Assembly (NCBI GenBank): GCA_963922205.1
Contig: CAWUHX010000003.1
Location: forward strand, 3,079,335-3,143,334
Source of the DNA: Romanomermis culicivorax
Lineage: Eukaryota > Nematoda > Enoplea > Mermithida > Mermithidae
DNA length: 64,000 nucleotides
Reading direction: 5' to 3'
Under the pieces are notes generated by a model. That model did not search any database and was not told the origin of the DNA. It worked only from the letters and a program-made list of their open reading frames with translations. Shown here piece after piece: positions 1 through 64,000 of this stretch. Each line of letters opens with the position of its first letter. Position 1 is the stretch's first letter. Both the position numbers and the translations under genes were made by a program.

Positions 1-448
1 TTCTTACGTTTCTTGCGTCAAAGCTTGATTTAAAGCGCTCAATAGATGCTTGTTGAAGGTGTTGGGTATCTTTCGATCGGAAATTTCAATACCTACCTTG
101 AGATGTTTTATATACTGAAATTACTACAATACTTCAAGAGCAAATCGCTTGCGTATGTTGTTTAGCGAAAAAAGTATAGATGGGCCTTCACAATTATGAG
201 TGATAAAAAATGAATGGACAAATCAGCTAAATCTCGTCTCCTGATTTCGACTAATTCATAGGTTATAATAGTTTATGTAGAATCTTTATACTTGGTAATA
301 AACTTCCAAATTCGACAGTTTAAAAACGTGACGCAAAATGCAAATAGCTATTTGAAAAATTACACTGGCCTCAGACGTGATGGGACACCCAGTACGTGAA
401 AGCTGGCCAAAGAACTACAATAATAGAGGCCACATCATCTATTTTTAG

Positions 449-1024
449 GGTACCTATGTTCTAGGTTGCCGCCTGAAACACAAATTGGGCTATGACGACG
501 CCCTGGACGTTTTCGGCACGCACGGTTTAGGCGGCTTTCTGGGCAACCTGCTGGTCGGGATTTTGGCCCAAAAATGGGTGGCCGCTTTGGACGAAACGGC
601 CATTGACGGTGGTTGGTTGGACGGTCATTTCGTCCAACTGCTCTACCAATTGGCTGGTTCGACGGCCGGCGCCTCTTGGTCCTTCGTTTGGACGCTGGTC
701 ATTGTCTGCTCGATGGAACGCGTGCCATTTTTGTCCCTGAGATTGCAGGATTTGGACCAAGAATTGGGCGTCGACATAGCCCAAATGGGCGAAACGGCCT
801 ATACGGAAATGATGCGTAAAAAATCCGTGGACGTCAAACCGTTGGGCGTTTTCACCATCGGACTTCGTACTCCGGTGAAAAATGGACCGCCAACGACAAC
901 ATTGGAAAATGAAGACTTTATTTCGGAGTCGAAAAGAGACGAAAAAATGACCAATCAGGCGGCGCTCGCTCCGATGAGCACCATTTTAGAGGTGAGGTGG
1001 ACGGAATCAGAACCCATCATATGA
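449..1024 (+). CDS. Ammonium transporter (Amt/Rh family), C-terminal exon, 5' part outside window
   Basis: Amt proteins are multi-pass membrane channels for ammonium/ammonia. The reading frame opens after a T-rich acceptor ending at 448 and starts GTYVLGCRLKHKLGYDDAL. It contains DVFGTHGLGG, the conserved Amt stretch that holds the second of the two pore histidines, followed by hydrophobic segments corresponding to the last two helices (LGNLLVGILA; then the stretch through SFVWTLVIVC). The remaining ~85 residues are a polar cytoplasmic tail. The exon gives 191 residues; a family member has about 450-500, so the N-terminal two thirds lies upstream of the window and no earlier exon is visible in 1-448. 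The stop is at 1022-1024. A possible splice donor (GAG/GTGAGG near 990) could replace the last residues. AATAAA at 1168-1173 fits a polyadenylation signal. Family assignment is firm; which Amt paralogue is not known. Confidence 0.9.
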   Translation, partial: GTYVLGCRLKHKLGYDDALDVFGTHGLGGFLGNLLVGILAQKWVAALDETAIDGGWLDGHFVQLLYQLAGSTAGASWSFVWTLVIVCSMERVPFLSLRLQDLDQELGVDIAQMGETAYTEMMRKKSVDVKPLGVFTIGLRTPVKNGPPTTTLENEDFISESKRDEKMTNQAALAPMSTILEVRWTESEPII

Positions 1025-1167
1025 GAAGAAATAGAAAAGGGACTTCGGAAAGGCCGCGGCGCCCATCGAACCGAGTTTTTCAATATAAGCTTACGGATTT
1101 TTTAAAAATTATCAACAAATTTGTTGCTGCGGGAAGAATACAATTAAGGACTTAATCGGATTTTTTA

Positions 1168-1173
1168 AATAAA
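1168..1173 (+). terminator. Polyadenylation signal of the ammonium transporter gene
   Basis: Canonical AATAAA about 145 bases after the transporter stop codon, the first such hexamer downstream on this strand. Inference from position only. Confidence 0.5.
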
Positions 1174-2728
1174 ATAGTCAATTTTTTTAAATGCTTATGA
1201 TTTAAAAACAGACTATATATGCTAAGCTTTTGAGTAAAGAAAAATTTCTCAAGTTATTCAAAAAAGCAAAAGCTTTCTCTGCAAAAAATGACCTCCTGCA
1301 CATAAAGGTTTTGTACGGATAATTTCGCTCATTCTCTCTTTCTGATTGAGTTGAACGCTAAGACTTTGAGCTTTCGAAAATTTATAACATATAAATTTTT
1401 CGTTTTAACTGATATTTGAAGTGGATTAGTTTTTCCTTGATTTGGCTATACTTTGATGAAAAGACAGGAAAGTGGAAAAAAGAACAAGCGAAAAATCAGA
1501 AGAGGAAAAAAGTGCAACACAATTTTATGCGAAAAACATAAAAAATGATTGAAAAAGGAAAAAACGAAGAAATGAACACAAAACCAACTGAACGTAATGA
1601 ACGGACAATCGAGAAAAATGCAGCATGAAAAGCAGAAGAAAATTTTGATTCCTTGAAATATAGAAAGAAATAAGTGATGAAGAGCACTCATGCATTCATT
1701 ACCCACCAGTTGGTTCAATGGATCCTCGAATTTGATTGGTACCGTTTCTTATCCAGATAATTTCCTACATTTTTCCTTTAGGCTTAGAAGACTTTCGCTC
1801 TCAACACTATGGTCAAAATTTTGCATGACACTTGAAACGCAACGTTTTCAAGTCTGAAATGTCTATTATCATGAACTGGCTGTCCTGGAACGAACGTCTT
1901 CCTTTGATTAGCAGTATGAAGTTAGTTGTTCCAGGTCGCGATGTACTTGTTGAGACAAGTTCTTGTGGAAAAGACTAAAAAGCTTTTTTCAGATCATCTT
2001 ATTTTTTGTGACATAAAAATCAACATATTCTGCAGACGATGAATTTTTCGTTTTGAAAATTTGGCCTACCGATCACGTAAAACCGAATTTTTTATAAATT
2101 GAATGTTTGTAAAAAACCTCGAATTTCCACATCAATTCACAAGAGATCTTGTCCTATCAATCGTTCGCACGTAGACGATTATTTATCCCATTATTTTTAC
2201 ACTATTCTTGTAATAGTCTCGTATTTTTGCAACTCCTTACTTTTTTGAAGACGGGATTCGTATTGAATTGACAAACATGGAAAAATGAAAGGGGCGAATC
2301 GATAATGCGGAGAAAAATTGTCACCCGGCTACAATATTCAAACGTGACTTTTACTTTTTATAACTTGTGGTGATTAAAGCGATTCCCGTTTTTAAAAATA
2401 AGACTTAAGTTGCAAAATGTTGTCGATGATAATACATTTATGTAATTTGCGATATCGTAATCTCAAGAATAAAGCAATATTCCTGTGTTAAGAACTTCAG
2501 ATAGCGGAATTCCACAGAAGTTTGGCTGGAGTCGAGAGAAAAGACTTATGATCCCAAGTGCTTGTGTCGAACCATCAAATTTTTTTCATTCAAAGCGTCG
2601 CAAGTTGATTATCAACCGATAAATCTGTTTTATAGGTTTGCTCATTAATAAATTTATGTTTCAATTTATTTTTTGATTTCCATTCGAATGACAATTTTAT
2701 GTTCGAAAAATTTCACTTAGGAAACCCT

Positions 2729-2972
2729 GGGGCCGTATATTGAAACCTAGCTTGTGCTTAATCTATCAAGGTCTGTTTTTATAAAGTTGCAGATAGCTGA
2801 TACGCTAAGAGTCTAGCTGCTAGGCAGATGCTAATGATAGACACTACCGAAGAATCAGCTAGGCTTGGCCATACTCCCTTAGGTGCCAATTCATCAAATC
2901 ATATCAACTAGCAGGGCAAAAAGGCATTATTAAGGTAGGTTAAGCACAAGCCAGGTTTAACATTACGACCCC
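2729..2972. mobile_element. Short inverted-repeat element (MITE), Harbinger-like ends
   Basis: The left end reads GGGGCCGTA followed by the block CTTGTGCTTAA. The right end is its reverse complement with a few mismatches (TTAAGCACAAG ... CGACCCC). Arms are about 45 bases and the whole element is 244 bases without coding potential. The GGGGCC terminus resembles the larger Harbinger-like element at 43.4 kb, but I could not establish a target-site duplication. Confidence 0.6.
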
Positions 2973-5900
2973 TGATGTTACTTCAGGACATTATGATAAA
3001 ACCTAGCTCCTGCTATTTTTTTATTTTTTATTTTTTTGTCGATTTCTAAATCCTTGGTTACATTCGGCAATTTGTCATTATTTAGAAGCAAAAAAGTTAT
3101 ATTACCGGAAGAATTGTTTGATAATACTGTATCTAAATTGTGCTTTGTGTTTTTTCGATTTTAATTTTGACTGACTACCAAAAAACTTTTACTCTGAAAT
3201 ATCTATTTCAATGAATGAATATAAGGACGAACCAAAGAGGTAAAAAAACGATCCGCCTAAAAAAGCTTGCAGTACTTCAGCCAGTCAAGCTCTGAGTGAA
3301 CTAAATGTAAAAATGCTTCTCTATATGAAAACTGAATGAAATAAATAATTAACGCATTGTTTCTGAGCCTCAATCGTTGATTTTGGTTTTCATGAGCATA
3401 AGTACTTTGTATTAAAATTTGTAGTTCTCTAAATTTTTCAATACTCCTCTGATTGCGAACAGTAGACGAACCTCATCGAGCATTTTTCATACTCTATAAG
3501 TTTTAGAGTCTATTAGAAAATAATCAACAAAAATTAGAGTTTTTGCATTGAGCTATCAATCAGTCTATGAGTTTAGAATGTGCATAATATAAAAAAAAAT
3601 CTATTTTGGGCATATGTTCATAATTCAAAAATTGTGAACATATGATGAAATTACTGAAAATTTCACTCGCATTTTCTTTAATTGTTTTTTTTCTTCCAAT
3701 TTTACTTCAATTTGGCGTTTTTGCATGCGCTTTTCTATTTTTCCTCTCTTTTTCGTCGATAATGAAAACATTCATATTCGTAAAAGAAGAAAAACCCGTT
3801 AATTAATCCCTAAACATATCATTCACAAGGTCCCAAATAATCACATGCATAAATAATCAGGCTCGTATACTATGTTTTTCTTTTGTGTTCGTTATCAACA
3901 TTGTGTCGTTTTTATCAATGTGCGCGACGAAAAGAAAAAATCGCCCATCGATAAACATACTGAGGCGCGACCTTCCGGATATCAATTAGCAATAATTTTT
4001 TCGCCTATCTGCTTATTCCTCGGCCATTACTTGTATATTGTTTGTGAAGCGTTGATGAACCTCAAATACACTATGAATGCAGCCTTTTTTGTAAAGAACT
4101 CTGAACATTGCTGGCAGCTACAGAAAACTCCTGCACATTTCCAAATTGATTTTTAAAGGAAGTAGCATTGTGAAGCATGGCGTAGCATTTCATGGAATAC
4201 AAAAGTTTTCTAGAAGCCCTTGCTTATCAAGCTAAGCATCTTGGAAAGAAGATACTATGCTGCACATTACCCAAATCTTCCACGTTCATTTTTTCTACTG
4301 CGAAATGAGCATTGCATAATTTCCTCAATTAACAATGTATGATTTTTTTAAGGTTTTTCCAAGGAGTGTGGACCATGTACAGGTACGGGTGTGGAGGCAA
4401 ATACTGTACATTGACTGTTTACCGAATGGCGCATGTGTATCTCCTACATGAAAAACAGTTAATATTTCATGTACTTACGAGGGAAAGTCTTCCGGTAAAA
4501 CTTCTAAAAATTTACGTGTTAAATTGGAGTCGATAGCCTATTAGCCATGCGAGTAATAATACACTAATCTTTTTTGCTATAAAAATACAGTTATTGCATT
4601 TTATGTTAAAGTAGAGTTTGTAAGATACTGAGGCACACATTCGGCAGATCATTGCTCGTGCTATAATGATGTCCACAAGAACTAGTGTTCGTCCCTAAGA
4701 CCCTACAAAATACGCATTTCTAACGTTTGATGAAGTTCAATAGCTCACAAATCGGAGAGGGTACGAGATTAGATTGCTTTCCTGTCAAAAACTTTCCTAA
4801 TATCCACCAGTTAGTTTTATTCAATGCAGCTTTCCACATTCATAGTTGTTGTATTTCTTCAGATCATGTGTAGGTGAACTTTTGAGTGCTTGGCGTATTT
4901 ATGCAATATTCAGTGTAACGAAAGTCTATGATCAATTTTAAAACAGTCTGGGTGAAAACGAATATTTGGGACTCGAATAAATACTGAAAATATAAATTTT
5001 CCTCATTCCTTTGAGACAAAAAAACAAAATTCTCATGTGGATTGTTGCAAATTTAAGTGGCGCTCTTGCTTTCCAAGTCATTCATTTGACTTGGACTTTG
5101 TTTCAATTTCATTATGAGGCGCTACTAGACTACTTTGAATTACCTTTTCCCTCGCAGGTCATCATTTCGTGAAATTTTCGTTTGTATTGATGTGTATATA
5201 CTATTATGGGTTTTAAACTAGAAAAATATTATTTTTGTACTAATGCTGGAAACTCATGTGGCTAAGAAACTGTGAGGGTGAGTCAGAACAACTCATCGTT
5301 TTTGTCTTCAACTAATAAGTTCATGGGAAACTTTAGTGTATTCAGCTGAGCGAGCTGTGTAAACTCTATGAAATACTAGTTCTGAACTTTGATGAAGCTC
5401 AAGAGTTCACGAATCGAAAATGATGCGAGATCAGATAGTCTTTTTTTTAGAATCTTTCTTTACGCCTGCGAACTTTATCTGTTATAATTCCCCTGATTAG
5501 ATATAGATCAAGTTTAAATTGCTTAGCACATTAATCCAAATTTTAGAGAGTAAAGAGAGCCTATTGACAAAAAATGGTTAGTTCAACATTGCTCAGGTTA
5601 ATGTCGATCAGCGAGTGCAGTATAGTACATGGGATTTCAGAGTTCACACTTGGAGACCCTATCTCGCAAGTAAAAAAGGATTATCAGGCTTTCACTGCAG
5701 AACATTACGTCGTTTTCATATTTCCCTGTGTGAGAAGACAGGTACGCCAATTGGTGAACGGTTAGTCAATTTTTTCGTTATTCCGTAAGCTTCACCTGCT
5801 ATTTGTCTCTCTCCAGCTACGTTGCTTTTAAAAAATCGTCGTGAAAAATTTCTCGTCCCCTCGCAACGGTGTGTACGACAAGAGGCTCGGTGAGTGTTAA

Positions 5901-6162
5901 AATACACTTGAGAACGTTATAAATGAACCGTTGACGATGAAATTTGTCATAGTTGACGTGTTCTTCCCTTGTAGTTTGGCGGTTACAGCCACACGTTAAT
6001 TTTGCTGAAACATGATGATTTGAGGGAGGCAATGTGCGACCACGCATATTTTATGTGTACCAAATCATGAAACTATATGAATTGTCTTCCAGACACGTTT
6101 TTGAGAACTTCGGTCTGCTAGCCTTCCGTGGAAGAACCTCTGGAACATGTTCTGAACTTGGG

Positions 6163-6549
6163 TAATAGTATAGAATGTCTCCACATGGGTCAAAAATCGA
6201 TTGAAAAAATATTGAGTTTAAATTAGAATAGTTTCTTGGGTAAATCGATGTCGCTGGTTACGAGGCTAGCTTGAGCCTAAGCCCAAGCCTAAGCCTACGC
6301 CATTCAATGATATGTGTGCGGAAATAGCTCGTTAGTTCCCCTTAGTCTGATAGACTAAACTGTGCAAGAATAAATTTTGATTGAACTATGAAATTATTTT
6401 TATTGGACAAACACGTAAAGATCTGCTCCTATAAAATTTCTAATATCATATTCGAAATCAGCGACATCAATTTACCCAAGAGACTATTCTACTCAAATTT
6501 TTTTTCAATCGATTTTTGACCCATGTGGAGACATGCTATACTAATACCC
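6163..6549. mobile_element. Palindromic MITE with ~95-bp arms
   Basis: Left arm 6163-6258 and right arm 6461-6549 are near-perfect reverse complements. They share GGGTAATAG-like ends, the block TCTCCACATGGGTCAAAAAT and TTGGGTAAAT...ATGTCGC. Between the arms is about 200 bases including a small run of repeated AAGCCT units near 6280. No coding potential. Superfamily not assigned. Confidence 0.75.
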
Positions 6550-7403
6550 TACACTTGAGAGAAAAATGGGATTTGATCATTTTTTCAGAGGTCATTTTGA
6601 ACTTTAAACGTCAAGCTCTTTCGTGTAGTACGGCTTCACAGTGCATTAATCTCATCATACTTTCTGTAGGTCCAGTTGGGACAACACGACGAACAAGCTA
6701 ACGGGTTCCTCGTAGTTCCACGAGATTTTCATGAGTGATATGAAAATACTGCACAAAACAATTACAGAACACTGGTGGATTTAAAAAGTTGATTCAAACA
6801 GTCTATTTACTTTGAAATGACAGGTCAAGTTCCATTTGGCGCACACCTTTCATAGAATGGAAAGTCTTATATTGTAGAGAAAAGATACATTTCTTCATCA
6901 AAGACGACCAAAATCGCATAAACAAAATCAAGCTTAGTCACTTTTGATTTGAATAAAACTTTGTCAACATTTAAAGTGCACTATTGAAAAAAAATATCAG
7001 TCAGTATGTTTGTCGCTGATGAACGAGAATTTTTTCATTGATTACAGTAACAAACTTACTATTTTTTCTGATTTGAACCTACATTCATTGGCTCGCTGAA
7101 TTAGCCAGTGAAAATAAATAGACTTTAGTGTTTTTTCACACGAAATATATAGCTTCTTTTTCATAGTACTCATTTTTGAAGCACTTAGACTTGTTGAGCT
7201 ACTATTCAGCAGCAGAAAACTTACTCTTGCTTCTTTGAATGCAATAAATTTGAAAGAATCCCTGAGACCTGTTGATGAAAAAATGACATTTTTTCACGTA
7301 TTAATGAACATGTAATTTATAAATTTAAAACCTAAACATTGCTAATAAATTAAATTATAAACCACAAACAGATTCATAAGCCTTTAAGCAATAGAATTGC
7401 GAG

Positions 7404-8155
7404 CAGGGTTTTTAGCACGGCTCCCATTAGCATTCGTGCAAATGGAAAAATATTTCATTCGCACAGTGAGCACGGTTGACAAATGATACTTTGTTGGTGT
7501 CAAATTAAGTGTGAGTTTGTCAATTCTGATAACATGCTTTTATTGTATTAACTCATGAAATTATGCTCGATATTGGCACTTTTAAAAACAATGATTCTAA
7601 GTAAATCAGCTCATTCTCACATCATACACTTGATTAGTTGACCGATAAGTAAATACTCAGTAGTTAGTTTGACAGCAATACTTTCAGGAATCACCAAATT
7701 TGCATTCTGTTTGGATAAAAGTTTGCATGTTTTCATTGTATCTAGAACTGCACTTCAACTTCAATACAGGTTCTCGATTGATTTTTTCAGAAAATGTTTA
7801 TTTATATTTGCTAATTAGTTTTACTGATTTGCCTTAATTTCAGCATATGTCAAAACCCCTGTTTTCAAATAAACCTAAGTAGTGTTCAAAAAGTTAGAGC
7901 CGAAGCGAATCCAAATTCGAGCCACAGCCATTCACCATGCAAAAATGACGAAGACAATTACGATATTGATGACGTTGTTCTTTGTGACAACGGCGTTTTT
8001 TGATTTTTCACCACAATTTTGTGATATCCTTTACTTTCTCCTGGAACTTTTTTTTCAAAAATTTCTTCCTCTCAATCATTAGCACGCGTGCTAACGTCCA
8101 AAAATTGTCGTTAGCACGGCTCTGGTTCCATTAGCACCGTGCTTAAAAAATCCTG
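7404..8155. mobile_element. Non-autonomous hAT-type element, 8-bp target duplication ATTGCGAG
   Basis: The element starts CAGGGTTTTTAGCACGG and ends CCGTGCTTAAAAAATCCTG, an imperfect terminal inverted repeat with the CAGGG-type tip typical of hAT transposons. It is flanked on both sides by the identical octamer ATTGCGAG (7396-7403 and 8156-8163), matching the 8-bp duplication hAT transposases make. At 752 bases it has no transposase. Subterminal GTTAGCACG motifs recur at both ends. Confidence 0.85.
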
Positions 8156-8163
8156 ATTGCGAG

Positions 8164-9149
8164 AAAAAAATTTTAAAAAGTGATTAGATTCAAAAGGGAT
8201 TTCAGATGGATTATTTTTTGCATAAACCTAATCAACAATGGTCAAGTTCACATGTTATATCAACATTCAACATAGAACCTCGAAAACGGAGAAAGTTTAC
8301 ACTCGATAGAAAATTTATTCGAACTTTAGTGTTAGGGTGAGGATCAGAGTGACTTTAAACCATCAGTGCTGCCGTATTTAGCTACTAGCTATTAGCTCAC
8401 ATTTGGAAACCTTACTCCGTCCTCGACGTCAGTCATGTGGAAGATTCGGAAAGTCCGCTTTATAAAATAAATCGTTGAGATGAGTTCACCTGTTTGACCA
8501 TTGAGAAGGACAATCAGTTAAAAGTACCTACTTCAATTTTGTCATCAATACCATTCTTCTGATTTCTTGTTGAAATTCTACAATCACCAAAAACTAACGA
8601 AAAAAAGTTCCGATGTGTAAATTCTAAAGTTGCACACGCTATAGGGAATTCGATGGCTCACAGCGAACGGATTAATGTTACACTAACCATTTTTTCCCTT
8701 GGACTTTCTTTATACAGAAACTAGACTTGCATAAATGCGCGAAACAATATAAATTTGGCAGATCTAAAGGAACAACAAAAGATACAAACATGTTACTAAT
8801 TGCGTTTGATAGAATCATCTAATATCCAAAAATATCTCATGTAATGGAAGACTGACCTTATAACACTGGAGAGTTACGACCTTTCAAACTCAACCGAAGT
8901 TAGCATAAATTGTTAGAGGTAGAGGATAATTCACATGAACATTATTGCAGTTTTCAATATCGAGTGCATTTTTTGCCACTAAATGTTCTCTGGTGGTCGC
9001 TAAAGTCCGGTAAGTTGACAAATTTTAGTGTTAACAAGGCCTAATATTGTGTGATTACTCGGGTTTTTAGGGGAATCAAGTACACTATAACATGTATCAT
9101 ATTGGAATTTGCACCTGGAGACCTTCTCCCTGAGGAGACTCGTTAACAA
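8164..9149. other. Gene-free interval between two hAT-type elements
   Basis: AT-rich sequence with no frame longer than about 80 codons and no recognisable motif. I see nothing specific. Confidence 0.6.
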
Positions 9150-9157
9150 AACAGGAT

Positions 9158-9580
9158 CACTGTTTTTTCCACAAATGACCCCATTTGTGAAAAAAATTCC
9201 AAAATGTGGAAAAAAATTTAGGGTCCTTCCACAAATGTGGAACAAATATTTGTGACTCTTGACGAAGTCCTTTTAATCAAAAATTTATATTTATGGATCA
9301 GAAAAAGAATGAAGATCCATCACAACATTTATTATCCCAAATTAACGGCTATTTAGAATCATCATCATCATTATACTCATTCATCACTATCCTCATCATC
9401 AGTTTCGTTGATGTCTCCATTAAATATGATTTAGTTCTTCGAGTGTTTCGGAGCGCTGGAGTAATGCAAAATGTGCAAAATTTGGCAAAAAGTTGCGAAA
9501 TTTTTTGCTCAGTATGCAAAAAATTTCTACTCTGTGAGGTCTTTCCACAAATGTGGAAAAAAGATCGGGGGAAAACACCG
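9158..9580. mobile_element. Small hAT-type element, 8-bp target duplication AACAGGAT
   Basis: The left tip is CACTGTTTTTTCCAC. The right tip, read inward on the other strand, is CGGTGTTTTCCCCC, so the two are diverged copies of a CAGTGTTTTCC-type hAT terminus. The same octamer AACAGGAT flanks both sides (9150-9157 and 9581-9588). Inverted TCCACAAATGTGGA palindromes sit near both ends. 423 bases, no transposase. Confidence 0.75.
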
Positions 9581-9588
9581 AACAGGAT

Positions 9589-11047
9589 TCTGAAGAAAGT
9601 AATTAGGATAGTTTACTATTCCGGATTTATCTTTATGCTGGCATGCTAATTGTTAATTTTTATTCTCATCATTTCAACACTAACTGACCGGCAAGGTAAA
9701 TATTGTCAATAGAATATCTTCAAGAGTAAGAAACTTTTTCAATCTCGCTTGATTAATATCTCATCACGCGAGCTTTTCATTATTTCGACATTGGCTGCAT
9801 CTCGCCATTAACATTTCATATTATCACGAGCATTTTATTAGCTCAATAAATTCGCCTGTCAATGTTGGATTTTTATGGCTACCCGAGGTTTTAATAACTC
9901 AATTCTAATAAAGTAAAATAATGAGCGCCTCTCTATCAATATTTTAATTCTGCAAAAAGCATCTGGAATACAAAAATTTTGCTACTCGGTTATTTGCAAT
10001 GATAATTTTTTTCTCTTTAGTGTTTCTTATTACTTTGCTAGCACACTTTAAATTGCTTTAGTCGACTGTAGTATGAAAGATAGTAAGTTTCGATCATCAT
10101 TCAATGTGTGGTTTATTCATAAATTCATTTTTGATAAAAGTAAATTATGAATATGTCGGCTGGTAATCAAATCCTAATCATATTGTGTGCATAGCTATGG
10201 AAACGCCATAACATTTGTCAACGTACAATTTATTTACTCATGCTTTTGATTTCACCGAATTTATGTTGCACTTTTCAGGTACCAATCATTTCCGAGATTT
10301 TTGATAAACTATAATGATTAAAAATAGAGTCGTATCATTTAACCATTGAATTACGCTAATTTCCAAATTTTCATGGTCAACTCATCTCCGATTTCCTATC
10401 AGCTCCAATTGCTACCTGATTATTTTTATTATAATTGAAAAACGATATTTGCGCTTTCTTCACATGATCCGTTTCTATGGAACTTATCTGTTTGCTTACC
10501 GTAGCAGATCCTGAAATCGTATTTACGCCTAATTTACATATTCCATTTTTCGAACAGTAATATTTTCTGATGGGGTATCCTACATATTTAGGATCCTATC
10601 GAAAAGCTCGACCTGACGATGGAAGGCCTCCGTGTAGATTATGAAATAATACATGTTATAGTGCATTTGACAGCTCATAAGAACCTGAGTAATGTAACAC
10701 TAGTAATTTTTCACCGTAGGCTTTACTAAAATGTGTATGAATGTGGTGTGAAAATTAGTCTATACCTGATATCAATCTACTGACACACATTTAAAGGTAA
10801 AATATGCATTAAATGATTAATGCTCACGTGATAAATCATCTACCTCCAATAATTTCTGCAATAGGTAATTTATTTTGGTGTTTTTATTGGTTATAAACTC
10901 TGTAGCATTGTAAAATCAATCTTTCATCACGGGATGTACGTCGTTGGTTCTATTCAATGCAGCTATAGCTCATTCATTCTAAGACACGATGTCTGGTAGA
11001 GTGATAAGTAAAAAATTAAGACACGATTTCTGAGAGGATTCAACTTT
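9589..11047. other. Gene-free AT-rich interval
   Basis: No coding frame or strong repeat structure seen, apart from the block GTGATAAGTAAAAAATTA near 10,999 that is repeated at the start of the fold-back element at about 11,050. Confidence 0.55.
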
Positions 11048-13850
11048 GTTGTGATAAGTAAAAAATTAGCCCTTCCTGAAAATCACATATTTGGTGTAAC
11101 TTGATGAGGAATGAAAATGTCATTCATTTCGTCTGAAAATCAAAACTTGCATAGCTACAGTAAGACAAAGTTAAAAATTTTCGATTTTTTCAATTTTTGA
11201 CATACACTTCTTTAAACGTTTGCAAGTTTAGGTATGTCGCACATCATGCTCTGAAAATTTACCCAATATTAGGTCAATAGATGGGCCACAGCTTACTTTA
11301 GGATTCATTAGTGTAAAGAGCTTATTAGGAATACAGTGGTGCTTGAAACATCAAATTTTGAGAGCAAAAATTGTCATTTCTTCACAAAAATCACCATATA
11401 TACTGCTAAAGCTCAGAAGGACCAAAAAATTCCCTATACAATCGATAGCTCACGATGGCTTCTACCTGCTGACAAAAAATTACCGAAATTCTTGTACTGC
11501 TAGAGGGTCGCACAGCCTGAAGTTTGAATACTATCTTATAATTGCATTTTCTGGAAGTTCGGACCTCCACTATGGAACTACTAGAGCTTGATAAAATTTA
11601 AAAATGAGACAGTAATACAAGTTTCGTATGGTGAATATTAATATAATTTCCAAACTCATAAAAAAAATTTACAGGGCTACAGTATCCCAAAGTTTGGAAT
11701 TTTCGCATTTTTTAGCATTTTTCTGTCTATTTACATGACCTGAGATATATCGGCCTAGGCATTTAGTAATTTTATTATTGACTGTGTATTTGATACAGAA
11801 TATAATGCTTTAAAATTTGGTATAAAAATGTTTTCTGAATTATGCATTTTACACTTTTTAGGAAGTTTTAAAATGTCAAAAATCAGACCGCAAAAATCGT
11901 GAAAATTCAGGTTTCTCCCCATGAAAATGATTATATGAACTACTGAAGCTAAAAGCACATATATATTACTATGTCTGCTAGTTGCATACAAAAAATGTCC
12001 AAAGTTCGTGTACTGCGAGGGTGTTAAATCTGCAGAAATCTACTACAGTTGATAAATTTTAATTTTCTATTTTCAACAGAAGCGGCTTCCACAACAAATT
12101 TGGAATACTCTTCTTTGAGAATAAGAAAGAACTCATGCATGGGAAAAACCAGATCAATGAATTTCCATGACTTACTTTTTCTTCTATATGAAGACTAAAA
12201 TTTGTGAACTTGTGTCCTGTATCAATGTTTATTATGTTCACTGAATGACATTTTCTGGACTGGACGTCATTTAAAGGAATCCATCTTACAATATTTGATA
12301 TAACAGCTCCTATTTCAACTTCGATTTTGATATTGATTATATCCACAATGATGTGCTTACCAGATCAGGCCTGGCATCTTATTTTCCCTTGAAGAAGTTA
12401 GTTCCAAAGATGTCCGGCTTCCAGCAATTGCTGCTGTGATAAATGTTGTTCACCAAAAGGATGGGCTACTTGCCTCATCTGGTGATTCAAGCATGTAGCA
12501 ATCAATGAGTGGTGGAAGCAAGGAGAGTACTGCACCAGCAGAGGATACTGATCAAACAGCAGCATCTTTCAACTTCGAAGATTATATGGAGCATGAAAAT
12601 CCATGAAATGAGAACAGTCATTTTCTTTGCCCAGAAGAGGGATGTGTCAAGTCTTTCCTCAAGCATGGTAACTTACTCCCGCATCTACTTATCAGTAATC
12701 ATCAACTGATACCACAAAGAGTCAGCTTGAGAGACACTGCTATAAATGCATATAGGAGGAAACTGGCAGCAGCCCCTTTGATGCCATTACTTCCAGATCT
12801 TCAAAAAGCATTACAAGTTTTCCACGCTGCAGATAGAACAAATATTGTAGAAGAAGGATGTACACTCAGAAGTCAAAGAAGATGTAAGACGCTGACAGCA
12901 AAGCAGAAGCAGTTTCTACTGAGCGAAGAAATTTTTTGTATGCAACTAGCAGACATCGTAATATATGTGCTTTTGGCTTCAGCAGTACATATAGTCATTT
13001 TCATGGAGATAAACCTGCATTTTCACCATTTTTGCATAAGATTTTTGACATATTAAAACTTCCTAAAAAGTGTAAAATGGAAAATTCGGAAAACATTTTC
13101 ATACCACATTATAGAGCATTGTTACTGTATCAAATACACAGTCAACAATAAAACTACTAAATGCCTAGGCCGATATATCTCAAGTTACGTAAATAGACAG
13201 AAAATGCTAAAAAATGTGAAAATTCCAAACTTTGGGATACTGTAGCACCGCGAATTGTATTTTTTTGTGAGTTTGGGAATTATATTCATGTTCATCATAC
13301 GTAACCTGTGTTACTGCCTCATTTTTAAAATTTATCAAGCTCTAGTAGTGCCACAGTGGAGGTCGGAATGTCGGAACTTCCAGAAAATACAATTATAAAC
13401 TTCAGGCTGTGGGACCCTCTAGCAGTACATGAAGTTCCGGAATTTTTTGTCAGCAGGTAGAAGAATCGTGAGCTATCTATTGTATAGGGAATTTTTTGGT
13501 CCTTCTGCGCTTTAGCAGTATATATGGTGATTTTTGTGAAGAAATGACAATTTTTGCTCTCAAAATTTTATTTTTGGGCCCATCCATTGGCCTAATTGTG
13601 GCCCATCCATTGGCCTAATATTGGGTGAATTTTCGGAACACGATGTCTGACATACCTAAACTTAAAAAAGATAAAAGAACTGTATGTCAAAAATCGAAAA
13701 AATCGAAAATTTTCAACTTTCGTTTTACTGTAGCTATGCGAGTTTTGATTTTCAGACAAAATGAATATCATTTTCGTACTTAGCGCGTCAAGTTACAACA
13801 AATATGTAATTTTCAGGTAGGGTTAATTTTTTACTTATCACAACTCTCTG
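11048..13850. mobile_element. 2.8-kb fold-back element with ~0.95-kb inverted arms
   Basis: The left arm, about 11,048-11,996, is the reverse complement of the right arm, about 12,932-13,850. The match is continuous through many blocks, for example GTGATAAGTAAAAAATTA at the outer edge, CACGATGGCTTCTACCTGC against its complement near 13,465, CCTAGGCATTTAGTA near 11,760 against TACTAAATGCCTAGG near 13,155, and ATGTCTGCTAGTTGCATAC at the inner edge. Identity looks roughly 80-90%, with small indels. The 0.93-kb spacer holds a decayed zinc-finger gene (separate entry). No target duplication was established. Confidence 0.8.
12352..12957 (+). pseudogene. Decayed C2H2 zinc-finger gene fragment inside fold-back element
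   Basis: One frame stays coding-like for about 200 codons and is broken by only two in-frame stops (TAG near 12,496, TGA near 12,604). It reads IRPGILFSLEEVSSKDVRLP, then a Ser/Thr-rich linker, then HFLCPEEGCVKSFLKHGNLL followed by PHLLISNH. That is a C2H2 finger of spacing C-x4-C-x12-H-x5-H. After it comes a basic/hydrophobic block (AYRRKLAAAPLMPLLPDLQK) and RRCKTLTAKQKQFLLS, and the frame then enters the right arm. From memory, a CPEEGCVKSF-type finger with a downstream K-rich segment occurs in large repetitive animal ORFs; I could not check this. It is most likely a gene fragment captured or originally encoded by the element. Non-functional as written. Confidence 0.65.
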
Positions 13851-16800
13851 TATAAGAGGCTGAAATCTCTCAGACATTGTCTTTTAATCACAAAAAAAGA
13901 ACCAATTATGTCCTCATGCAATGTCTTAGATATCTTCTAGTTACTGACAAAAAATGGTCAAAATTCATGTTACTGCAAGGCATACATATAATTGGGGGAA
14001 GTGCTATAAGAACCCCAAAAAATCGTCAGCAATGTGGCTCTTAGGATTTTCTACTTTCATTCAATACGACCTTTTACCAACTACTAAAGCTTGGTCAATG
14101 CTATTTCAGCAGCGCATTGACTCAACTATTTGTCTTTCGATTAGTCAAATTGCACAGAGCGCTTGCAGCATACTAAAGAGAAAAGATCTACGTTTCATTT
14201 GAGACAACCTGTTCAATAACAATTGTGACTAGGGGAATTAAACTTTACTAGTGTACTGAAATACACCTCTTCTGATTGCAGCTAGTTGTGATCAAACTTC
14301 TTTTCAGCGTCAATTGGGAGCTGATTTTTAGACGATTTATTGGCACTTGATACCAATCCACAGATTTTGCACAAATCTGATTGAAACTTCTGCAGAACTC
14401 GTTGCCCAAAACAAGGTACGAATGAATTAAACAATATACGGTATCGTAATTCTGAATGCTCCAAGGCGTCCTCAATTATCCTTTCCATATTTTTTTAACC
14501 GTCTCATTTTAAAAATTTTAAAATCCCATAAAAATGTAAAATGACATACTCAACCGATTGAGAGATATTTCTATCGTGAAAACGTCGATAGTGTTTATGT
14601 TTGTCACTTTTCCATTTACAAGAATCTTATTAGAATAGACTATAGATTTATTTTACAATTCTTCTCTGCTCCTTAAAACATGCCATTGATCTTGAGTATG
14701 TTTTTTTTCAAACTATTTTTTATCTCCATCCGACACTGCGACTCTATAGATTTCGACCAGTACCATACAATTTTGTTGCATAAATTCCCAAGGAATTTCA
14801 TCCAAACCCCAACCGATCCGATTTTCCTTTCACTTTCAATTATCTTCCAACGTTTGTATAAGCCTGGCGGCCCAAGAAATGATATGCTAAATTGATAAGT
14901 TACTCTGTTTCTACATGTCCTAAGCTTATGAAACATTGTTTCACCTTACTAGAAGCTTTACGTGTTACTAAAGATATAATTAGTCAGCAGATTTGCATAA
15001 ATGATAGATACCCCGCAGTCAGACGCTGTGTACCCATATAGTCCTATAATAAGGGACACTACGGTTTGCAAACTGGAATTAAATTTGCATATTGCTGAGC
15101 CATTAGCTAGATGAAAAAGTTGGCTTGCATATTACTGTATACATGTTCCCTCTACTGTTGCACAACACAGTGAGTTAATTAACCAAAGCGAACTTTCTGC
15201 CAGACGTGGCTCTAATTCTAGAAAATACGGCGACGGGGAAAGCTGCCTTTTTAATTAACGGCTCCATGTGGGAAGCCCCGAATGACAGTCGACTTTTGAA
15301 TGGATGTGTTTTTGAAGAGTGATGTGACAACTTATATTAAAATGAGATACTTATTAGGGGTATGATCTGTCATCAATAACTTGATATATAAATCGATAAA
15401 TTCTTCTAAGTTATATTTAGCTATACAAATTGCATGGCTCAAAGATCATTTTTGATCGAGTTATGATAAGGTACATAAGCTCATAATGAGCAAAACTCTT
15501 TTTTTTTTATTTTTTCTCGCCTTATTTCGCCTTAATTGCTTTTCGAGTAAGGGAGCTCAACAATCAAACAAAAAGTCCATAAACTTTCGCTTCGGGTGAA
15601 ACTCTAGGAATGGAAACATTTTAGTGGCAATTTTTATGTGGAATGTGTTGAAGACCAGACGTCAATTTAATGTAGGTTTTTCTATATCAAAGTTGTATGC
15701 TTTCTAACATCACTGATTCTAAAATTTTAGATAAAAAGCTTTCAACTCTCCATGGTTTTTTACCAGCCTAGCTGAGGTGGGGATTCTCTATTCGTTTGAG
15801 AGGCGCCTTTTTGGCTATATCATAATGTGACTCACACGAAATGAAAATTCTCTACAGTGGATCTAACGTCAGCAGGGATTAATCTTTCATGGGCAAGGAT
15901 TAATCCTTCGTGAGCGTCTATATTGATGCTTTCGCAACTTGTTTATACTTATTTTCTATAATTTTATAACCTGCAGTATGCGTGGGCATCTTTTCCCTCA
16001 AGTTTTATCCCCATCTACTACATACAGTCAATTTGTGAAAAAGGGATGTCCGGAAACTGTCTTGTTTTTCTTGAAATGCATTCAAATGATAAGAGTGGAA
16101 AGTAAGTATTTTCTTTTACTTTTAAGATTTTCCACTAAACCGTATGTCATACAGCGCCGAAAACCTGTGAGAATACTCAGCTAACCTTCAACTATTTTTT
16201 AAATAAAAAATTCTTTATTCAAAAGTTTGTGTAGACGATTTCACCGGCAGTGCTAATTTTTGTCAATTTTCATACAAGCATTTTATAGAAAACATATTAT
16301 AGATCGTTTCTTCTTTGCATTGACATCGTTCCAAGTCCCAATTGGAAAAAATGGACTGTGGGATTTGCCATGTTAAATACGCAAAGCGTTTCGAAAACTT
16401 TGGATTTTCTTTTCATTTTTCCACACATCATTTCCCACATTTATGAAAATTATCGAAAAACTTCCAAAAAAGCGGAACCGGAAATAGAAGCTACAAGAAG
16501 TTTAGCATTCGAGTATTCTTCACCCAGAGCAATGTTACCTGTGAATTCAGGCTTGTGGTATTCGAGCTCATCCATGAATTTGGTTGAGGAAATTTTTCTA
16601 TCAGGAAAGGGTGTACATTTCACGACCACGGTTCACTATAGCCCATTTACTTTACGGCATACGCAGCGACAACCAAAAAAGTATTTTCAATGTTATGCCC
16701 AATTCTTACGACGTGGAAAACGATATACTGTAGGAAAACACAAAATTTCCCCATGGCAATGGAAAGACTAAAATTATGCAACAACCACCATGCTTATCCA

Positions 16801-18549
16801 CTTTTAATTTGGATAAGATTATGCTTGACGCATGAATGTTATTCGAGAAAATTGGAACATTTAACGAGGTTATGGAAGAAAAATTTTAGTTATTCTGCTT
16901 ACCGTTCATAGATGAGAAACTTTTGTCATTCATTGCAGTAATATGCTTCTAAATTTTCCGCGTTGAACTTACTTTTTTAGGATCGCCGCATATTTCAAAA
17001 AAATGGTTGAATTCTACTATGTTGTTTCCAAACCGCGTTTCAGGACTCAACTTTTTTGCTTCAATATTACAAAGTAGGCATAAATCAACAAATCTTGTCA
17101 AGATCAGTCGAAAGATACTGTAGATAATATATTTCCAGGCTTTCTGCGATAAAAAGTGTTGCTTGTTTTTTACAATAGCCTTGTGTTTGAAATTTTAAAC
17201 GGCAAGTACTTTTAAAAAGATTAAAAACCTTAAAACCAGAGCTGAAAATTTTTAGGTGAACAGAATGACGCATTGTCAAGCTTATATCGACGTTGAACAA
17301 TTCTAAACCGTTTTTGATTAATCATGACTGGTGGATCTGAGTTGTGCTCCATAACTTGAATTTTTGATGATAGAACAACAATAAGATACCCATTTCAATA
17401 ATAGTATGAAAAAAATCCTTATTTGAAATTATCGTCAAACCAATATTTTGACACTTGGCTTTGAATTGCGTAAGATGCTTGTCAAAATTTTTTGACTTAT
17501 CTCTATGAGAGCAAATGACACTTTGGTCGGTTTCTTGCCATATTTTTGATGAATGCTTTGACAAATGTCATTTTTCAATTTAAGCAACCATATTGTATAG
17601 GATTCTATAAAGATCCGTAAGATTGATAAACTGGATAAGTCTAGACTTGTGTGCTTTATTTCTTATTATAATTAGAGGCAATTTTTCAAAAGAAAACTTA
17701 ATACATTTTACGTATTGATATTAATTTTTAGTCATTTTACAGTTATTTAGTTACTGTATGATACATCAACGTCTTAATTTAATTCATTCCAATTTAATGT
17801 TTTCATATGAAATTCTACATTCATCCGTACGCCATAAAATATAATTTTTTACTTCAAAAAGTTTCGAACATGCCATTTACTGTTGAAAGGGCCAGTTAAG
17901 TTCACATCATCAGCCGAGAATGACCTGATACAACAAGAATTCAATAGCACTATTCGTGAGTAAGTGCATTTATAGTAATAAAAGTAAACTCCAAGTTAAG
18001 GAAATACGGTTCAAATTTCCGTAAGCCATACAGTAATTTGTGTATAAAAATTTTGGTAGTTCAAAAATTATGCTTATTAATCTGGCCTTGCTAAACAACT
18101 GTTCTACTATTGATTCGGAGACATGCAATGAACCATGTGTATGGTCTTTAAAAATTTGAAAAATAGGTCATTCTAATTTTCTAGTGCATAAATATTTTCT
18201 GGTCGCCCAAACTTTTGGCCAATCTTAGGCGACCACAAATTTGCCTCGAAGTTTCCAGGGAAGTTGTTATTCCTTACTGAAAAAGACACATGTTAAAACT
18301 TTTCCCATCTGACAGCATAAGTGTAGTTTGTGGAAAGAAGAACTTGTCAAAACATCCAAGATTTAGTAGGGTTAACATTGCAATTTCCTATTATATTTTT
18401 CGCACTTTTCCAACACTATAGCGTCCTTGACCAATCACCATCTGTATATAGTTGAACCTAATTTGCATATTCGTTATGCTAATCCTCCTTTTTCAGATTC
18501 TCTTCCATCTTATAATCATGAGACGTCATATCGTATTCATAGAATAGCC
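13851..18549. other. Upstream region of the Ly6 gene, no supported gene
   Basis: Several moderate open frames exist but show no recognisable motif or splice structure. They are 16,370-16,771 + (134 codons from the first ATG) and two minus-strand frames at 14,282-14,488 and 14,673-14,936. The two minus frames are adjacent and could be remnants of one decayed gene. A MITE copy lies at about 16,060-16,300. The promoter of the Ly6 gene should lie at the right end, but I see no clear TATA box. Confidence 0.5.
16060..16300. repeat. Copy of the TAGTYTGTTTTT MITE family
   Basis: The left end (CTTGTTTTTCTTGAAATGC) and right end (AAGCATTTTATAGAAAACAT) are the diverged inverted termini shared with copies at 19.3, 38.2, 44.9, 54.1, 54.4, 58.7 and 62.0 kb. 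Internal blocks AAGTAAGTATT and CTAATTTTTGTCAATTTTC match the other copies in order. Confidence 0.65.
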
Positions 18550-21500
18550 ATGCCGCCGTTGTCATTAATCGATGACAACTATTTTTTATGGGCCTTTCGT
18601 TATTTGTCAATTTTTAATTTATTTTTTTACTTATTTTCCAAAAATTTCGATTATACCCACGCCTTGAAATGTTTCACCTGCGATGGGACTTGTTTTTTCG
18701 ACCAACAATGTAATTGTCAAACGGGCGTTTGCGAAGGCGATTACTGTTTCGTCGAGAAGATGTGAGTGAAATACAGTATGTCAAAATTTTCTACAGTATA
18801 CCGAAAGGTCAGTTTCAGTTTGGCCATATAACGCTTTCCAGTTTTGTGTACTATTTCAGCCGGAAATTGCAGGTCATGGGATCAAGTTTTGATTTGAGGT
18901 GTCCATTCAGCCATTGGAATGTCAGCTGATCAATATTGATCGTGGCTGAATCAGTTGTCGAAATCAAAGTGCGTCTGAATCGACCTTTTATCACGCGAAA
19001 ACGCTACCCGTTAAAAACTGATTCTAAATGACTAAAATGAAATAAAAATTCAAATGACCTGGCACTTGAATCTGCATTGCCTGTAAAGATAATGTGTCAT
19101 GTATAAATTGAGTGCCTTGAACGTCATATTACCCAAGAAAACTCCATGTGAAAGTGATGTGTTGATCACTGACTGAAATTTAATGATAATTCAAGCCATA
19201 AAACAATCAACACCGCATGCTGAGAGTTGTTGAACAGACTAAAGAGGTGAAAGCTGAGCCTAGACATGTCTATAGTTTGTTTTTTATAAAATGGGATCTA
19301 TAAATTATAAAATGACAAAAATTAATACTATATTCAAAATTATGTACACAAAAGTCTCACTTTTAATCGAAAAATTGTCGAAACGTAGTTGATCATACTC
19401 ACATCTAGTGTTTATGAGACCAACAACCTAGCAGATAAGCGTAAAAATGTGTGATAACAAGTACGTGCTTTCCAATTTCATTGTTTAGAAACGTTTCAAG
19501 AAAATCAGACTGTAAGTGAACAAAATGACGAATTCGTTTAAGTGAGAAGGTGCCTGAATCAGCATTACGTGTGAAAGTACTGTGACTTAATAGAATCAGT
19601 GCTTGGAATTACGAGGTAGATGACCAAACACCCCTTGTGAAAATGTTGCGTCGCATAGATTTAGCGGCTGAAATGACTCATTGTATGAAATATCAGCTGA
19701 ATCAGCTTTCTCGATTTGGGTTGATGTTGCTAATAGATAAACTGACTGTTGAAGTTTTTTAATTTTTTACATGTTGAAGTTTTTTAATTTTTTATAGTAA
19801 GATGGGCACTAGCGTGTACATACAAAAAGGCTGCAGCCGGGGCGGCCAACCGGTCAACGGTTACCAGTGCATAGACCACAAGGTGAAAAGGGGCGTTACG
19901 TGCTCGTGCGACGACGGCGATTTTTGCAACAGCGACGCCGGTAGGGACCAATTTTCGTCGACTTTTTTGGATATGCTCCAAGTGCCAAATTTTAGCCGAA
20001 ACATAACGTGCCATTCTTGTACATCGGATTACGTGGGGTAAGTTACAGTAACCGACTACAGTTTTCATGTAACTGCATTGCGTTGTAGCCCTGATCTTTT
20101 ATCATTATGATTTGGTGTGCCGTTGAACTAAAAACGTACAAAATAGGTGGGTACTTTAATATTGGCAATATATGTTAATTTGCGTAAATAGGTCACATTG
20201 GAAAAAGGGAAACAGTCCATAAATTACTAAGTTCACAATGTTGTACTCCAGGATGACAGTCTCCAAGAAGTGACCAGATATAATAAGCAATATAGAGTAC
20301 GGTGTACTCAATAATTTTCCGTTTTACTGTAATTTGATGTTCCATAATTTGAGGATACAAGATTTTAGATCTGTATTTTTCTACGGTTTGATCAATTTTT
20401 CTTGAATGACAACTTATCTGGAAATTAGATCATCAGGATGCGATCACTTTTGAACATAGTATACTACTGAAGGAATATAAACTCAACATTCTATCAAATT
20501 CATGATTCTTAAGAAATCGGAAATTCAAATTTATAAATATTCTGTAACTCAATGATTTCTGATCCGATTCCGATCACGTGGGAGAAACACGATTAAAATT
20601 TTGTTTCAGTTAAGGAATTTTTGAGAAATTTTCATCGCTTTTTTAGTTTTTTAGAATTTTACTGGAATCAGGTGCACAAAATTTTGCATGTGTTCGCTCG
20701 ATAAATTTGGAAAAAATTGAATAGAACTGAATTTGAACTACAACTAGGAAAGGCGTATTATCCCTTTACCGTACGATTTTGGTTTTTAAAAATTTTCACC
20801 CTTCACTCAATCGAATTTTTTCACTTTTTAAGTGACGCATGTAAAAGAAAATGCACCGGTGACTACTGTACGTTGTATAAATCGTTCGGCGGCGCCGGGC
20901 CGTTCGTCGGTTCAAAATTTGGATGCGGATCGAAAAATTCTTTCATTCATTTGACCTACCATTCGGGCGGTTTCGATATGCTATACTCCGGTCGCCATAT
21001 TTTCGACGACGGATCAGCGTGTACCAGTTACTTAGCGGGTTCGCATTTAAGGGTAAAATATCCGCACACAATTCCTTGTATGTTGTTTTTGCTTTTTTGT
21101 GTTTTTTGTTCTTTTTTTCCGAAACCTCCAAAGACCTCTCCAACTTTAGTTTTTTTGTAAAATGCTTGATAAAAATTCTAAATCAATACCGTCTTCAATA
21201 ACGTCGTTCAGATGAACTATTACGGTATAATGTTCTCACGCAAAAATTTTTGAAGGTTAGATGAGTTGGCTCGCAAACTTATAGCTCTGTGTAATGTGAC
21301 AATTTTGTGGACATACAATTTGGCTTTTAGAATTATTCCTATGTATTTTGCTTTTCTGTTTTAAAAGTCATTGCAACATTGATTTTGACACTGCTGCCGA
21401 TCTCCATTAGTTTCAAATCATGCTGATATTTGACGGAAAATTTTTTTGGTTTGAAAACCGCATCGAAATAGCAGTGAGGTGGATTACGACTGTGATAGAA

Positions 21501-24500
21501 ATGTGCTCCGACGAGACATGGAAGAAATCATGCTTAACTCATAATATTCAACTAAAGACAAACATTCAATACAAAATTGATAACTGCAAAAAGTTGGTCC
21601 GTCGCTCTAGATGAACAGCTTTGATTGACAGATCAACATGACAAAAAGCAGATTCGGCCCGCGAGCTGGGACCCGTATCGTTTGTCTAGTCGTATCAATT
21701 GTCCTTCTGCATCAATTATCTCATCGACTTTAATTGGGTGTATTGATTGTGCAACCGAATTTGGAGTGGAAGTATCGATTTTCCTCCATATGATAATGAG
21801 GTGTATCGACTATTCCATCTGGACTGCACATAAAATGCCCAAACACAAAGTTTTCTGTTATTGAGAAGTACAGTTTTTGTTCTTAGCAATTAATTATTCA
21901 AAACTAATTACATATAAGTTAATTAGATGGATCGACTGACACAAGTTCAATTACTGCAGCTTTGAGGATGTAGCATTGGATAATCTTTGAACAGTGATAG
22001 ATGTTGAGATGCAGTTCCATTTATGTATTATTTTATTTAATTCCCTAAGAGTATTGCTATTTTGGTCTTACTGAACGTATAATTCTTGATGTCTGATAGT
22101 TTTCACTGCAGTGAGATACGTACGTGCACATCATGGAAATTCTTCTGGGGATCAGACTGGATAGTAGGTGGGATGGAAATTATGTTTCTTTTTTGATAAC
22201 AAAAAGAAAGGTTTTCTAACATCCAAGCAGCATATTCTTCCATCTATATTTGTCAAATACGTGAAATTATTTGCATGATCAGCACTTTTTAAAGTTTTAA
22301 TGTTTCTCTTGGAATCAAGTATGCTTTGTTTAGAAAAATCGCCCAACTGTAGCATTATTTTCATTCACATGACGTCTTTCTCTTCATTTTTTCCTTTTTT
22401 TCTTCATCATCTATTTGATCAATGCTGAGGAGTAGAATCTGCTGGGGTCAGAAAGAATCTGCTGAGAGTCAGTCAAAATCTACTGATGGCCCAGACCCCC
22501 CCCCCATGTACACGTATGATGGATATCTTCTGAAATTTTAAAGTCTCACCACATTGATCTGTTGCGGTTTAATTAACAGGAGCTTTGCTATTAGCCCAGA
22601 CAAACGATTATCCAAATGAGTTTATCTTCCATTTTATACTATAACTTGGACAATAGATTCTTACTGCGTACAAATTAGCGTGCATTTTCTTTCGCTTATT
22701 ATTACAAATTTCAAATGAATGAGTACAATGTCATTTCTTGAGTAATTGCAAGTTTTTCCGGGTACTGAGTCTTCTTATTTTAATTAGTTAAGTTAATTTG
22801 CAAGTTGTTTAACTTATTGCAGGATTATCTTATAGTTTTGAGAAAACCAATCATTTTGTGTGTGCATCTGAGAATTATGACAATAGAAACATTCCTTGGG
22901 ACAATCGATACACCCCATTATCATATGGTGGGACAATCGATACTTGCTGACCGAGTCGGTATTATTTTGACTGTCAATCAAAGCTCCTAGCTTAAGCTAC
23001 AGACAGACTTTTCGTGCTAGCCCTCCCCAAAACAAAATGTTCAAAAATTTTTCACCGCCGTGTTGAGTGGTGAAAAATTGAGAAACAACGCAAAAATTTT
23101 TCTCCGTTCTTCAAAGCCTGATAAAATTCCGACGATTGTCCATGAAAGCAAAAAATAAGATATCTTTCACTGAGTTTACAAATCAAAATAGAATGGTATT
23201 TGGGGGCATGGAATTTATTCATTGTTTCCTTTGCATCATTTTCTGTTGTTTTTTTGCTTCTCTTTGTTCTTCCTAAACATTTTTCTCGTTACTCATGTTG
23301 TCATAAAAAAGCAAGCTCAAAAATCGAAAACATTCTCCGAATGTAATTTTTTCGTTTTTTGGTAAATTTATAAACATAGATGTATTTAGCTAATTTGAGG
23401 TCAATGTGGCAGCTGTCAAAAATGCTATACTGTAGATCAATGATTCAAGGTCCTCAAACTATCATTTCCGACCGAAAATAATTAAAATTTTCACATACAA
23501 GTTTTTTGATGCATGCTCGCTTTCTACCTTCCTGGTCCATAAAAATATGTCTCGTGAATAAAAATCATGGGTTAAGCTTCGGATCTTTTCTGAATCAAGT
23601 ACTATAGCCAGAACTCTGGATTTATACAGGGTGAGCCAAAAAAAGGCGACCGGTGCTGACTTCGATAACTTTCGAACGAATGAAGGTTTTATAATGCAGA
23701 TTGCTGCGTTAGAATGCCCTGTTTGTCTTTGTTGCAAGGCCAAAATTTTATGCTCCCAGCATTTATGGTTACTGTACAAACAGAAATTTAGTAAAAGTGA
23801 TCATTTTTCAAAAAGTAAAAAATGTGAAATGAAAGTAAAAGTTTTGAAATGAAAGTAAAAGCTGCCCTATTGTGAAAAAAAAGTTTTGTAAAGCTGTTTA
23901 CACACAGCAATACTTTGAAAATCACCCAGATTTGTAAGTTACACGTAATTTAAGGTCAGCAACTTCTTGTTTCAATATGATCAAAATTTCGCCAAAATCA
24001 AGAGCTTTTGTTATGAAATTGGAAAAAAAGCAAAATTGAAGCAAAATCAACTCCGTCATTGACCAGATCGAAAAACGATTAAAATTATTGGTGAAACAGA
24101 AATTAGGACACATTAAAGCGGCTCTCTTGTAGTTTCAAGCTGTTATATGGTTCTTATGGATCTATTGTGCTTTTCTGTTGTGAAACATGTTGATTCTGTA
24201 AATTTTTAAATATTTATTAGCAAAAAAATCGACGTTTAGTATTTTTGATTTTAGTCAGTCAATATTCAAGAAATCTGGATGAACTTAGCGGTCTTTATGC
24301 CAGATGTTTCATCTATTAACGACAGGAAACCGCATTAAAAAAGCTTCACCCGTTCGGAAGCTATAAAAGTCAGTACCGGTCGCCTTTTTTTGGCTCACCC
24401 TGTATAACCTTTATGCCTTACGAACTGTGTGCCAGTAAGTGTCCAAAATTCGATGTCCTGCCTATGCAGTGTGAAATAAAAAGTGGAATGCACATCCGCC

Positions 24501-27500
24501 TGTTTTTTTTTTTTGTAAAATGCCTGCAAAACGATGTATTGACAATACATAAATTATTTTTTTGTTTTTACGAGTTTCTGCTATACTGTAAGCCATTCGA
24601 GGATATGATTAGAAAATTTTTGAGCGCACTTAACTATCTTTAACAAATTTTTGTTAAAAAAATTCTACATTAATAAATTTTTGTAAACAATTTAGCGACA
24701 GTACTTCTTTTTACCATTTTTAAATTTACGAGTTGTTTATGAAAAACAGACCATGAATATTTTCTGCCTGAAAATCGCCCACATGCATTATGTCGTAGAA
24801 AGTTTTCCCAAAAAAAAATGATTAGGGTTAATTGATTGATAGTTTAACGACTTTTCAGTTTTATATGATACTTTTTGTCATTTTCTGCCGAAGCACACGG
24901 TATATAGAACTGAAAATTTGCGAACCCACTGACCTTAATCATTAAAAATGAAAATTCTATCGTAATACTTTTGTTTAAACCCTCTTGAAGGTAGTACTAA
25001 TTTCTTATCCCGTTCCGTATATGGGATGACCCAAAAATAAATCGCCGGTCTAAAAGTGCTACAAGTAACCAGAGCACATCAAGATTCTATTTTTTTGGCG
25101 TTCGATGGCAAAATCAATCTAATATCATACTACAGGGCGGAATGAATCTTTCAAATACACAGTTTGATCAGAATGGCTTGAATTAAAATCACTCACTTTT
25201 GCGAGTTTCTAGAAATTTTTTTGTCAAGATTCCGAGAAAATCGACAAGTCTAAGAGAAAAAACTGTTGAAAGGTCTTGTTTTGAATAGAGACCCCTTCAA
25301 TGAGGTCATTATTTATGATTTTAATCAGTTTTGTACAAATTTCAGATCATGCAGCAGTTTTAATTGAGAAAATATTAAAAGTTCAGAGATGCGCAAATTT
25401 AGCTGAAAACAGTATCTTCGTTCATGATTATCAACATTGAGGATTTTGGCTCAGGAATGAGATGTTCACTGTGTATTCAATTTTTTCATTAGGGGTGAAG
25501 CATTTTTGCAATAAGCTTACGTTGTAGTTGATTAATTCTTGAAAACTTGAGTAAAAATCAACACGACAAAGCAGTGGTTTAATATGAATGAATACACCTC
25601 ACGCTGTACTGTAGATCAAGACACGAATTTTTAAGGTGATGGCTATGAAGCGAACTCAACTTGAACTCTATCTTATCTGTTGGAGCACTATAAACTTTAA
25701 GGTGTGTCGTTTTTTTCCGGACCACCCTGTACAAGCATTTTATAAAAAAGAAACTGCATAGAATGATAGAATTTCGTGCATCTTCAAGATTCAGGGACCT
25801 GGAGTTAATAGTATTGCAGAAAACTCAAAGTCGTAGTTTTCAGGTAAAATTCAAGGGTGCTGGTCAGCTTGGATAAAAAATTTTACACTTAAATTATTGA
25901 AAAATGTTCTATAGATTGATCAAACTTTCACGTAATTATCCTGAATTTAGTGCTTTGTAAACTATGAAAATAAGTTATTTTCGCTCTGTTCGTTTATTTT
26001 TCATTTAAATTGATATTGATTTGATACAGAATTCCATGGCATATCCGATTGGAAAAAAATTCCATCAAAATAGTTCAGGTAGAATGTTGAGAGTGGCCAC
26101 AACCACCTCAACTACGAATTGTTGCAAAAAGAGGGCACCTTTCCCGTTGCTCGGTTGCAGGCGCGTAGCCAGGATTCTTTTTTGAGAGGGTCAAGACTAA
26201 AATTTTTGATTTTTTTGGGAAATAATGGCAAATGATGTATTTTTCATGTATCTCAATGCTTCCTATTGAGTTTGTGCACATCGAACTTTATCAAGCATAA
26301 CAAATACTAGTTTATTAGAAAATGCCCCGATGGGGCAGAAAAAAGGAGAATATACTTGCTTCGACAGTTGCCATGCTAGAAAAAGAAGTGGACTAGATTT
26401 TTGATAACTTGGGTCAAAGTTGGAAAAAATTCACTTCCTTTATATTGGATTTTCATTCTATCTCAAAAAAATTTTCTATGTCTGTGAAGAAGTATATTCT
26501 GCAGCATCGTGCATTTTGTCCTTCCCCTGGCATTAACTACAGCAAAACTTTTCTACATGAAAATTATATGCACATGATTTCAAATGTAAAGAAATGGTAA
26601 ACCAATAGCTTTCTAACTCCCGACGTATTCAAAACTCTTGCCTCTCACACTAGCTGAAAAATAGTGAGGCAGGCATATTATAGTCATTTTCAGAACTATA
26701 AAGAAACCTGAGGCTGGTTGCACTAACCCAACATGAGGATAATCTCAACATCGGGACTAAATTGCTGATCCAGAATTGAGCTAATCGCAATGTCCAAATT
26801 GTTCTCTTCCAGTGCACAAACAATACTCACTTCAGGATTAACTAATACTGAGATTTGATTTCGCGTTTGGAAATTGCAGACATTTTAATATTTTTTCGCT
26901 TTAGAGATAAGAAAATTATTCGAAAAAGTTAGTGCAACCCAGGGTTTTTTTGTCGGAGGCAAATGAAATTTTTTTGGGGCAAACGAAATTGGAGTAGTCA
27001 TTTGTACATGTACAAACGGCTCTTTCTCATTTAGGGAGGAGATAAGGTGGAGAAAATATGCATTTTGGTGCATTTTAGAAATTCATAATCTCAAAATTAA
27101 AAAAAAAACTTTAATAATCATCATTAGGTAGAATATACTTCTTCACAGAAATAGAAAATTTTTTTGAGACAGAATGAAAATCCAATATAGAGGAAGTGAA
27201 TTTTTTCCAACTTTGACCCAAGTTCTCAAAAATCTAGTCCACTTCTTTTTCTAGCATGGCAACTGTCGAAGCAAGTATATTCTCCTTTTTTCTGCCCCAT
27301 CGGGGCATTTTCTAATAAACTAGTTCACCTCTTTTTAGTGGGCCTCAACCATGCACGAAAACTTTCATAGAAGCACATTGAAGTTTTAAATTTGGTCATC
27401 AACTTCAAAAAAACAATAAAAAAAACTTCAAGCAACGAAATCTCACCTCATGCAAAAGTAAAGGATGTGTAAACCGCATAGTACTTTAAAAACGTTGTAA

Positions 27501-30500
27501 AGATACTGAAAGGTGACCATATCTATTGAATTCCTCATGGTTTAGAATCCTTCAACCCAAAAATCGCAGAAATACCTTTGTCTACAGAAATGACTTTATT
27601 TCGTGTAAACTGACTCTGTCCATTGAATTCCCCATGGTCAGAAACATCTTCCCTCAAAAATCGCAGAAATACATTTCTTTACATTCAATATGAATTAGTG
27701 TGTAAAGTGATCACTTTCATTAAATTCCCAGTGGTCGAAAACCCCTCCCACAAAAAACTCACGAAAGCAGGCTTGGTTAAATCCGGAATAATTTTTTTTG
27801 TGTAAACTGACACATCCGTTGAATTCCCCGCAGTCAAAAACCCCTTCCATAAAAATCACGAAAATATGCTTGTTTACACCTGCGATAGTTTTTTTTTGTA
27901 AGATGATCGCATTCGTCAAATTCTCCGTGATCGAAAACCCCGCCCACCAGGAAATGACGAAAATACCTTTGTTTGCAACCGGGATAAGTTTTTGTGTAAA
28001 GTGATCGCATTCATCAAATTCCCCGTGGTCGAAAAACCGCTTCCAACAAAAAATCACGAAAATACGTTTGTTTACACACGGGGTAATTTTTGGTGTAAAG
28101 TGATCACATTCATTGAATTCCTCGTGGTCGAAAATCCCCTCCTCAAGAAAATTACGGCAGTACGCTTGTTTACACCGTGGATAATTTATTTGTGTCAAGT
28201 GAGGACGTCTATTGAATTCCCCGCAGTCGAAAACTCCCTCCACTGAAAAAACACGGAAATACGCTTGTTTACACCCGGGATAATTTTTCGTGTAAAGTGA
28301 CCGCGTCCATCAAATTCCCAATGGTCGAAAACCCTTGCAGCCCAAAAATCCCAATAAGGCTACAGGTTTATTTGAAACTGCTAAAAAATTAGTAGTGCAT
28401 TATGCTGCAAAAAATTATTTTTTTGAACCCACAAGTATTATATAACAAAATTGGGGAATTTGGCGTTTTCCGGGACTTTGGACAACCATATAATTGAATT
28501 GAGGCCATATTTCAAAAAACAAAAAATTCGCATTTGAGATTACACCCCCAAGATGCTTAGGCCGAAGTATGGAGGTTGGATATGGCACACCGATTGCTGG
28601 GCATGTTGGAACTGGGGGGGCCTTAAAAAGTGCGTTTTTTACCTGTTTTTGGGGCCCCACCGAGCACCACTTGCAGATAGAGGGGAAATGACAAAAGGCA
28701 CCCCATAGTTTGCCCCTATGCCCGATATTATGCAAAAAACCCGAAGGTTCTAGCTCTTACCGTTTTGGCTCTAGGGGGGGGACATGAAATTTGGGGGCCA
28801 AGTATATTATAGGTTGACGCTGTCGCGCCACCTATGATATCCTACGATTATTTACTGCAAGATCATTTATAATTTTTTCAACATTTGCCTTCTGAATGCA
28901 ATGAACGTTCAATAACACCCAATTCGAGCATCGCTCTTAAGTCATGACAAACCGAAAACAGGTTTTAAGATGCTTCAACCTTGAAAAAAGATCATTCAGA
29001 TGATGAAGCTTCAAGAAATTTTGATTTTAAGATGTCTAAAAATGCATTTTTGTTGACAGGTGCTTCATTTATGTTTTTTGTGTTTTTTACATTCCAATAC
29101 ATCTGGAGCAAGTAATTTACAAGTCATAATTATACATCAATCAAAATAGACTGTTTTTAAATGTTCATTCATTCAAATATCACTAATTCCGTCGCGGAGC
29201 GCCGGAAAATTTCAGCATTTTAATATTTTAGAATGCTAGAAAATGAATCTTTTCAACATTTATTCTTTAGATGAAAGGTCTAAATTTTAGATGAATTCGA
29301 AAATAATTTCCAGCCGACCAAACTCTAAAATTCGAAAATTAGGCGAGCAATCAAAAATTTGGAATCTTCAACCAACAAGAACTTCTGCTATTGTCATATG
29401 CTGAAAAAATTTTCAGCTTCTTGTTTAAAATTATAGTTACAAAAAGATAGAAGAAAGCAAATTTGACCTCTAAAATGCATCAAATTCATCTTTTTCATGT
29501 CAAAATCAACCCACAATCAGGGTATTTTTGAACAGGCTAGGTTGCAATGTGCCACTTGGGGAAAATTTTTGGTTGCACAGATAAATTTTTGGTTGCTCAC
29601 TCTAAAATTAATAAATTTGCTTAATTTTATCGGAAAAACCACCGTGAACTAGTTTTCTTGTATTTCATTCGATGCGCGTCGGTTTTAGGCTCTATGACTA
29701 GACTAGAGTAATCTGTTTGGAAAATTATGAAGATCACAAAAATACCGAGAAAAATGTTAGTTTTCATCAAATTCGTCAAAAAACAATACAGGATCAAACA
29801 TTTATCCATAATATGTTGATAATTAGAACATATAAGCACCAACCAGAATGAAATTTTTAACCGAGCTCTAAAATAATATAAAAAATTATAAAGGGATTGA
29901 AACCCGGCGCGAAGCGCCGGAAAATTTCCACTTTTTCCCCATTTTAGAACGCATAAAAATGCATTTCCGGACAGAAAACCCTATAACTTAATCAAAAGGG
30001 CAGTCAGGCCTCAAGTTGCACTGTGCAACTTGGCAGAAAAAATTTGGTTGCACAGCCCGAATTTCGGTTGCTGCCCACAATTTTTCACTTTTCCAAAATC
30101 CTTTTCCCTCAAAAAGTTTTATTTGTGGAAAAACAGTGGACCGATCAATCCGAAGAATTATACAATGAAATTTGGTGCGAAGCGCCGATAAATTTTCGGT
30201 GTTTCCTGATTTTAGAGCCCGCAAAACACTTCAAATCAAAAATTGAATGAAATTAACTATAATTGACTGAGGTAGGAACAAAAATGGCTCCTAGACACAA
30301 AACTTCACGAGCCATTTTAAATTTTTAGGGGACCAGGCCCCTAATATGACTAAAAAAGCCTAAATAAAAATGTATATGTTTAGGAAAGTCGGGATCACGA
30401 AAAGATTCTGGAGAAATAATCGCGAAAAATCTCGATTTTCGTCAAATGCATAAAAGCAATACAAGAAGATCAAACATTTATCCATAATATGTTGACACTT

Positions 30501-32339
30501 GAAAGATATAAGCATAAGTTAGAATGATACTTTCTAACCGTGCGCTAGAAATAATATCAAAAGAATTATAAATCATTTTAGAGCCGGTGCGTAGTGCCAT
30601 AAAATTTTTAGAATTTCATATTTTAAAACGCATAAAAATGCACTTCACCGTAAATGAGGTGTCCTGCCGCAAATTTCTGACATTGCAAAGACCTTGCACA
30701 CAACTTTATGTTTCATCTTGATGGGGTCCATTGACCCTGGACCCCCCCTGGCTACGCGCCTGCGGTTGGCTCAATTGGTTAGAGCGTGCGGACGGTAGCC
30801 GCAAGGTCCTGGGTTCAAGTCCCAGACCGAGCCCAACTTTTACTGAAGCCCCGAGTAGCGGTAACAGGTTGCCTCAACACTGGTGGCCCTTGACGGTCCG
30901 TCAAACTCGACGGCGGAGGGATGTTGAGAGTGGCCACAGCAGCCACCTCAACTACGAATTGTTGCAATAAGAGAGCACCTTTCCCGTTGCTCGGTTGGCT
31001 CAGTTGGTTAGAGCATGCGGACGGTAGCCGCAAGGTTCTGGGATTAAGTCCCAGACCGAGCCTAACTTTTACTGAAGCCCCGAGTAGCGGGAACAGGTTG
31101 CCTCAACGAGAACATAAAGTTATCAGCAAAAACTTTATGCCCCTCAATTCAACAAATCCTCATTTTTTCATTAAGGCTGAAGTGAGTAAAATTATTCCGT
31201 ATATGAATGATAAAACTATTTTAAATTTGAACTTTCAGACAAAATTTACAGTATTAGATAGAGAGAGAATTGCGTATTGATTAGAACCAAATCTCAATCG
31301 TTCTATTATTCGAATTTCTATGCATCGAATAGTTCAGAAATGGTCTCACTTGAACACAACCACCATACATAGGCGTGGGCGGTTCGGGGGACCTCGCCAC
31401 AATAGTGACTTTTCAAGCCGAGCAGGACTTTTTCTCTGAGAACACATAAAATTGATTGTCAATCGATGAGATCTATTCAAAAGCATGATTTAAAGTGGCT
31501 TATCTCCATTTTCGACGGAGTTATTTGTAGTCAAAATTTGATCGACCTTCTGATTTTCCTTGCTCTGCCGATACAAAAACTTCAATTCAAAATATTTCGA
31601 AACGTTTGATATGATATCCAATTGGCTGCATTAAAATAAAATGTCATGGCTAGCCTTCAATACCATTGAATCCTATGAAACAGGGTGTCTCGAACATTTA
31701 CTGTTGTCTCTCTAGATACAAGAATGCGTTTGCGACGGCAGCCTTTGCAACCACAAAAGTTTAGCCGATTATTCTTTGACCGTCGTCCGACCGCCACCCT
31801 CGACCGGCGCCCTAGCCTCACCCCAAGCTTTTGGCTCCACCTCCGACAGCTCTCTACTCCGTTGCTACTCCTGCGTCCAGACGTCTAATGAACATTTGGT
31901 GCATAGTTCGGCTTGTCGGAGCGAAATGTGCCTAGGTCAATTTTGCCTGCTAATTTTGGAAAGCTCCAGCCAACAACAGGGCTTCCCAGGCGGGGGCCTG
32001 GCCGACTCCGGCGCCCGATCTTCATCGACCGGCTCGTCGTCATCGGACGTTTCGTCCGCGTCCATGACGGCGGCTGTCAACGCTTTTTATAGGCGGACGG
32101 CCGGTTGTTTGAACAGTTCGCGGCCCGATTTTGTACTCAAAGGGTGTACGCAAAAGTGGACGATGAAAAAATGGGAGAAAATCGAATGCGTCTGCGATAG
32201 GGATTTGTGCAACGTGGACGCCATGACGGCCAGATCGTCGTTAAACTGGCGTATTATGGCCACCGAGTGGACGATAGCCAAAATTTTGACCATTTGTGCG
32301 TTGATACGTTTTACTAATTTGTCTTGTTTTTTACTGTAG
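18550..32339 (+). CDS. Three-domain Ly6/uPAR (three-finger) surface protein, probably GPI-anchored
   Basis: Four exons: 18,550-18,761, 19,798-20,037, 20,833-21,052 and 31,716-32,339 (1,296 nt, 431 residues). Phases 2, 2 and 0 match on both sides of each intron. Residues ~11-30 are hydrophobic ([20 protein letters not shown]), a signal peptide or anchor. Domain 1 (~40-116) runs from [10 protein letters not shown] to [11 protein letters not shown]. Domain 2 (~142-236) runs from ITCHSC to CVCDGSLCN. Domain 3 (~274-390) runs from LLRCYSC to CVCDRDLCN and carries a Ser/Gly-rich insert. Each domain has the N-terminal CxxC pair and closing C-x-C-x4/5-CN signature of Ly6 three-finger folds. The C-terminus is a short hydrophobic tail ([11 protein letters not shown]...CFLL*), as in GPI signal sequences. 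Intron 3 is 10.7 kb and full of mobile elements. The start is the only ATG upstream in frame; an additional 5' exon cannot be excluded. Ligand unknown. AATAAA lies at 32,817-32,822. Confidence 0.85.
19272..19513. repeat. Copy of the TAGTYTGTTTTT MITE family in Ly6 intron 1
   Basis: Begins TATAGTTTGTTTTTTATAAA and ends AGAAACGTTTCAAGAAAATC followed by AGACTGTA, the inverted family termini. The internal block AAAATGACAAAAATTAATACT is also shared with other copies. Confidence 0.75.
21617..22985. mobile_element. Inverted-repeat element with 17-bp subterminal repeats (GTATCGATT type)
   Basis: The left tip is AGCTTTGATTGACAG and the right tip is its exact complement CTGTCAATCAAAGCT. Inside the left tip are tandem 17-mers such as GTCTAGTCGTATCAATT and GTCCTTCTGCATCAATT. 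Both arms also share CCATATGATAATG(A/G)GGTGTATCGA with the right copy inverted. No transposase frame was recognised in the 1.37 kb. It lies in intron 3 of the Ly6 gene. Confidence 0.7.
23627..24402. mobile_element. Tc1/mariner-like non-autonomous element with TA target duplication
   Basis: The left end is TA/CAGGGTGAGCCAAAAAAAGG and the right end is its complement CCTTTTTTTGGCTCACCCTG/TA. The inverted repeats continue about 70 bases (GCGACCGGT, then GAACG). Both outer flanks are TA, the target of Tc1/mariner-type transposases. 776 bases, no transposase frame. Confidence 0.8.
25020..25729. mobile_element. Second mariner-like element, diverged relative of the one at 23.6 kb
   Basis: The right end reads TTTTCCGGACCACCCTG/TA. 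The left end is a mutated complement (TATGGGATGACCCAAAAATA). The tip follows the same CAGGGTG-pattern as the neighbour, and the left subterminal ATCGCCGGT resembles its GCGACCGGT. About 710 bases, no transposase. Confidence 0.65.
26080..26157 (+). repeat. Left remnant of tRNA-like repeat array, split by transposon
   Basis: GTTGAGAGTGGCCACAACCA onward to GTTGCTCGGTTG matches 30,921-30,998 almost base for base. It is the tail of one tRNA-like unit and the first bases of the next, cut off by the element starting at 26,158. Confidence 0.8.
26305..27325. mobile_element. Palindromic element with ~200-bp arms, nested in the 4.6-kb element
   Basis: The left arm, about 26,305-26,501, starts ACTAGTTTATTAGAAAATGC. 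The right arm, about 27,130-27,325, is its complement, ending GCATTTTCTAATAAACTAGT. The arms pair through CCCCGATGGGG and AGGAGAATATACTTGCTTCG and end near GAAGAAGTATATTCT. A smaller MITE sits between the arms. Confidence 0.8.
26712..26944. mobile_element. Nested MITE with GGTTGCACTAAC ends
   Basis: The left end is GGCTGGTTGCACTAACCC and the right end is the complement GTTAGTGCAACCCAGG. 233 bases, inside the palindromic element, giving three levels of nesting. Tips resemble Harbinger-type MITEs, but no target duplication was established. Confidence 0.65.
27505..28345. repeat. Tandem repeat, about nine ~98-bp units
   Basis: Each unit carries GTGTAAAGTGA, then an ATTGAATTCCC-like block, GTGGTCGAAAACCCC, ATCACGAAAATACG and TTGTTTACACC. 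Unit starts near 27,603, 27,700, 27,800, 27,896, 27,994, 28,093, 28,192 and 28,290 give spacings of 96-100 bases; a more diverged first unit begins about 27,505. Open frames across it on both strands are products of the repetition, not genes. Confidence 0.9.
29170..30700. repeat. Dispersed GGCGCGAAGCGCC repeat region (several diverged copies)
   Basis: The short palindrome family GGCGCGAAGCGCC followed by GGAAAATTT or ATAAATTTT occurs near 29,190, 29,905, 30,170 and 30,585. It recurs at about 46,135, 48,661 and 49,100. The copy around 30,130-30,350 matches 49,060-49,240 over ~180 bases, including TTTCGGTGT, TGATTTTAGAGCC and TTTTTAGGGGNCCAGG. This is a dispersed element of unknown class. Confidence 0.65.
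30763..30838 (+). repeat. tRNA-like unit 1, 5' end cut by transposon
   Basis: CGGTTGGCTCAATTGGTTAG with A-box-like TGGCTCAATTGG and B-box GGTTCAAGTCC, plus 3' acceptor strand GACCGAGCC. Its 5' acceptor bases lie 4.6 kb away at 26,149-26,157 because of the insertion. The anticodon arm TGCGG/CCGCA closes a 7-base loop ACGGTAG. It is followed by a tail that starts AACTTTTACTGAAGCCCCGA. Confidence 0.75.
30989..31062 (+). tRNA. tRNA-like sequence (unit 2), nominal GGT anticodon; probably SINE or pseudo-tRNA
   Basis: It folds as a full cloverleaf. Acceptor GCTCGGT pairs with ACCGAGC, the D stem is GCTC/GAGC with loop AGTTGGTTA, the anticodon stem is TGCGG/CCGCA with loop ACGGTAG, and the T stem is CTGGG/CCCAG. 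Loop position 33 is C instead of the near-invariant T, and the T loop is ATTAAGT instead of TTCAAGT, so function is doubtful. Reading positions 34-36 gives GGT (threonine). Together with the tail shared with unit 1, this suggests a tRNA-derived repeat. Confidence 0.6.
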
Positions 32340-35055
32340 AAATTCTTCAGTAAGATAATATGGTTTCCACATGGTGAAAGTCTTACGGTTACCAGTCCGA
32401 CGCACAACGAATCTTTTGCTAGGAAATTTGCATAAACTTTGTGATTATTGAGGAACTAGAGTACCAACGAGAAAAAGGCTTTTTGGTGTGCAGTAAAATT
32501 ACTCATTACTATTAAATTCATCATTGTCCCGAAACTTTATGTTAGACTTGAGAAATTTAACAGTAATACCCTATTATCATGACGTAAAAGAGTCTCTTAA
32601 ATTCCCAAACTGACTCATTTTATATTCCGTGTAAAAATGACGACATAAACTTTCAGTGACTATTATAGTCCAAAAATGAGCTCTCAGTACACAGACACCG
32701 CTGTTATAGTTCTACTGTAGCTTAGCTATAACTTCCGGAATCTTGTGGAGTTTAGATCAGGTGTGGGACGATGTTTGGGTTAGATCAGATTTCTGATATC
32801 TGAATCTTCTTAATGAAATAAATTCTGGAAATATTATTTTTAATCGTGTTTTTATGCTTGGTGAAACTACACACAAATTCATCAACTTAAATTCATTTTC
32901 CTTAAAACTTCCTGCACATGCATGTCCTGTGACATTGGAAACTTTTTTACATTGGAATCTTACGTAAAAAGATTTGAAATCGTTGAACAATTTACAGTTG
33001 GCTCCAGAAAGTAGTGGTTAGTGGAACATTGTGGAAGGAAAGTCAAACAGTACAGTGCTGGCAAGTTAAATACGTATCTGATTTCCTGGCCTGAAAACGG
33101 TTCCAAATAATGAGAAGTTTCTATGGTATAATAAACAATATGTCATACAGGACTGGTATTTGATTGTGTCCCGTTAGCTCGACCATCGACTGAAGTTATA
33201 AAAAAATTCCCGTTAGCTCGACCGTCCCCTTACCTTGACTTTCCCGTTACCCCGACTGTCCCGTTACTAATGTCATTTTTAAAAACATTAAAAATTTTAT
33301 AACGGCGACTGTCCCATTACTTCGATTATGTTCTGAATGTTCTGACGTTACAAAAAATTACAGAGTTAAATTTACAAAATTTATCATTCTCCCACAGGTT
33401 TCCCTCAAATGATTACACCATCAATATTTGGTAAGAAATCAAGAAATTACGTCGGATTGTTCGCAGTTCTTGTGAACTGAACAGAAGGTTATACTTGAAT
33501 TTTTGTCTGCATGGAGAATTATGCTCGAACAACGTTTTCCATACAAAATACAGAAAAATTGATTCATTAACATGTGAAAGTACGGCTCAGCCAAATCTTT
33601 TCTACCTTTTCAAGAAAAATATATCTGTTAGATTGGCTGATGGATCGACTACTGATTGTTGTCAGTGAAGAAATGGTGATTAACTCGGGTGTTTTTATGG
33701 TTTTACGGTGAGTTTTGTAGTTATAGGGATGATGTGACAATATTTTAAAAATATGAAGCCTTAATTGTATTATGATGCCCACGATACAAAAGACAAAATG
33801 TTTTCCTGCACACATGAGTTAGGTTTCGTTGGTAACTGGAGGGAAGACGTGCAGAGTGATAATATTACCACAAAAAAATTCAAATTTATCCAACGTCAAA
33901 GTCAAATTCATAATATACGTGACGGGACAGAGCAAAAAAAGATTTTATTTTTTGTAAAAATTCATTGGTCGATGTAACGGAACGGTCGAGGTAACGGGAC
34001 AGTCGAGATATCGGGACACAACGGGATGTCGGAACACAATGGAATATCGGGACAACTTGATATTACAATTCTTTGAGAATATTTCCTGCCGTAAAGCTTT
34101 GTGAAACGTATTTTCGTCGCTTTTCAATACCTTCAGGCATTTTATAAAAAAATTATGAGGACTTGAGAATTATAAATTTATAGTAGTTAGTACGAAATTT
34201 TAAAAAATTGCACTTCAGGACTTTTTTTTGCGCTTTGTAATGAAATGACAACTCCCATCTGAAAACTAACTTCCATATGTGCTGAAAAAATTTCAAAGAT
34301 ACGATTCTATAGATCCTTCTACCTTCATTCAATGAGCTTATAATTTTCATTCTGAAATATTTACGCTGATCACAATTCTATTCTCCGAATGCAAAATGCA
34401 ACTATTGGGCTTTCTGACTTTGGACAAGGCAAGTTTACAGTCGAACCCGACGCCGCTGAACACCATATTCAAATTTACTACTGACTTTTGCAAAATGCAA
34501 TTTTTTCATGTCACAACTTCTCCGTTTGTTTTTTAACAATAATTTTAGTTGGGTTCATCAAATTAGAGCTGTTTCCAAGGTTAAAAGTTATTTCTCAGAA
34601 TTTTCACTTAATTTTTTTGCTTTCTACATCAGAAAATCAAAATTCCTTCCAGTAAAAACTTGCTTGAACGCATTGAAAAGAACGAGCATCCTCCCACGGT
34701 TAACTTTAGCCACCCATGATCCCACTTTCGCAATCGCGCTTATCTGATCAAGAATACTTTCCCACTTCTTTCCATTTTTAGATAAGCATCGTTCAGAAAT
34801 TATTTTTTCATCATTTACGCATTTTTGGTTCTGTTTCGTAACATTCCAGCTCCATGTTCATATGAATAATCTGCCTACAAACCACTATCCTCCTCGGAAA
34901 AGTTGAAAATGGAATGAGATTTTTATCTCGATGTTGAATATTTGCCGAAACATTTTCGAGACTCATGAAGAAGCAAAAAAATTATGTCTTCCGAGCAGTG
35001 AACACGACGTAAAGCAAAAAGTATAATAGCTGACATCAGAAAGCACGAGTTTTTT
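32340..35055. other. Intergenic interval downstream of the Ly6 gene
   Basis: Contains the putative polyadenylation signal near 32,817 and a 17-bp-repeat element at 33,164-34,058. Otherwise no coding frame with recognisable features. Confidence 0.6.
33164..34058. mobile_element. Inverted-repeat element with 17-bp subterminal repeats (CCCGTTACCTCGAC type)
   Basis: The left array (about 33,165-33,275) has consecutive 17-mers TTCCCGTTAGCTCGACC, GTCCCCTTACCTTGACT, TTCCCGTTACCCCGACT and GTCCCGTTACTAATGTC. The right array (about 33,971-34,055) is the same repeat on the other strand: GTAACGGAACGGTCGAG, GTAACGGGACAGTCGAG, ATATCGGGACACAACGG. Another GTCCCATTACTTCGATT lies inward near 33,310. About 0.9 kb, no recognisable protein. 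Confidence 0.75.
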
Positions 35056-35695
35056 TTTCTTTTCTTTTCTTTTCTTTTCTTTTCTTTTCTTTTCTTTTCT
35101 TTTCTTTTCTTTTCTTTTCTTTTCTTTTCTTTTCTTTTCTTTTCTTTTCTTTTCTTTTCTTTTCTTTTCTTTTCTTTTCTTTTCTTTTCTTTTCTTTTCT
35201 TTTCTTTTCTTTTCTTTTCTTTTCTTTTCTTTTCTTTTCTTTTCTTTTCTTTTCTTTTCTTTTCTTTTCTTTTCTTTTCTTTTCTTTTCTTTTCTTTTCT
35301 TTTCTTTTCTTTTCTTTTCTTTTCTTTTCTTTTCTTTTCTTTTCTTTTCTTTTCTTTTCTTTTCTTTTCTTTTCTTTTCTTTTCTTTTCTTTTCTTTTCT
35401 TTTCTTTTCTTTTCTTTTCTTTTCTTTTCTTTTCTTTTCTTTTCTTTTCTTTTCTTTTCTTTTCTTTTCTTTTCTTTTCTTTTCTTTTCTTTTCTTTTCT
35501 TTTCTTTTCTTTTCTTTTCTTTTCTTTTCTTTTCTTTTCTTTTCTTTTCTTTTCTTTTCTTTTCTTTTCTTTTCTTTTCTTTTCTTTTCTTTTCTTTTCT
35601 TTTCTTTTCTTTTCTTTTCTTTTCTTTTCTTTTCTTTTCTTTTCTTTTCTTTTCTTTTCTTTTCTTTTCTTTTCTTTTCTTTTCTTTTCTTTTCT
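35056..35695. repeat. Perfect (TTTCT)n pentanucleotide array, ~128 units
   Basis: About 640 bases of uninterrupted TTTCT with no sequence variation visible. It is followed by several hundred bases of degenerate T/C-rich sequence to about 36,100, probably decayed repeat. The apparent Lys/Glu/Arg open frame across it is an artefact. Confidence 0.98.
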
Positions 35696-38164
35696 ATATT
35701 TTGTCTTGTCTTTGCTTTGTGTACACTCATTTCATTTTCTATATTATTTCTTCATTATTGCTTAATTCTTTTGCTTTGGATCTGTTTTACTTTTTCTCTT
35801 GCGATTATTTGTTCTACTTCACTTTTTCCGATTTTATCTTTCCCCTTTCATTTTATCTATGTTTGTTCCTGTCTTCTCTTTTTTTTCTCTTTCTTTGCTG
35901 GACCATTCTTCACTCTGTCTTTTTCCTTTTAATTTTTTTCATTTATCTGTTTTTTCTTTTTTCTTGTTTTTATTGTCATCTTTTTAATCATTTATTCTTT
36001 CTGTCGTTTCTCAATGTTTTATCCTCCTGATGTTTCTGTTTCTTCCTTTTTTACGCATTTCTTATTTCTTTTTCCCTTCGTTTTTTTCATGTTTTTCAAA
36101 AAAATTTTCTCAGACTGGCTTCCTCAATTTGCCTTCTTGTTTCTCTTCTCCCTTCTTTCGTTCGAATAAAATTTTCTTCCTCATTGGTTCTACTTTTTTC
36201 CCATGTTATCCGATTCAAACTTGTCCATGCAATTTTTCTCAAGCCAACGCGCCCCTTTTTTCGTCAAAATATTCTATTTTCGGGTTTCTTTCTGAAATAT
36301 GCAAATTAGGGACGCCGTTTCTTCTTCGGGTGGACAAAAACTTAAATTTAGCTTCGTTTTTAAGGGGTATTCAATGATACATACGGAAAGTATTTATCTC
36401 GACGTTCGAATGGACGGCGCCGGGCGGGCGGCCCCGGCGGTCTCTAGTCCGCCGGAGTTTGTTCGAAAAATTCCTTTCTTTTTATGCCTATTGATGATGA
36501 AGTTATGTTATAAGAAAATTTCTACCTTTAGATGAATGAGCTATTGCTTATAGAAATATGTATATTTTTCGCTTTTTGAATCTGAAATCGATACTTTTTG
36601 GTCACATATCCATAGATCTCAAAAAATTTCCGTTTTATTCTCAAGCTACAGTAATGTTTCAAGATGCGCCTTCCATATCTCCGGAGGCGGTATTCTTCAG
36701 TCACGTGACTCTTTTTATTGGTCCGTTCATTTTCTTACTGTAGCTTGCCAGCCTCGGGGCATAAAAAGCGTCGAAATGACCATCTTCTATCATTCTTATA
36801 GTGACTTTGAATTTTTACACTATATTCCCACTTCATTTGCATATTGATAATTTTCCACGTGTATGAAGAATTATGTATGTTTATCTACAGGCTAGCGAAG
36901 CCACGCTCTGTACGTTTGTTTTAGTGTAGCTTTTAATCTGTTTGGACAGCTGGTAAGCTTGATTCCACGACGCGATTGAGACAGACTTTTTTTAGGGAAG
37001 AGCTTTTGTTCACAGTTTTAAAAATGTTAGACGATCATTTTAAAACTTTATTTTTGTGTCTTTTGAGATGAAGGTTCATGAAGAAAGAAAAAAAGCTAGC
37101 AAGAGATAACAAAATAAGAAATAAAAATATAGATTTCTATTGTTCGAACGAAATAAATTAAGAAAATGTTCTACAAAATGTACTTCTGTAGCCTACTTTC
37201 GCATCTTGCTGACGTCATACTGACCAATGTCGAAGAATTTTGGAATCCTGTAGAATTTGTAATATTTTGTCCAATCGGACCATATATTGGAACAAAAGAA
37301 TTGCTCGACTTTCTGATCAGAACGTTTCGTGTTACCGACTACATTGAAACAGAGAAAAGCGTGACTATTTGTCAGCGATCAAAACTTTTTCCAAAGCGAA
37401 GAATTTTTATACAAATTTTTTTATTCCAGAATTTTCTAGAAACTGAACTTTCTATGAACATTGAACTTTCGATTTTAGAAGAATGATATTTTGATATTCT
37501 GCAGGGCATAAGTTCCGAAACGAGAACCAAAAAGTATATTTGACATCAGCAACTTGCGAAGAACATATGTTCTCAAGTCTAGAATTTTCGGGACAAACAA
37601 GAAAGAAGAAGAACAGAAAATAGAAAGCATTCAGTTCAGAAGTTGAATTATCAACAAACAAAATACTTGATGTACTCAACAGTGAAATAATACCTGAAGA
37701 ATTGCTTGCTGAAGCTATTTTCCACATCTCGCTGATGTCATACCATACTGAATCATTTTGAAAACTTTTCCATGTAGAATTAAACCATAAGTGCCTTTTA
37801 GGACCTATATATTTTCCTGTGCGCATTATAATTATGCAAATCAGTTATTCATGAATTCTCTCGCAAACTTTGAGTATCCAATTTTCGCAGAACTACAGTG
37901 AGAAATTTATATAAGGCTGGAGATGATGCGGGGCAGAAAATTAAGATTGGAGACAGCAAGTTGTCAAAAGCAGCGTAATATTTAAGTAGATATTTTGTCA
38001 TTTTGAAAAGGACTTGGAAAAAACAGGAACACAATAGGAGACATGAATCTGGAACACAAACAGATGACAAAATAGAAAAATACTATTTTTCAGAAGCTGA
38101 ACAGCGTCCAAAAATATGGCCATGAACGGATTACCGAAGCCCTTTTGCATATCTTGATGACCTA

Positions 38165-38402
38165 TAATGTCTGTTTTTCTTGAAGGGCTTCTAACCGGAA
38201 ACCAAGCACTATTTCATACTTTGAGGTTTTTGTGCTCAACCGTCTGTCAAATCGGAGTAGAAGAACATTGGGAGCTAACCCGTTGACACATTGTTTCTTG
38301 AGTGAAAAATTCTACAGCAAAAGTCTTGTATGAATGATTCTGACGACATTCAGTCCCATTTTCGTCATTTCTTAATTTAGAAGTTTTTCGCAAAAAAACT
38401 AA
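38165..38402. repeat. Copy of the TAGTYTGTTTTT MITE family
   Basis: The left end TAATGTCTGTTTTTCTTGAA and a right end near AATTTAGAAG...AAAAAAACTA carry the family's inverted termini. Internal CGACATTCAGTC and TTTTCGTCATTT correspond to conserved internal blocks of other copies. More diverged than the copies at 44.9 or 54.4 kb. Confidence 0.6.
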
Positions 38403-39478
38403 CACGAAAGTATTTTTGCAATTTTGTTACATACCATAGTTTACTGTAGCTTTTCCGGCCAACAACTTCAGCAAACAGGTTTTTCAGCACTGAAATCCGT
38501 CATGCTCGCAAGTTCTGGAGAGGATACTTTTTTCTTGAGTGAGTGCATAATATTTATGCAAATTAGTCATGGCCGAAATTCTTCGTATACCTTCTCCAGC
38601 GTATTTTCTTCAACGTGTTTATTTTTCGATGATTGATTTTTCCATTTTGTGTCGTTATCCGGTGATGAAAATTCTTTTCAGGAACTTTATAGTTTAGATA
38701 TTATTTGACAACTAATCGGTTAATATCATCCATAAATCTCATTTGAAAATTATATTGAATTAATGAGGTTCATTATGGTGATATTGACCGAACAGTTGCC
38801 CTATACCGGCCGCTTTTTCAAGTCTACTGTAGGAGGCCAGCTTATTTTGAAACATAAACCTGTCGGGTTTATTTATAAGCTTCCTATTTGCATATTTTGC
38901 TTTTGTATATAAATCTAACCTCCGCCGCCCATTGTTTGTCGCGAGTGTTGGCTTATTTAACTTTGTGCTAAGGAGAAGCAGTGTGGTGGCTGTGGGTGTC
39001 CCACGCCTCGAATTTTCAGCTTCTCATTTCTTCTATCATAAACCAGATTTGCAATTTTACGATGATGAAAAGCTTTGATGGATGCTTTTTCATCTCCAGC
39101 TTTCACTTTGTCCGTTTTGCGCAGCTTTTTGTGAAAATTTGCCAATTTTCCAAATATGCTAATCAACTAATTTTTGGCACCGGTAATATAATCTCAACCG
39201 GTGAAGTGTGAAAATGTACATTGCGTTTGTGATCACGCTTATCGGCATGAGATTAAATTAAATGTGCCCTGTGATCGTCTTTGAATAATTTTTATGTTAA
39301 TGTTGTTGTTCTATGAGAAGAATGCAGCCGTGAAAATACGATTCTCTCCGCTTCTTAGAAGATAACGTTAGGTGGAAATTCGCATCAGTCTCTATTGTTC
39401 AGTCCAAAAAATAAGTTTTGTCCAGTTTTACAGTATACTGTAGATTCATTGCTGCATCTTCAATGTTATAAATGATTA

Positions 39479-40515
39479 CGTCGCAACTTGGCGCCTGTCT
39501 TACTTTGGCGCCCATCTCACTTAAACTTTTTATATCCTAGCATAAAAGCTATGCGGTTTTATTTATGCAAATTTTACGCACAGTTGTCCTGAACCTGAAG
39601 GGTCATTTATACTTGCCTTTTCCAACGGAACGGAACAGAATGCAATCGACACAATAACGAAAAAGAAATTTTCGTTCCGTTCGGTTTGTCTGGAGGTTAC
39701 TGTTGATCATTTTCTAGAAAATTACAGTTATCCTCTCCAATCGAAAGTAGTGGATTTTCAGGCTGAACATTTCAAGCTGTTGGCGATCCGTTCCGTCGAA
39801 AAATGCAAGTATAAATGGCCTTAAGTCTGAGCCTAAGCCAACATTTCTAATGCCAAATATGTCGTCATGCTAGTCTAGAAAATGCGGAGAATTTCGCTGT
39901 TCTATTTTAAATACTTTCTTACTAACAACATGTTAAGTACTTATGAGGATAGTCATTAAGTTGAATAGAATTCAATGCGAAAATAGAATAATGTGGTGGT
40001 AATCACCTCTTAGAATGATTGTTGAAATAGGTGAGTAAGATGTGGCGCTAAGGTGGAAGGAAGGCACTCGAAGCTTTTTGTTAATGTTTGTTTTGATATT
40101 TTTGTGGTGATTGTTTCGACTACTGTAGCTGGAAATCAATACAGCTTTTAAGCTGCAGTTGATTAACCCATTCAAGCATGAAAACTGTTACTGGAATTAA
40201 AATTATTTTACTGTACTTCTTTATCTTGGATTTCTTCGTTTTTTTTCGTTTCATTTCGGTTTTTAAATCTAACCTTGTTTGATTGTGTTTTTATCGTTCT
40301 TTTGCTTCTTGTTCGGAGCCAGTTTTTCAAGAAGACTTAATCTGTGATTGTGTCCGAGCTTGGCGTCTACCCTAACTTGGCGTCCGTCCTAACTTAGCGT
40401 CCCTCTTGACTTGGCGTCCGTCCTAACTTAGCGTATTAGTCCCATGTTGGCGTCCATTTTATGTCCTAACTTGGCGTCTGTCCTAACTTGGCGTTTATCT
40501 CAACCTGGCGTATTA
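39479..40515. repeat. 17-bp repeat arrays (ACTTGGCGTCC type)
   Basis: The main array at about 40,355-40,515 has about nine 17-base units: GTCCGAGCTTGGCGTCT, ACCCTAACTTGGCGTCC, GTCCTAACTTAGCGTCC, CTCTTGACTTGGCGTCC and further copies, with one insertion. Two more units (GTCGCAACTTGGCGCCT, GTCTTACTTTGGCGCCC) lie at 39,480-39,515 in the same orientation. A weak inverted unit may exist near 40,036 (TGGCGCTAAGGTGGAAGG). Boundaries of a single element are not established. Confidence 0.65.
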
Positions 40516-42370
40516 TATGCTTTGGATCAAAATGAACCAAAATTCACTTTTAATTCATTATTGAAAAACATGCATTTATGAGTAATACACATCAACATTA
40601 CAGTTGTAGGAGTTCTTCAATATACATCAATTTTATTCATACTTTTCTATATATAGAAAACAATTTTCCAATAAAGAAAGCACATAGTTTCACGAAGAAA
40701 CATTGCATTTTTGCATGCAAACTCGTAGGTTCCCTGAATTTCGAAAACTGAATAAATTATCTATGTTCTCAAAATCTAACAGACTTCCCGTAAAAATGTT
40801 CATTTGAATTTGAGTTTTTAAGTATAGTTAATCCATTGCGCTGTTCTCTAAAATACGGGTGATTTTGAAGAAGCAAAGAGAATCGAGAGAAGCGAAGAGA
40901 TCGCCCGATAAATCGTTGCAATCCATTCGCATTTTCTTCTTACTTCTTTCTTTTTTCCTCATTTCTCATAATTATTTTCATTCATTTTTTATTTATTCGT
41001 TTAAACATTTTTTTGAAGAGTATGTAAAGGGGGAGGGCCCGAACAAGACAGAATAGAGGACAGAATAAAGGAAGGGACGACATGACTCGACAACAAATTC
41101 AAAATAATTTCGTGATAAACTAGGGATCAACTCTCAGCTCCATAATCCCAGAGTTCTGAGCTGCTTTGCTGCTCCGTTGCTCTGGTAGAGCAGCTATGGA
41201 TAAAGGTGATCTGGAGCTGCGTAAATTTTTGTCAGTCAGTTTACTGTAGTTTACATAGCTGAAAGAAATGCGACAAATAAGTTCCTTGGTTAATTATGGT
41301 TGATTTTTCTGACTCCTGTCTTGCTACTTAATTCCCTTGTTATTCCTATGGTGCTTGGTTGGATAGGGCCGCGGCTCCACTTGATTCTCCAGTATGGTAG
41401 CTGATTTTTCCCATTCATCTTTTTGTCTGTTTCCGTTTCTCATTTCTTCCTCTTTGTATTTTCTTTTCCAGTTTCTCTATTACTCTCTTTTATTCATTTT
41501 GCATCTGGTTAGTAGGGTGATAAGTACGATGAAAAAATCTGGTTAGTAGGGTGACAAGTGCGATGAAAAAGTTTCAACGCAAAAACCTTTATGGAATTCT
41601 TCACGATTCTGTGAAAAATTGTATATACTCGAAAGAAAAATTATGTAGAGGAAAGCGTGGAGAATCGGAGCTGAAAATTTCAGTTTATCAAGTTCAGAGA
41701 AGAAAAACTGTTCCAGCGCGGCTTTTCAATTGTTCGAAAGGGGCATTCCTTAAGCATATATTTTCAAAACCGCGATTTCCACTTTTTCCGTTAAAACCAA
41801 TAAAACATTTTTTATCTCCCTAAACAACATTCCCACGCGCGGAATTTTGTATACTGTAGATAAGTTTACTTACCACCGGTCGTTTTATCTTCACGATCAG
41901 CTAAAAGCTAGTTTATGAAATTGAGCAACAAAAAAAGTTGGATCATTGTTCATTTGCTTACTTTTTTCCATATTTCCGAAATCGCGTTTTTCAAATTTCC
42001 GTTTTTGCGGATCCCATTTTTGACGTCAGCGAAATTGTAAAATGATTAAAAAAATCTCAGATTCGGCATTTAGAAATGAGCAATTCCGTTTTCATGAGGA
42101 GCATTTTAACACATTCTCCGCCTTATCATCTATTTCGCACCCTTTTTGTTTTTTGATTTTTTTCGTATATTACAGTTTGGCTCTGTAAATGTTTTCTATT
42201 TATTTTATTGCGTTCTCTCCACTGTTCTACTTCATTTTCATTCTTTCTTCATTTCTTTCATCAATTGTCGATTTCCGTCACTTCCACAATTCAATTTTTC
42301 TCAAAATTTTGAATTTTATTACGAGAGAAAAGACGGAAAGTAAACATGTTGTCGACGTAGACTAATTTCT

Positions 42371-45300
42371 TCAACATTCTACATGGCAAAAACGAATAAA
42401 ACTGTCGTTGATGGAGGCCAAAAAACTGTGGAAAGCTTGAACGGCGTCCAAAACTTTGTGTCGTTTTTCGTCCTGAAAAAAAGAAAAGAATATTTTTCTT
42501 GACCCATCAGTTCTTACGCTTTTGTTCTCTTTATTATTTCGTCGTTTTTTCTCGATTCAAATTTTTAACGTGCGGAGCAAAAAAATCTTACTGTAATCGT
42601 CGCCAATTGATCGCAAGCTGCTTCGACAGCTGTATCGTCAGCTATAAACGCGAACGGATGTTCTTCTTCGCCTTGGTCCTTGATGCAAGCGTCGACGGCG
42701 TTGCGCAACTTCGTGCGCCAGTTGCCCATTCTGAAAAAGAAAATTTAAACGAAAATTATTGCAAGTTTTCGGAATAAATTTTTTTCTACGACTACTGGTC
42801 AAAAAATATAAACAGCTTTTTTGGATATTGTTTAAAATCGACGATAATACAGCGCAATTTTAAGAGTTAAGATTTACTGTAATTTGTGATAATTGAGAGC
42901 AATAATCAAAGAAGCTAATTGAAACATGGAAAGCTCGTGGTGAAAGTTCGTATGAATTTCGTGCTAGAATGAACGTAATGCAAATTTCGGGAACCGTAAA
43001 AGTTTTTTCTCACGATTACTTGGCCAAAAATGCTGAAGCTTTTCCGGATGTTGTTTTTCGGAAATTGATAATCCAATGAAATTTCAAAATTTACTGTAAT
43101 TTCTGATGATTTTGAGTTATGACCAAAGTCACTGAAAAGTGGAAACTTTTCAATAAATTTTAGATTAAAAATTATGCATGCGACGATATTCATTTGAAAT
43201 CTTTGAGGTTGTACCTAAAAAGGTTTTTGTACGTTTTTTCTTGAAATCGATAATCAAACGCAATTTTAAAAAACTTATATTCGCTGTAATTTGTGATAAT
43301 TGAGATTAATTGATTAATTATCAAAAATTCAATTAACCATTAAAAAAGTTCAATGAAGGTTCACGTGCATATTGACTTTGAATGCAAATTGTTGGAACTG
43401 TAATTTTTTTCTACGATCACGTCGCGAAATTTAACAGCGGCCGGTTTCATCAAAGCGACTTAAGCTCCAGCTGAGCTGCAGCTTAACTCTATATGTTATA
43501 CCATTCTCGTTAAACTGCAGCTCAGCTGTAGCTTAACTCGTACACAAAACATGTCGAGAAAGTTAAGCTACAGCTGAGTTGCACCTTAACGGCAATGCTA
43601 TAACATTATAAAGTTAAGCTACAGCTCAAGCTGCAGCTTAACTTTTTCGATATGTTTTGTGTAGGAGTTAAGCTGCAGCTGAGCTGCACCTTAAATTTTC
43701 TATGAAGAAAATGTTTCCATAGCGCATTGCCCGGATTTTATCCGAAAACTTTTCGTTCGATTATCGATTTTTTTCACAGTCATTAGTAGTAGTTTATCGA
43801 CTGAAAAAATTTCGCTATTTTTTGGAAAATTGTCGGTAGCTTGTGTTAGCAATTTTGGAAGTTTGTCAAACTATAAATCGCTAGAGTTTCAGATATGGCA
43901 GGTGGTGGCGGTCCGCCTTTCGTGGCTGACGCCCACTTCTTTTGATCATGCGTCGCTTTTTTAGCCGCACTTTTCAAATTGGACAATTTTTTAGCCGAGT
44001 CTTTGACGTGGAAACGCCGCATTTAATGAGGAAGTAATTTCTTCCCAAGCACACGTTTTGCGTTTTTTAACTAGCTTCCAAAACTGATCCATGTGATAAA
44101 TATAATTCGCTCAACAATTTGGTTTGCGGATCAGTCCAGTTACAAACTCGTTTTTTTCTGCATCGGAAGACATAACATTAGGATGGAAAATATTGCAGAC
44201 CGAAAAAATCACCACAACACAGGTGACCAAAAGACGAACGAACTAACGTAGTGTAAAAAAGCTCATCCGCGAGTTGCCAGTATCGGCGAAGTTCGAACAA
44301 AAAACGAAATTTTTTCTAGTCAATTGAAAAAATAGATAATCGAACGAAAAGTTTTCGGGTAAAATCCGCGCAATGCGCCATGGAAACATTTCTTTATTCG
44401 AAAAGTTAAGGTGCAGCTCAGCAGCAGCTTATCTCGTATTCAAAGCATATCGGGAAAGTTAAGCTGCAGCTTGCTTAAATCGCTTTGATGAAACCGGCCC
44501 CAATATTCAAAATTTTTTCCGAACGCTTTGTCTTGAAAGACAATCTGAAGCAATTATTCTGAGAACTACGATCTGCACTTCTCCAAATGCTTCTAAATCA
44601 TTAAAGTTGCAAGATTCCGCATTTCAACAGTTTTCTGTCAAATCACGTTAAAACCTTAAATTTCGGACTATACCCAGGGAACCGTTAACAATTTTTCGAA
44701 TTAAAAATATAACTGCATGTAAAAGCTTCGTGTAAATCATTTTGACGACAATGATGATTCTTGTCACTTTTCAATTTAGAAGCAGTTTAAAAAAACAAAC
44801 CGTAACATTTGTTGTAGTTTGTGATAATTGAGAGCAACATTTATAATCAAAAAAATCACTGAACCAATTAAAAATATTTATAGTCTGTTTTTCTTGAAAT
44901 GCTTCTAAATTATAAAAGTGGAAAGCAAGTACTATTTCAGATTTTTACAATTTTCAGCTAAACTATTCATCACGTAAGATTGAAAATTTGTGAACTTATT
45001 CAATCAACTTTTAACAATTTTTAGAGCGAAAAATCTTATTGTGAAAGCCTTGTGAACGCGATTTTGATAGCATAGTTGATTTTTGTCCTTTTTCAATTTA
45101 GAAGCATTTTATAAAAAACAAACTATAGTGAAGTTCGTATGCACAACAGAGCTCAATTTCACATGGAAATCGTACGAATCAGCCGCAATTTGAAAGAAAT
45201 TTACCCTTTATTCAAAATTGTAACGCAAAAATCTCGATCAACGAATTTTTGGGTCATCGAACGTAATTTAACAAAATTGAAGTGCCATTTGTCGCGTAGC

Positions 45301-48300
45301 TCGTTGACGCAAGTGCACGACGATCTTTTCAAATCATTGCGGTACTGTAGGCAAGCGGGCTTCATACTGTTAAAATATCATACCATGTGAGAGCGTTACA
45401 AAAAGGAATAGGTCACTAAAACTCTTTCAGACATGCATATTTTGTGTAAAAATATGATCACGTGATCTGGAGTCCCACAATTTCATGCTTACCCTGATGA
45501 GCAAACACTCACTGCGTCGCAATGCTTCCTAAAAAATTTGTTCGATTTGACATTAAACAGGTTTTCCGAATAGTGAGCCTTTTTTGACGAATCCTGATGG
45601 CATTCGTGGAGCTTGTTGTGCACCATGGCTCGGTACACGGTGGTTTTAAGTCTGAAAACGTACTTTAATTAGTTTGAATGTGAGGGAAGCAAAATTTAAT
45701 AACAAGAAAAAGTTTTTCTGGTTTAAAGTGGATATTCGATAGTCCATTAGATTTCATCAGATTATGGTCAGAGTGACCGTTTGACGAAATCAAATTCCCA
45801 GTTTTTTCCGGTTAATCAAACACTCAAAAGCATATCCTTACTTCTTAATATCAAATTTGACTCAAAAATAATCTAAAATGCTTTAAAAAACATATTTTGT
45901 CGGTTTGCAATGGTACTGCCATTGTTTTTAGCTGAAAAATACTGTTTTTCGCAAGAAACATTGCCATTTGGCACAGGATTTTTTTTCGCACAGTGCGGAC
46001 CTTTTTTGGGCAGTGCGGAAAAACTTTTGGGCATTTTCCGCACAGAACGGACATTTTTTCGGGCGTTTCTACTGCTGGCATTGATGAAAAGGTGCATTTT
46101 GGTACAATTTAGATGGTTAAAATCTCAAATTTTTCCGGCGCTCCGCGCCGGCAAAGAAAATAATTTATAATATTAACTACAATTTAGCTGAAGCGCAGCC
46201 AAAAAAAAGTTTACTTTGATTTCTCGGTTATGCTTGATTGTTTGCGTCAATCTTCTATGTCTCTGCTAGAGTGAGTAAAACTCGTCAATTTAGTGTAAAT
46301 TGGAATTTTTATATGAATTGGTTGATTTTTTCCACATTTCCCCACACATTTATTTAATACCATCATTTTTCTTGGAAAAATCTTAACCGAAAGTATTACA
46401 AATTACCTCTAGAATACATTTTCCAACATTTCAGTAGCTCCTTTGTTCAAAAATTCTCTGGTGTGACGCGACGGAAGTTAAGCGTGCATGGTTTTCATGA
46501 TTTGAACTTCCTCATCTCATTCATCAATTGGTAATCTTCAGTATTTCATTCGGATTTTGTTGAAAATTGAGATTTTATATTGATCTTCATGAATTCTTTC
46601 TCATGTTTTCTGAACTTTGTGAACACAAATTTTGTCATTGTGAAACTACACGATTTTCGACTGAAAACGCAAATTTTTTATTTTAGATATAAGGGTTGAA
46701 AAGACTCATTTTGCAGCATTCTATAATATCAAAAACTAGAAATTGAATCAATTGAAAAATCAATTGAAATCTAAAAATCTTCGGCTCTAATCACAGAAAT
46801 GACAGCAGCAACTATTAATTTTGCTCAATCAATCTAAAATAATGTTTTTGAGCTAGAAAAACAGATACTTTATTTGATTTTCTTAGCAATCCATAATTTT
46901 CGCTCATTTCAAACATTTTTCAAATGATTTAAACTTCGAGCGGAAAAATTTTCTTGTGCGGAAAAAATTTTGGGTCATTTCCGCACGGTGCGGATGAAGA
47001 CGTGCGGAAAAAACCCTGATTTGGCAAAAATAGTCGAAACCCTTTTAATCATTTTTTTCTGCATGCGTCCGCCTGCGGGTTGCGGAAACGAGTCAAAATT
47101 CTTTTTGCACAAAAAATTTTTCCGGTTCCAAGTTAAAATTATGTAAAAATGGGCGAAAATTGTAGATTCCCGAGGAAATCTTCAAATGTTGTACCTATTT
47201 TTCTAACAGTGACATTCTTCAGAATTATTGAGTGAAAAAGTAATTGCAACTGTCATTTCTGTGATCCAGGCTTTTTGGTTCCAAAATCACGAGCCAAACA
47301 GCTCATCTTAGGCCAAAATTTTTGGAGCCAAATTTAAATGTTAGAATTCAAAATGAAAGAAAACCGAAGTGTAGGCTTTTAACTCACCGTTGAATGTAAT
47401 AATTGTATGGATATTAAATCAGTTGGCACGTACTCAAAAAATGACTGTTCAAAACTTTATTTCCAACCAGAGTTTTTTGTATAAGCCTCTTTGTACCAAT
47501 ACAAAGATCGATCGAAAAATAGATTGTGTCTCTTTACAGCCACCGTCCCACAATAGCCACCGTCCCACTATAGCCACCGTCTCACTATAGCCATTATGTC
47601 GCTATAGCCACCAAATTATGTACAGATATCCCACTATAGCCACCAATCAAACAACATGTGAATGTCGCATTATAGCCACTGTCTCACGGTAGCCGTTAAA
47701 AATTATTCCAAAAATAAAAGGTTAATATTTGGTTTTTCAATATTTTTATCAATGCTAATTTGCTAATTGGAGGTAATATTTAATTGGTGACCCTACTTGT
47801 ACGAATATGTAATGGTATTTTCTTGTTTGTTTTTGTTATTAATAAAATAAGAGTTTAGCATGTTGACAAGTTTCTATATCACCCTCTTGCTGAAATCTCC
47901 CACTTTTGTGTTAGTCTCTATTAAAAACTGCAAATACAGGCATCTAAATACATGACAGTATTCAAGAATTCTCATATAGTCCTTTAGGCTTTTACCTAAT
48001 TGATATTTGTCTCTTTTAACAATAAAAGGAAATTAAAGTAGCACACACAGGCATGGTTGTCTATTATTTTCTAATGCGTTTTTTGTGTTAGCCGGTGGTT
48101 CAGGGTCTGATAAAGAAGAGTGCCCACCACAGATATAGGCAGCTCCAGAAATCGCGAGGTATTAGGCAGGTGGGGTGTAAAACTCGGCTCTTCATTCAGG
48201 AAACATACTTGCTCTGAAGGAGGGTTTTTTGAACGTCCTTATGGTCTGCGTCGTTTTGGACGCAAACTGAGACTTCCTTCAAAAGTTGGCCAAAATACCT

Positions 48301-50999
48301 ACGGGATCTCCAGCCAATTCAAATCTACTGCTGGTCCATCCATACCCTTCCTATGACATATAAACACCCGTAAAATCGTTAGTGCCTATTGCATGACAGC
48401 GGCTGTAGTGAGATAGTTGCCAAGTGACGCCTTGCAATAGTGAGACGACCATTAGTAATTTGGTGGCTGTAGTGAGAAAAGCGAGGCGGGCCCAAAAAAT
48501 CTTTGTACGAAGAATTTTTTTGTATGCAAAAAACCACAATCTTTTATGTATTTTTTCATAAACCTTGACAGCACTTGAGTTCATGTCCTTCATAGCACAG
48601 AAGTACAGAAGTACAGGGTATTGAAAAATTCAGCTTCTGTTCTTGTTGTCTCCTGTCTTTCCGGTGCGTAGTGCCGAAAAATTTTTATTTTTTAATTTTT
48701 TAATTTTTTTAATGCTGTAAAATCAATTTAAGGATAACTTATTCAATAAACATAAGGTTGAAATTTTCTGTTCAAAAACACGTCTTTCTCATTTTACAAA
48801 TTAGAAAAATATACTCACACTTTCATAAGTTCGAAAAACTTTATTTATGAAAATCATTTCCACGATGCTTACGAATTCAAACTCGGCATCATGTTTAAAA
48901 TTAAAATTATAAAAAAAGTTGAAAAAATTAAAATTTTGACTTTTAAAATGCGCCAAAATTTATCTTTATCATTTCGAACCCCCACATTTTTTCTTTTTTC
49001 GAAAATTTCCTCTATAAAAAAGGATTTATTAAAAAATCCTAAAAAGTACGATTAAGGAAAAAACAGTGTGTCGACCGACCCGAAGAATTAGAAAATGAAA
49101 TTCGGCGCGAAGCGCCATAAAATTTTTCGGTGTCTTCTGATTTTAGAGCCTGCATAATCCTCACTCTAAATCTGAAGACCTAAAATTTAAGGAGCCATTT
49201 CCAAATTTTTAGGGGTCCAGGTACCCTTAGATGACTAAAAACGCCTGCTACTAAATACTTCGTAAAAAACAAACTCACGCATCTTGCTTTTTGATGAGAT
49301 TCTCATCAAAAACCGGCATTTTCGGAAATTTCATGTCCAGGATGCCCATTTTGGCGGCCACACAGGGTTTAATTTCGTCCAGAAGGCTTTCGGCCAACGT
49401 TTTCTTCAAGCAAAGCCCCGCGTTCGCATTTTTCGACGACGACGATACGTTGAACAAAAGATCGCGCAAATAGGCGGCGGCAACCGTCAGCATCGGACTG
49501 CCGGCCATGGGACCTCGAGGTCCGAAAAAGTCCCCGTCGAATGAATCGGGGTTCAAAGTGCAGGCGCTGGTTAGAAAAAAGGGAAAAAGGAGGAGTCGCT
49601 TGAATTTAATTAAGAACGTAAAGATTATGGGAAATGATTCGCGGGGATCACACTTTCTTCTAGTCTTACTGTAGCGTTTGTAATGGATGTAATGCTCTTC
49701 AGTGCACTACTCAACAGTTATGGAAGTAAGTTGAAATAAGGAAAAAGCACTAGACATTTTACTTTAATCAATGAGCAAAATTTTCCCGACTATAAGCGGA
49801 AAAGATCAGCTGATAATCCTCGCATACGCGTCAAGTAGAATCTACTTTTTTGGTTTATGCGGCTGCACATTTTAAATTGAAAGGCATTAGAAGTAATCTA
49901 AATTTTATAGAAAGCATCATGTAAAAACACTCAAGTACAAAGTTCAATTTTTTTTTAACGTTCTGTAACATGATTCTGTATTTGTGCAGTCAACTATTTG
50001 ATCGAAATTAGAAGCGCTGAGCAGTGTTTTTTTAGTCGAATGACCTATTCTGGCGAAAAAATTGTTGGATTGGCTAACATTTTTGTTTTGGACAATTGGC
50101 TTAAAAATTTGGGTACTTTTCCGTGCTTTGAGTACAAATTTTAGCCATAGGCAAAAATTTTTTTGCCCACTTTGGCCATTTGACTAAAGACCTCGTGCTA
50201 AAAAAACAGTGGTGCTGAATCGAGAAGTCCAAAATAAAAACCGCAATCTCAGCCTGGTTGACATTTAAATCTTGGAAAGGCTATGTTACAGCAATTAGGA
50301 AGGATCTGAGGTCCCATTTCTCTGTTTATCAAAATCACAGTAACATCGCAGAACAAACCCAAAAATTGGATTTCAACTGAAACCATAAATTCGAAGCTTC
50401 TCATTCTTTGTTACTGTAGCTTTAAGTGTGAAATTTTTCGGTAAAAAACTGCAGGGGCCACAGATTTCTTGATTTTTTGGATCAGTTTTTTCGATAATGG
50501 GGACAAATTTCCCCAAATAATGGAATATAGAAGTTTGCAGGTAAAAGTAAAAAAATGAATAAAAATTCGATTCCCAAAGTAAAACGTTGACTAATGCTTA
50601 GTCCCGGTTTAATTATTTTCAGATATTTCTTTTTACAAAAAAGAACGGAACATTTTTTTGGAAAATTTGTATAATTTTTGTGATTCTGATCTTAATTTCA
50701 CCACTACTTTTCCCTTTGAACAGCACAAAATAGTACCTCGTCACTTGCGCCGGGTGCTTTCGCAAAGTTTCTTTAATCGAAGTTTTCAAATCGTTGGCGT
50801 ATTCGTCGGCTAAAATCGCGCTTTTTCCAGGGTCGTTGAATTTCTCTTCCAAACAATTCAACATTTTTTGAATTTCATTGTCACACGAGTATACGGTAGC
50901 CTCAGTTGCCATCTGAACATTTTTACTGAGAAAATTTTTAACTTTAACGTCCATTGTTTTTCTTACCATGAATAAGAACATAGCCAAAAACAGCCGCAT
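42371..50999 (-). CDS. Secreted 16-cysteine protein of unknown family, seven exons, complete
   Basis: Exons in transcript order: 50,999-50,967; 50,912-50,737; 49,566-49,279; 45,651-45,493; 45,366-45,205; 42,730-42,592; 42,472-42,371. The total is 1,059 nt, 352 residues, and all six junction phases (0,2,2,2,2,0) agree. The N-terminus MRLFLAMFLFMMATEA is a short signal peptide. The mature protein has 16 cysteines, an even number that would suit eight disulfides, in helical, charged sequence. Landmarks are CDNEIQKMLNC, SACTLNPDSFDGD, GLCLKKTLAE...IKPC, LHECHQDSSKK, HCDAVSVC, CLQYRNDLKRSSCTC, DFCVTILNKG, DACIKDQGEEE, ACDQLATI and the ending RFCHVEC*. I do not recognise the family; nematode secreted groups such as DUF19 or CPG4-like proteins are only guesses. 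Exon 2 uses a slightly unusual donor (AG/GTACTA). Introns 3 and 5 host a hAT and a Harbinger-like element. Confidence 0.8.
43437..44501. mobile_element. Harbinger-like element with long palindromic arms
   Basis: Left tip GGCCGGTTTCATCAAAGCGA and right tip TCGCTTTGATGAAACCGGCC are complements. Arms of ~330 and ~170 bases share repeated TTAAGCTGCAGCTCAGCTG modules and ATAATCGAACGAAAAG...TTTTCGG. The centre holds a broken SANT/Myb-like gene, typical cargo of PIF/Harbinger transposons. No DDE transposase remains and I could not fix a 3-bp target duplication. It lies within intron 5 of the cysteine-rich gene. Confidence 0.75.
43871..44172 (-). pseudogene. Frameshifted SANT/Myb-like DNA-binding gene of the Harbinger-like element
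   Basis: Read on the minus strand, three frames in succession give MSSDAEK, then CNWTDPQTKLLSELYLSH, then MDQFWKLVKKRKTCAWEEIT with SSLNAAFPR, then DSAKKLSNLKSAAKKATHDQ with KKWASATKGGPPPP and a stop. This order (aromatic-rich helices, K-rich helix, then GGPPPP) is that of the SANT/Myb-like domain of Harbinger accessory proteins and of NAIF1/zeste-type regulators. At least two frameshifts make it non-functional. Family from motif pattern; no search was possible. Confidence 0.65.
44879..45127. repeat. Well-preserved copy of the TAGTYTGTTTTT MITE family
   Basis: Begins TATAGTCTGTTTTTCTTGAA and ends AGCATTTTATAAAAAACAAA followed by CTATA, giving ~30-base inverted ends in a 249-base element. It abuts exon 5 of the cysteine-rich gene (exon edge 45,205) within the intron. 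Confidence 0.8.
45974..47018. mobile_element. hAT-type element, 8-bp target duplication ATTTGGCA
   Basis: Starts CAGGATTTTTTTTCGCACAG and ends CGTGCGGAAAAAACCCTG; the tips are complements of CAGGGTTTTTTCCGCAC. The same octamer ATTTGGCA flanks both ends (45,966-45,973 and 47,019-47,026). GTGCGGA subterminal motifs occur several times at both ends. 1,045 bases, no transposase. It sits in intron 3 of the cysteine-rich gene. Confidence 0.85.
47530..48485. mobile_element. Element with 17-bp subterminal repeats (CCCACTATAGCCACC type)
   Basis: The left array (about 47,532-47,700) has 17-mers GTCCCACAATAGCCACC, GTCCCACTATAGCCACC, GTCTCACTATAGCCATT and ATGTCGCTATAGCCACC, plus looser copies. On the right (about 48,395-48,480) the motif recurs inverted as GGCTGTAGTGAGA and GGTGGCTGTAGTGAGA. 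A 78-codon frame between (48,120-48,356 +, with RPYGLRRFGRKLRLPSK) is not recognisable. Confidence 0.65.
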
Positions 51000-53069
51000 G
51001 TTGACCAGATCCAGTTCCTGTATGACCAATATTTCTGCAAATCCGGGGAATGTTGGTCATTTGGGCGGGGATAAGGCATAATAAACGGTTTTTGGTGGAA
51101 GGTCTCAAAGAAATAGAATACCAATGACCTTTCTTTGACCATGAGATTTACAGATCAAGAGAAGACAGCAAGAAAAATAATCCTCATGAGAAAGTCTGTT
51201 GAACAACAATAGAACAGAGAGTAAGAAAAATCATCTACAGGGTGTAATTTAATCCTTTTGACCGGGGTCACAGCAGGCCGGGTGCAGCTTAATGCTGTAC
51301 GTGAGACCCCATACGAGAGATCATCGAAAGCGGAATTTATTTGCATTAATTAAAAGTTTATAATGTTTGCAATGAGCCTCACAAACAGCATTAGAACGCG
51401 ATGGATCTTAATATAACAAATATTAAGCAAAAAGTTCAGTTCGATTTCCTAGATTTTCTAAGTCTCTTCACGGCCAGAGAAAAAGGTTTATTGCGCATGA
51501 GGATCGTTCTATCCGTGTTCCAAGGCTGATTTGAAAATATGAATTACAGCAGTGGAGAGCGAATGTCGTGGTTGATTTTTTTAGGGCGAGTATAGTTGTT
51601 GCTGTGCATTATAACAATGTGATACTCTAGCTTATATTTACGATCGCGAAAGAAGGCCATTGAGCATGGTCGATTCGACTCACAATCAAATACTAAAATG
51701 AGGCTGATAGCCGAAACGACATCATGTTTGAAAAGTTCTGCCCACTGAAGCAGGAAGAGTGGTCGATCAACGCAAGATTAAATCAAGAATCCTGAATCTT
51801 TCTACTTAAGATTTTAATTTTTTGATAAGGAGTACAAGCTTCTGAAACAAAACGTTAAAAAATCAAATTAAAAAAATGACAAAAAAGTTTCCAAGTTTCG
51901 TCATAGACAACTTTTACCATTCCAAAGTCGAAAGTATCCATTCTTATACCACCACGCTTGGTTTCTAGTTTTCAAAAAATTCGCCCTTAGATCTACTAAG
52001 TTTTTTCATTTTTCACAGTATCGTTCATGGCAGACATGGTAAGACAAGCTTGCAAAGATTAGTCAAAAACAGCGTTTCGAGATTGGATGATGAGAGAACG
52101 CATGGAACGAATCAACGGTACCCACGTGACAATTGATTTGAGATTTTCTTCGGTCAGTTTCAATATTCCTATGAGGAAACCCCAATATTACTGCGTAATG
52201 GCATCAAAATTGTCACTAAAAAGCAATGCTACTGTAAGTGAATGCAGAGTTAATTGTTACTTTGAGCTAGAAAACTGAACCCTTATGTCGCAGCTCACCT
52301 GAATAGTAGAGTGTCAATGATTTTTTACAGGAATTTCACAGTTGTCAATAGTTTCTAGCAGATCATCACTTTTCTTGCTTGAAGATTCATGTTTTTCGGA
52401 ACTCCTTGATTTAATTAAATAATTTAATGTACAGTAAAAACCACTGCTTTCATAGTTTTCTTACTGCAGAGTTTGACACATCATATAGTAAAAAGTGTTA
52501 CAGCTAATGAAAATTGAATAATAGGCTTTGTTCATACTTAGATCATTCATTTTGATCGTCAGCAATCTCACTTCCTTTTTAGGTTATTGTAATATTTTTT
52601 TGGTGGTAATTTTTGGAAGGAAAGCTATGTTCGTCTTTTATGATGCATTTGGATAATCAGATAAGAAAATTTTGAATCAAATTGAGATCATGGTGCCTAT
52701 AAAAGGTTTACTACAAGTTTATTCGACCTAGATTTGTTTCGTGCGTGCAAGATACAGTAAAATATGCCGTGGGAAATTCGAGACAAGTTATCATGTCACA
52801 CCCCTGTGACACGTGTTCATGATATTTAACCTGAAAACCTCTCGTTAGACGCTTTGTCATCTTCAAATATTTCGCCGGAATTAATCAATTAATGGTCGGA
52901 AGACATTAGAAAAAGGGTCACCAGTTTTTTTTATTATCAATGGCACCCCAATCGATGATGATGGAAGAACATTGGTGGGGTAATAAAATATTTTGTCAAG
53001 TATAAAAACTAAATTTTTTGAGGATCCATTGCTGTTTCTACTTTTTTTCGTCATAATTTTTGCTAGAAT
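51000..53069. other. Intergenic region between divergent cysteine-rich gene and first collagen
   Basis: The two flanking genes are transcribed away from each other, so both promoters should be here. A TATA box lies at 52,698. Otherwise only AT-rich sequence without supported coding frames. Confidence 0.6.
52698..52705 (+). promoter_or_regulatory. TATA box upstream of first collagen gene
   Basis: TATAAAAG, 365 bases before the collagen ATG. The distance suggests a 5' UTR intron. The start codon is preceded by an acceptor-like TTTTTGCTAG two bases upstream, which could also be a trans-splice site. Inference. Confidence 0.4.
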
Positions 53070-56000
53070 ATGGCCAAGTGTGACAGTGATGAAATTGATA
53101 AAGTTCAATTCGTCATTAGCATAGCCACGATCTTGAGCCTTGTAACTTTGATCGTTTGTTTGGGGCTGGCTGTCACAATATTCGGCGAAGTTGGCGATGC
53201 TAGAGATGAGCTGGATCAAGAAATATTTGATTTCAAGGTTTGAATTTTCCTTAACTTTCTGTCGACAGAACTTCTACGGAATGCGTCCATGATTTTGTGC
53301 AAATGTGAATTCTGGGATGTAAATACCGAGCATGCATTCCAGTTTCCATGTCTTGCCATAGATAAACATAGCAGAATATTCGATTTATCCTGGACTTAAA
53401 TCGAAAGCAGGTGATTAGACATTGAAGAGAAAGCTTTTTAGTGTGTTATAGTCCATAACTAAAGAGGATCTACAGGGGAAAAGTCAGTTTTTCAGAATTT
53501 CATGCAAATTTTCCAAGAGACATCCTTTTCACTCAAACTCAACTCAAAGCGAACCCACTTATTCAATTGAAAATACAACTGAGCAGACCAATTTTTAATA
53601 AAAACGTCCTTAAAATTTAATTTTAATCTGCTTTAATCATTTGCTGATTATTTTTTAGCTCTAAATCGAGCAAGTATTGAAAATCTTAGAAAATCGAAAA
53701 TTTTCCCTGAAACAGCATTTTTGTTCAACCAAAATTAACGGTTATAGCTCACTAAATTGACATCCACCAGCCCGTTCAGTTTTCACTGTTGGAGACTTTT
53801 GCAAAAGCTTACATTGAAGTGGTCGATTGTTGCTATAATCACGAAGTTTTGAGCTAAGAAACTAGTAGATACGTGCCACCTGATGAACAAAACCCTAATA
53901 CTCAACTCAGCTGGACGAAATGCTACATGTGGGAAACTTTACGGGCTCTCTGGATTCTATTGTGATCTATAAAAATGAGCTGTGAGAATATGTAAGTGTT
54001 TCCTAAAAGTTTTCGTTTCTGTAAAAGTATCTGTAAAGCTTTGGGAATTCTTATGTTGCAGTTTCAAACAACAAGCCTGTAGATCATGCCTCAGTGGCAG
54101 GGTCTCGAAAACTTTTGAAAGATATGTTTGTCTATTAGTCTGTTTTTTATAAAGTGCTTTTAAATCAAAAAACGACAAAAATTAGGACTACCGTCGAAAT
54201 TTTTTACTCCAGGCTTATACTATAGAACTTTTTATTTCGAAAATTTCCAAGGTTATTTGAGTATGCTAACGAATTTTTAGTCGTGTCACATAGGCTATGT
54301 GACATATGGTTTAGCACAAAATCGTAAGAAATGCAGTACTACTTGCTTTCCACTGTTATTATTTACTTGTAGTAGCCTATAGTTTGTTTTTTTAAATGTT
54401 CCTAAATTCAAAAATGGCAAAAATTATTGCTGTTGTCGAAATTGTTTACAAAAAGTTTTTACTGCAAGATTTTTTATTCAAAATATTGTTAAAGGTTATT
54501 CAAGTAAGTCCACAGAATTTAAATCTTTTATGACTGACGGTTTAGCCAAACATCGTAGAAATATGAAATAGTATTTGCTTTCCCCTTTTATGATTTAGAA
54601 GCATTTCAAGAAAAACAAACTACACATGGTATATTTCTTTTTTTAAATGAACCTCGGTGGCGCGAAAGATATTCATAAAAATAAGAAACCTGCCTCGAAA
54701 GTCCATATCTTTTTTCACAGGTTGACTGTAATGACTCAAAAAATACCATTTGTGCATAGTAGATTATGTGATTTCTTCTTATCTGAAAAAAGGCTGATCG
54801 TTGAGGATGGTCCACTTATCCATCAACACCATACCACATATGTAGTAGTAGTATAACCATCAATAAAATTTTATACCCAAACCACTATTATTGGAATATT
54901 TCGACAGAATCATCATGACGACGCTTTTTAGGAGTTTTCGGATCAGATTTGGGACGATCTTTTAAAATTCGAAAATATAATTGATCATCAGCGACCAATT
55001 CGACAATCTTACGGTTCGCCTGTTTCGCCAAACGAAAGCGCTTGCCGTAAATTAGAAAGTCGAACATCCCCATATGATCGACCAATACAATGTCTAATTT
55101 TTTAAGGATGCAATGCTGCTGCAGCGAACAAGTGCCCACCAGGACCACCGGGAGCGCCTGGCCCAGCCGGCGAAGCGGGTTCCGATGGACCTCAAGGCGC
55201 GGTGGGGGCGGACGGCCAGTCTATGGGAGTTATGATGATAGGAATGAGCGCCAAGTGCCTGAAATGTAGCCCCGGACCGCAGGGGCCTCCCGGACCTGTC
55301 GGAAAGCCAGGTGAATGGGTGGTCCAAGAATAGCATGCCCTAAATTCGGAGTTGCAACAATGGGCAATTTTCGCGAACACGTATTTCAAAAAGACAAAGC
55401 ATCTTACTATAGAATCACCTCCCAGCTATGCAAATTTGATAGAATACAATAAACTTCTAATTTCCTCACTGCAGTGTTGTATGCTACATTGTTTGAAGGT
55501 CAACCCGGTCTACTCGGTCCACAGGGCCGCAACGGCTGCGATGGCGTCCCCAGTCAGCCCGGACCGGCTGGCGAACTCGGGCCGCCCGGCCCACCGGGTC
55601 CTGCCGGTCCTGCAGGATTGAAAGGTGATCCTGGTCACGACTGCGCCTCCGTAACATACAAAAAAGGTTTGAAAGGTCCGCCTGGAGAAGTTGGATCCGC
55701 CGGTGATAAAGGACCGGCCGGACGATCGATGGATAGCCCCGGCGTGCCCGGCGACCCCGGAAAGCCGGGAGCACCCGGAATGGCCGGCCGAACGGTATTA
55801 ATCTATATTAAGTGGGATTCATCTGCATGTATTTTTCTTTTAGGGAATGCCTGGCATGCCTGGACCTCCTGGTGATGCTCCGTTGCCCGGGAAGGATGCT
55901 TCTTACTGTCCTTGTCCGAAACGAGAAACCCCAAGTAGATATATACACTGCGAATTAATTTTGGCAAAAGCTGACAACTACTGAATTTTTTTTAATGCCA

Positions 56001-56142
56001 TCGCCTACCAGCTGATTTCTTTTCTCTGTATACAGGCACTCAACCCGATCAGGTATCCAGTACACCCCCGTTGGCCGCTACTGGTTCGCAACCGGCGGCT
56101 TACTCTCAACCGGCGAACCAACAACCGTTACCATATAAATGA
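53070..56142 (+). CDS. Cuticle-collagen-type protein (first of pair); second exon unresolved
   Basis: Exons seen: 53,070-53,237; 55,107-55,310; 55,475-55,794; 55,844-55,934; 56,036-56,142. Exon 1 encodes MAKCDSDEIDKVQFVISIAT... ending DQEIFDFK, the nematode cuticle collagen N-terminal domain with one hydrophobic span (about 13-38), phase 0 end. The later exons join in phase 1, 0, 1 and encode interrupted Gly-X-Y stretches. Cysteine clusters NKCPPGPPG, KCLKCSPGPQGPPG and the family-typical closing SYCPCPKRE precede a Pro/Gln/Ser tail QPLPYK*. An exon with phase 0 entry and phase 1 exit, which should carry the DDLW-type motif and protease site, is required between 53,238 and 55,106 and was not found. 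One intron is only 49 bases. These collagens are secreted, cross-linked cuticle components. Gene call sure, exon 2 missing. Confidence 0.8.
54136..54378. repeat. Copy of the TAGTYTGTTTTT MITE family, right end lost
   Basis: Begins TAGTCTGTTTTTTATAAAGT with AACGACAAAAATTAGGACTA and TAGCACAAAATCGTAAGAAA. Instead of the usual right terminus it runs directly into the next copy at 54,380. Confidence 0.7.
54380..54623. repeat. Copy of the TAGTYTGTTTTT MITE family, abutting the previous copy
   Basis: Begins TAGTTTGTTTTTTTAAATGT and ends TTTAGAAGCATTTCAAGAAA followed by AACAAACTA. Internal block GTAGAAATATGAAATAGTA is shared with the 62-kb copy. Confidence 0.8.
54891..55109 (-). CDS. Possible coding fragment nested in collagen intron, minus strand
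   Basis: An open minus-strand stretch reads DIVLVDHMGMFDFLIYGKRF, then RLAKQANRKIVELVADDQLY, then a basic PKTPKKRRHDD segment and SVEIFQ, ending in two consecutive stops at about 54,888-54,893. Codon use (many GTC, CGT, AAG) looks coding-like. There is no ATG-led gene, no clear acceptor, and its upstream end would overlap the collagen exon. It may be a last exon or a retained fragment of an unrelated gene. Family not recognised. Confidence 0.3.
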
Positions 56143-56283
56143 AATTGACCGATTCTACCTGATCATCAGCTTGTTTATTAACTGTATGCATGATTCATGC
56201 GAGCAAAAATTAAAATTTCAGTTAATGGAAAAATTGGATAATAATGGAAATTATCGTTATAAATTGCAAAGATTTTAAGCAGA

Positions 56284-57236
56284 GAAAAGAAAAGAAAAGA
56301 AAAGAAAAGAAAAGAAAAGAAAAGAAAAGAAAAGAAAAGAAAAGAAAAGAAAAGAAAAGAAAAGAAAAGAAAAGAAAAGAAAAGAAAAGAAAAGAAAAGA
56401 AAAGAAAAGAAAAGAAAAGAAAAGAAAAGAAAAGAAAAGAAAAGAAAAGAAAAGAAAAGAAAAGAAAAGAAAAGAAAAGAAAAGAAAAGAAAAGAAAAGA
56501 AAAGAAAAGAAAAGAAAAGAAAAGAAAAGAAAAGAAAAGAAAAGAAAAGAAAAGAAAAGAAAAGAAAAGAAAAGAAAAGAAAAGAAAAGAAAAGAAAAGA
56601 AAAGAAAAGAAAAGAAAAGAAAAGAAAAGAAAAGAAAAGAAAAGAAAAGAAAAGAAAAGAAAAGAAAAGAAAAGAAAAGAAAAGAAAAGAAAAGAAAAGA
56701 AAAGAAAAGAAAAGAAAAGAAAAGAAAAGAAAAGAAAAGAAAAGAAAAGAAAAGAAAAGAAAAGAAAAGAAAAGAAAAGAAAAGAAAAGAAAAGAAAAGA
56801 AAAGAAAAGAAAAGAAAAGAAAAGAAAAGAAAAGAAAAGAAAAGAAAAGAAAAGAAAAGAAAAGAAAAGAAAAGAAAAGAAAAGAAAAGAAAAGAAAAGA
56901 AAAGAAAAGAAAAGAAAAGAAAAGAAAAGAAAAGAAAAGAAAAGAAAAGAAAAGAAAAGAAAAGAAAAGAAAAGAAAAGAAAAGAAAAGAAAAGAAAAGA
57001 AAAGAAAAGAAAAGAAAAGAAAAGAAAAGAAAAGAAAAGAAAAGAAAAGAAAAGAAAAGAAAAGAAAAGAAAAGAAAAGAAAAGAAAAGAAAAGAAAAGA
57101 AAAGAAAAGAAAAGAAAAGAAAAGAAAAGAAAAGAAAAGAAAAGAAAAGAAAAGAAAAGAAAAGAAAAGAAAAGAAAAGAAAAGAAAAGAAAAGAAAAGA
57201 AAAGAAAAGAAAAGAAAAGAAAAGAAAAGAAAAGAA
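56284..57236. repeat. Perfect (AAAGA)n pentanucleotide array, ~190 units
   Basis: About 950 bases of uninterrupted AAAGA, beginning ~140 bases after the first collagen stop. It is the same pentamer as the TTTCT array at 35 kb, on the opposite strand. The long Lys/Glu/Arg frame through it is an artefact. Confidence 0.98.
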
Positions 57237-58198
57237 ATGAATCAGTTTTGCACCGACGCCTTATTCATTATATATGGATCATTGTGGAAAAATAGCTTTT
57301 AGATTCATGATTGCATAAGTTGTACAATTCTTCAGAAAAGTGTATCACAAAAAACAAACTTCGGTCCATTTGTTTCATGCATGCAAAATATTAAGTTGTA
57401 ACGGACATAAAAACCATGAATCTAATCAAAAAGTTTTTGTTTAATAAAGCTAATCAGTAAATCTAGAGAAAAGCAAAACATCCAAGAAGAATCAATTAAT
57501 TCAACTGAAGGCATTTTTGATAAACTCTTGAAGGAAAACAACTAACGAAAAACCGGGAATTCCTTGAAAGTAAGCAAAAATAAAAACATCAAAGAATAAG
57601 CATAAATGTAAAACAATAAAAAGCAAGAAATGCGGATGACAACAACTACGGAAACAAACGGAGAACGGCGTGGTTGAGAAGATCCTTGAATTTTTTGCTA
57701 TGAGATCAATGGCCAGAATAATTTCCATGGGGCTCATCGTCCTTTCTTTTGCAAGAGTCAAATCATTCAGGACCCCAAATATAACTCGGGATCAGGAGTT
57801 ATTGTTCATCCAGTCAATGACTTCGTTGGATCAATAATCGAAAACTTTTGATTATGCGAATTCAGGTATCATGCACAAGTGGAAGTTGATCATTGAATGT
57901 GGAAGATACTTTATACTTTCCATATTGAATGCCAGGAAATCACGCTAATGAACCTTTTGAATCACACTGAAAAATTTCCAGATAACTCAACAGACGTGTT
58001 CCTTTTGCGCTCAAAAGAAACCGCAAAAAATGACACAGTTAAAACACAGGTGTCATCATCCTTCGGCTATTTTTTCCATGCAGAAAATAACCCTTTGTCC
58101 CGATTACGCTTTTCTCGTCGCGAATCTAAATACAATATAAACAAGGTCATTTGGGCATTTTTCTTTTTTTAGACCGTCGCCCGAATTCCAGAACTTTG
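57237..58198. other. Intergenic region upstream of second collagen
   Basis: AT-rich, no supported coding frame. It should contain the upstream regulatory region of the second collagen, whose TATA box is at 58,199. Confidence 0.6.
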
Positions 58199-58206
58199 TA
58201 TAAAAG
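58199..58206 (+). promoter_or_regulatory. TATA box of second collagen gene
   Basis: TATAAAAG lies 64 bases before the ATG at 58,263, a fitting distance for a short 5' leader. The first collagen has the same octamer. Inference from sequence and position. Confidence 0.55.
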
Positions 58207-58262
58207 TAGAGTATATTAGTTTACTTCAATCGTAAAACTGCGGATTTTGGTATCTTACTACA

Positions 58263-61200
58263 ATGGATGCCCAAAAGAAAAATATGTCCGACGACGAAGG
58301 GGTCAAATTCGATCGCGTAAAATGGGCTACGGCCGTGGCGGCCGTACTGAGTTTGGTAGCGCTTTTGGGGTGCGGATTTCTGACCCAGGCCATACTTACC
58401 GAAGTGCAAAGTGTCTGGTCGGAATTGGACGCCGAAATGTTTAATTTCAAAGTAAAGATATGACTCGATAGTTCTATGACCCGAAGTGCATAAGGTCTGA
58501 TCGACCCAAAGTTTTGCTTGCATTCTTAGTCTTCAGTATTCCAAACATCTGTGTCAATCAATCTATAAGATGTCTGATGTTGAAGTATGACCAAAAACTT
58601 ATGTGTCGTGTTCAGGAGACATTTTCTTTTCTTACTTACTCTTAAAGACTTCTATTCACAGGTGAAAGACGTCTTGTATGTCAAGATCGATGAAGTATTT
58701 AAACGGAACTATACCAAAAGCATCCACATAAAACGATAAAATTGAATCTAGTCTGTTCTCTTGAAATGCTTCTAAATAATAAAAATTTGAAGAAAGTATT
58801 ATTTCATATCTTTATCATGCGTCACGTAGGACTGAAAATTTTTGAGCATACTCAATTAACCTGAAATTTTTTTGAGTAAACCATTCTATAACAGGAGCCT
58901 TTGCGTATTATTTGTTGTCATTTTTCAATTCACAAGAACTTTATGTGAAATAACAACTCCCTCAACGAATTTCTCTCCACTAGGCGTTAATATACAACTT
59001 AGAACTGCTAAACTGTTGAACTAATGAACCTATAGTACTGTTTTCGTAAACTAAATTCGTCAAGTCACTAGGATTAGCTAATAGAATGTTAGTACAGGTA
59101 GCCTCCGACGATCTATGGAAAGATCTCATGATCATCACCAACGAATTAGTGCCACGTTTTGAAAGACAAGCCTATGGCGGCGGTGGTTCTGGAGGTGGCG
59201 GCAATGGCGGTGGTTCTGGAGGCGGCGGTGGCGGCAATGGCGGTGGTTCTGGAGGCGGCAGTGGCGGCAATAACGGCGGCTCCGGGGGTGGCAATGGTGG
59301 TTCCGGAGGAGGTGGCGGCGGTTACGGCGGAAAATGCAACTGTGACGCCAGTAGCGCCTCCAAATGCCCATCCGGACCTCCCGGGCCGCCTGGACAGCCT
59401 GGAGAAAAAGGTATGCACCTCGTGAACACTCTGGCTTATGTTGCCTCAGTCTACATTGAAGATTTCTATTTCAAGGCAATGATGCTCCCGATGGCGTTCC
59501 AGGAACGGACGGCAATGCCATACCGGCCGGTGATGTTAAAACGAAAAAGAAGAAATGCAAATGTTACTGTCCGGCTGGATCCCAAGGACCGCCGGGCGCT
59601 CGTGGCACTCCAGGTTTGCAGAGAGATTTTCATATGCTGTGCTGCAACTGTGATAGTAATTCAACTTAACTGTTCCAGGACCGCAGGGCATGAAGGGCGC
59701 TGACGGAAAACCGGGTTCCCAAGGATTAGATGGACAGCCTGGCACACCGGGCGAAATGGGACCGCCAGGAACAATCGGAAAGGTGAGACTCTCAAGCTGA
59801 AGTTTTCTAGTTTCAAACGAGAACTGAACTATCAACTAATATCTACAGGAATTGGATGCACTCGTCGGATTATTACATTCAAATCAGTAAATCAAATTAA
59901 TTGCGAATTCAGTGATTCTTCACATACGCAAGTCATTTTACAAATACAACAGCTTCTTGATGCTATGATCTAGTTTTAAAATTCCTAAAGTTTATGCTTT
60001 TTTAATCGCTATACATCACGACTAAGAAATGGCTCATCTGTCACAGCATTTTGTCGAAAATTTTATTTCGAATGAGTACTTTCCCTATGATCGTCTGCAT
60101 TTTTACAAGTTTCAAATGAGCTATGAAAAGTAGATTTTATAAGCCCCAAGTATTATCTTTGTCTAGAAAGGGGTTTGTTTGGGGAGGGGGTTGTGTCGAA
60201 ATGAGGAGAAAATGTTTTGTTACAAAACGTAGCATTGAGCATAAGTCGATATATCTCCTCGCGATCACATCTACAAACACATCTTTTGAAATAGTCTCCA
60301 TTTTTGACGGCATTAGTAGCCTTGATCGGTTAACATTTCATTACCCGGATTTTCTTTGCCTGATGAATGACTTCCAGGTCATCCTTTAGGCCAAATATTA
60401 ACAAAAGAAAACGAATAATAGACAACAGTTTTCACCAAACTACGCTGTTGTAAAATCAGCGATTTTTTCAGCCTGGAAATGCTGGACCAAAAGGCTGCGA
60501 CGGTGACGACGTTGAACGAATCGTTGGCAAGAAAGGTCAAAAAGGAACGCCCGGTGGTCCCGGCGATCAAGGCGACAAAGGCTCGCCGGCTTCGGATGGA
60601 AAGAAAGCTGCACCAGGAGATGCTGGAGCTGCTGGCGGTCCCGGATTGCCTGGCAAAACTGGCGCTCCAGGTAGCATCGGACCTGCCGGCACGGAACAAG
60701 GACAACCCGGACCGGACGCAAAATATTGCCCGTGTCCGTCGAGAAGTGGAGGAAAAGGAGGCGGCGGTGGAGGACCTGCACCTGGCGGTGAAGGTGGTGC
60801 TGCTGGTGGCAGTGCTGGCATTGGAGGTGGTCCCATAGGCGGAGGTGGAGCTGCTGGCGGTGGCGGATCTGCTGGTAGCGGAGGGGCTGCCAGTGGCAGT
60901 GAATCTGCTACTGGTGGAGGCGCTGGCGCCGGTGGTGCTGCTGGAGGCAGTGGTGCTAGCGGTGCTGGTCCTGCCAGTTACAGTGCCAACGGTGGTGCTG
61001 CTGGTGGCGGATCGGCTACGGGTGGTTCGACCGGACCACTTGGCTTTGCACTAGGAAGTTCTGCCGCCGGTGGGGGACCCACTTTTGGTGGCACTGCAGC
61101 TTTTGGCGGAGGAGGAGAAGCTGCGTCAAGTGGCGGAGCAGGCACTGGAGGTGGTGCAGGTTCAAGTTACGCCTCAGGCGGAGGAGCTGGTGTTGGTCCA

Positions 61201-61841
61201 GCAGTAAGTCATTACATATATTTATGATTGTTTGAACAGTATATAACTCTCTACATTGCGCTTCACATAAACATTTTGGAATCCATTCACTTGGCACCGT
61301 CTTCAGCATTACAAGCTTTTTTTTACTCCTAAACCCGAAAGTTTTTCCAATATGGACCGCCCCGATGTCAGTAAGAAGTAAATTTTCTTATACATTGTGG
61401 TACTGTATTGAAAAATGCAGACATAGCTCAGTTTTACAGTTTTTTCAGGAATATTTTTTCCATTTTTGCGTTTCTTTTTTCCAGCCCTCACCACTCGCCC
61501 CTAGTCAACTAGCACCCGGAGCCCAACAACCCGCACCAGTGGCGCCCCAGCCGGCACCCATTGCCCCGGCTCCCACATCAGCTCCAGCTGCGCCCGGAAC
61601 GCCAGTACCCGCACCAGTGGCGCCTGCTGAAACCCCGGCCGCCGCACCACCAGCCACGCCTGCTCCACAACCGCCGGCTGCTGCACCGGAAACGCCGGTG
61701 CCTCAACCTGCGCCGCCCGCGCCGATCCAACCGTCTCCGGGCCCTTCGGCCGGCGAAGTGGTTCAGCCGGCGCCAAAGCCTGGCGGCGCTTATCCCTCGG
61801 CGGCCAGAAAGTTGCATCGCAAGAAATTTTCGCGGCATTGA
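58263..61841 (+). CDS. Long chimeric cuticle-collagen protein with Gly-rich, silk-like and Pro/Ala segments
   Basis: Six exons: 58,263-58,451; 59,098-59,410; 59,476-59,613; 59,679-59,782; 60,472-61,203; 61,485-61,841. The total is 1,833 nt, 610 residues, and phases 0,1,1,0,0 all agree. Residues 1-63 are the nematode cuticle collagen N-terminal domain with a membrane span (~22-44) ending EMFNFK. VASDDLWKDLM and PRFERQ follow; RFER fits an RxxR subtilisin-type cleavage site. A ~60-residue GGGGSGGGGNGG-type spacer precedes KCNCD. Gly-X-Y blocks with KCKCYCPAG between them end at KYCPCPSRS, as in cuticle collagens. Then come ~160 residues of Gly/Ala/Ser repeats (GGAAGGGSA-like) and ~100 residues of Pro/Ala repeats (APAPVAP-like), ending with basic RKLHRKKFSRH*. 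Typical cuticle collagens have ~300 residues, so the C-terminal extension is unusual. ATG at 58,284 is an alternative start. Confidence 0.9.
58749..58957. repeat. Copy of the TAGTYTGTTTTT MITE family in collagen intron 1
   Basis: Begins TAGTCTGTTCTCTTGAAATG and ends with a degraded right terminus (CAAGAACTTTATGTGAAATA). Internal CACGTAGGACTGAAAATTTT and GAGCATACTCAATTAACCT match the copy at 44.9 kb. Confidence 0.65.
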
Positions 61842-62009
61842 TTTTGAGCGAATCTCCCTCGTGATTTATTATAATGATTTCATCAACCGAAAAAATGTTG
61901 ACTATTTATTTTATAATTAATGTTTCAAATTTTTTTGATGAATGATGGTGGTTCACAACGTGAAACAAATTTTCTAACGTCTTCAATGATAAAGTGCCCA
62001 AAACGATCT

Positions 62010-62300
62010 GCCATTAGTTTTTTTCTATAAAATGCTCGTAAATTGAAAAATGACAAAAATTAGTACTGTCGTCCAAATGTGTTACACAATGCTTTATAAC
62101 AGGATTTTTTCAATCAATACAAGATTAAACTGTTCTTGTAAAACGCATTAAATTTGAAAAATGGTAAAAAACTAGAAAGATTTTCACGTCGACAATGCTC
62201 ACAATATTTCATCCCTGCGTGAGATCTGATCCATCAAAAAATCGTAAAATATGAAATAGTACTTGCTTTCCTGCTTTATCACTTACGAGCGTTTCAAGAA
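62010..62300. repeat. Copy of the TAGTYTGTTTTT MITE family
   Basis: Begins TTAGTTTTTTTCTATAAAAT, continues with AAAAATGACAAAAATTAGTA and CTGTCGTCCAAAT, and ends near AGTACTTGCTTTCCTGCTTT and GAGCGTTTCAAGAAAT. It holds a partial internal duplication of the left end near 62,130. Confidence 0.7.
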
Positions 62301-63355
62301 ATTTCCAGTCCCATGTGACTTATAGCAGAAAGTCGCATAACAATGACAAACATTTAATTTTTAGCATGAATGCATTTAGAACACTGTGAGAACGGCTAAT
62401 TTTTCATGATCTTGCCAACAGCCATGAAGTCCATATAGGTTGAAAAAGTTTCTCTTTAAGACAAGAATCTGCCATGACACAGTGCAAATTACTACAGCTA
62501 TTTTGTAAAGTTGTGTCTGTACTTCATACTAAAAAAATTATTTTCATGGCTCGAACTGACCCATTTTTCTATCAATTACAAAAATTCTCCATCTGTCAAT
62601 ATTGGACATTTCTCGCACACTTGGTTAACACCGAACTTAAAGATTTCCAAAATCTGAGAATGAATGGAATTTTTGTTGGATTTCATTGACGATGTAAATG
62701 ATGAAGCAAGCATTTTATGACGCATTCAATAGCCCTTATCGCAGAGTACGAGGCGAGTCGCTTGAAAAAATGTTTACCACTTGAAAACATTTGTTTCTAC
62801 TTGAAAAAAATCATTATCTCCGACCATGAAGGACGAGATTTTTTCAAGATGCATCGCAAAAAAATAAGATAGGAGATTTTTTCGGTGTCCGACTTTCTTC
62901 AAAAAACTTAGATAGTATCTTCGAAAAATCAAGATACCATTTTGAAAAAAGATGATCGGCATAGCAAAGAATGAAAATTTCTGAAACTAGTCCATCAAAA
63001 GCGTTGTTCCGGTTCCTATGTTTACATCTACGGAAACCCTTCAAAGTGGATCTGAGGTCCGGGTTTGCTGGCGGAGAACGCCAGTAGTTTTGACGAGGGG
63101 AATCCGATAGACATGATGGTTTTATGGGTTACTGAGCAGGTAGGGGTTGGCCTTTCACTACTCGTGGCTGAGTGGGATAGGACAAACAGTAAGAAGAATG
63201 CAAGAATAATTATTACTTTATTACAATTAATTACACGATTAATTTTGGATGTTAATTGTGCACTTGCGTCAATCTTAGGTTCTTAGGTTGTAGTTGAATT
63301 TGATTGGGAAAGAGAAAGAAGTTTTTCTCTAGTAAGGTTAAAGGTTATAGATTAA

Positions 63356-63470
63356 GGCTAGCTCAGCTACAGCTTAACTAATGCACACAAAAAAATCGAG
63401 AAAGATAAGCTGCAGCTGAGAAGCTGAGCTGTAACTTAACTCTGTATGTTATAACATTGCCGTTTTTCCA
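63356..63470. repeat. Fragment of Harbinger-like element arm
   Basis: AGCTCAGCTACAGCTTAACT, AATCGAGAAAGATAAGCTGC and AACTCTGTATGTTATAACAT match modules of the arms at 43.45-43.70 kb in the same order. Neither element tip is present, so this is a decayed partial copy. Confidence 0.7.
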
Positions 63471-64000
63471 TTAGGTTTGCTCGTAACGCTTTTTAGTCAA
63501 CATAACTATTCTATATGTTGATAGATATTAAATGACGTTCGGTTATGAAGATTTCAGTTATGACGCAATGCACACAAACGATAAAAAGTAAATACAGTAT
63601 TTTATCACTAAACACTAATCTGTGACAGGCCATAGAAAAGCCGGTAAAGTCCATTTAATTTTTTCCGGAATTACTGCATTTTTAGTGAAAAACAAGCATT
63701 TTTGACATTTTTCTGAAACATTTGAACAATAAAAATCTTCATAGAAAACCAATATGCCCATCGGATTCCTAATGCAAAATATCTTCTCCTTCTACCACTC
63801 CCTGTGAAAACCAAGAGCACCCCCTGCCAGCAAGCCGTAGTCTCAGAAATCCTCTTTGAAGAGTTCCCATATATATAAACATAGGTGGCGGAGCAACGTT
63901 TTGACACTCTGGTTTCAGAAATTGTCATCCTTTAATGTGTCTTCCATCTTGATTGTTTTAAGATTGGATGCTTATTTTCATTCAAGACGGGATCTTGATT

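What the first reader, a model, noticed from the sequence alone, without database searches (positions are those of the whole stretch)
21617..48485. Four elements share a 17-bp subterminal repeat period and a GTCC anchor but not the repeat sequence
Arrays at 21.7, 33.2/34.0, 39.5/40.4 and 47.5 kb all consist of 17-base units. Examples are GTCCTTCTGCATCAATT, GTCCCGTTACCCCGACT-like, GTCCTAACTTGGCGTCC and GTCCCACTATAGCCACC. In three of the four, inverted copies occur at the far end, so these look like mobile elements with iteron-like ends. The constant period and GTCC start with an element-specific remainder suggest binding-site arrays that co-evolve with different DNA-binding proteins while the spacing stays fixed. 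I do not know a described superfamily with this signature. The period and motifs are seen directly; function is inference.
Basis: partly seen in the sequence, partly recalled or inferred. Interest (0 to 1): 0.75.

Follow-up and report, generated by a model that had tools for sequence, protein, structure and literature searches.

The report
17-bp arrays mark Mutator-like transposon ends
Repeat arrays in this eukaryotic genome are ends of several families of Mutator-like jumping genes, which keep a strict 17-base spacing while the repeated letters differ from family to family, apparently in step with the DNA-binding part of the transposase.

Summary
The arrays are real; at least three of the window's families (units at 33.2, 39.5 and 40.4 kb) belong to Mutator-like DNA transposons (MULEs). 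Copies elsewhere have an asymmetric 6-bp cap (left GATTGT; right CGTTGT, CGTTCT, GGGTGT, GGTTGT or GGGCCC), inverted arrays of 17-bp units usually starting GTCC, and 8-bp target duplications (10 of 65 end pairs perfect, 18 of 65 within one mismatch; shuffled 0.2% and 0.6%). One 3,814-bp copy of the 40.4-kb family has a perfect duplication and a MULE domain. Loci picked by transposase protein carry 17-bp arrays in 11 of 14 cases, with six different units. Unit and DNA-binding-domain divergence correlate over 8 families (16 of 40,320 permutations in best phase, 780 in fixed phase). The 33.2-kb element keeps a remnant of that domain. For 21.7 and 47.5 kb no transposase was found; they join by architecture only.

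Correction: 39.5 and 40.4 kb are two families in one orientation, not paired ends.

Closest known: Tm1 (root-knot nematodes) and Muta (Aedes). New: one rigid 17-bp period over at least 12 unit types. Binding is inferred.

The parts
21617..22985 (.). F1 element: inverted arms AGCTTTGATTGACAG/CTGTCAATCAAAGCT and weak 17-bp array of GTCC(T/G)ACTGCATCRATT type at about 21675-21745; a high-copy repeat is nested at about 22121-22518. Similarity to a copy (L002) runs beyond the right arm, so the true ends are uncertain; no transposase link found.
33162..34023 (+). F2 element: left end GATTGTGTCCCG with array of GTCCCGTTACCTCGACT (about 33168-33268), right inverted array (33968-34023) ending GGGACACAACG; no 8-bp duplication at this copy (5 of 8 bases differ)
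33531..33659 (+). Decayed remnant of the transposase N-terminal DNA-binding exon inside F2
   Evidence: HMM domain E 9.7e-9
34024..34056 (-). Further degenerate units just outside the F2 right end
   Evidence: sequence
39484..39524 (+). F11 remnant: about two units of GTCTTACCTTGGCGCCC type; a separate family, not the other end of the 40.35-kb element
40346..41515 (+). F3 element, truncated on the right: left end GATTGTGTCCGAGCTTGG and array of GTCCTAACTTGGCGTCC (40352-40511); right boundary is where similarity to other copies stops
47522..48493 (+). F4 element: left end GATTGTGTCTC with array of GTCTCACTATAGCCACC (47528-47698), right inverted array (about 48388-48482) ending GGGCCC; no transposase link found for this family

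Best explanation
The arrays are the terminal regions of several families of one clade of Mutator-like (MULE) cut-and-paste DNA transposons. Each end is a 6-bp cap followed by inverted arrays of 17-bp units. Transposase-bearing copies (about 3.3-3.8 kb, some with stop codons) encode an N-terminal zinc-finger-like domain and a MULE catalytic domain; the window copies are deletion derivatives or remnants that would be moved in trans. Shown: ends, 8-bp duplications, a MULE domain between arrays in F3 and F7, the 17-bp period across families, correlated divergence. Inferred: the N-terminal domain binds each unit, the fixed spacing sets the geometry of a multimer on the end, the unit sequence gives each family its own specificity, and F1, F4, F5 and F6 belong to the same clade.
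For: L080: F3 ends 3,814 bp apart, perfect TSD TATTGAAA, MULE domain inside (PF10551 E 1.7e-7, over cut-off). F7 copies L083 and L087: 17-bp arrays at both ends, a PF10551 match over cut-off within each, perfect TSDs GATTTTTT and GGGAACGG. 8-bp flanks: 10 of 65 identical, 18 of 65 within 1 mismatch; shuffled 0.24% and 0.56%. Protein-picked loci: lag-17 arrays in 11 of 14; other lags of 8-40, the harmonic 34 apart, in at most 2 of 14; none in 70 block-shuffled sequences. Of the 12 with the DNA-binding exon, 11 have the array; the two without the exon (L086, L089) have none. In the 5 fetched by that exon, 17 is the top lag of 10-30 in 5 of 5. Unit and domain identity correlate over 8 families: r 0.62, 16 of 40,320 (best phase); r 0.50, 780 of 40,320 (fixed phase). 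Pieces of the exon occur in 27 of 30 F2 loci and 6 of 30 F3 loci.
Against: 3 of 14 protein-picked loci (L086, L088, L089) show no 17-bp array; L088 has the exon but its best lag is 20; L089, of another MULE type, shows lags 15 and 19. No piece of the exon was found in any of 7 F4, 4 F5/F6 or 8 loci, so F1, F4, F5 and F6 are tied in only by caps, period and TSD (F1 by period alone). F2 copies show TSDs poorly (1 of 24 within 1 mismatch, none perfect). The zinc-finger assignment is below Pfam's cut-off (RYYR-CCHC E 0.03 and 0.15), and of 8 ORF pieces given to Pfam only 2 hit MULE; the three F7 pieces given hit nothing over cut-off. Correlated divergence also follows from common descent. No binding was measured.
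Confidence: 0.8

Rival explanations
1. The arrays are ordinary minisatellites that arise by slippage and happen to lie in repeats.
For: Unit number varies between copies, and one end can differ from the other.
Against: One period (17) over different unit sequences; inverted pairing with caps; 8-bp duplications; arrays in 11 of 14 protein-picked loci; 199 against 0 for the cap plus N13 pattern.
Confidence: 0.03
2. The arrays are anti-silencing or promoter-protein binding sites (VANDAL/VANC-like) rather than transposase sites; the spacing is kept by a separate regulator.
For: VANC targets are family-specific tandem motifs in noncoding DNA of VANDAL elements (PMC5735166, passages). The left array lies just upstream of the first transposase exon, where a promoter would be.
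Against: Arrays begin 6 bp from both termini and are inverted, as end-recognition sites are. No second gene was looked for, so this is not excluded.
Confidence: 0.2
3. Correlated divergence of unit and domain is only shared ancestry of whole elements, with no functional match.
For: Both travel in one element; only 8 families; the fixed-phase test is weaker (780 of 40,320).
Against: The period is kept while letters fall to about half identity between families; drift alone would be expected to break the period by indels (inference).
Confidence: 0.35

Closest known systems
Tm1, Mutator/Foldback family of Meloidogyne (PMC3169594, passages read)
   Same: Asymmetric short terminal motifs, then tandem repeats of variable number in inverted ends; Phantom-type MULE transposase; FLYWCH discussed; many non-autonomous derivatives
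   Different: Tm1 units mostly 14 bp (ranges 8-17 and 12-21 in two species) with one core consensus, TSD mostly 9 bp, 7-bp terminal motifs; here 17-bp units of at least 12 types, TSD 8 bp, 6-bp caps
Muta families of Aedes aegypti (PMC5225508, passages read)
   Same: MULEs with 8-9 bp TSD and subterminal tandem repeats; Muta1 is 3,198 bp and transposes in yeast
   Different: Repeats 9-15 bp, differing between families (Muta1: 12 bp plus 3-4 bp spacers; Muta5: 15 bp); no shared period across families in the passages read
Galileo (P superfamily) with THAP sites in tandem-repeat TIRs (PMC3688188, abstract and section 2.6)
   Same: Transposase DNA-binding domain shown to bind sites in terminal repeats; the authors suggest multiple sites give specificity
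   Different: Different transposase superfamily and long repeats
VANDAL/VANC of Arabidopsis (PMC5735166, passages read)
   Same: Family-specific tandem motifs evolving together with the protein that binds them, in MULE-type elements (that VANDALs are MULEs is recalled)
   Different: VANC is an anti-silencing protein, motifs lie in noncoding regions such as introns and upstream regions, no 17-bp spacing in the passages read

Membership tests
Mutator-like elements (MULE superfamily) | MULE (DDE) transposase domain inside the element | tested here: met
   For F3 (L080), F7 (L081, L083, L087) and F9 (L085): PF10551 over cut-off. Not found for F1, F4, F5, F6; F2 has only the N-terminal exon remnant
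Mutator-like elements (MULE superfamily) | Target duplication of 8-11 bp | tested here: met
   8 bp; 10 of 65 perfect, shuffled 0.24%: F3 5 of 26, F5 2 of 3, F6 1 of 1, F7 2 of 4, F2 0 of 24, F4 0 of 7 (3 of 7 with one mismatch); one 9-bp case, L012
Mutator-like elements (MULE superfamily) | Terminal inverted repeats | tested here: met
   Inverted arrays at both ends
Mutator-like elements (MULE superfamily) | N-terminal zinc finger (FLYWCH/CCHC type) | tested here: inconclusive
   RYYR-CCHC E 0.03 and 0.15, below cut-off; two cysteines invariant in 5 aligned exons
Tm1 | About 14-bp units and 9-bp TSD | tested here: not met
   17-bp units, 8-bp TSD
Phantom clade | Transposase groups with Phantom in a tree | not tested
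   No Phantom reference proteins were in hand
VANDAL | Encodes a VANC anti-silencing protein | not tested
   No VANC search was made

The most novel reading that the evidence does not exclude
One MULE clade has radiated within a genome into a dozen or more mutually insulated families by changing the variable letters of a 17-bp recognition unit together with the transposase's DNA-binding domain, while the 17-bp spacing is held fixed by the geometry of the transposase multimer: a natural set of orthogonal protein and array pairs.
Probability: 0.45. Interest if true: 0.68.

Novelty: new variant of a known kind. Interest (0 to 1): 0.52.

Why it matters
It turns a known but scattered oddity (tandem repeats in MULE ends) into a rule that can be tested: fixed spacing, conserved core, variable middle. 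The many families give a ready series for reading how a zinc-finger-like transposase domain chooses DNA and how transposon families become insulated from one another. The cap plus 17-bp pattern also marks about 200 places in this genome at once.

Tried and rejected
Rejected: minisatellites; 39.5/40.4 kb as one element; a superfamily unknown to science; rolling-circle elements (the copies have inverted ends and TSDs). An SL1 RNA search meant to place the host as a nematode found nothing, and its 14 controls were silent too, so the phylum is not shown. One paper search asked for 17-bp units in nematode transposons and found 0 papers; the other searches did not ask about 17 bp, and the library is partial. 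A cap-free spacing test with CGACTGTCC pairs did not complete. Structure prediction was not tried: the transposases lie in loci of a kind its stated rule does not list.

Full report
Observation. TRF finds period-17 arrays at 33.2, 34.0, 39.5, 40.4 and 47.5 kb. At 21.7 kb the array is weak, but 17 is the best lag of 9-30 there and in a relative, L002. Three elements begin with an identical GATTGTGTC at 33162, 40346 and 47522. Inverted far-end copies exist at 21.6-23.0, 33.2-34.0 and 47.5-48.5 kb. The 39.5- and 40.4-kb arrays lie in the same orientation and have different units; I read them as two families.

Families in the genome. The window lies in a 359-Mb assembly. The F3 array search had 290 first-look candidates, of which 40 were scored; F2 had 226 (40 scored); F4 had 319 (40 scored). 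These counts are lower bounds. In the F1 search (3,920 candidates, 40 scored) most scored rows are a nested high-copy repeat. F3 copies have sharp ends: left GATTGTGTCC, right (reverse complement) CGTTCTATCC. F2 ends are GATTGTGTCCCG and CGTTGTGTCCCG; F4 ends GATTGTGTCTC and GGGCCCGTCTC. A genome-wide pattern of the cap plus GTCC at 17-bp spacing gives 199 matches against 0 reversed, and its first 100 listed places reveal further families, F5 (GTCCTTATTCCCCGAAC) and F6 (GTCCCGTTACTCCAAGT). With gaps of 4-24 allowed the total is 288 against 23; some of the rest are the second GTCC inside F3 units.

Target duplications. In F3, end pairs were found in 23 of 30 loci and 12 of the 23 passed a shift-tolerant test that about 1.6% of shuffled pairs pass. 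Over six families, end pairs were found in 65 of 76 loci; the 8-bp flanks were identical in 10 and within one mismatch in 18, against 0.24% and 0.56% of shuffled flanks. F2 is poor (0 of 24 perfect, 1 of 24 within one mismatch) and the window's own F2 copy has no duplication. The automatic pairing can pick a wrong end: for L070 it missed the CACCATAC duplication visible.

Transposase. The Pfam MULE family has 122 matches in the genome (248 candidates, 150 scored). By coordinates, one lay 2.4 kb inside an F3 left end; by a rough hand estimate such a coincidence was expected about once by chance, so I read the DNA. L080 holds F3 ends 3,814 bp apart with a perfect TSD and the MULE domain between them. 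I then fetched nine more of the 122, chosen because their profile match began near positions 25-32 as in L080. Six have 17-bp arrays (L081-L085, L087) and three do not (L086, L088, L089). Units differ: F7 ATCCCTTTTCCCCGACC, F8 about GGACCGGGTTGGCGAAA, F9 about (A/G)TCCCA(C/G)TATGTCGACC. L085 also holds an F10-type array, about GTTTCGATTCTCCGACT, at 138-229. Several of these matches contain stop codons, so working copies are not shown. Of eight ORF pieces given to Pfam, two hit MULE over cut-off (L080, L085); three pieces of L084 (F7) hit nothing over cut-off.

DNA-binding exon. The N-terminal exon of L082 (158 aa) has 150 scored matches of 775 candidates. All five have a 17-bp array as the top lag of 10-30, with units F12 GTACCRTTTGGCCGAAC, F9, F11 GTCTTACCTTGGCGCCC (two near-identical loci) and F13 GTATTCACTTGGCCAGC. 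Together 11 of 14 protein-picked loci have lag-17 arrays; no other lag of 8-40 but the harmonic 34 occurs in more than two; 70 block-shuffled sequences have none; in 14 window pieces of 4.5 kb lag 17 occurs in 3 (the window holds the arrays under study) and lags that are multiples of 5 in 2 each. A profile of the exon finds pieces in 27 of 30 F2 loci, 6 of 30 F3 loci, 13 of 15 of L080-L094 (six of these were its seeds), 0 of 7 F4, 0 of 4 F5/F6 and 0 of 8 loci, and in the window at 33435-33665 (E 9.7e-9). F2 and some F3 copies thus look like deletion derivatives; F1, F4, F5 and F6 are not tied to the transposase by sequence. Pfam gives only weak RYYR-CCHC hits for the exon.

Unit anatomy. Over 12 family units (typed by hand from inspection, F10 left out, F8 phase set by hand; for F1, F4, F5 and F9 they differ slightly from, or were not in, the majority consensuses) positions 1-5 read GTCCY, position 13 is C in 12 of 12 and positions 14-15 are mostly GA; positions 6, 7 and 9 vary most. 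Total information is 17.3 bits against at most 13.8 in 60 phase-optimised letter shuffles. Common descent can produce this.

Co-divergence. For the 8 families with both a unit and a domain, pairwise identities correlate: r 0.62, 16 of 40,320 permutations in best phase; r 0.50, 780 of 40,320 in fixed phase. The closest pair in domain (F3-F11, 66%) is also the closest in unit (82%). The F3 domain covers only part of the alignment. The test does not separate matched evolution from shared ancestry.

Comparison with what is known. MULEs with tandem-repeat ends are described: Tm1 (asymmetric 7-bp ends, about 14-bp units, mostly 9-bp TSD, Phantom-type transposase; PMC3169594, passages) and Muta (8-9 bp TSD; ten of twelve long-TIR families with 9-15 bp repeats; PMC5225508, passages). 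A MULE survey lists Phantom with TSD not indicated or 8-10 bp and no, FLYWCH or SWIM finger (PMC6446971, passages). Binding of a transposase domain to sites in terminal repeats is shown for Galileo (PMC3688188, abstract and section 2.6). Motif arrays evolving with their binding protein are shown for VANC (PMC5735166, passages). The families here that carry a transposase are MULEs by tested features, are not Tm1 by tested features, and their place relative to Phantom is untested. In the passages read and the listings I did not see one fixed period shared by many families with different units; only asked for 17 bp.

Mechanism. Most likely the N-terminal domain of a transposase multimer binds successive units, 17 bp or about 1.6 turns apart, from both ends, bringing the caps together for cleavage and 8-bp staggered insertion. 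Ends, TSDs and linkage are shown; binding, multimer geometry and family insulation are inferred.

Noticed in passing
window 27558-28334: Tandem array of about 97-99-bp units, six to seven copies, about 73-76% matches
   Followed up: no
window 35050-35718 and 56283-57241: Long near-perfect pentanucleotide arrays, (TTTTC)n and (AGAAA)n
   Followed up: no
window 22121-22518: High-copy repeat nested inside F1; most scored rows of the F1 search are this stretch
   Followed up: partly
window 23630-24400 and 25020-25735: Stretches bounded by GGGTGAGCCAAAAAAAGGCGACC-like and GGATGACCCAAAAATAAATCGCC-like inverted ends, resembling mariner-type MITEs (by eye, recalled resemblance)
   Followed up: no
window 30760-30834 and 30989-31062: Two tRNA-Thr(GGT) predictions in similar surroundings, possibly a tRNA-containing repeat
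   Followed up: no
L089 806-912 and 4323-4420: A locus of another MULE type shows lags 15 and 19 instead of 17
   Followed up: partly
window 449-1024 and 55453-55875: Ammonium transporter exon (PF00909) and collagen exon (PF01391); host phylum not established
   Followed up: partly
L085 138-229: A further 17-bp array with cap GATTGTGG and unit about GTTTCGATTCTCCGACT, a possible further unit type next to an F9 element
   Followed up: no
L002 189-448 and 1573-1833: 260-bp inverted repeats outside the F1 array, with flanks that match at 7 of 8 bases by eye; F1 may have long outer arms unlike the others
   Followed up: partly
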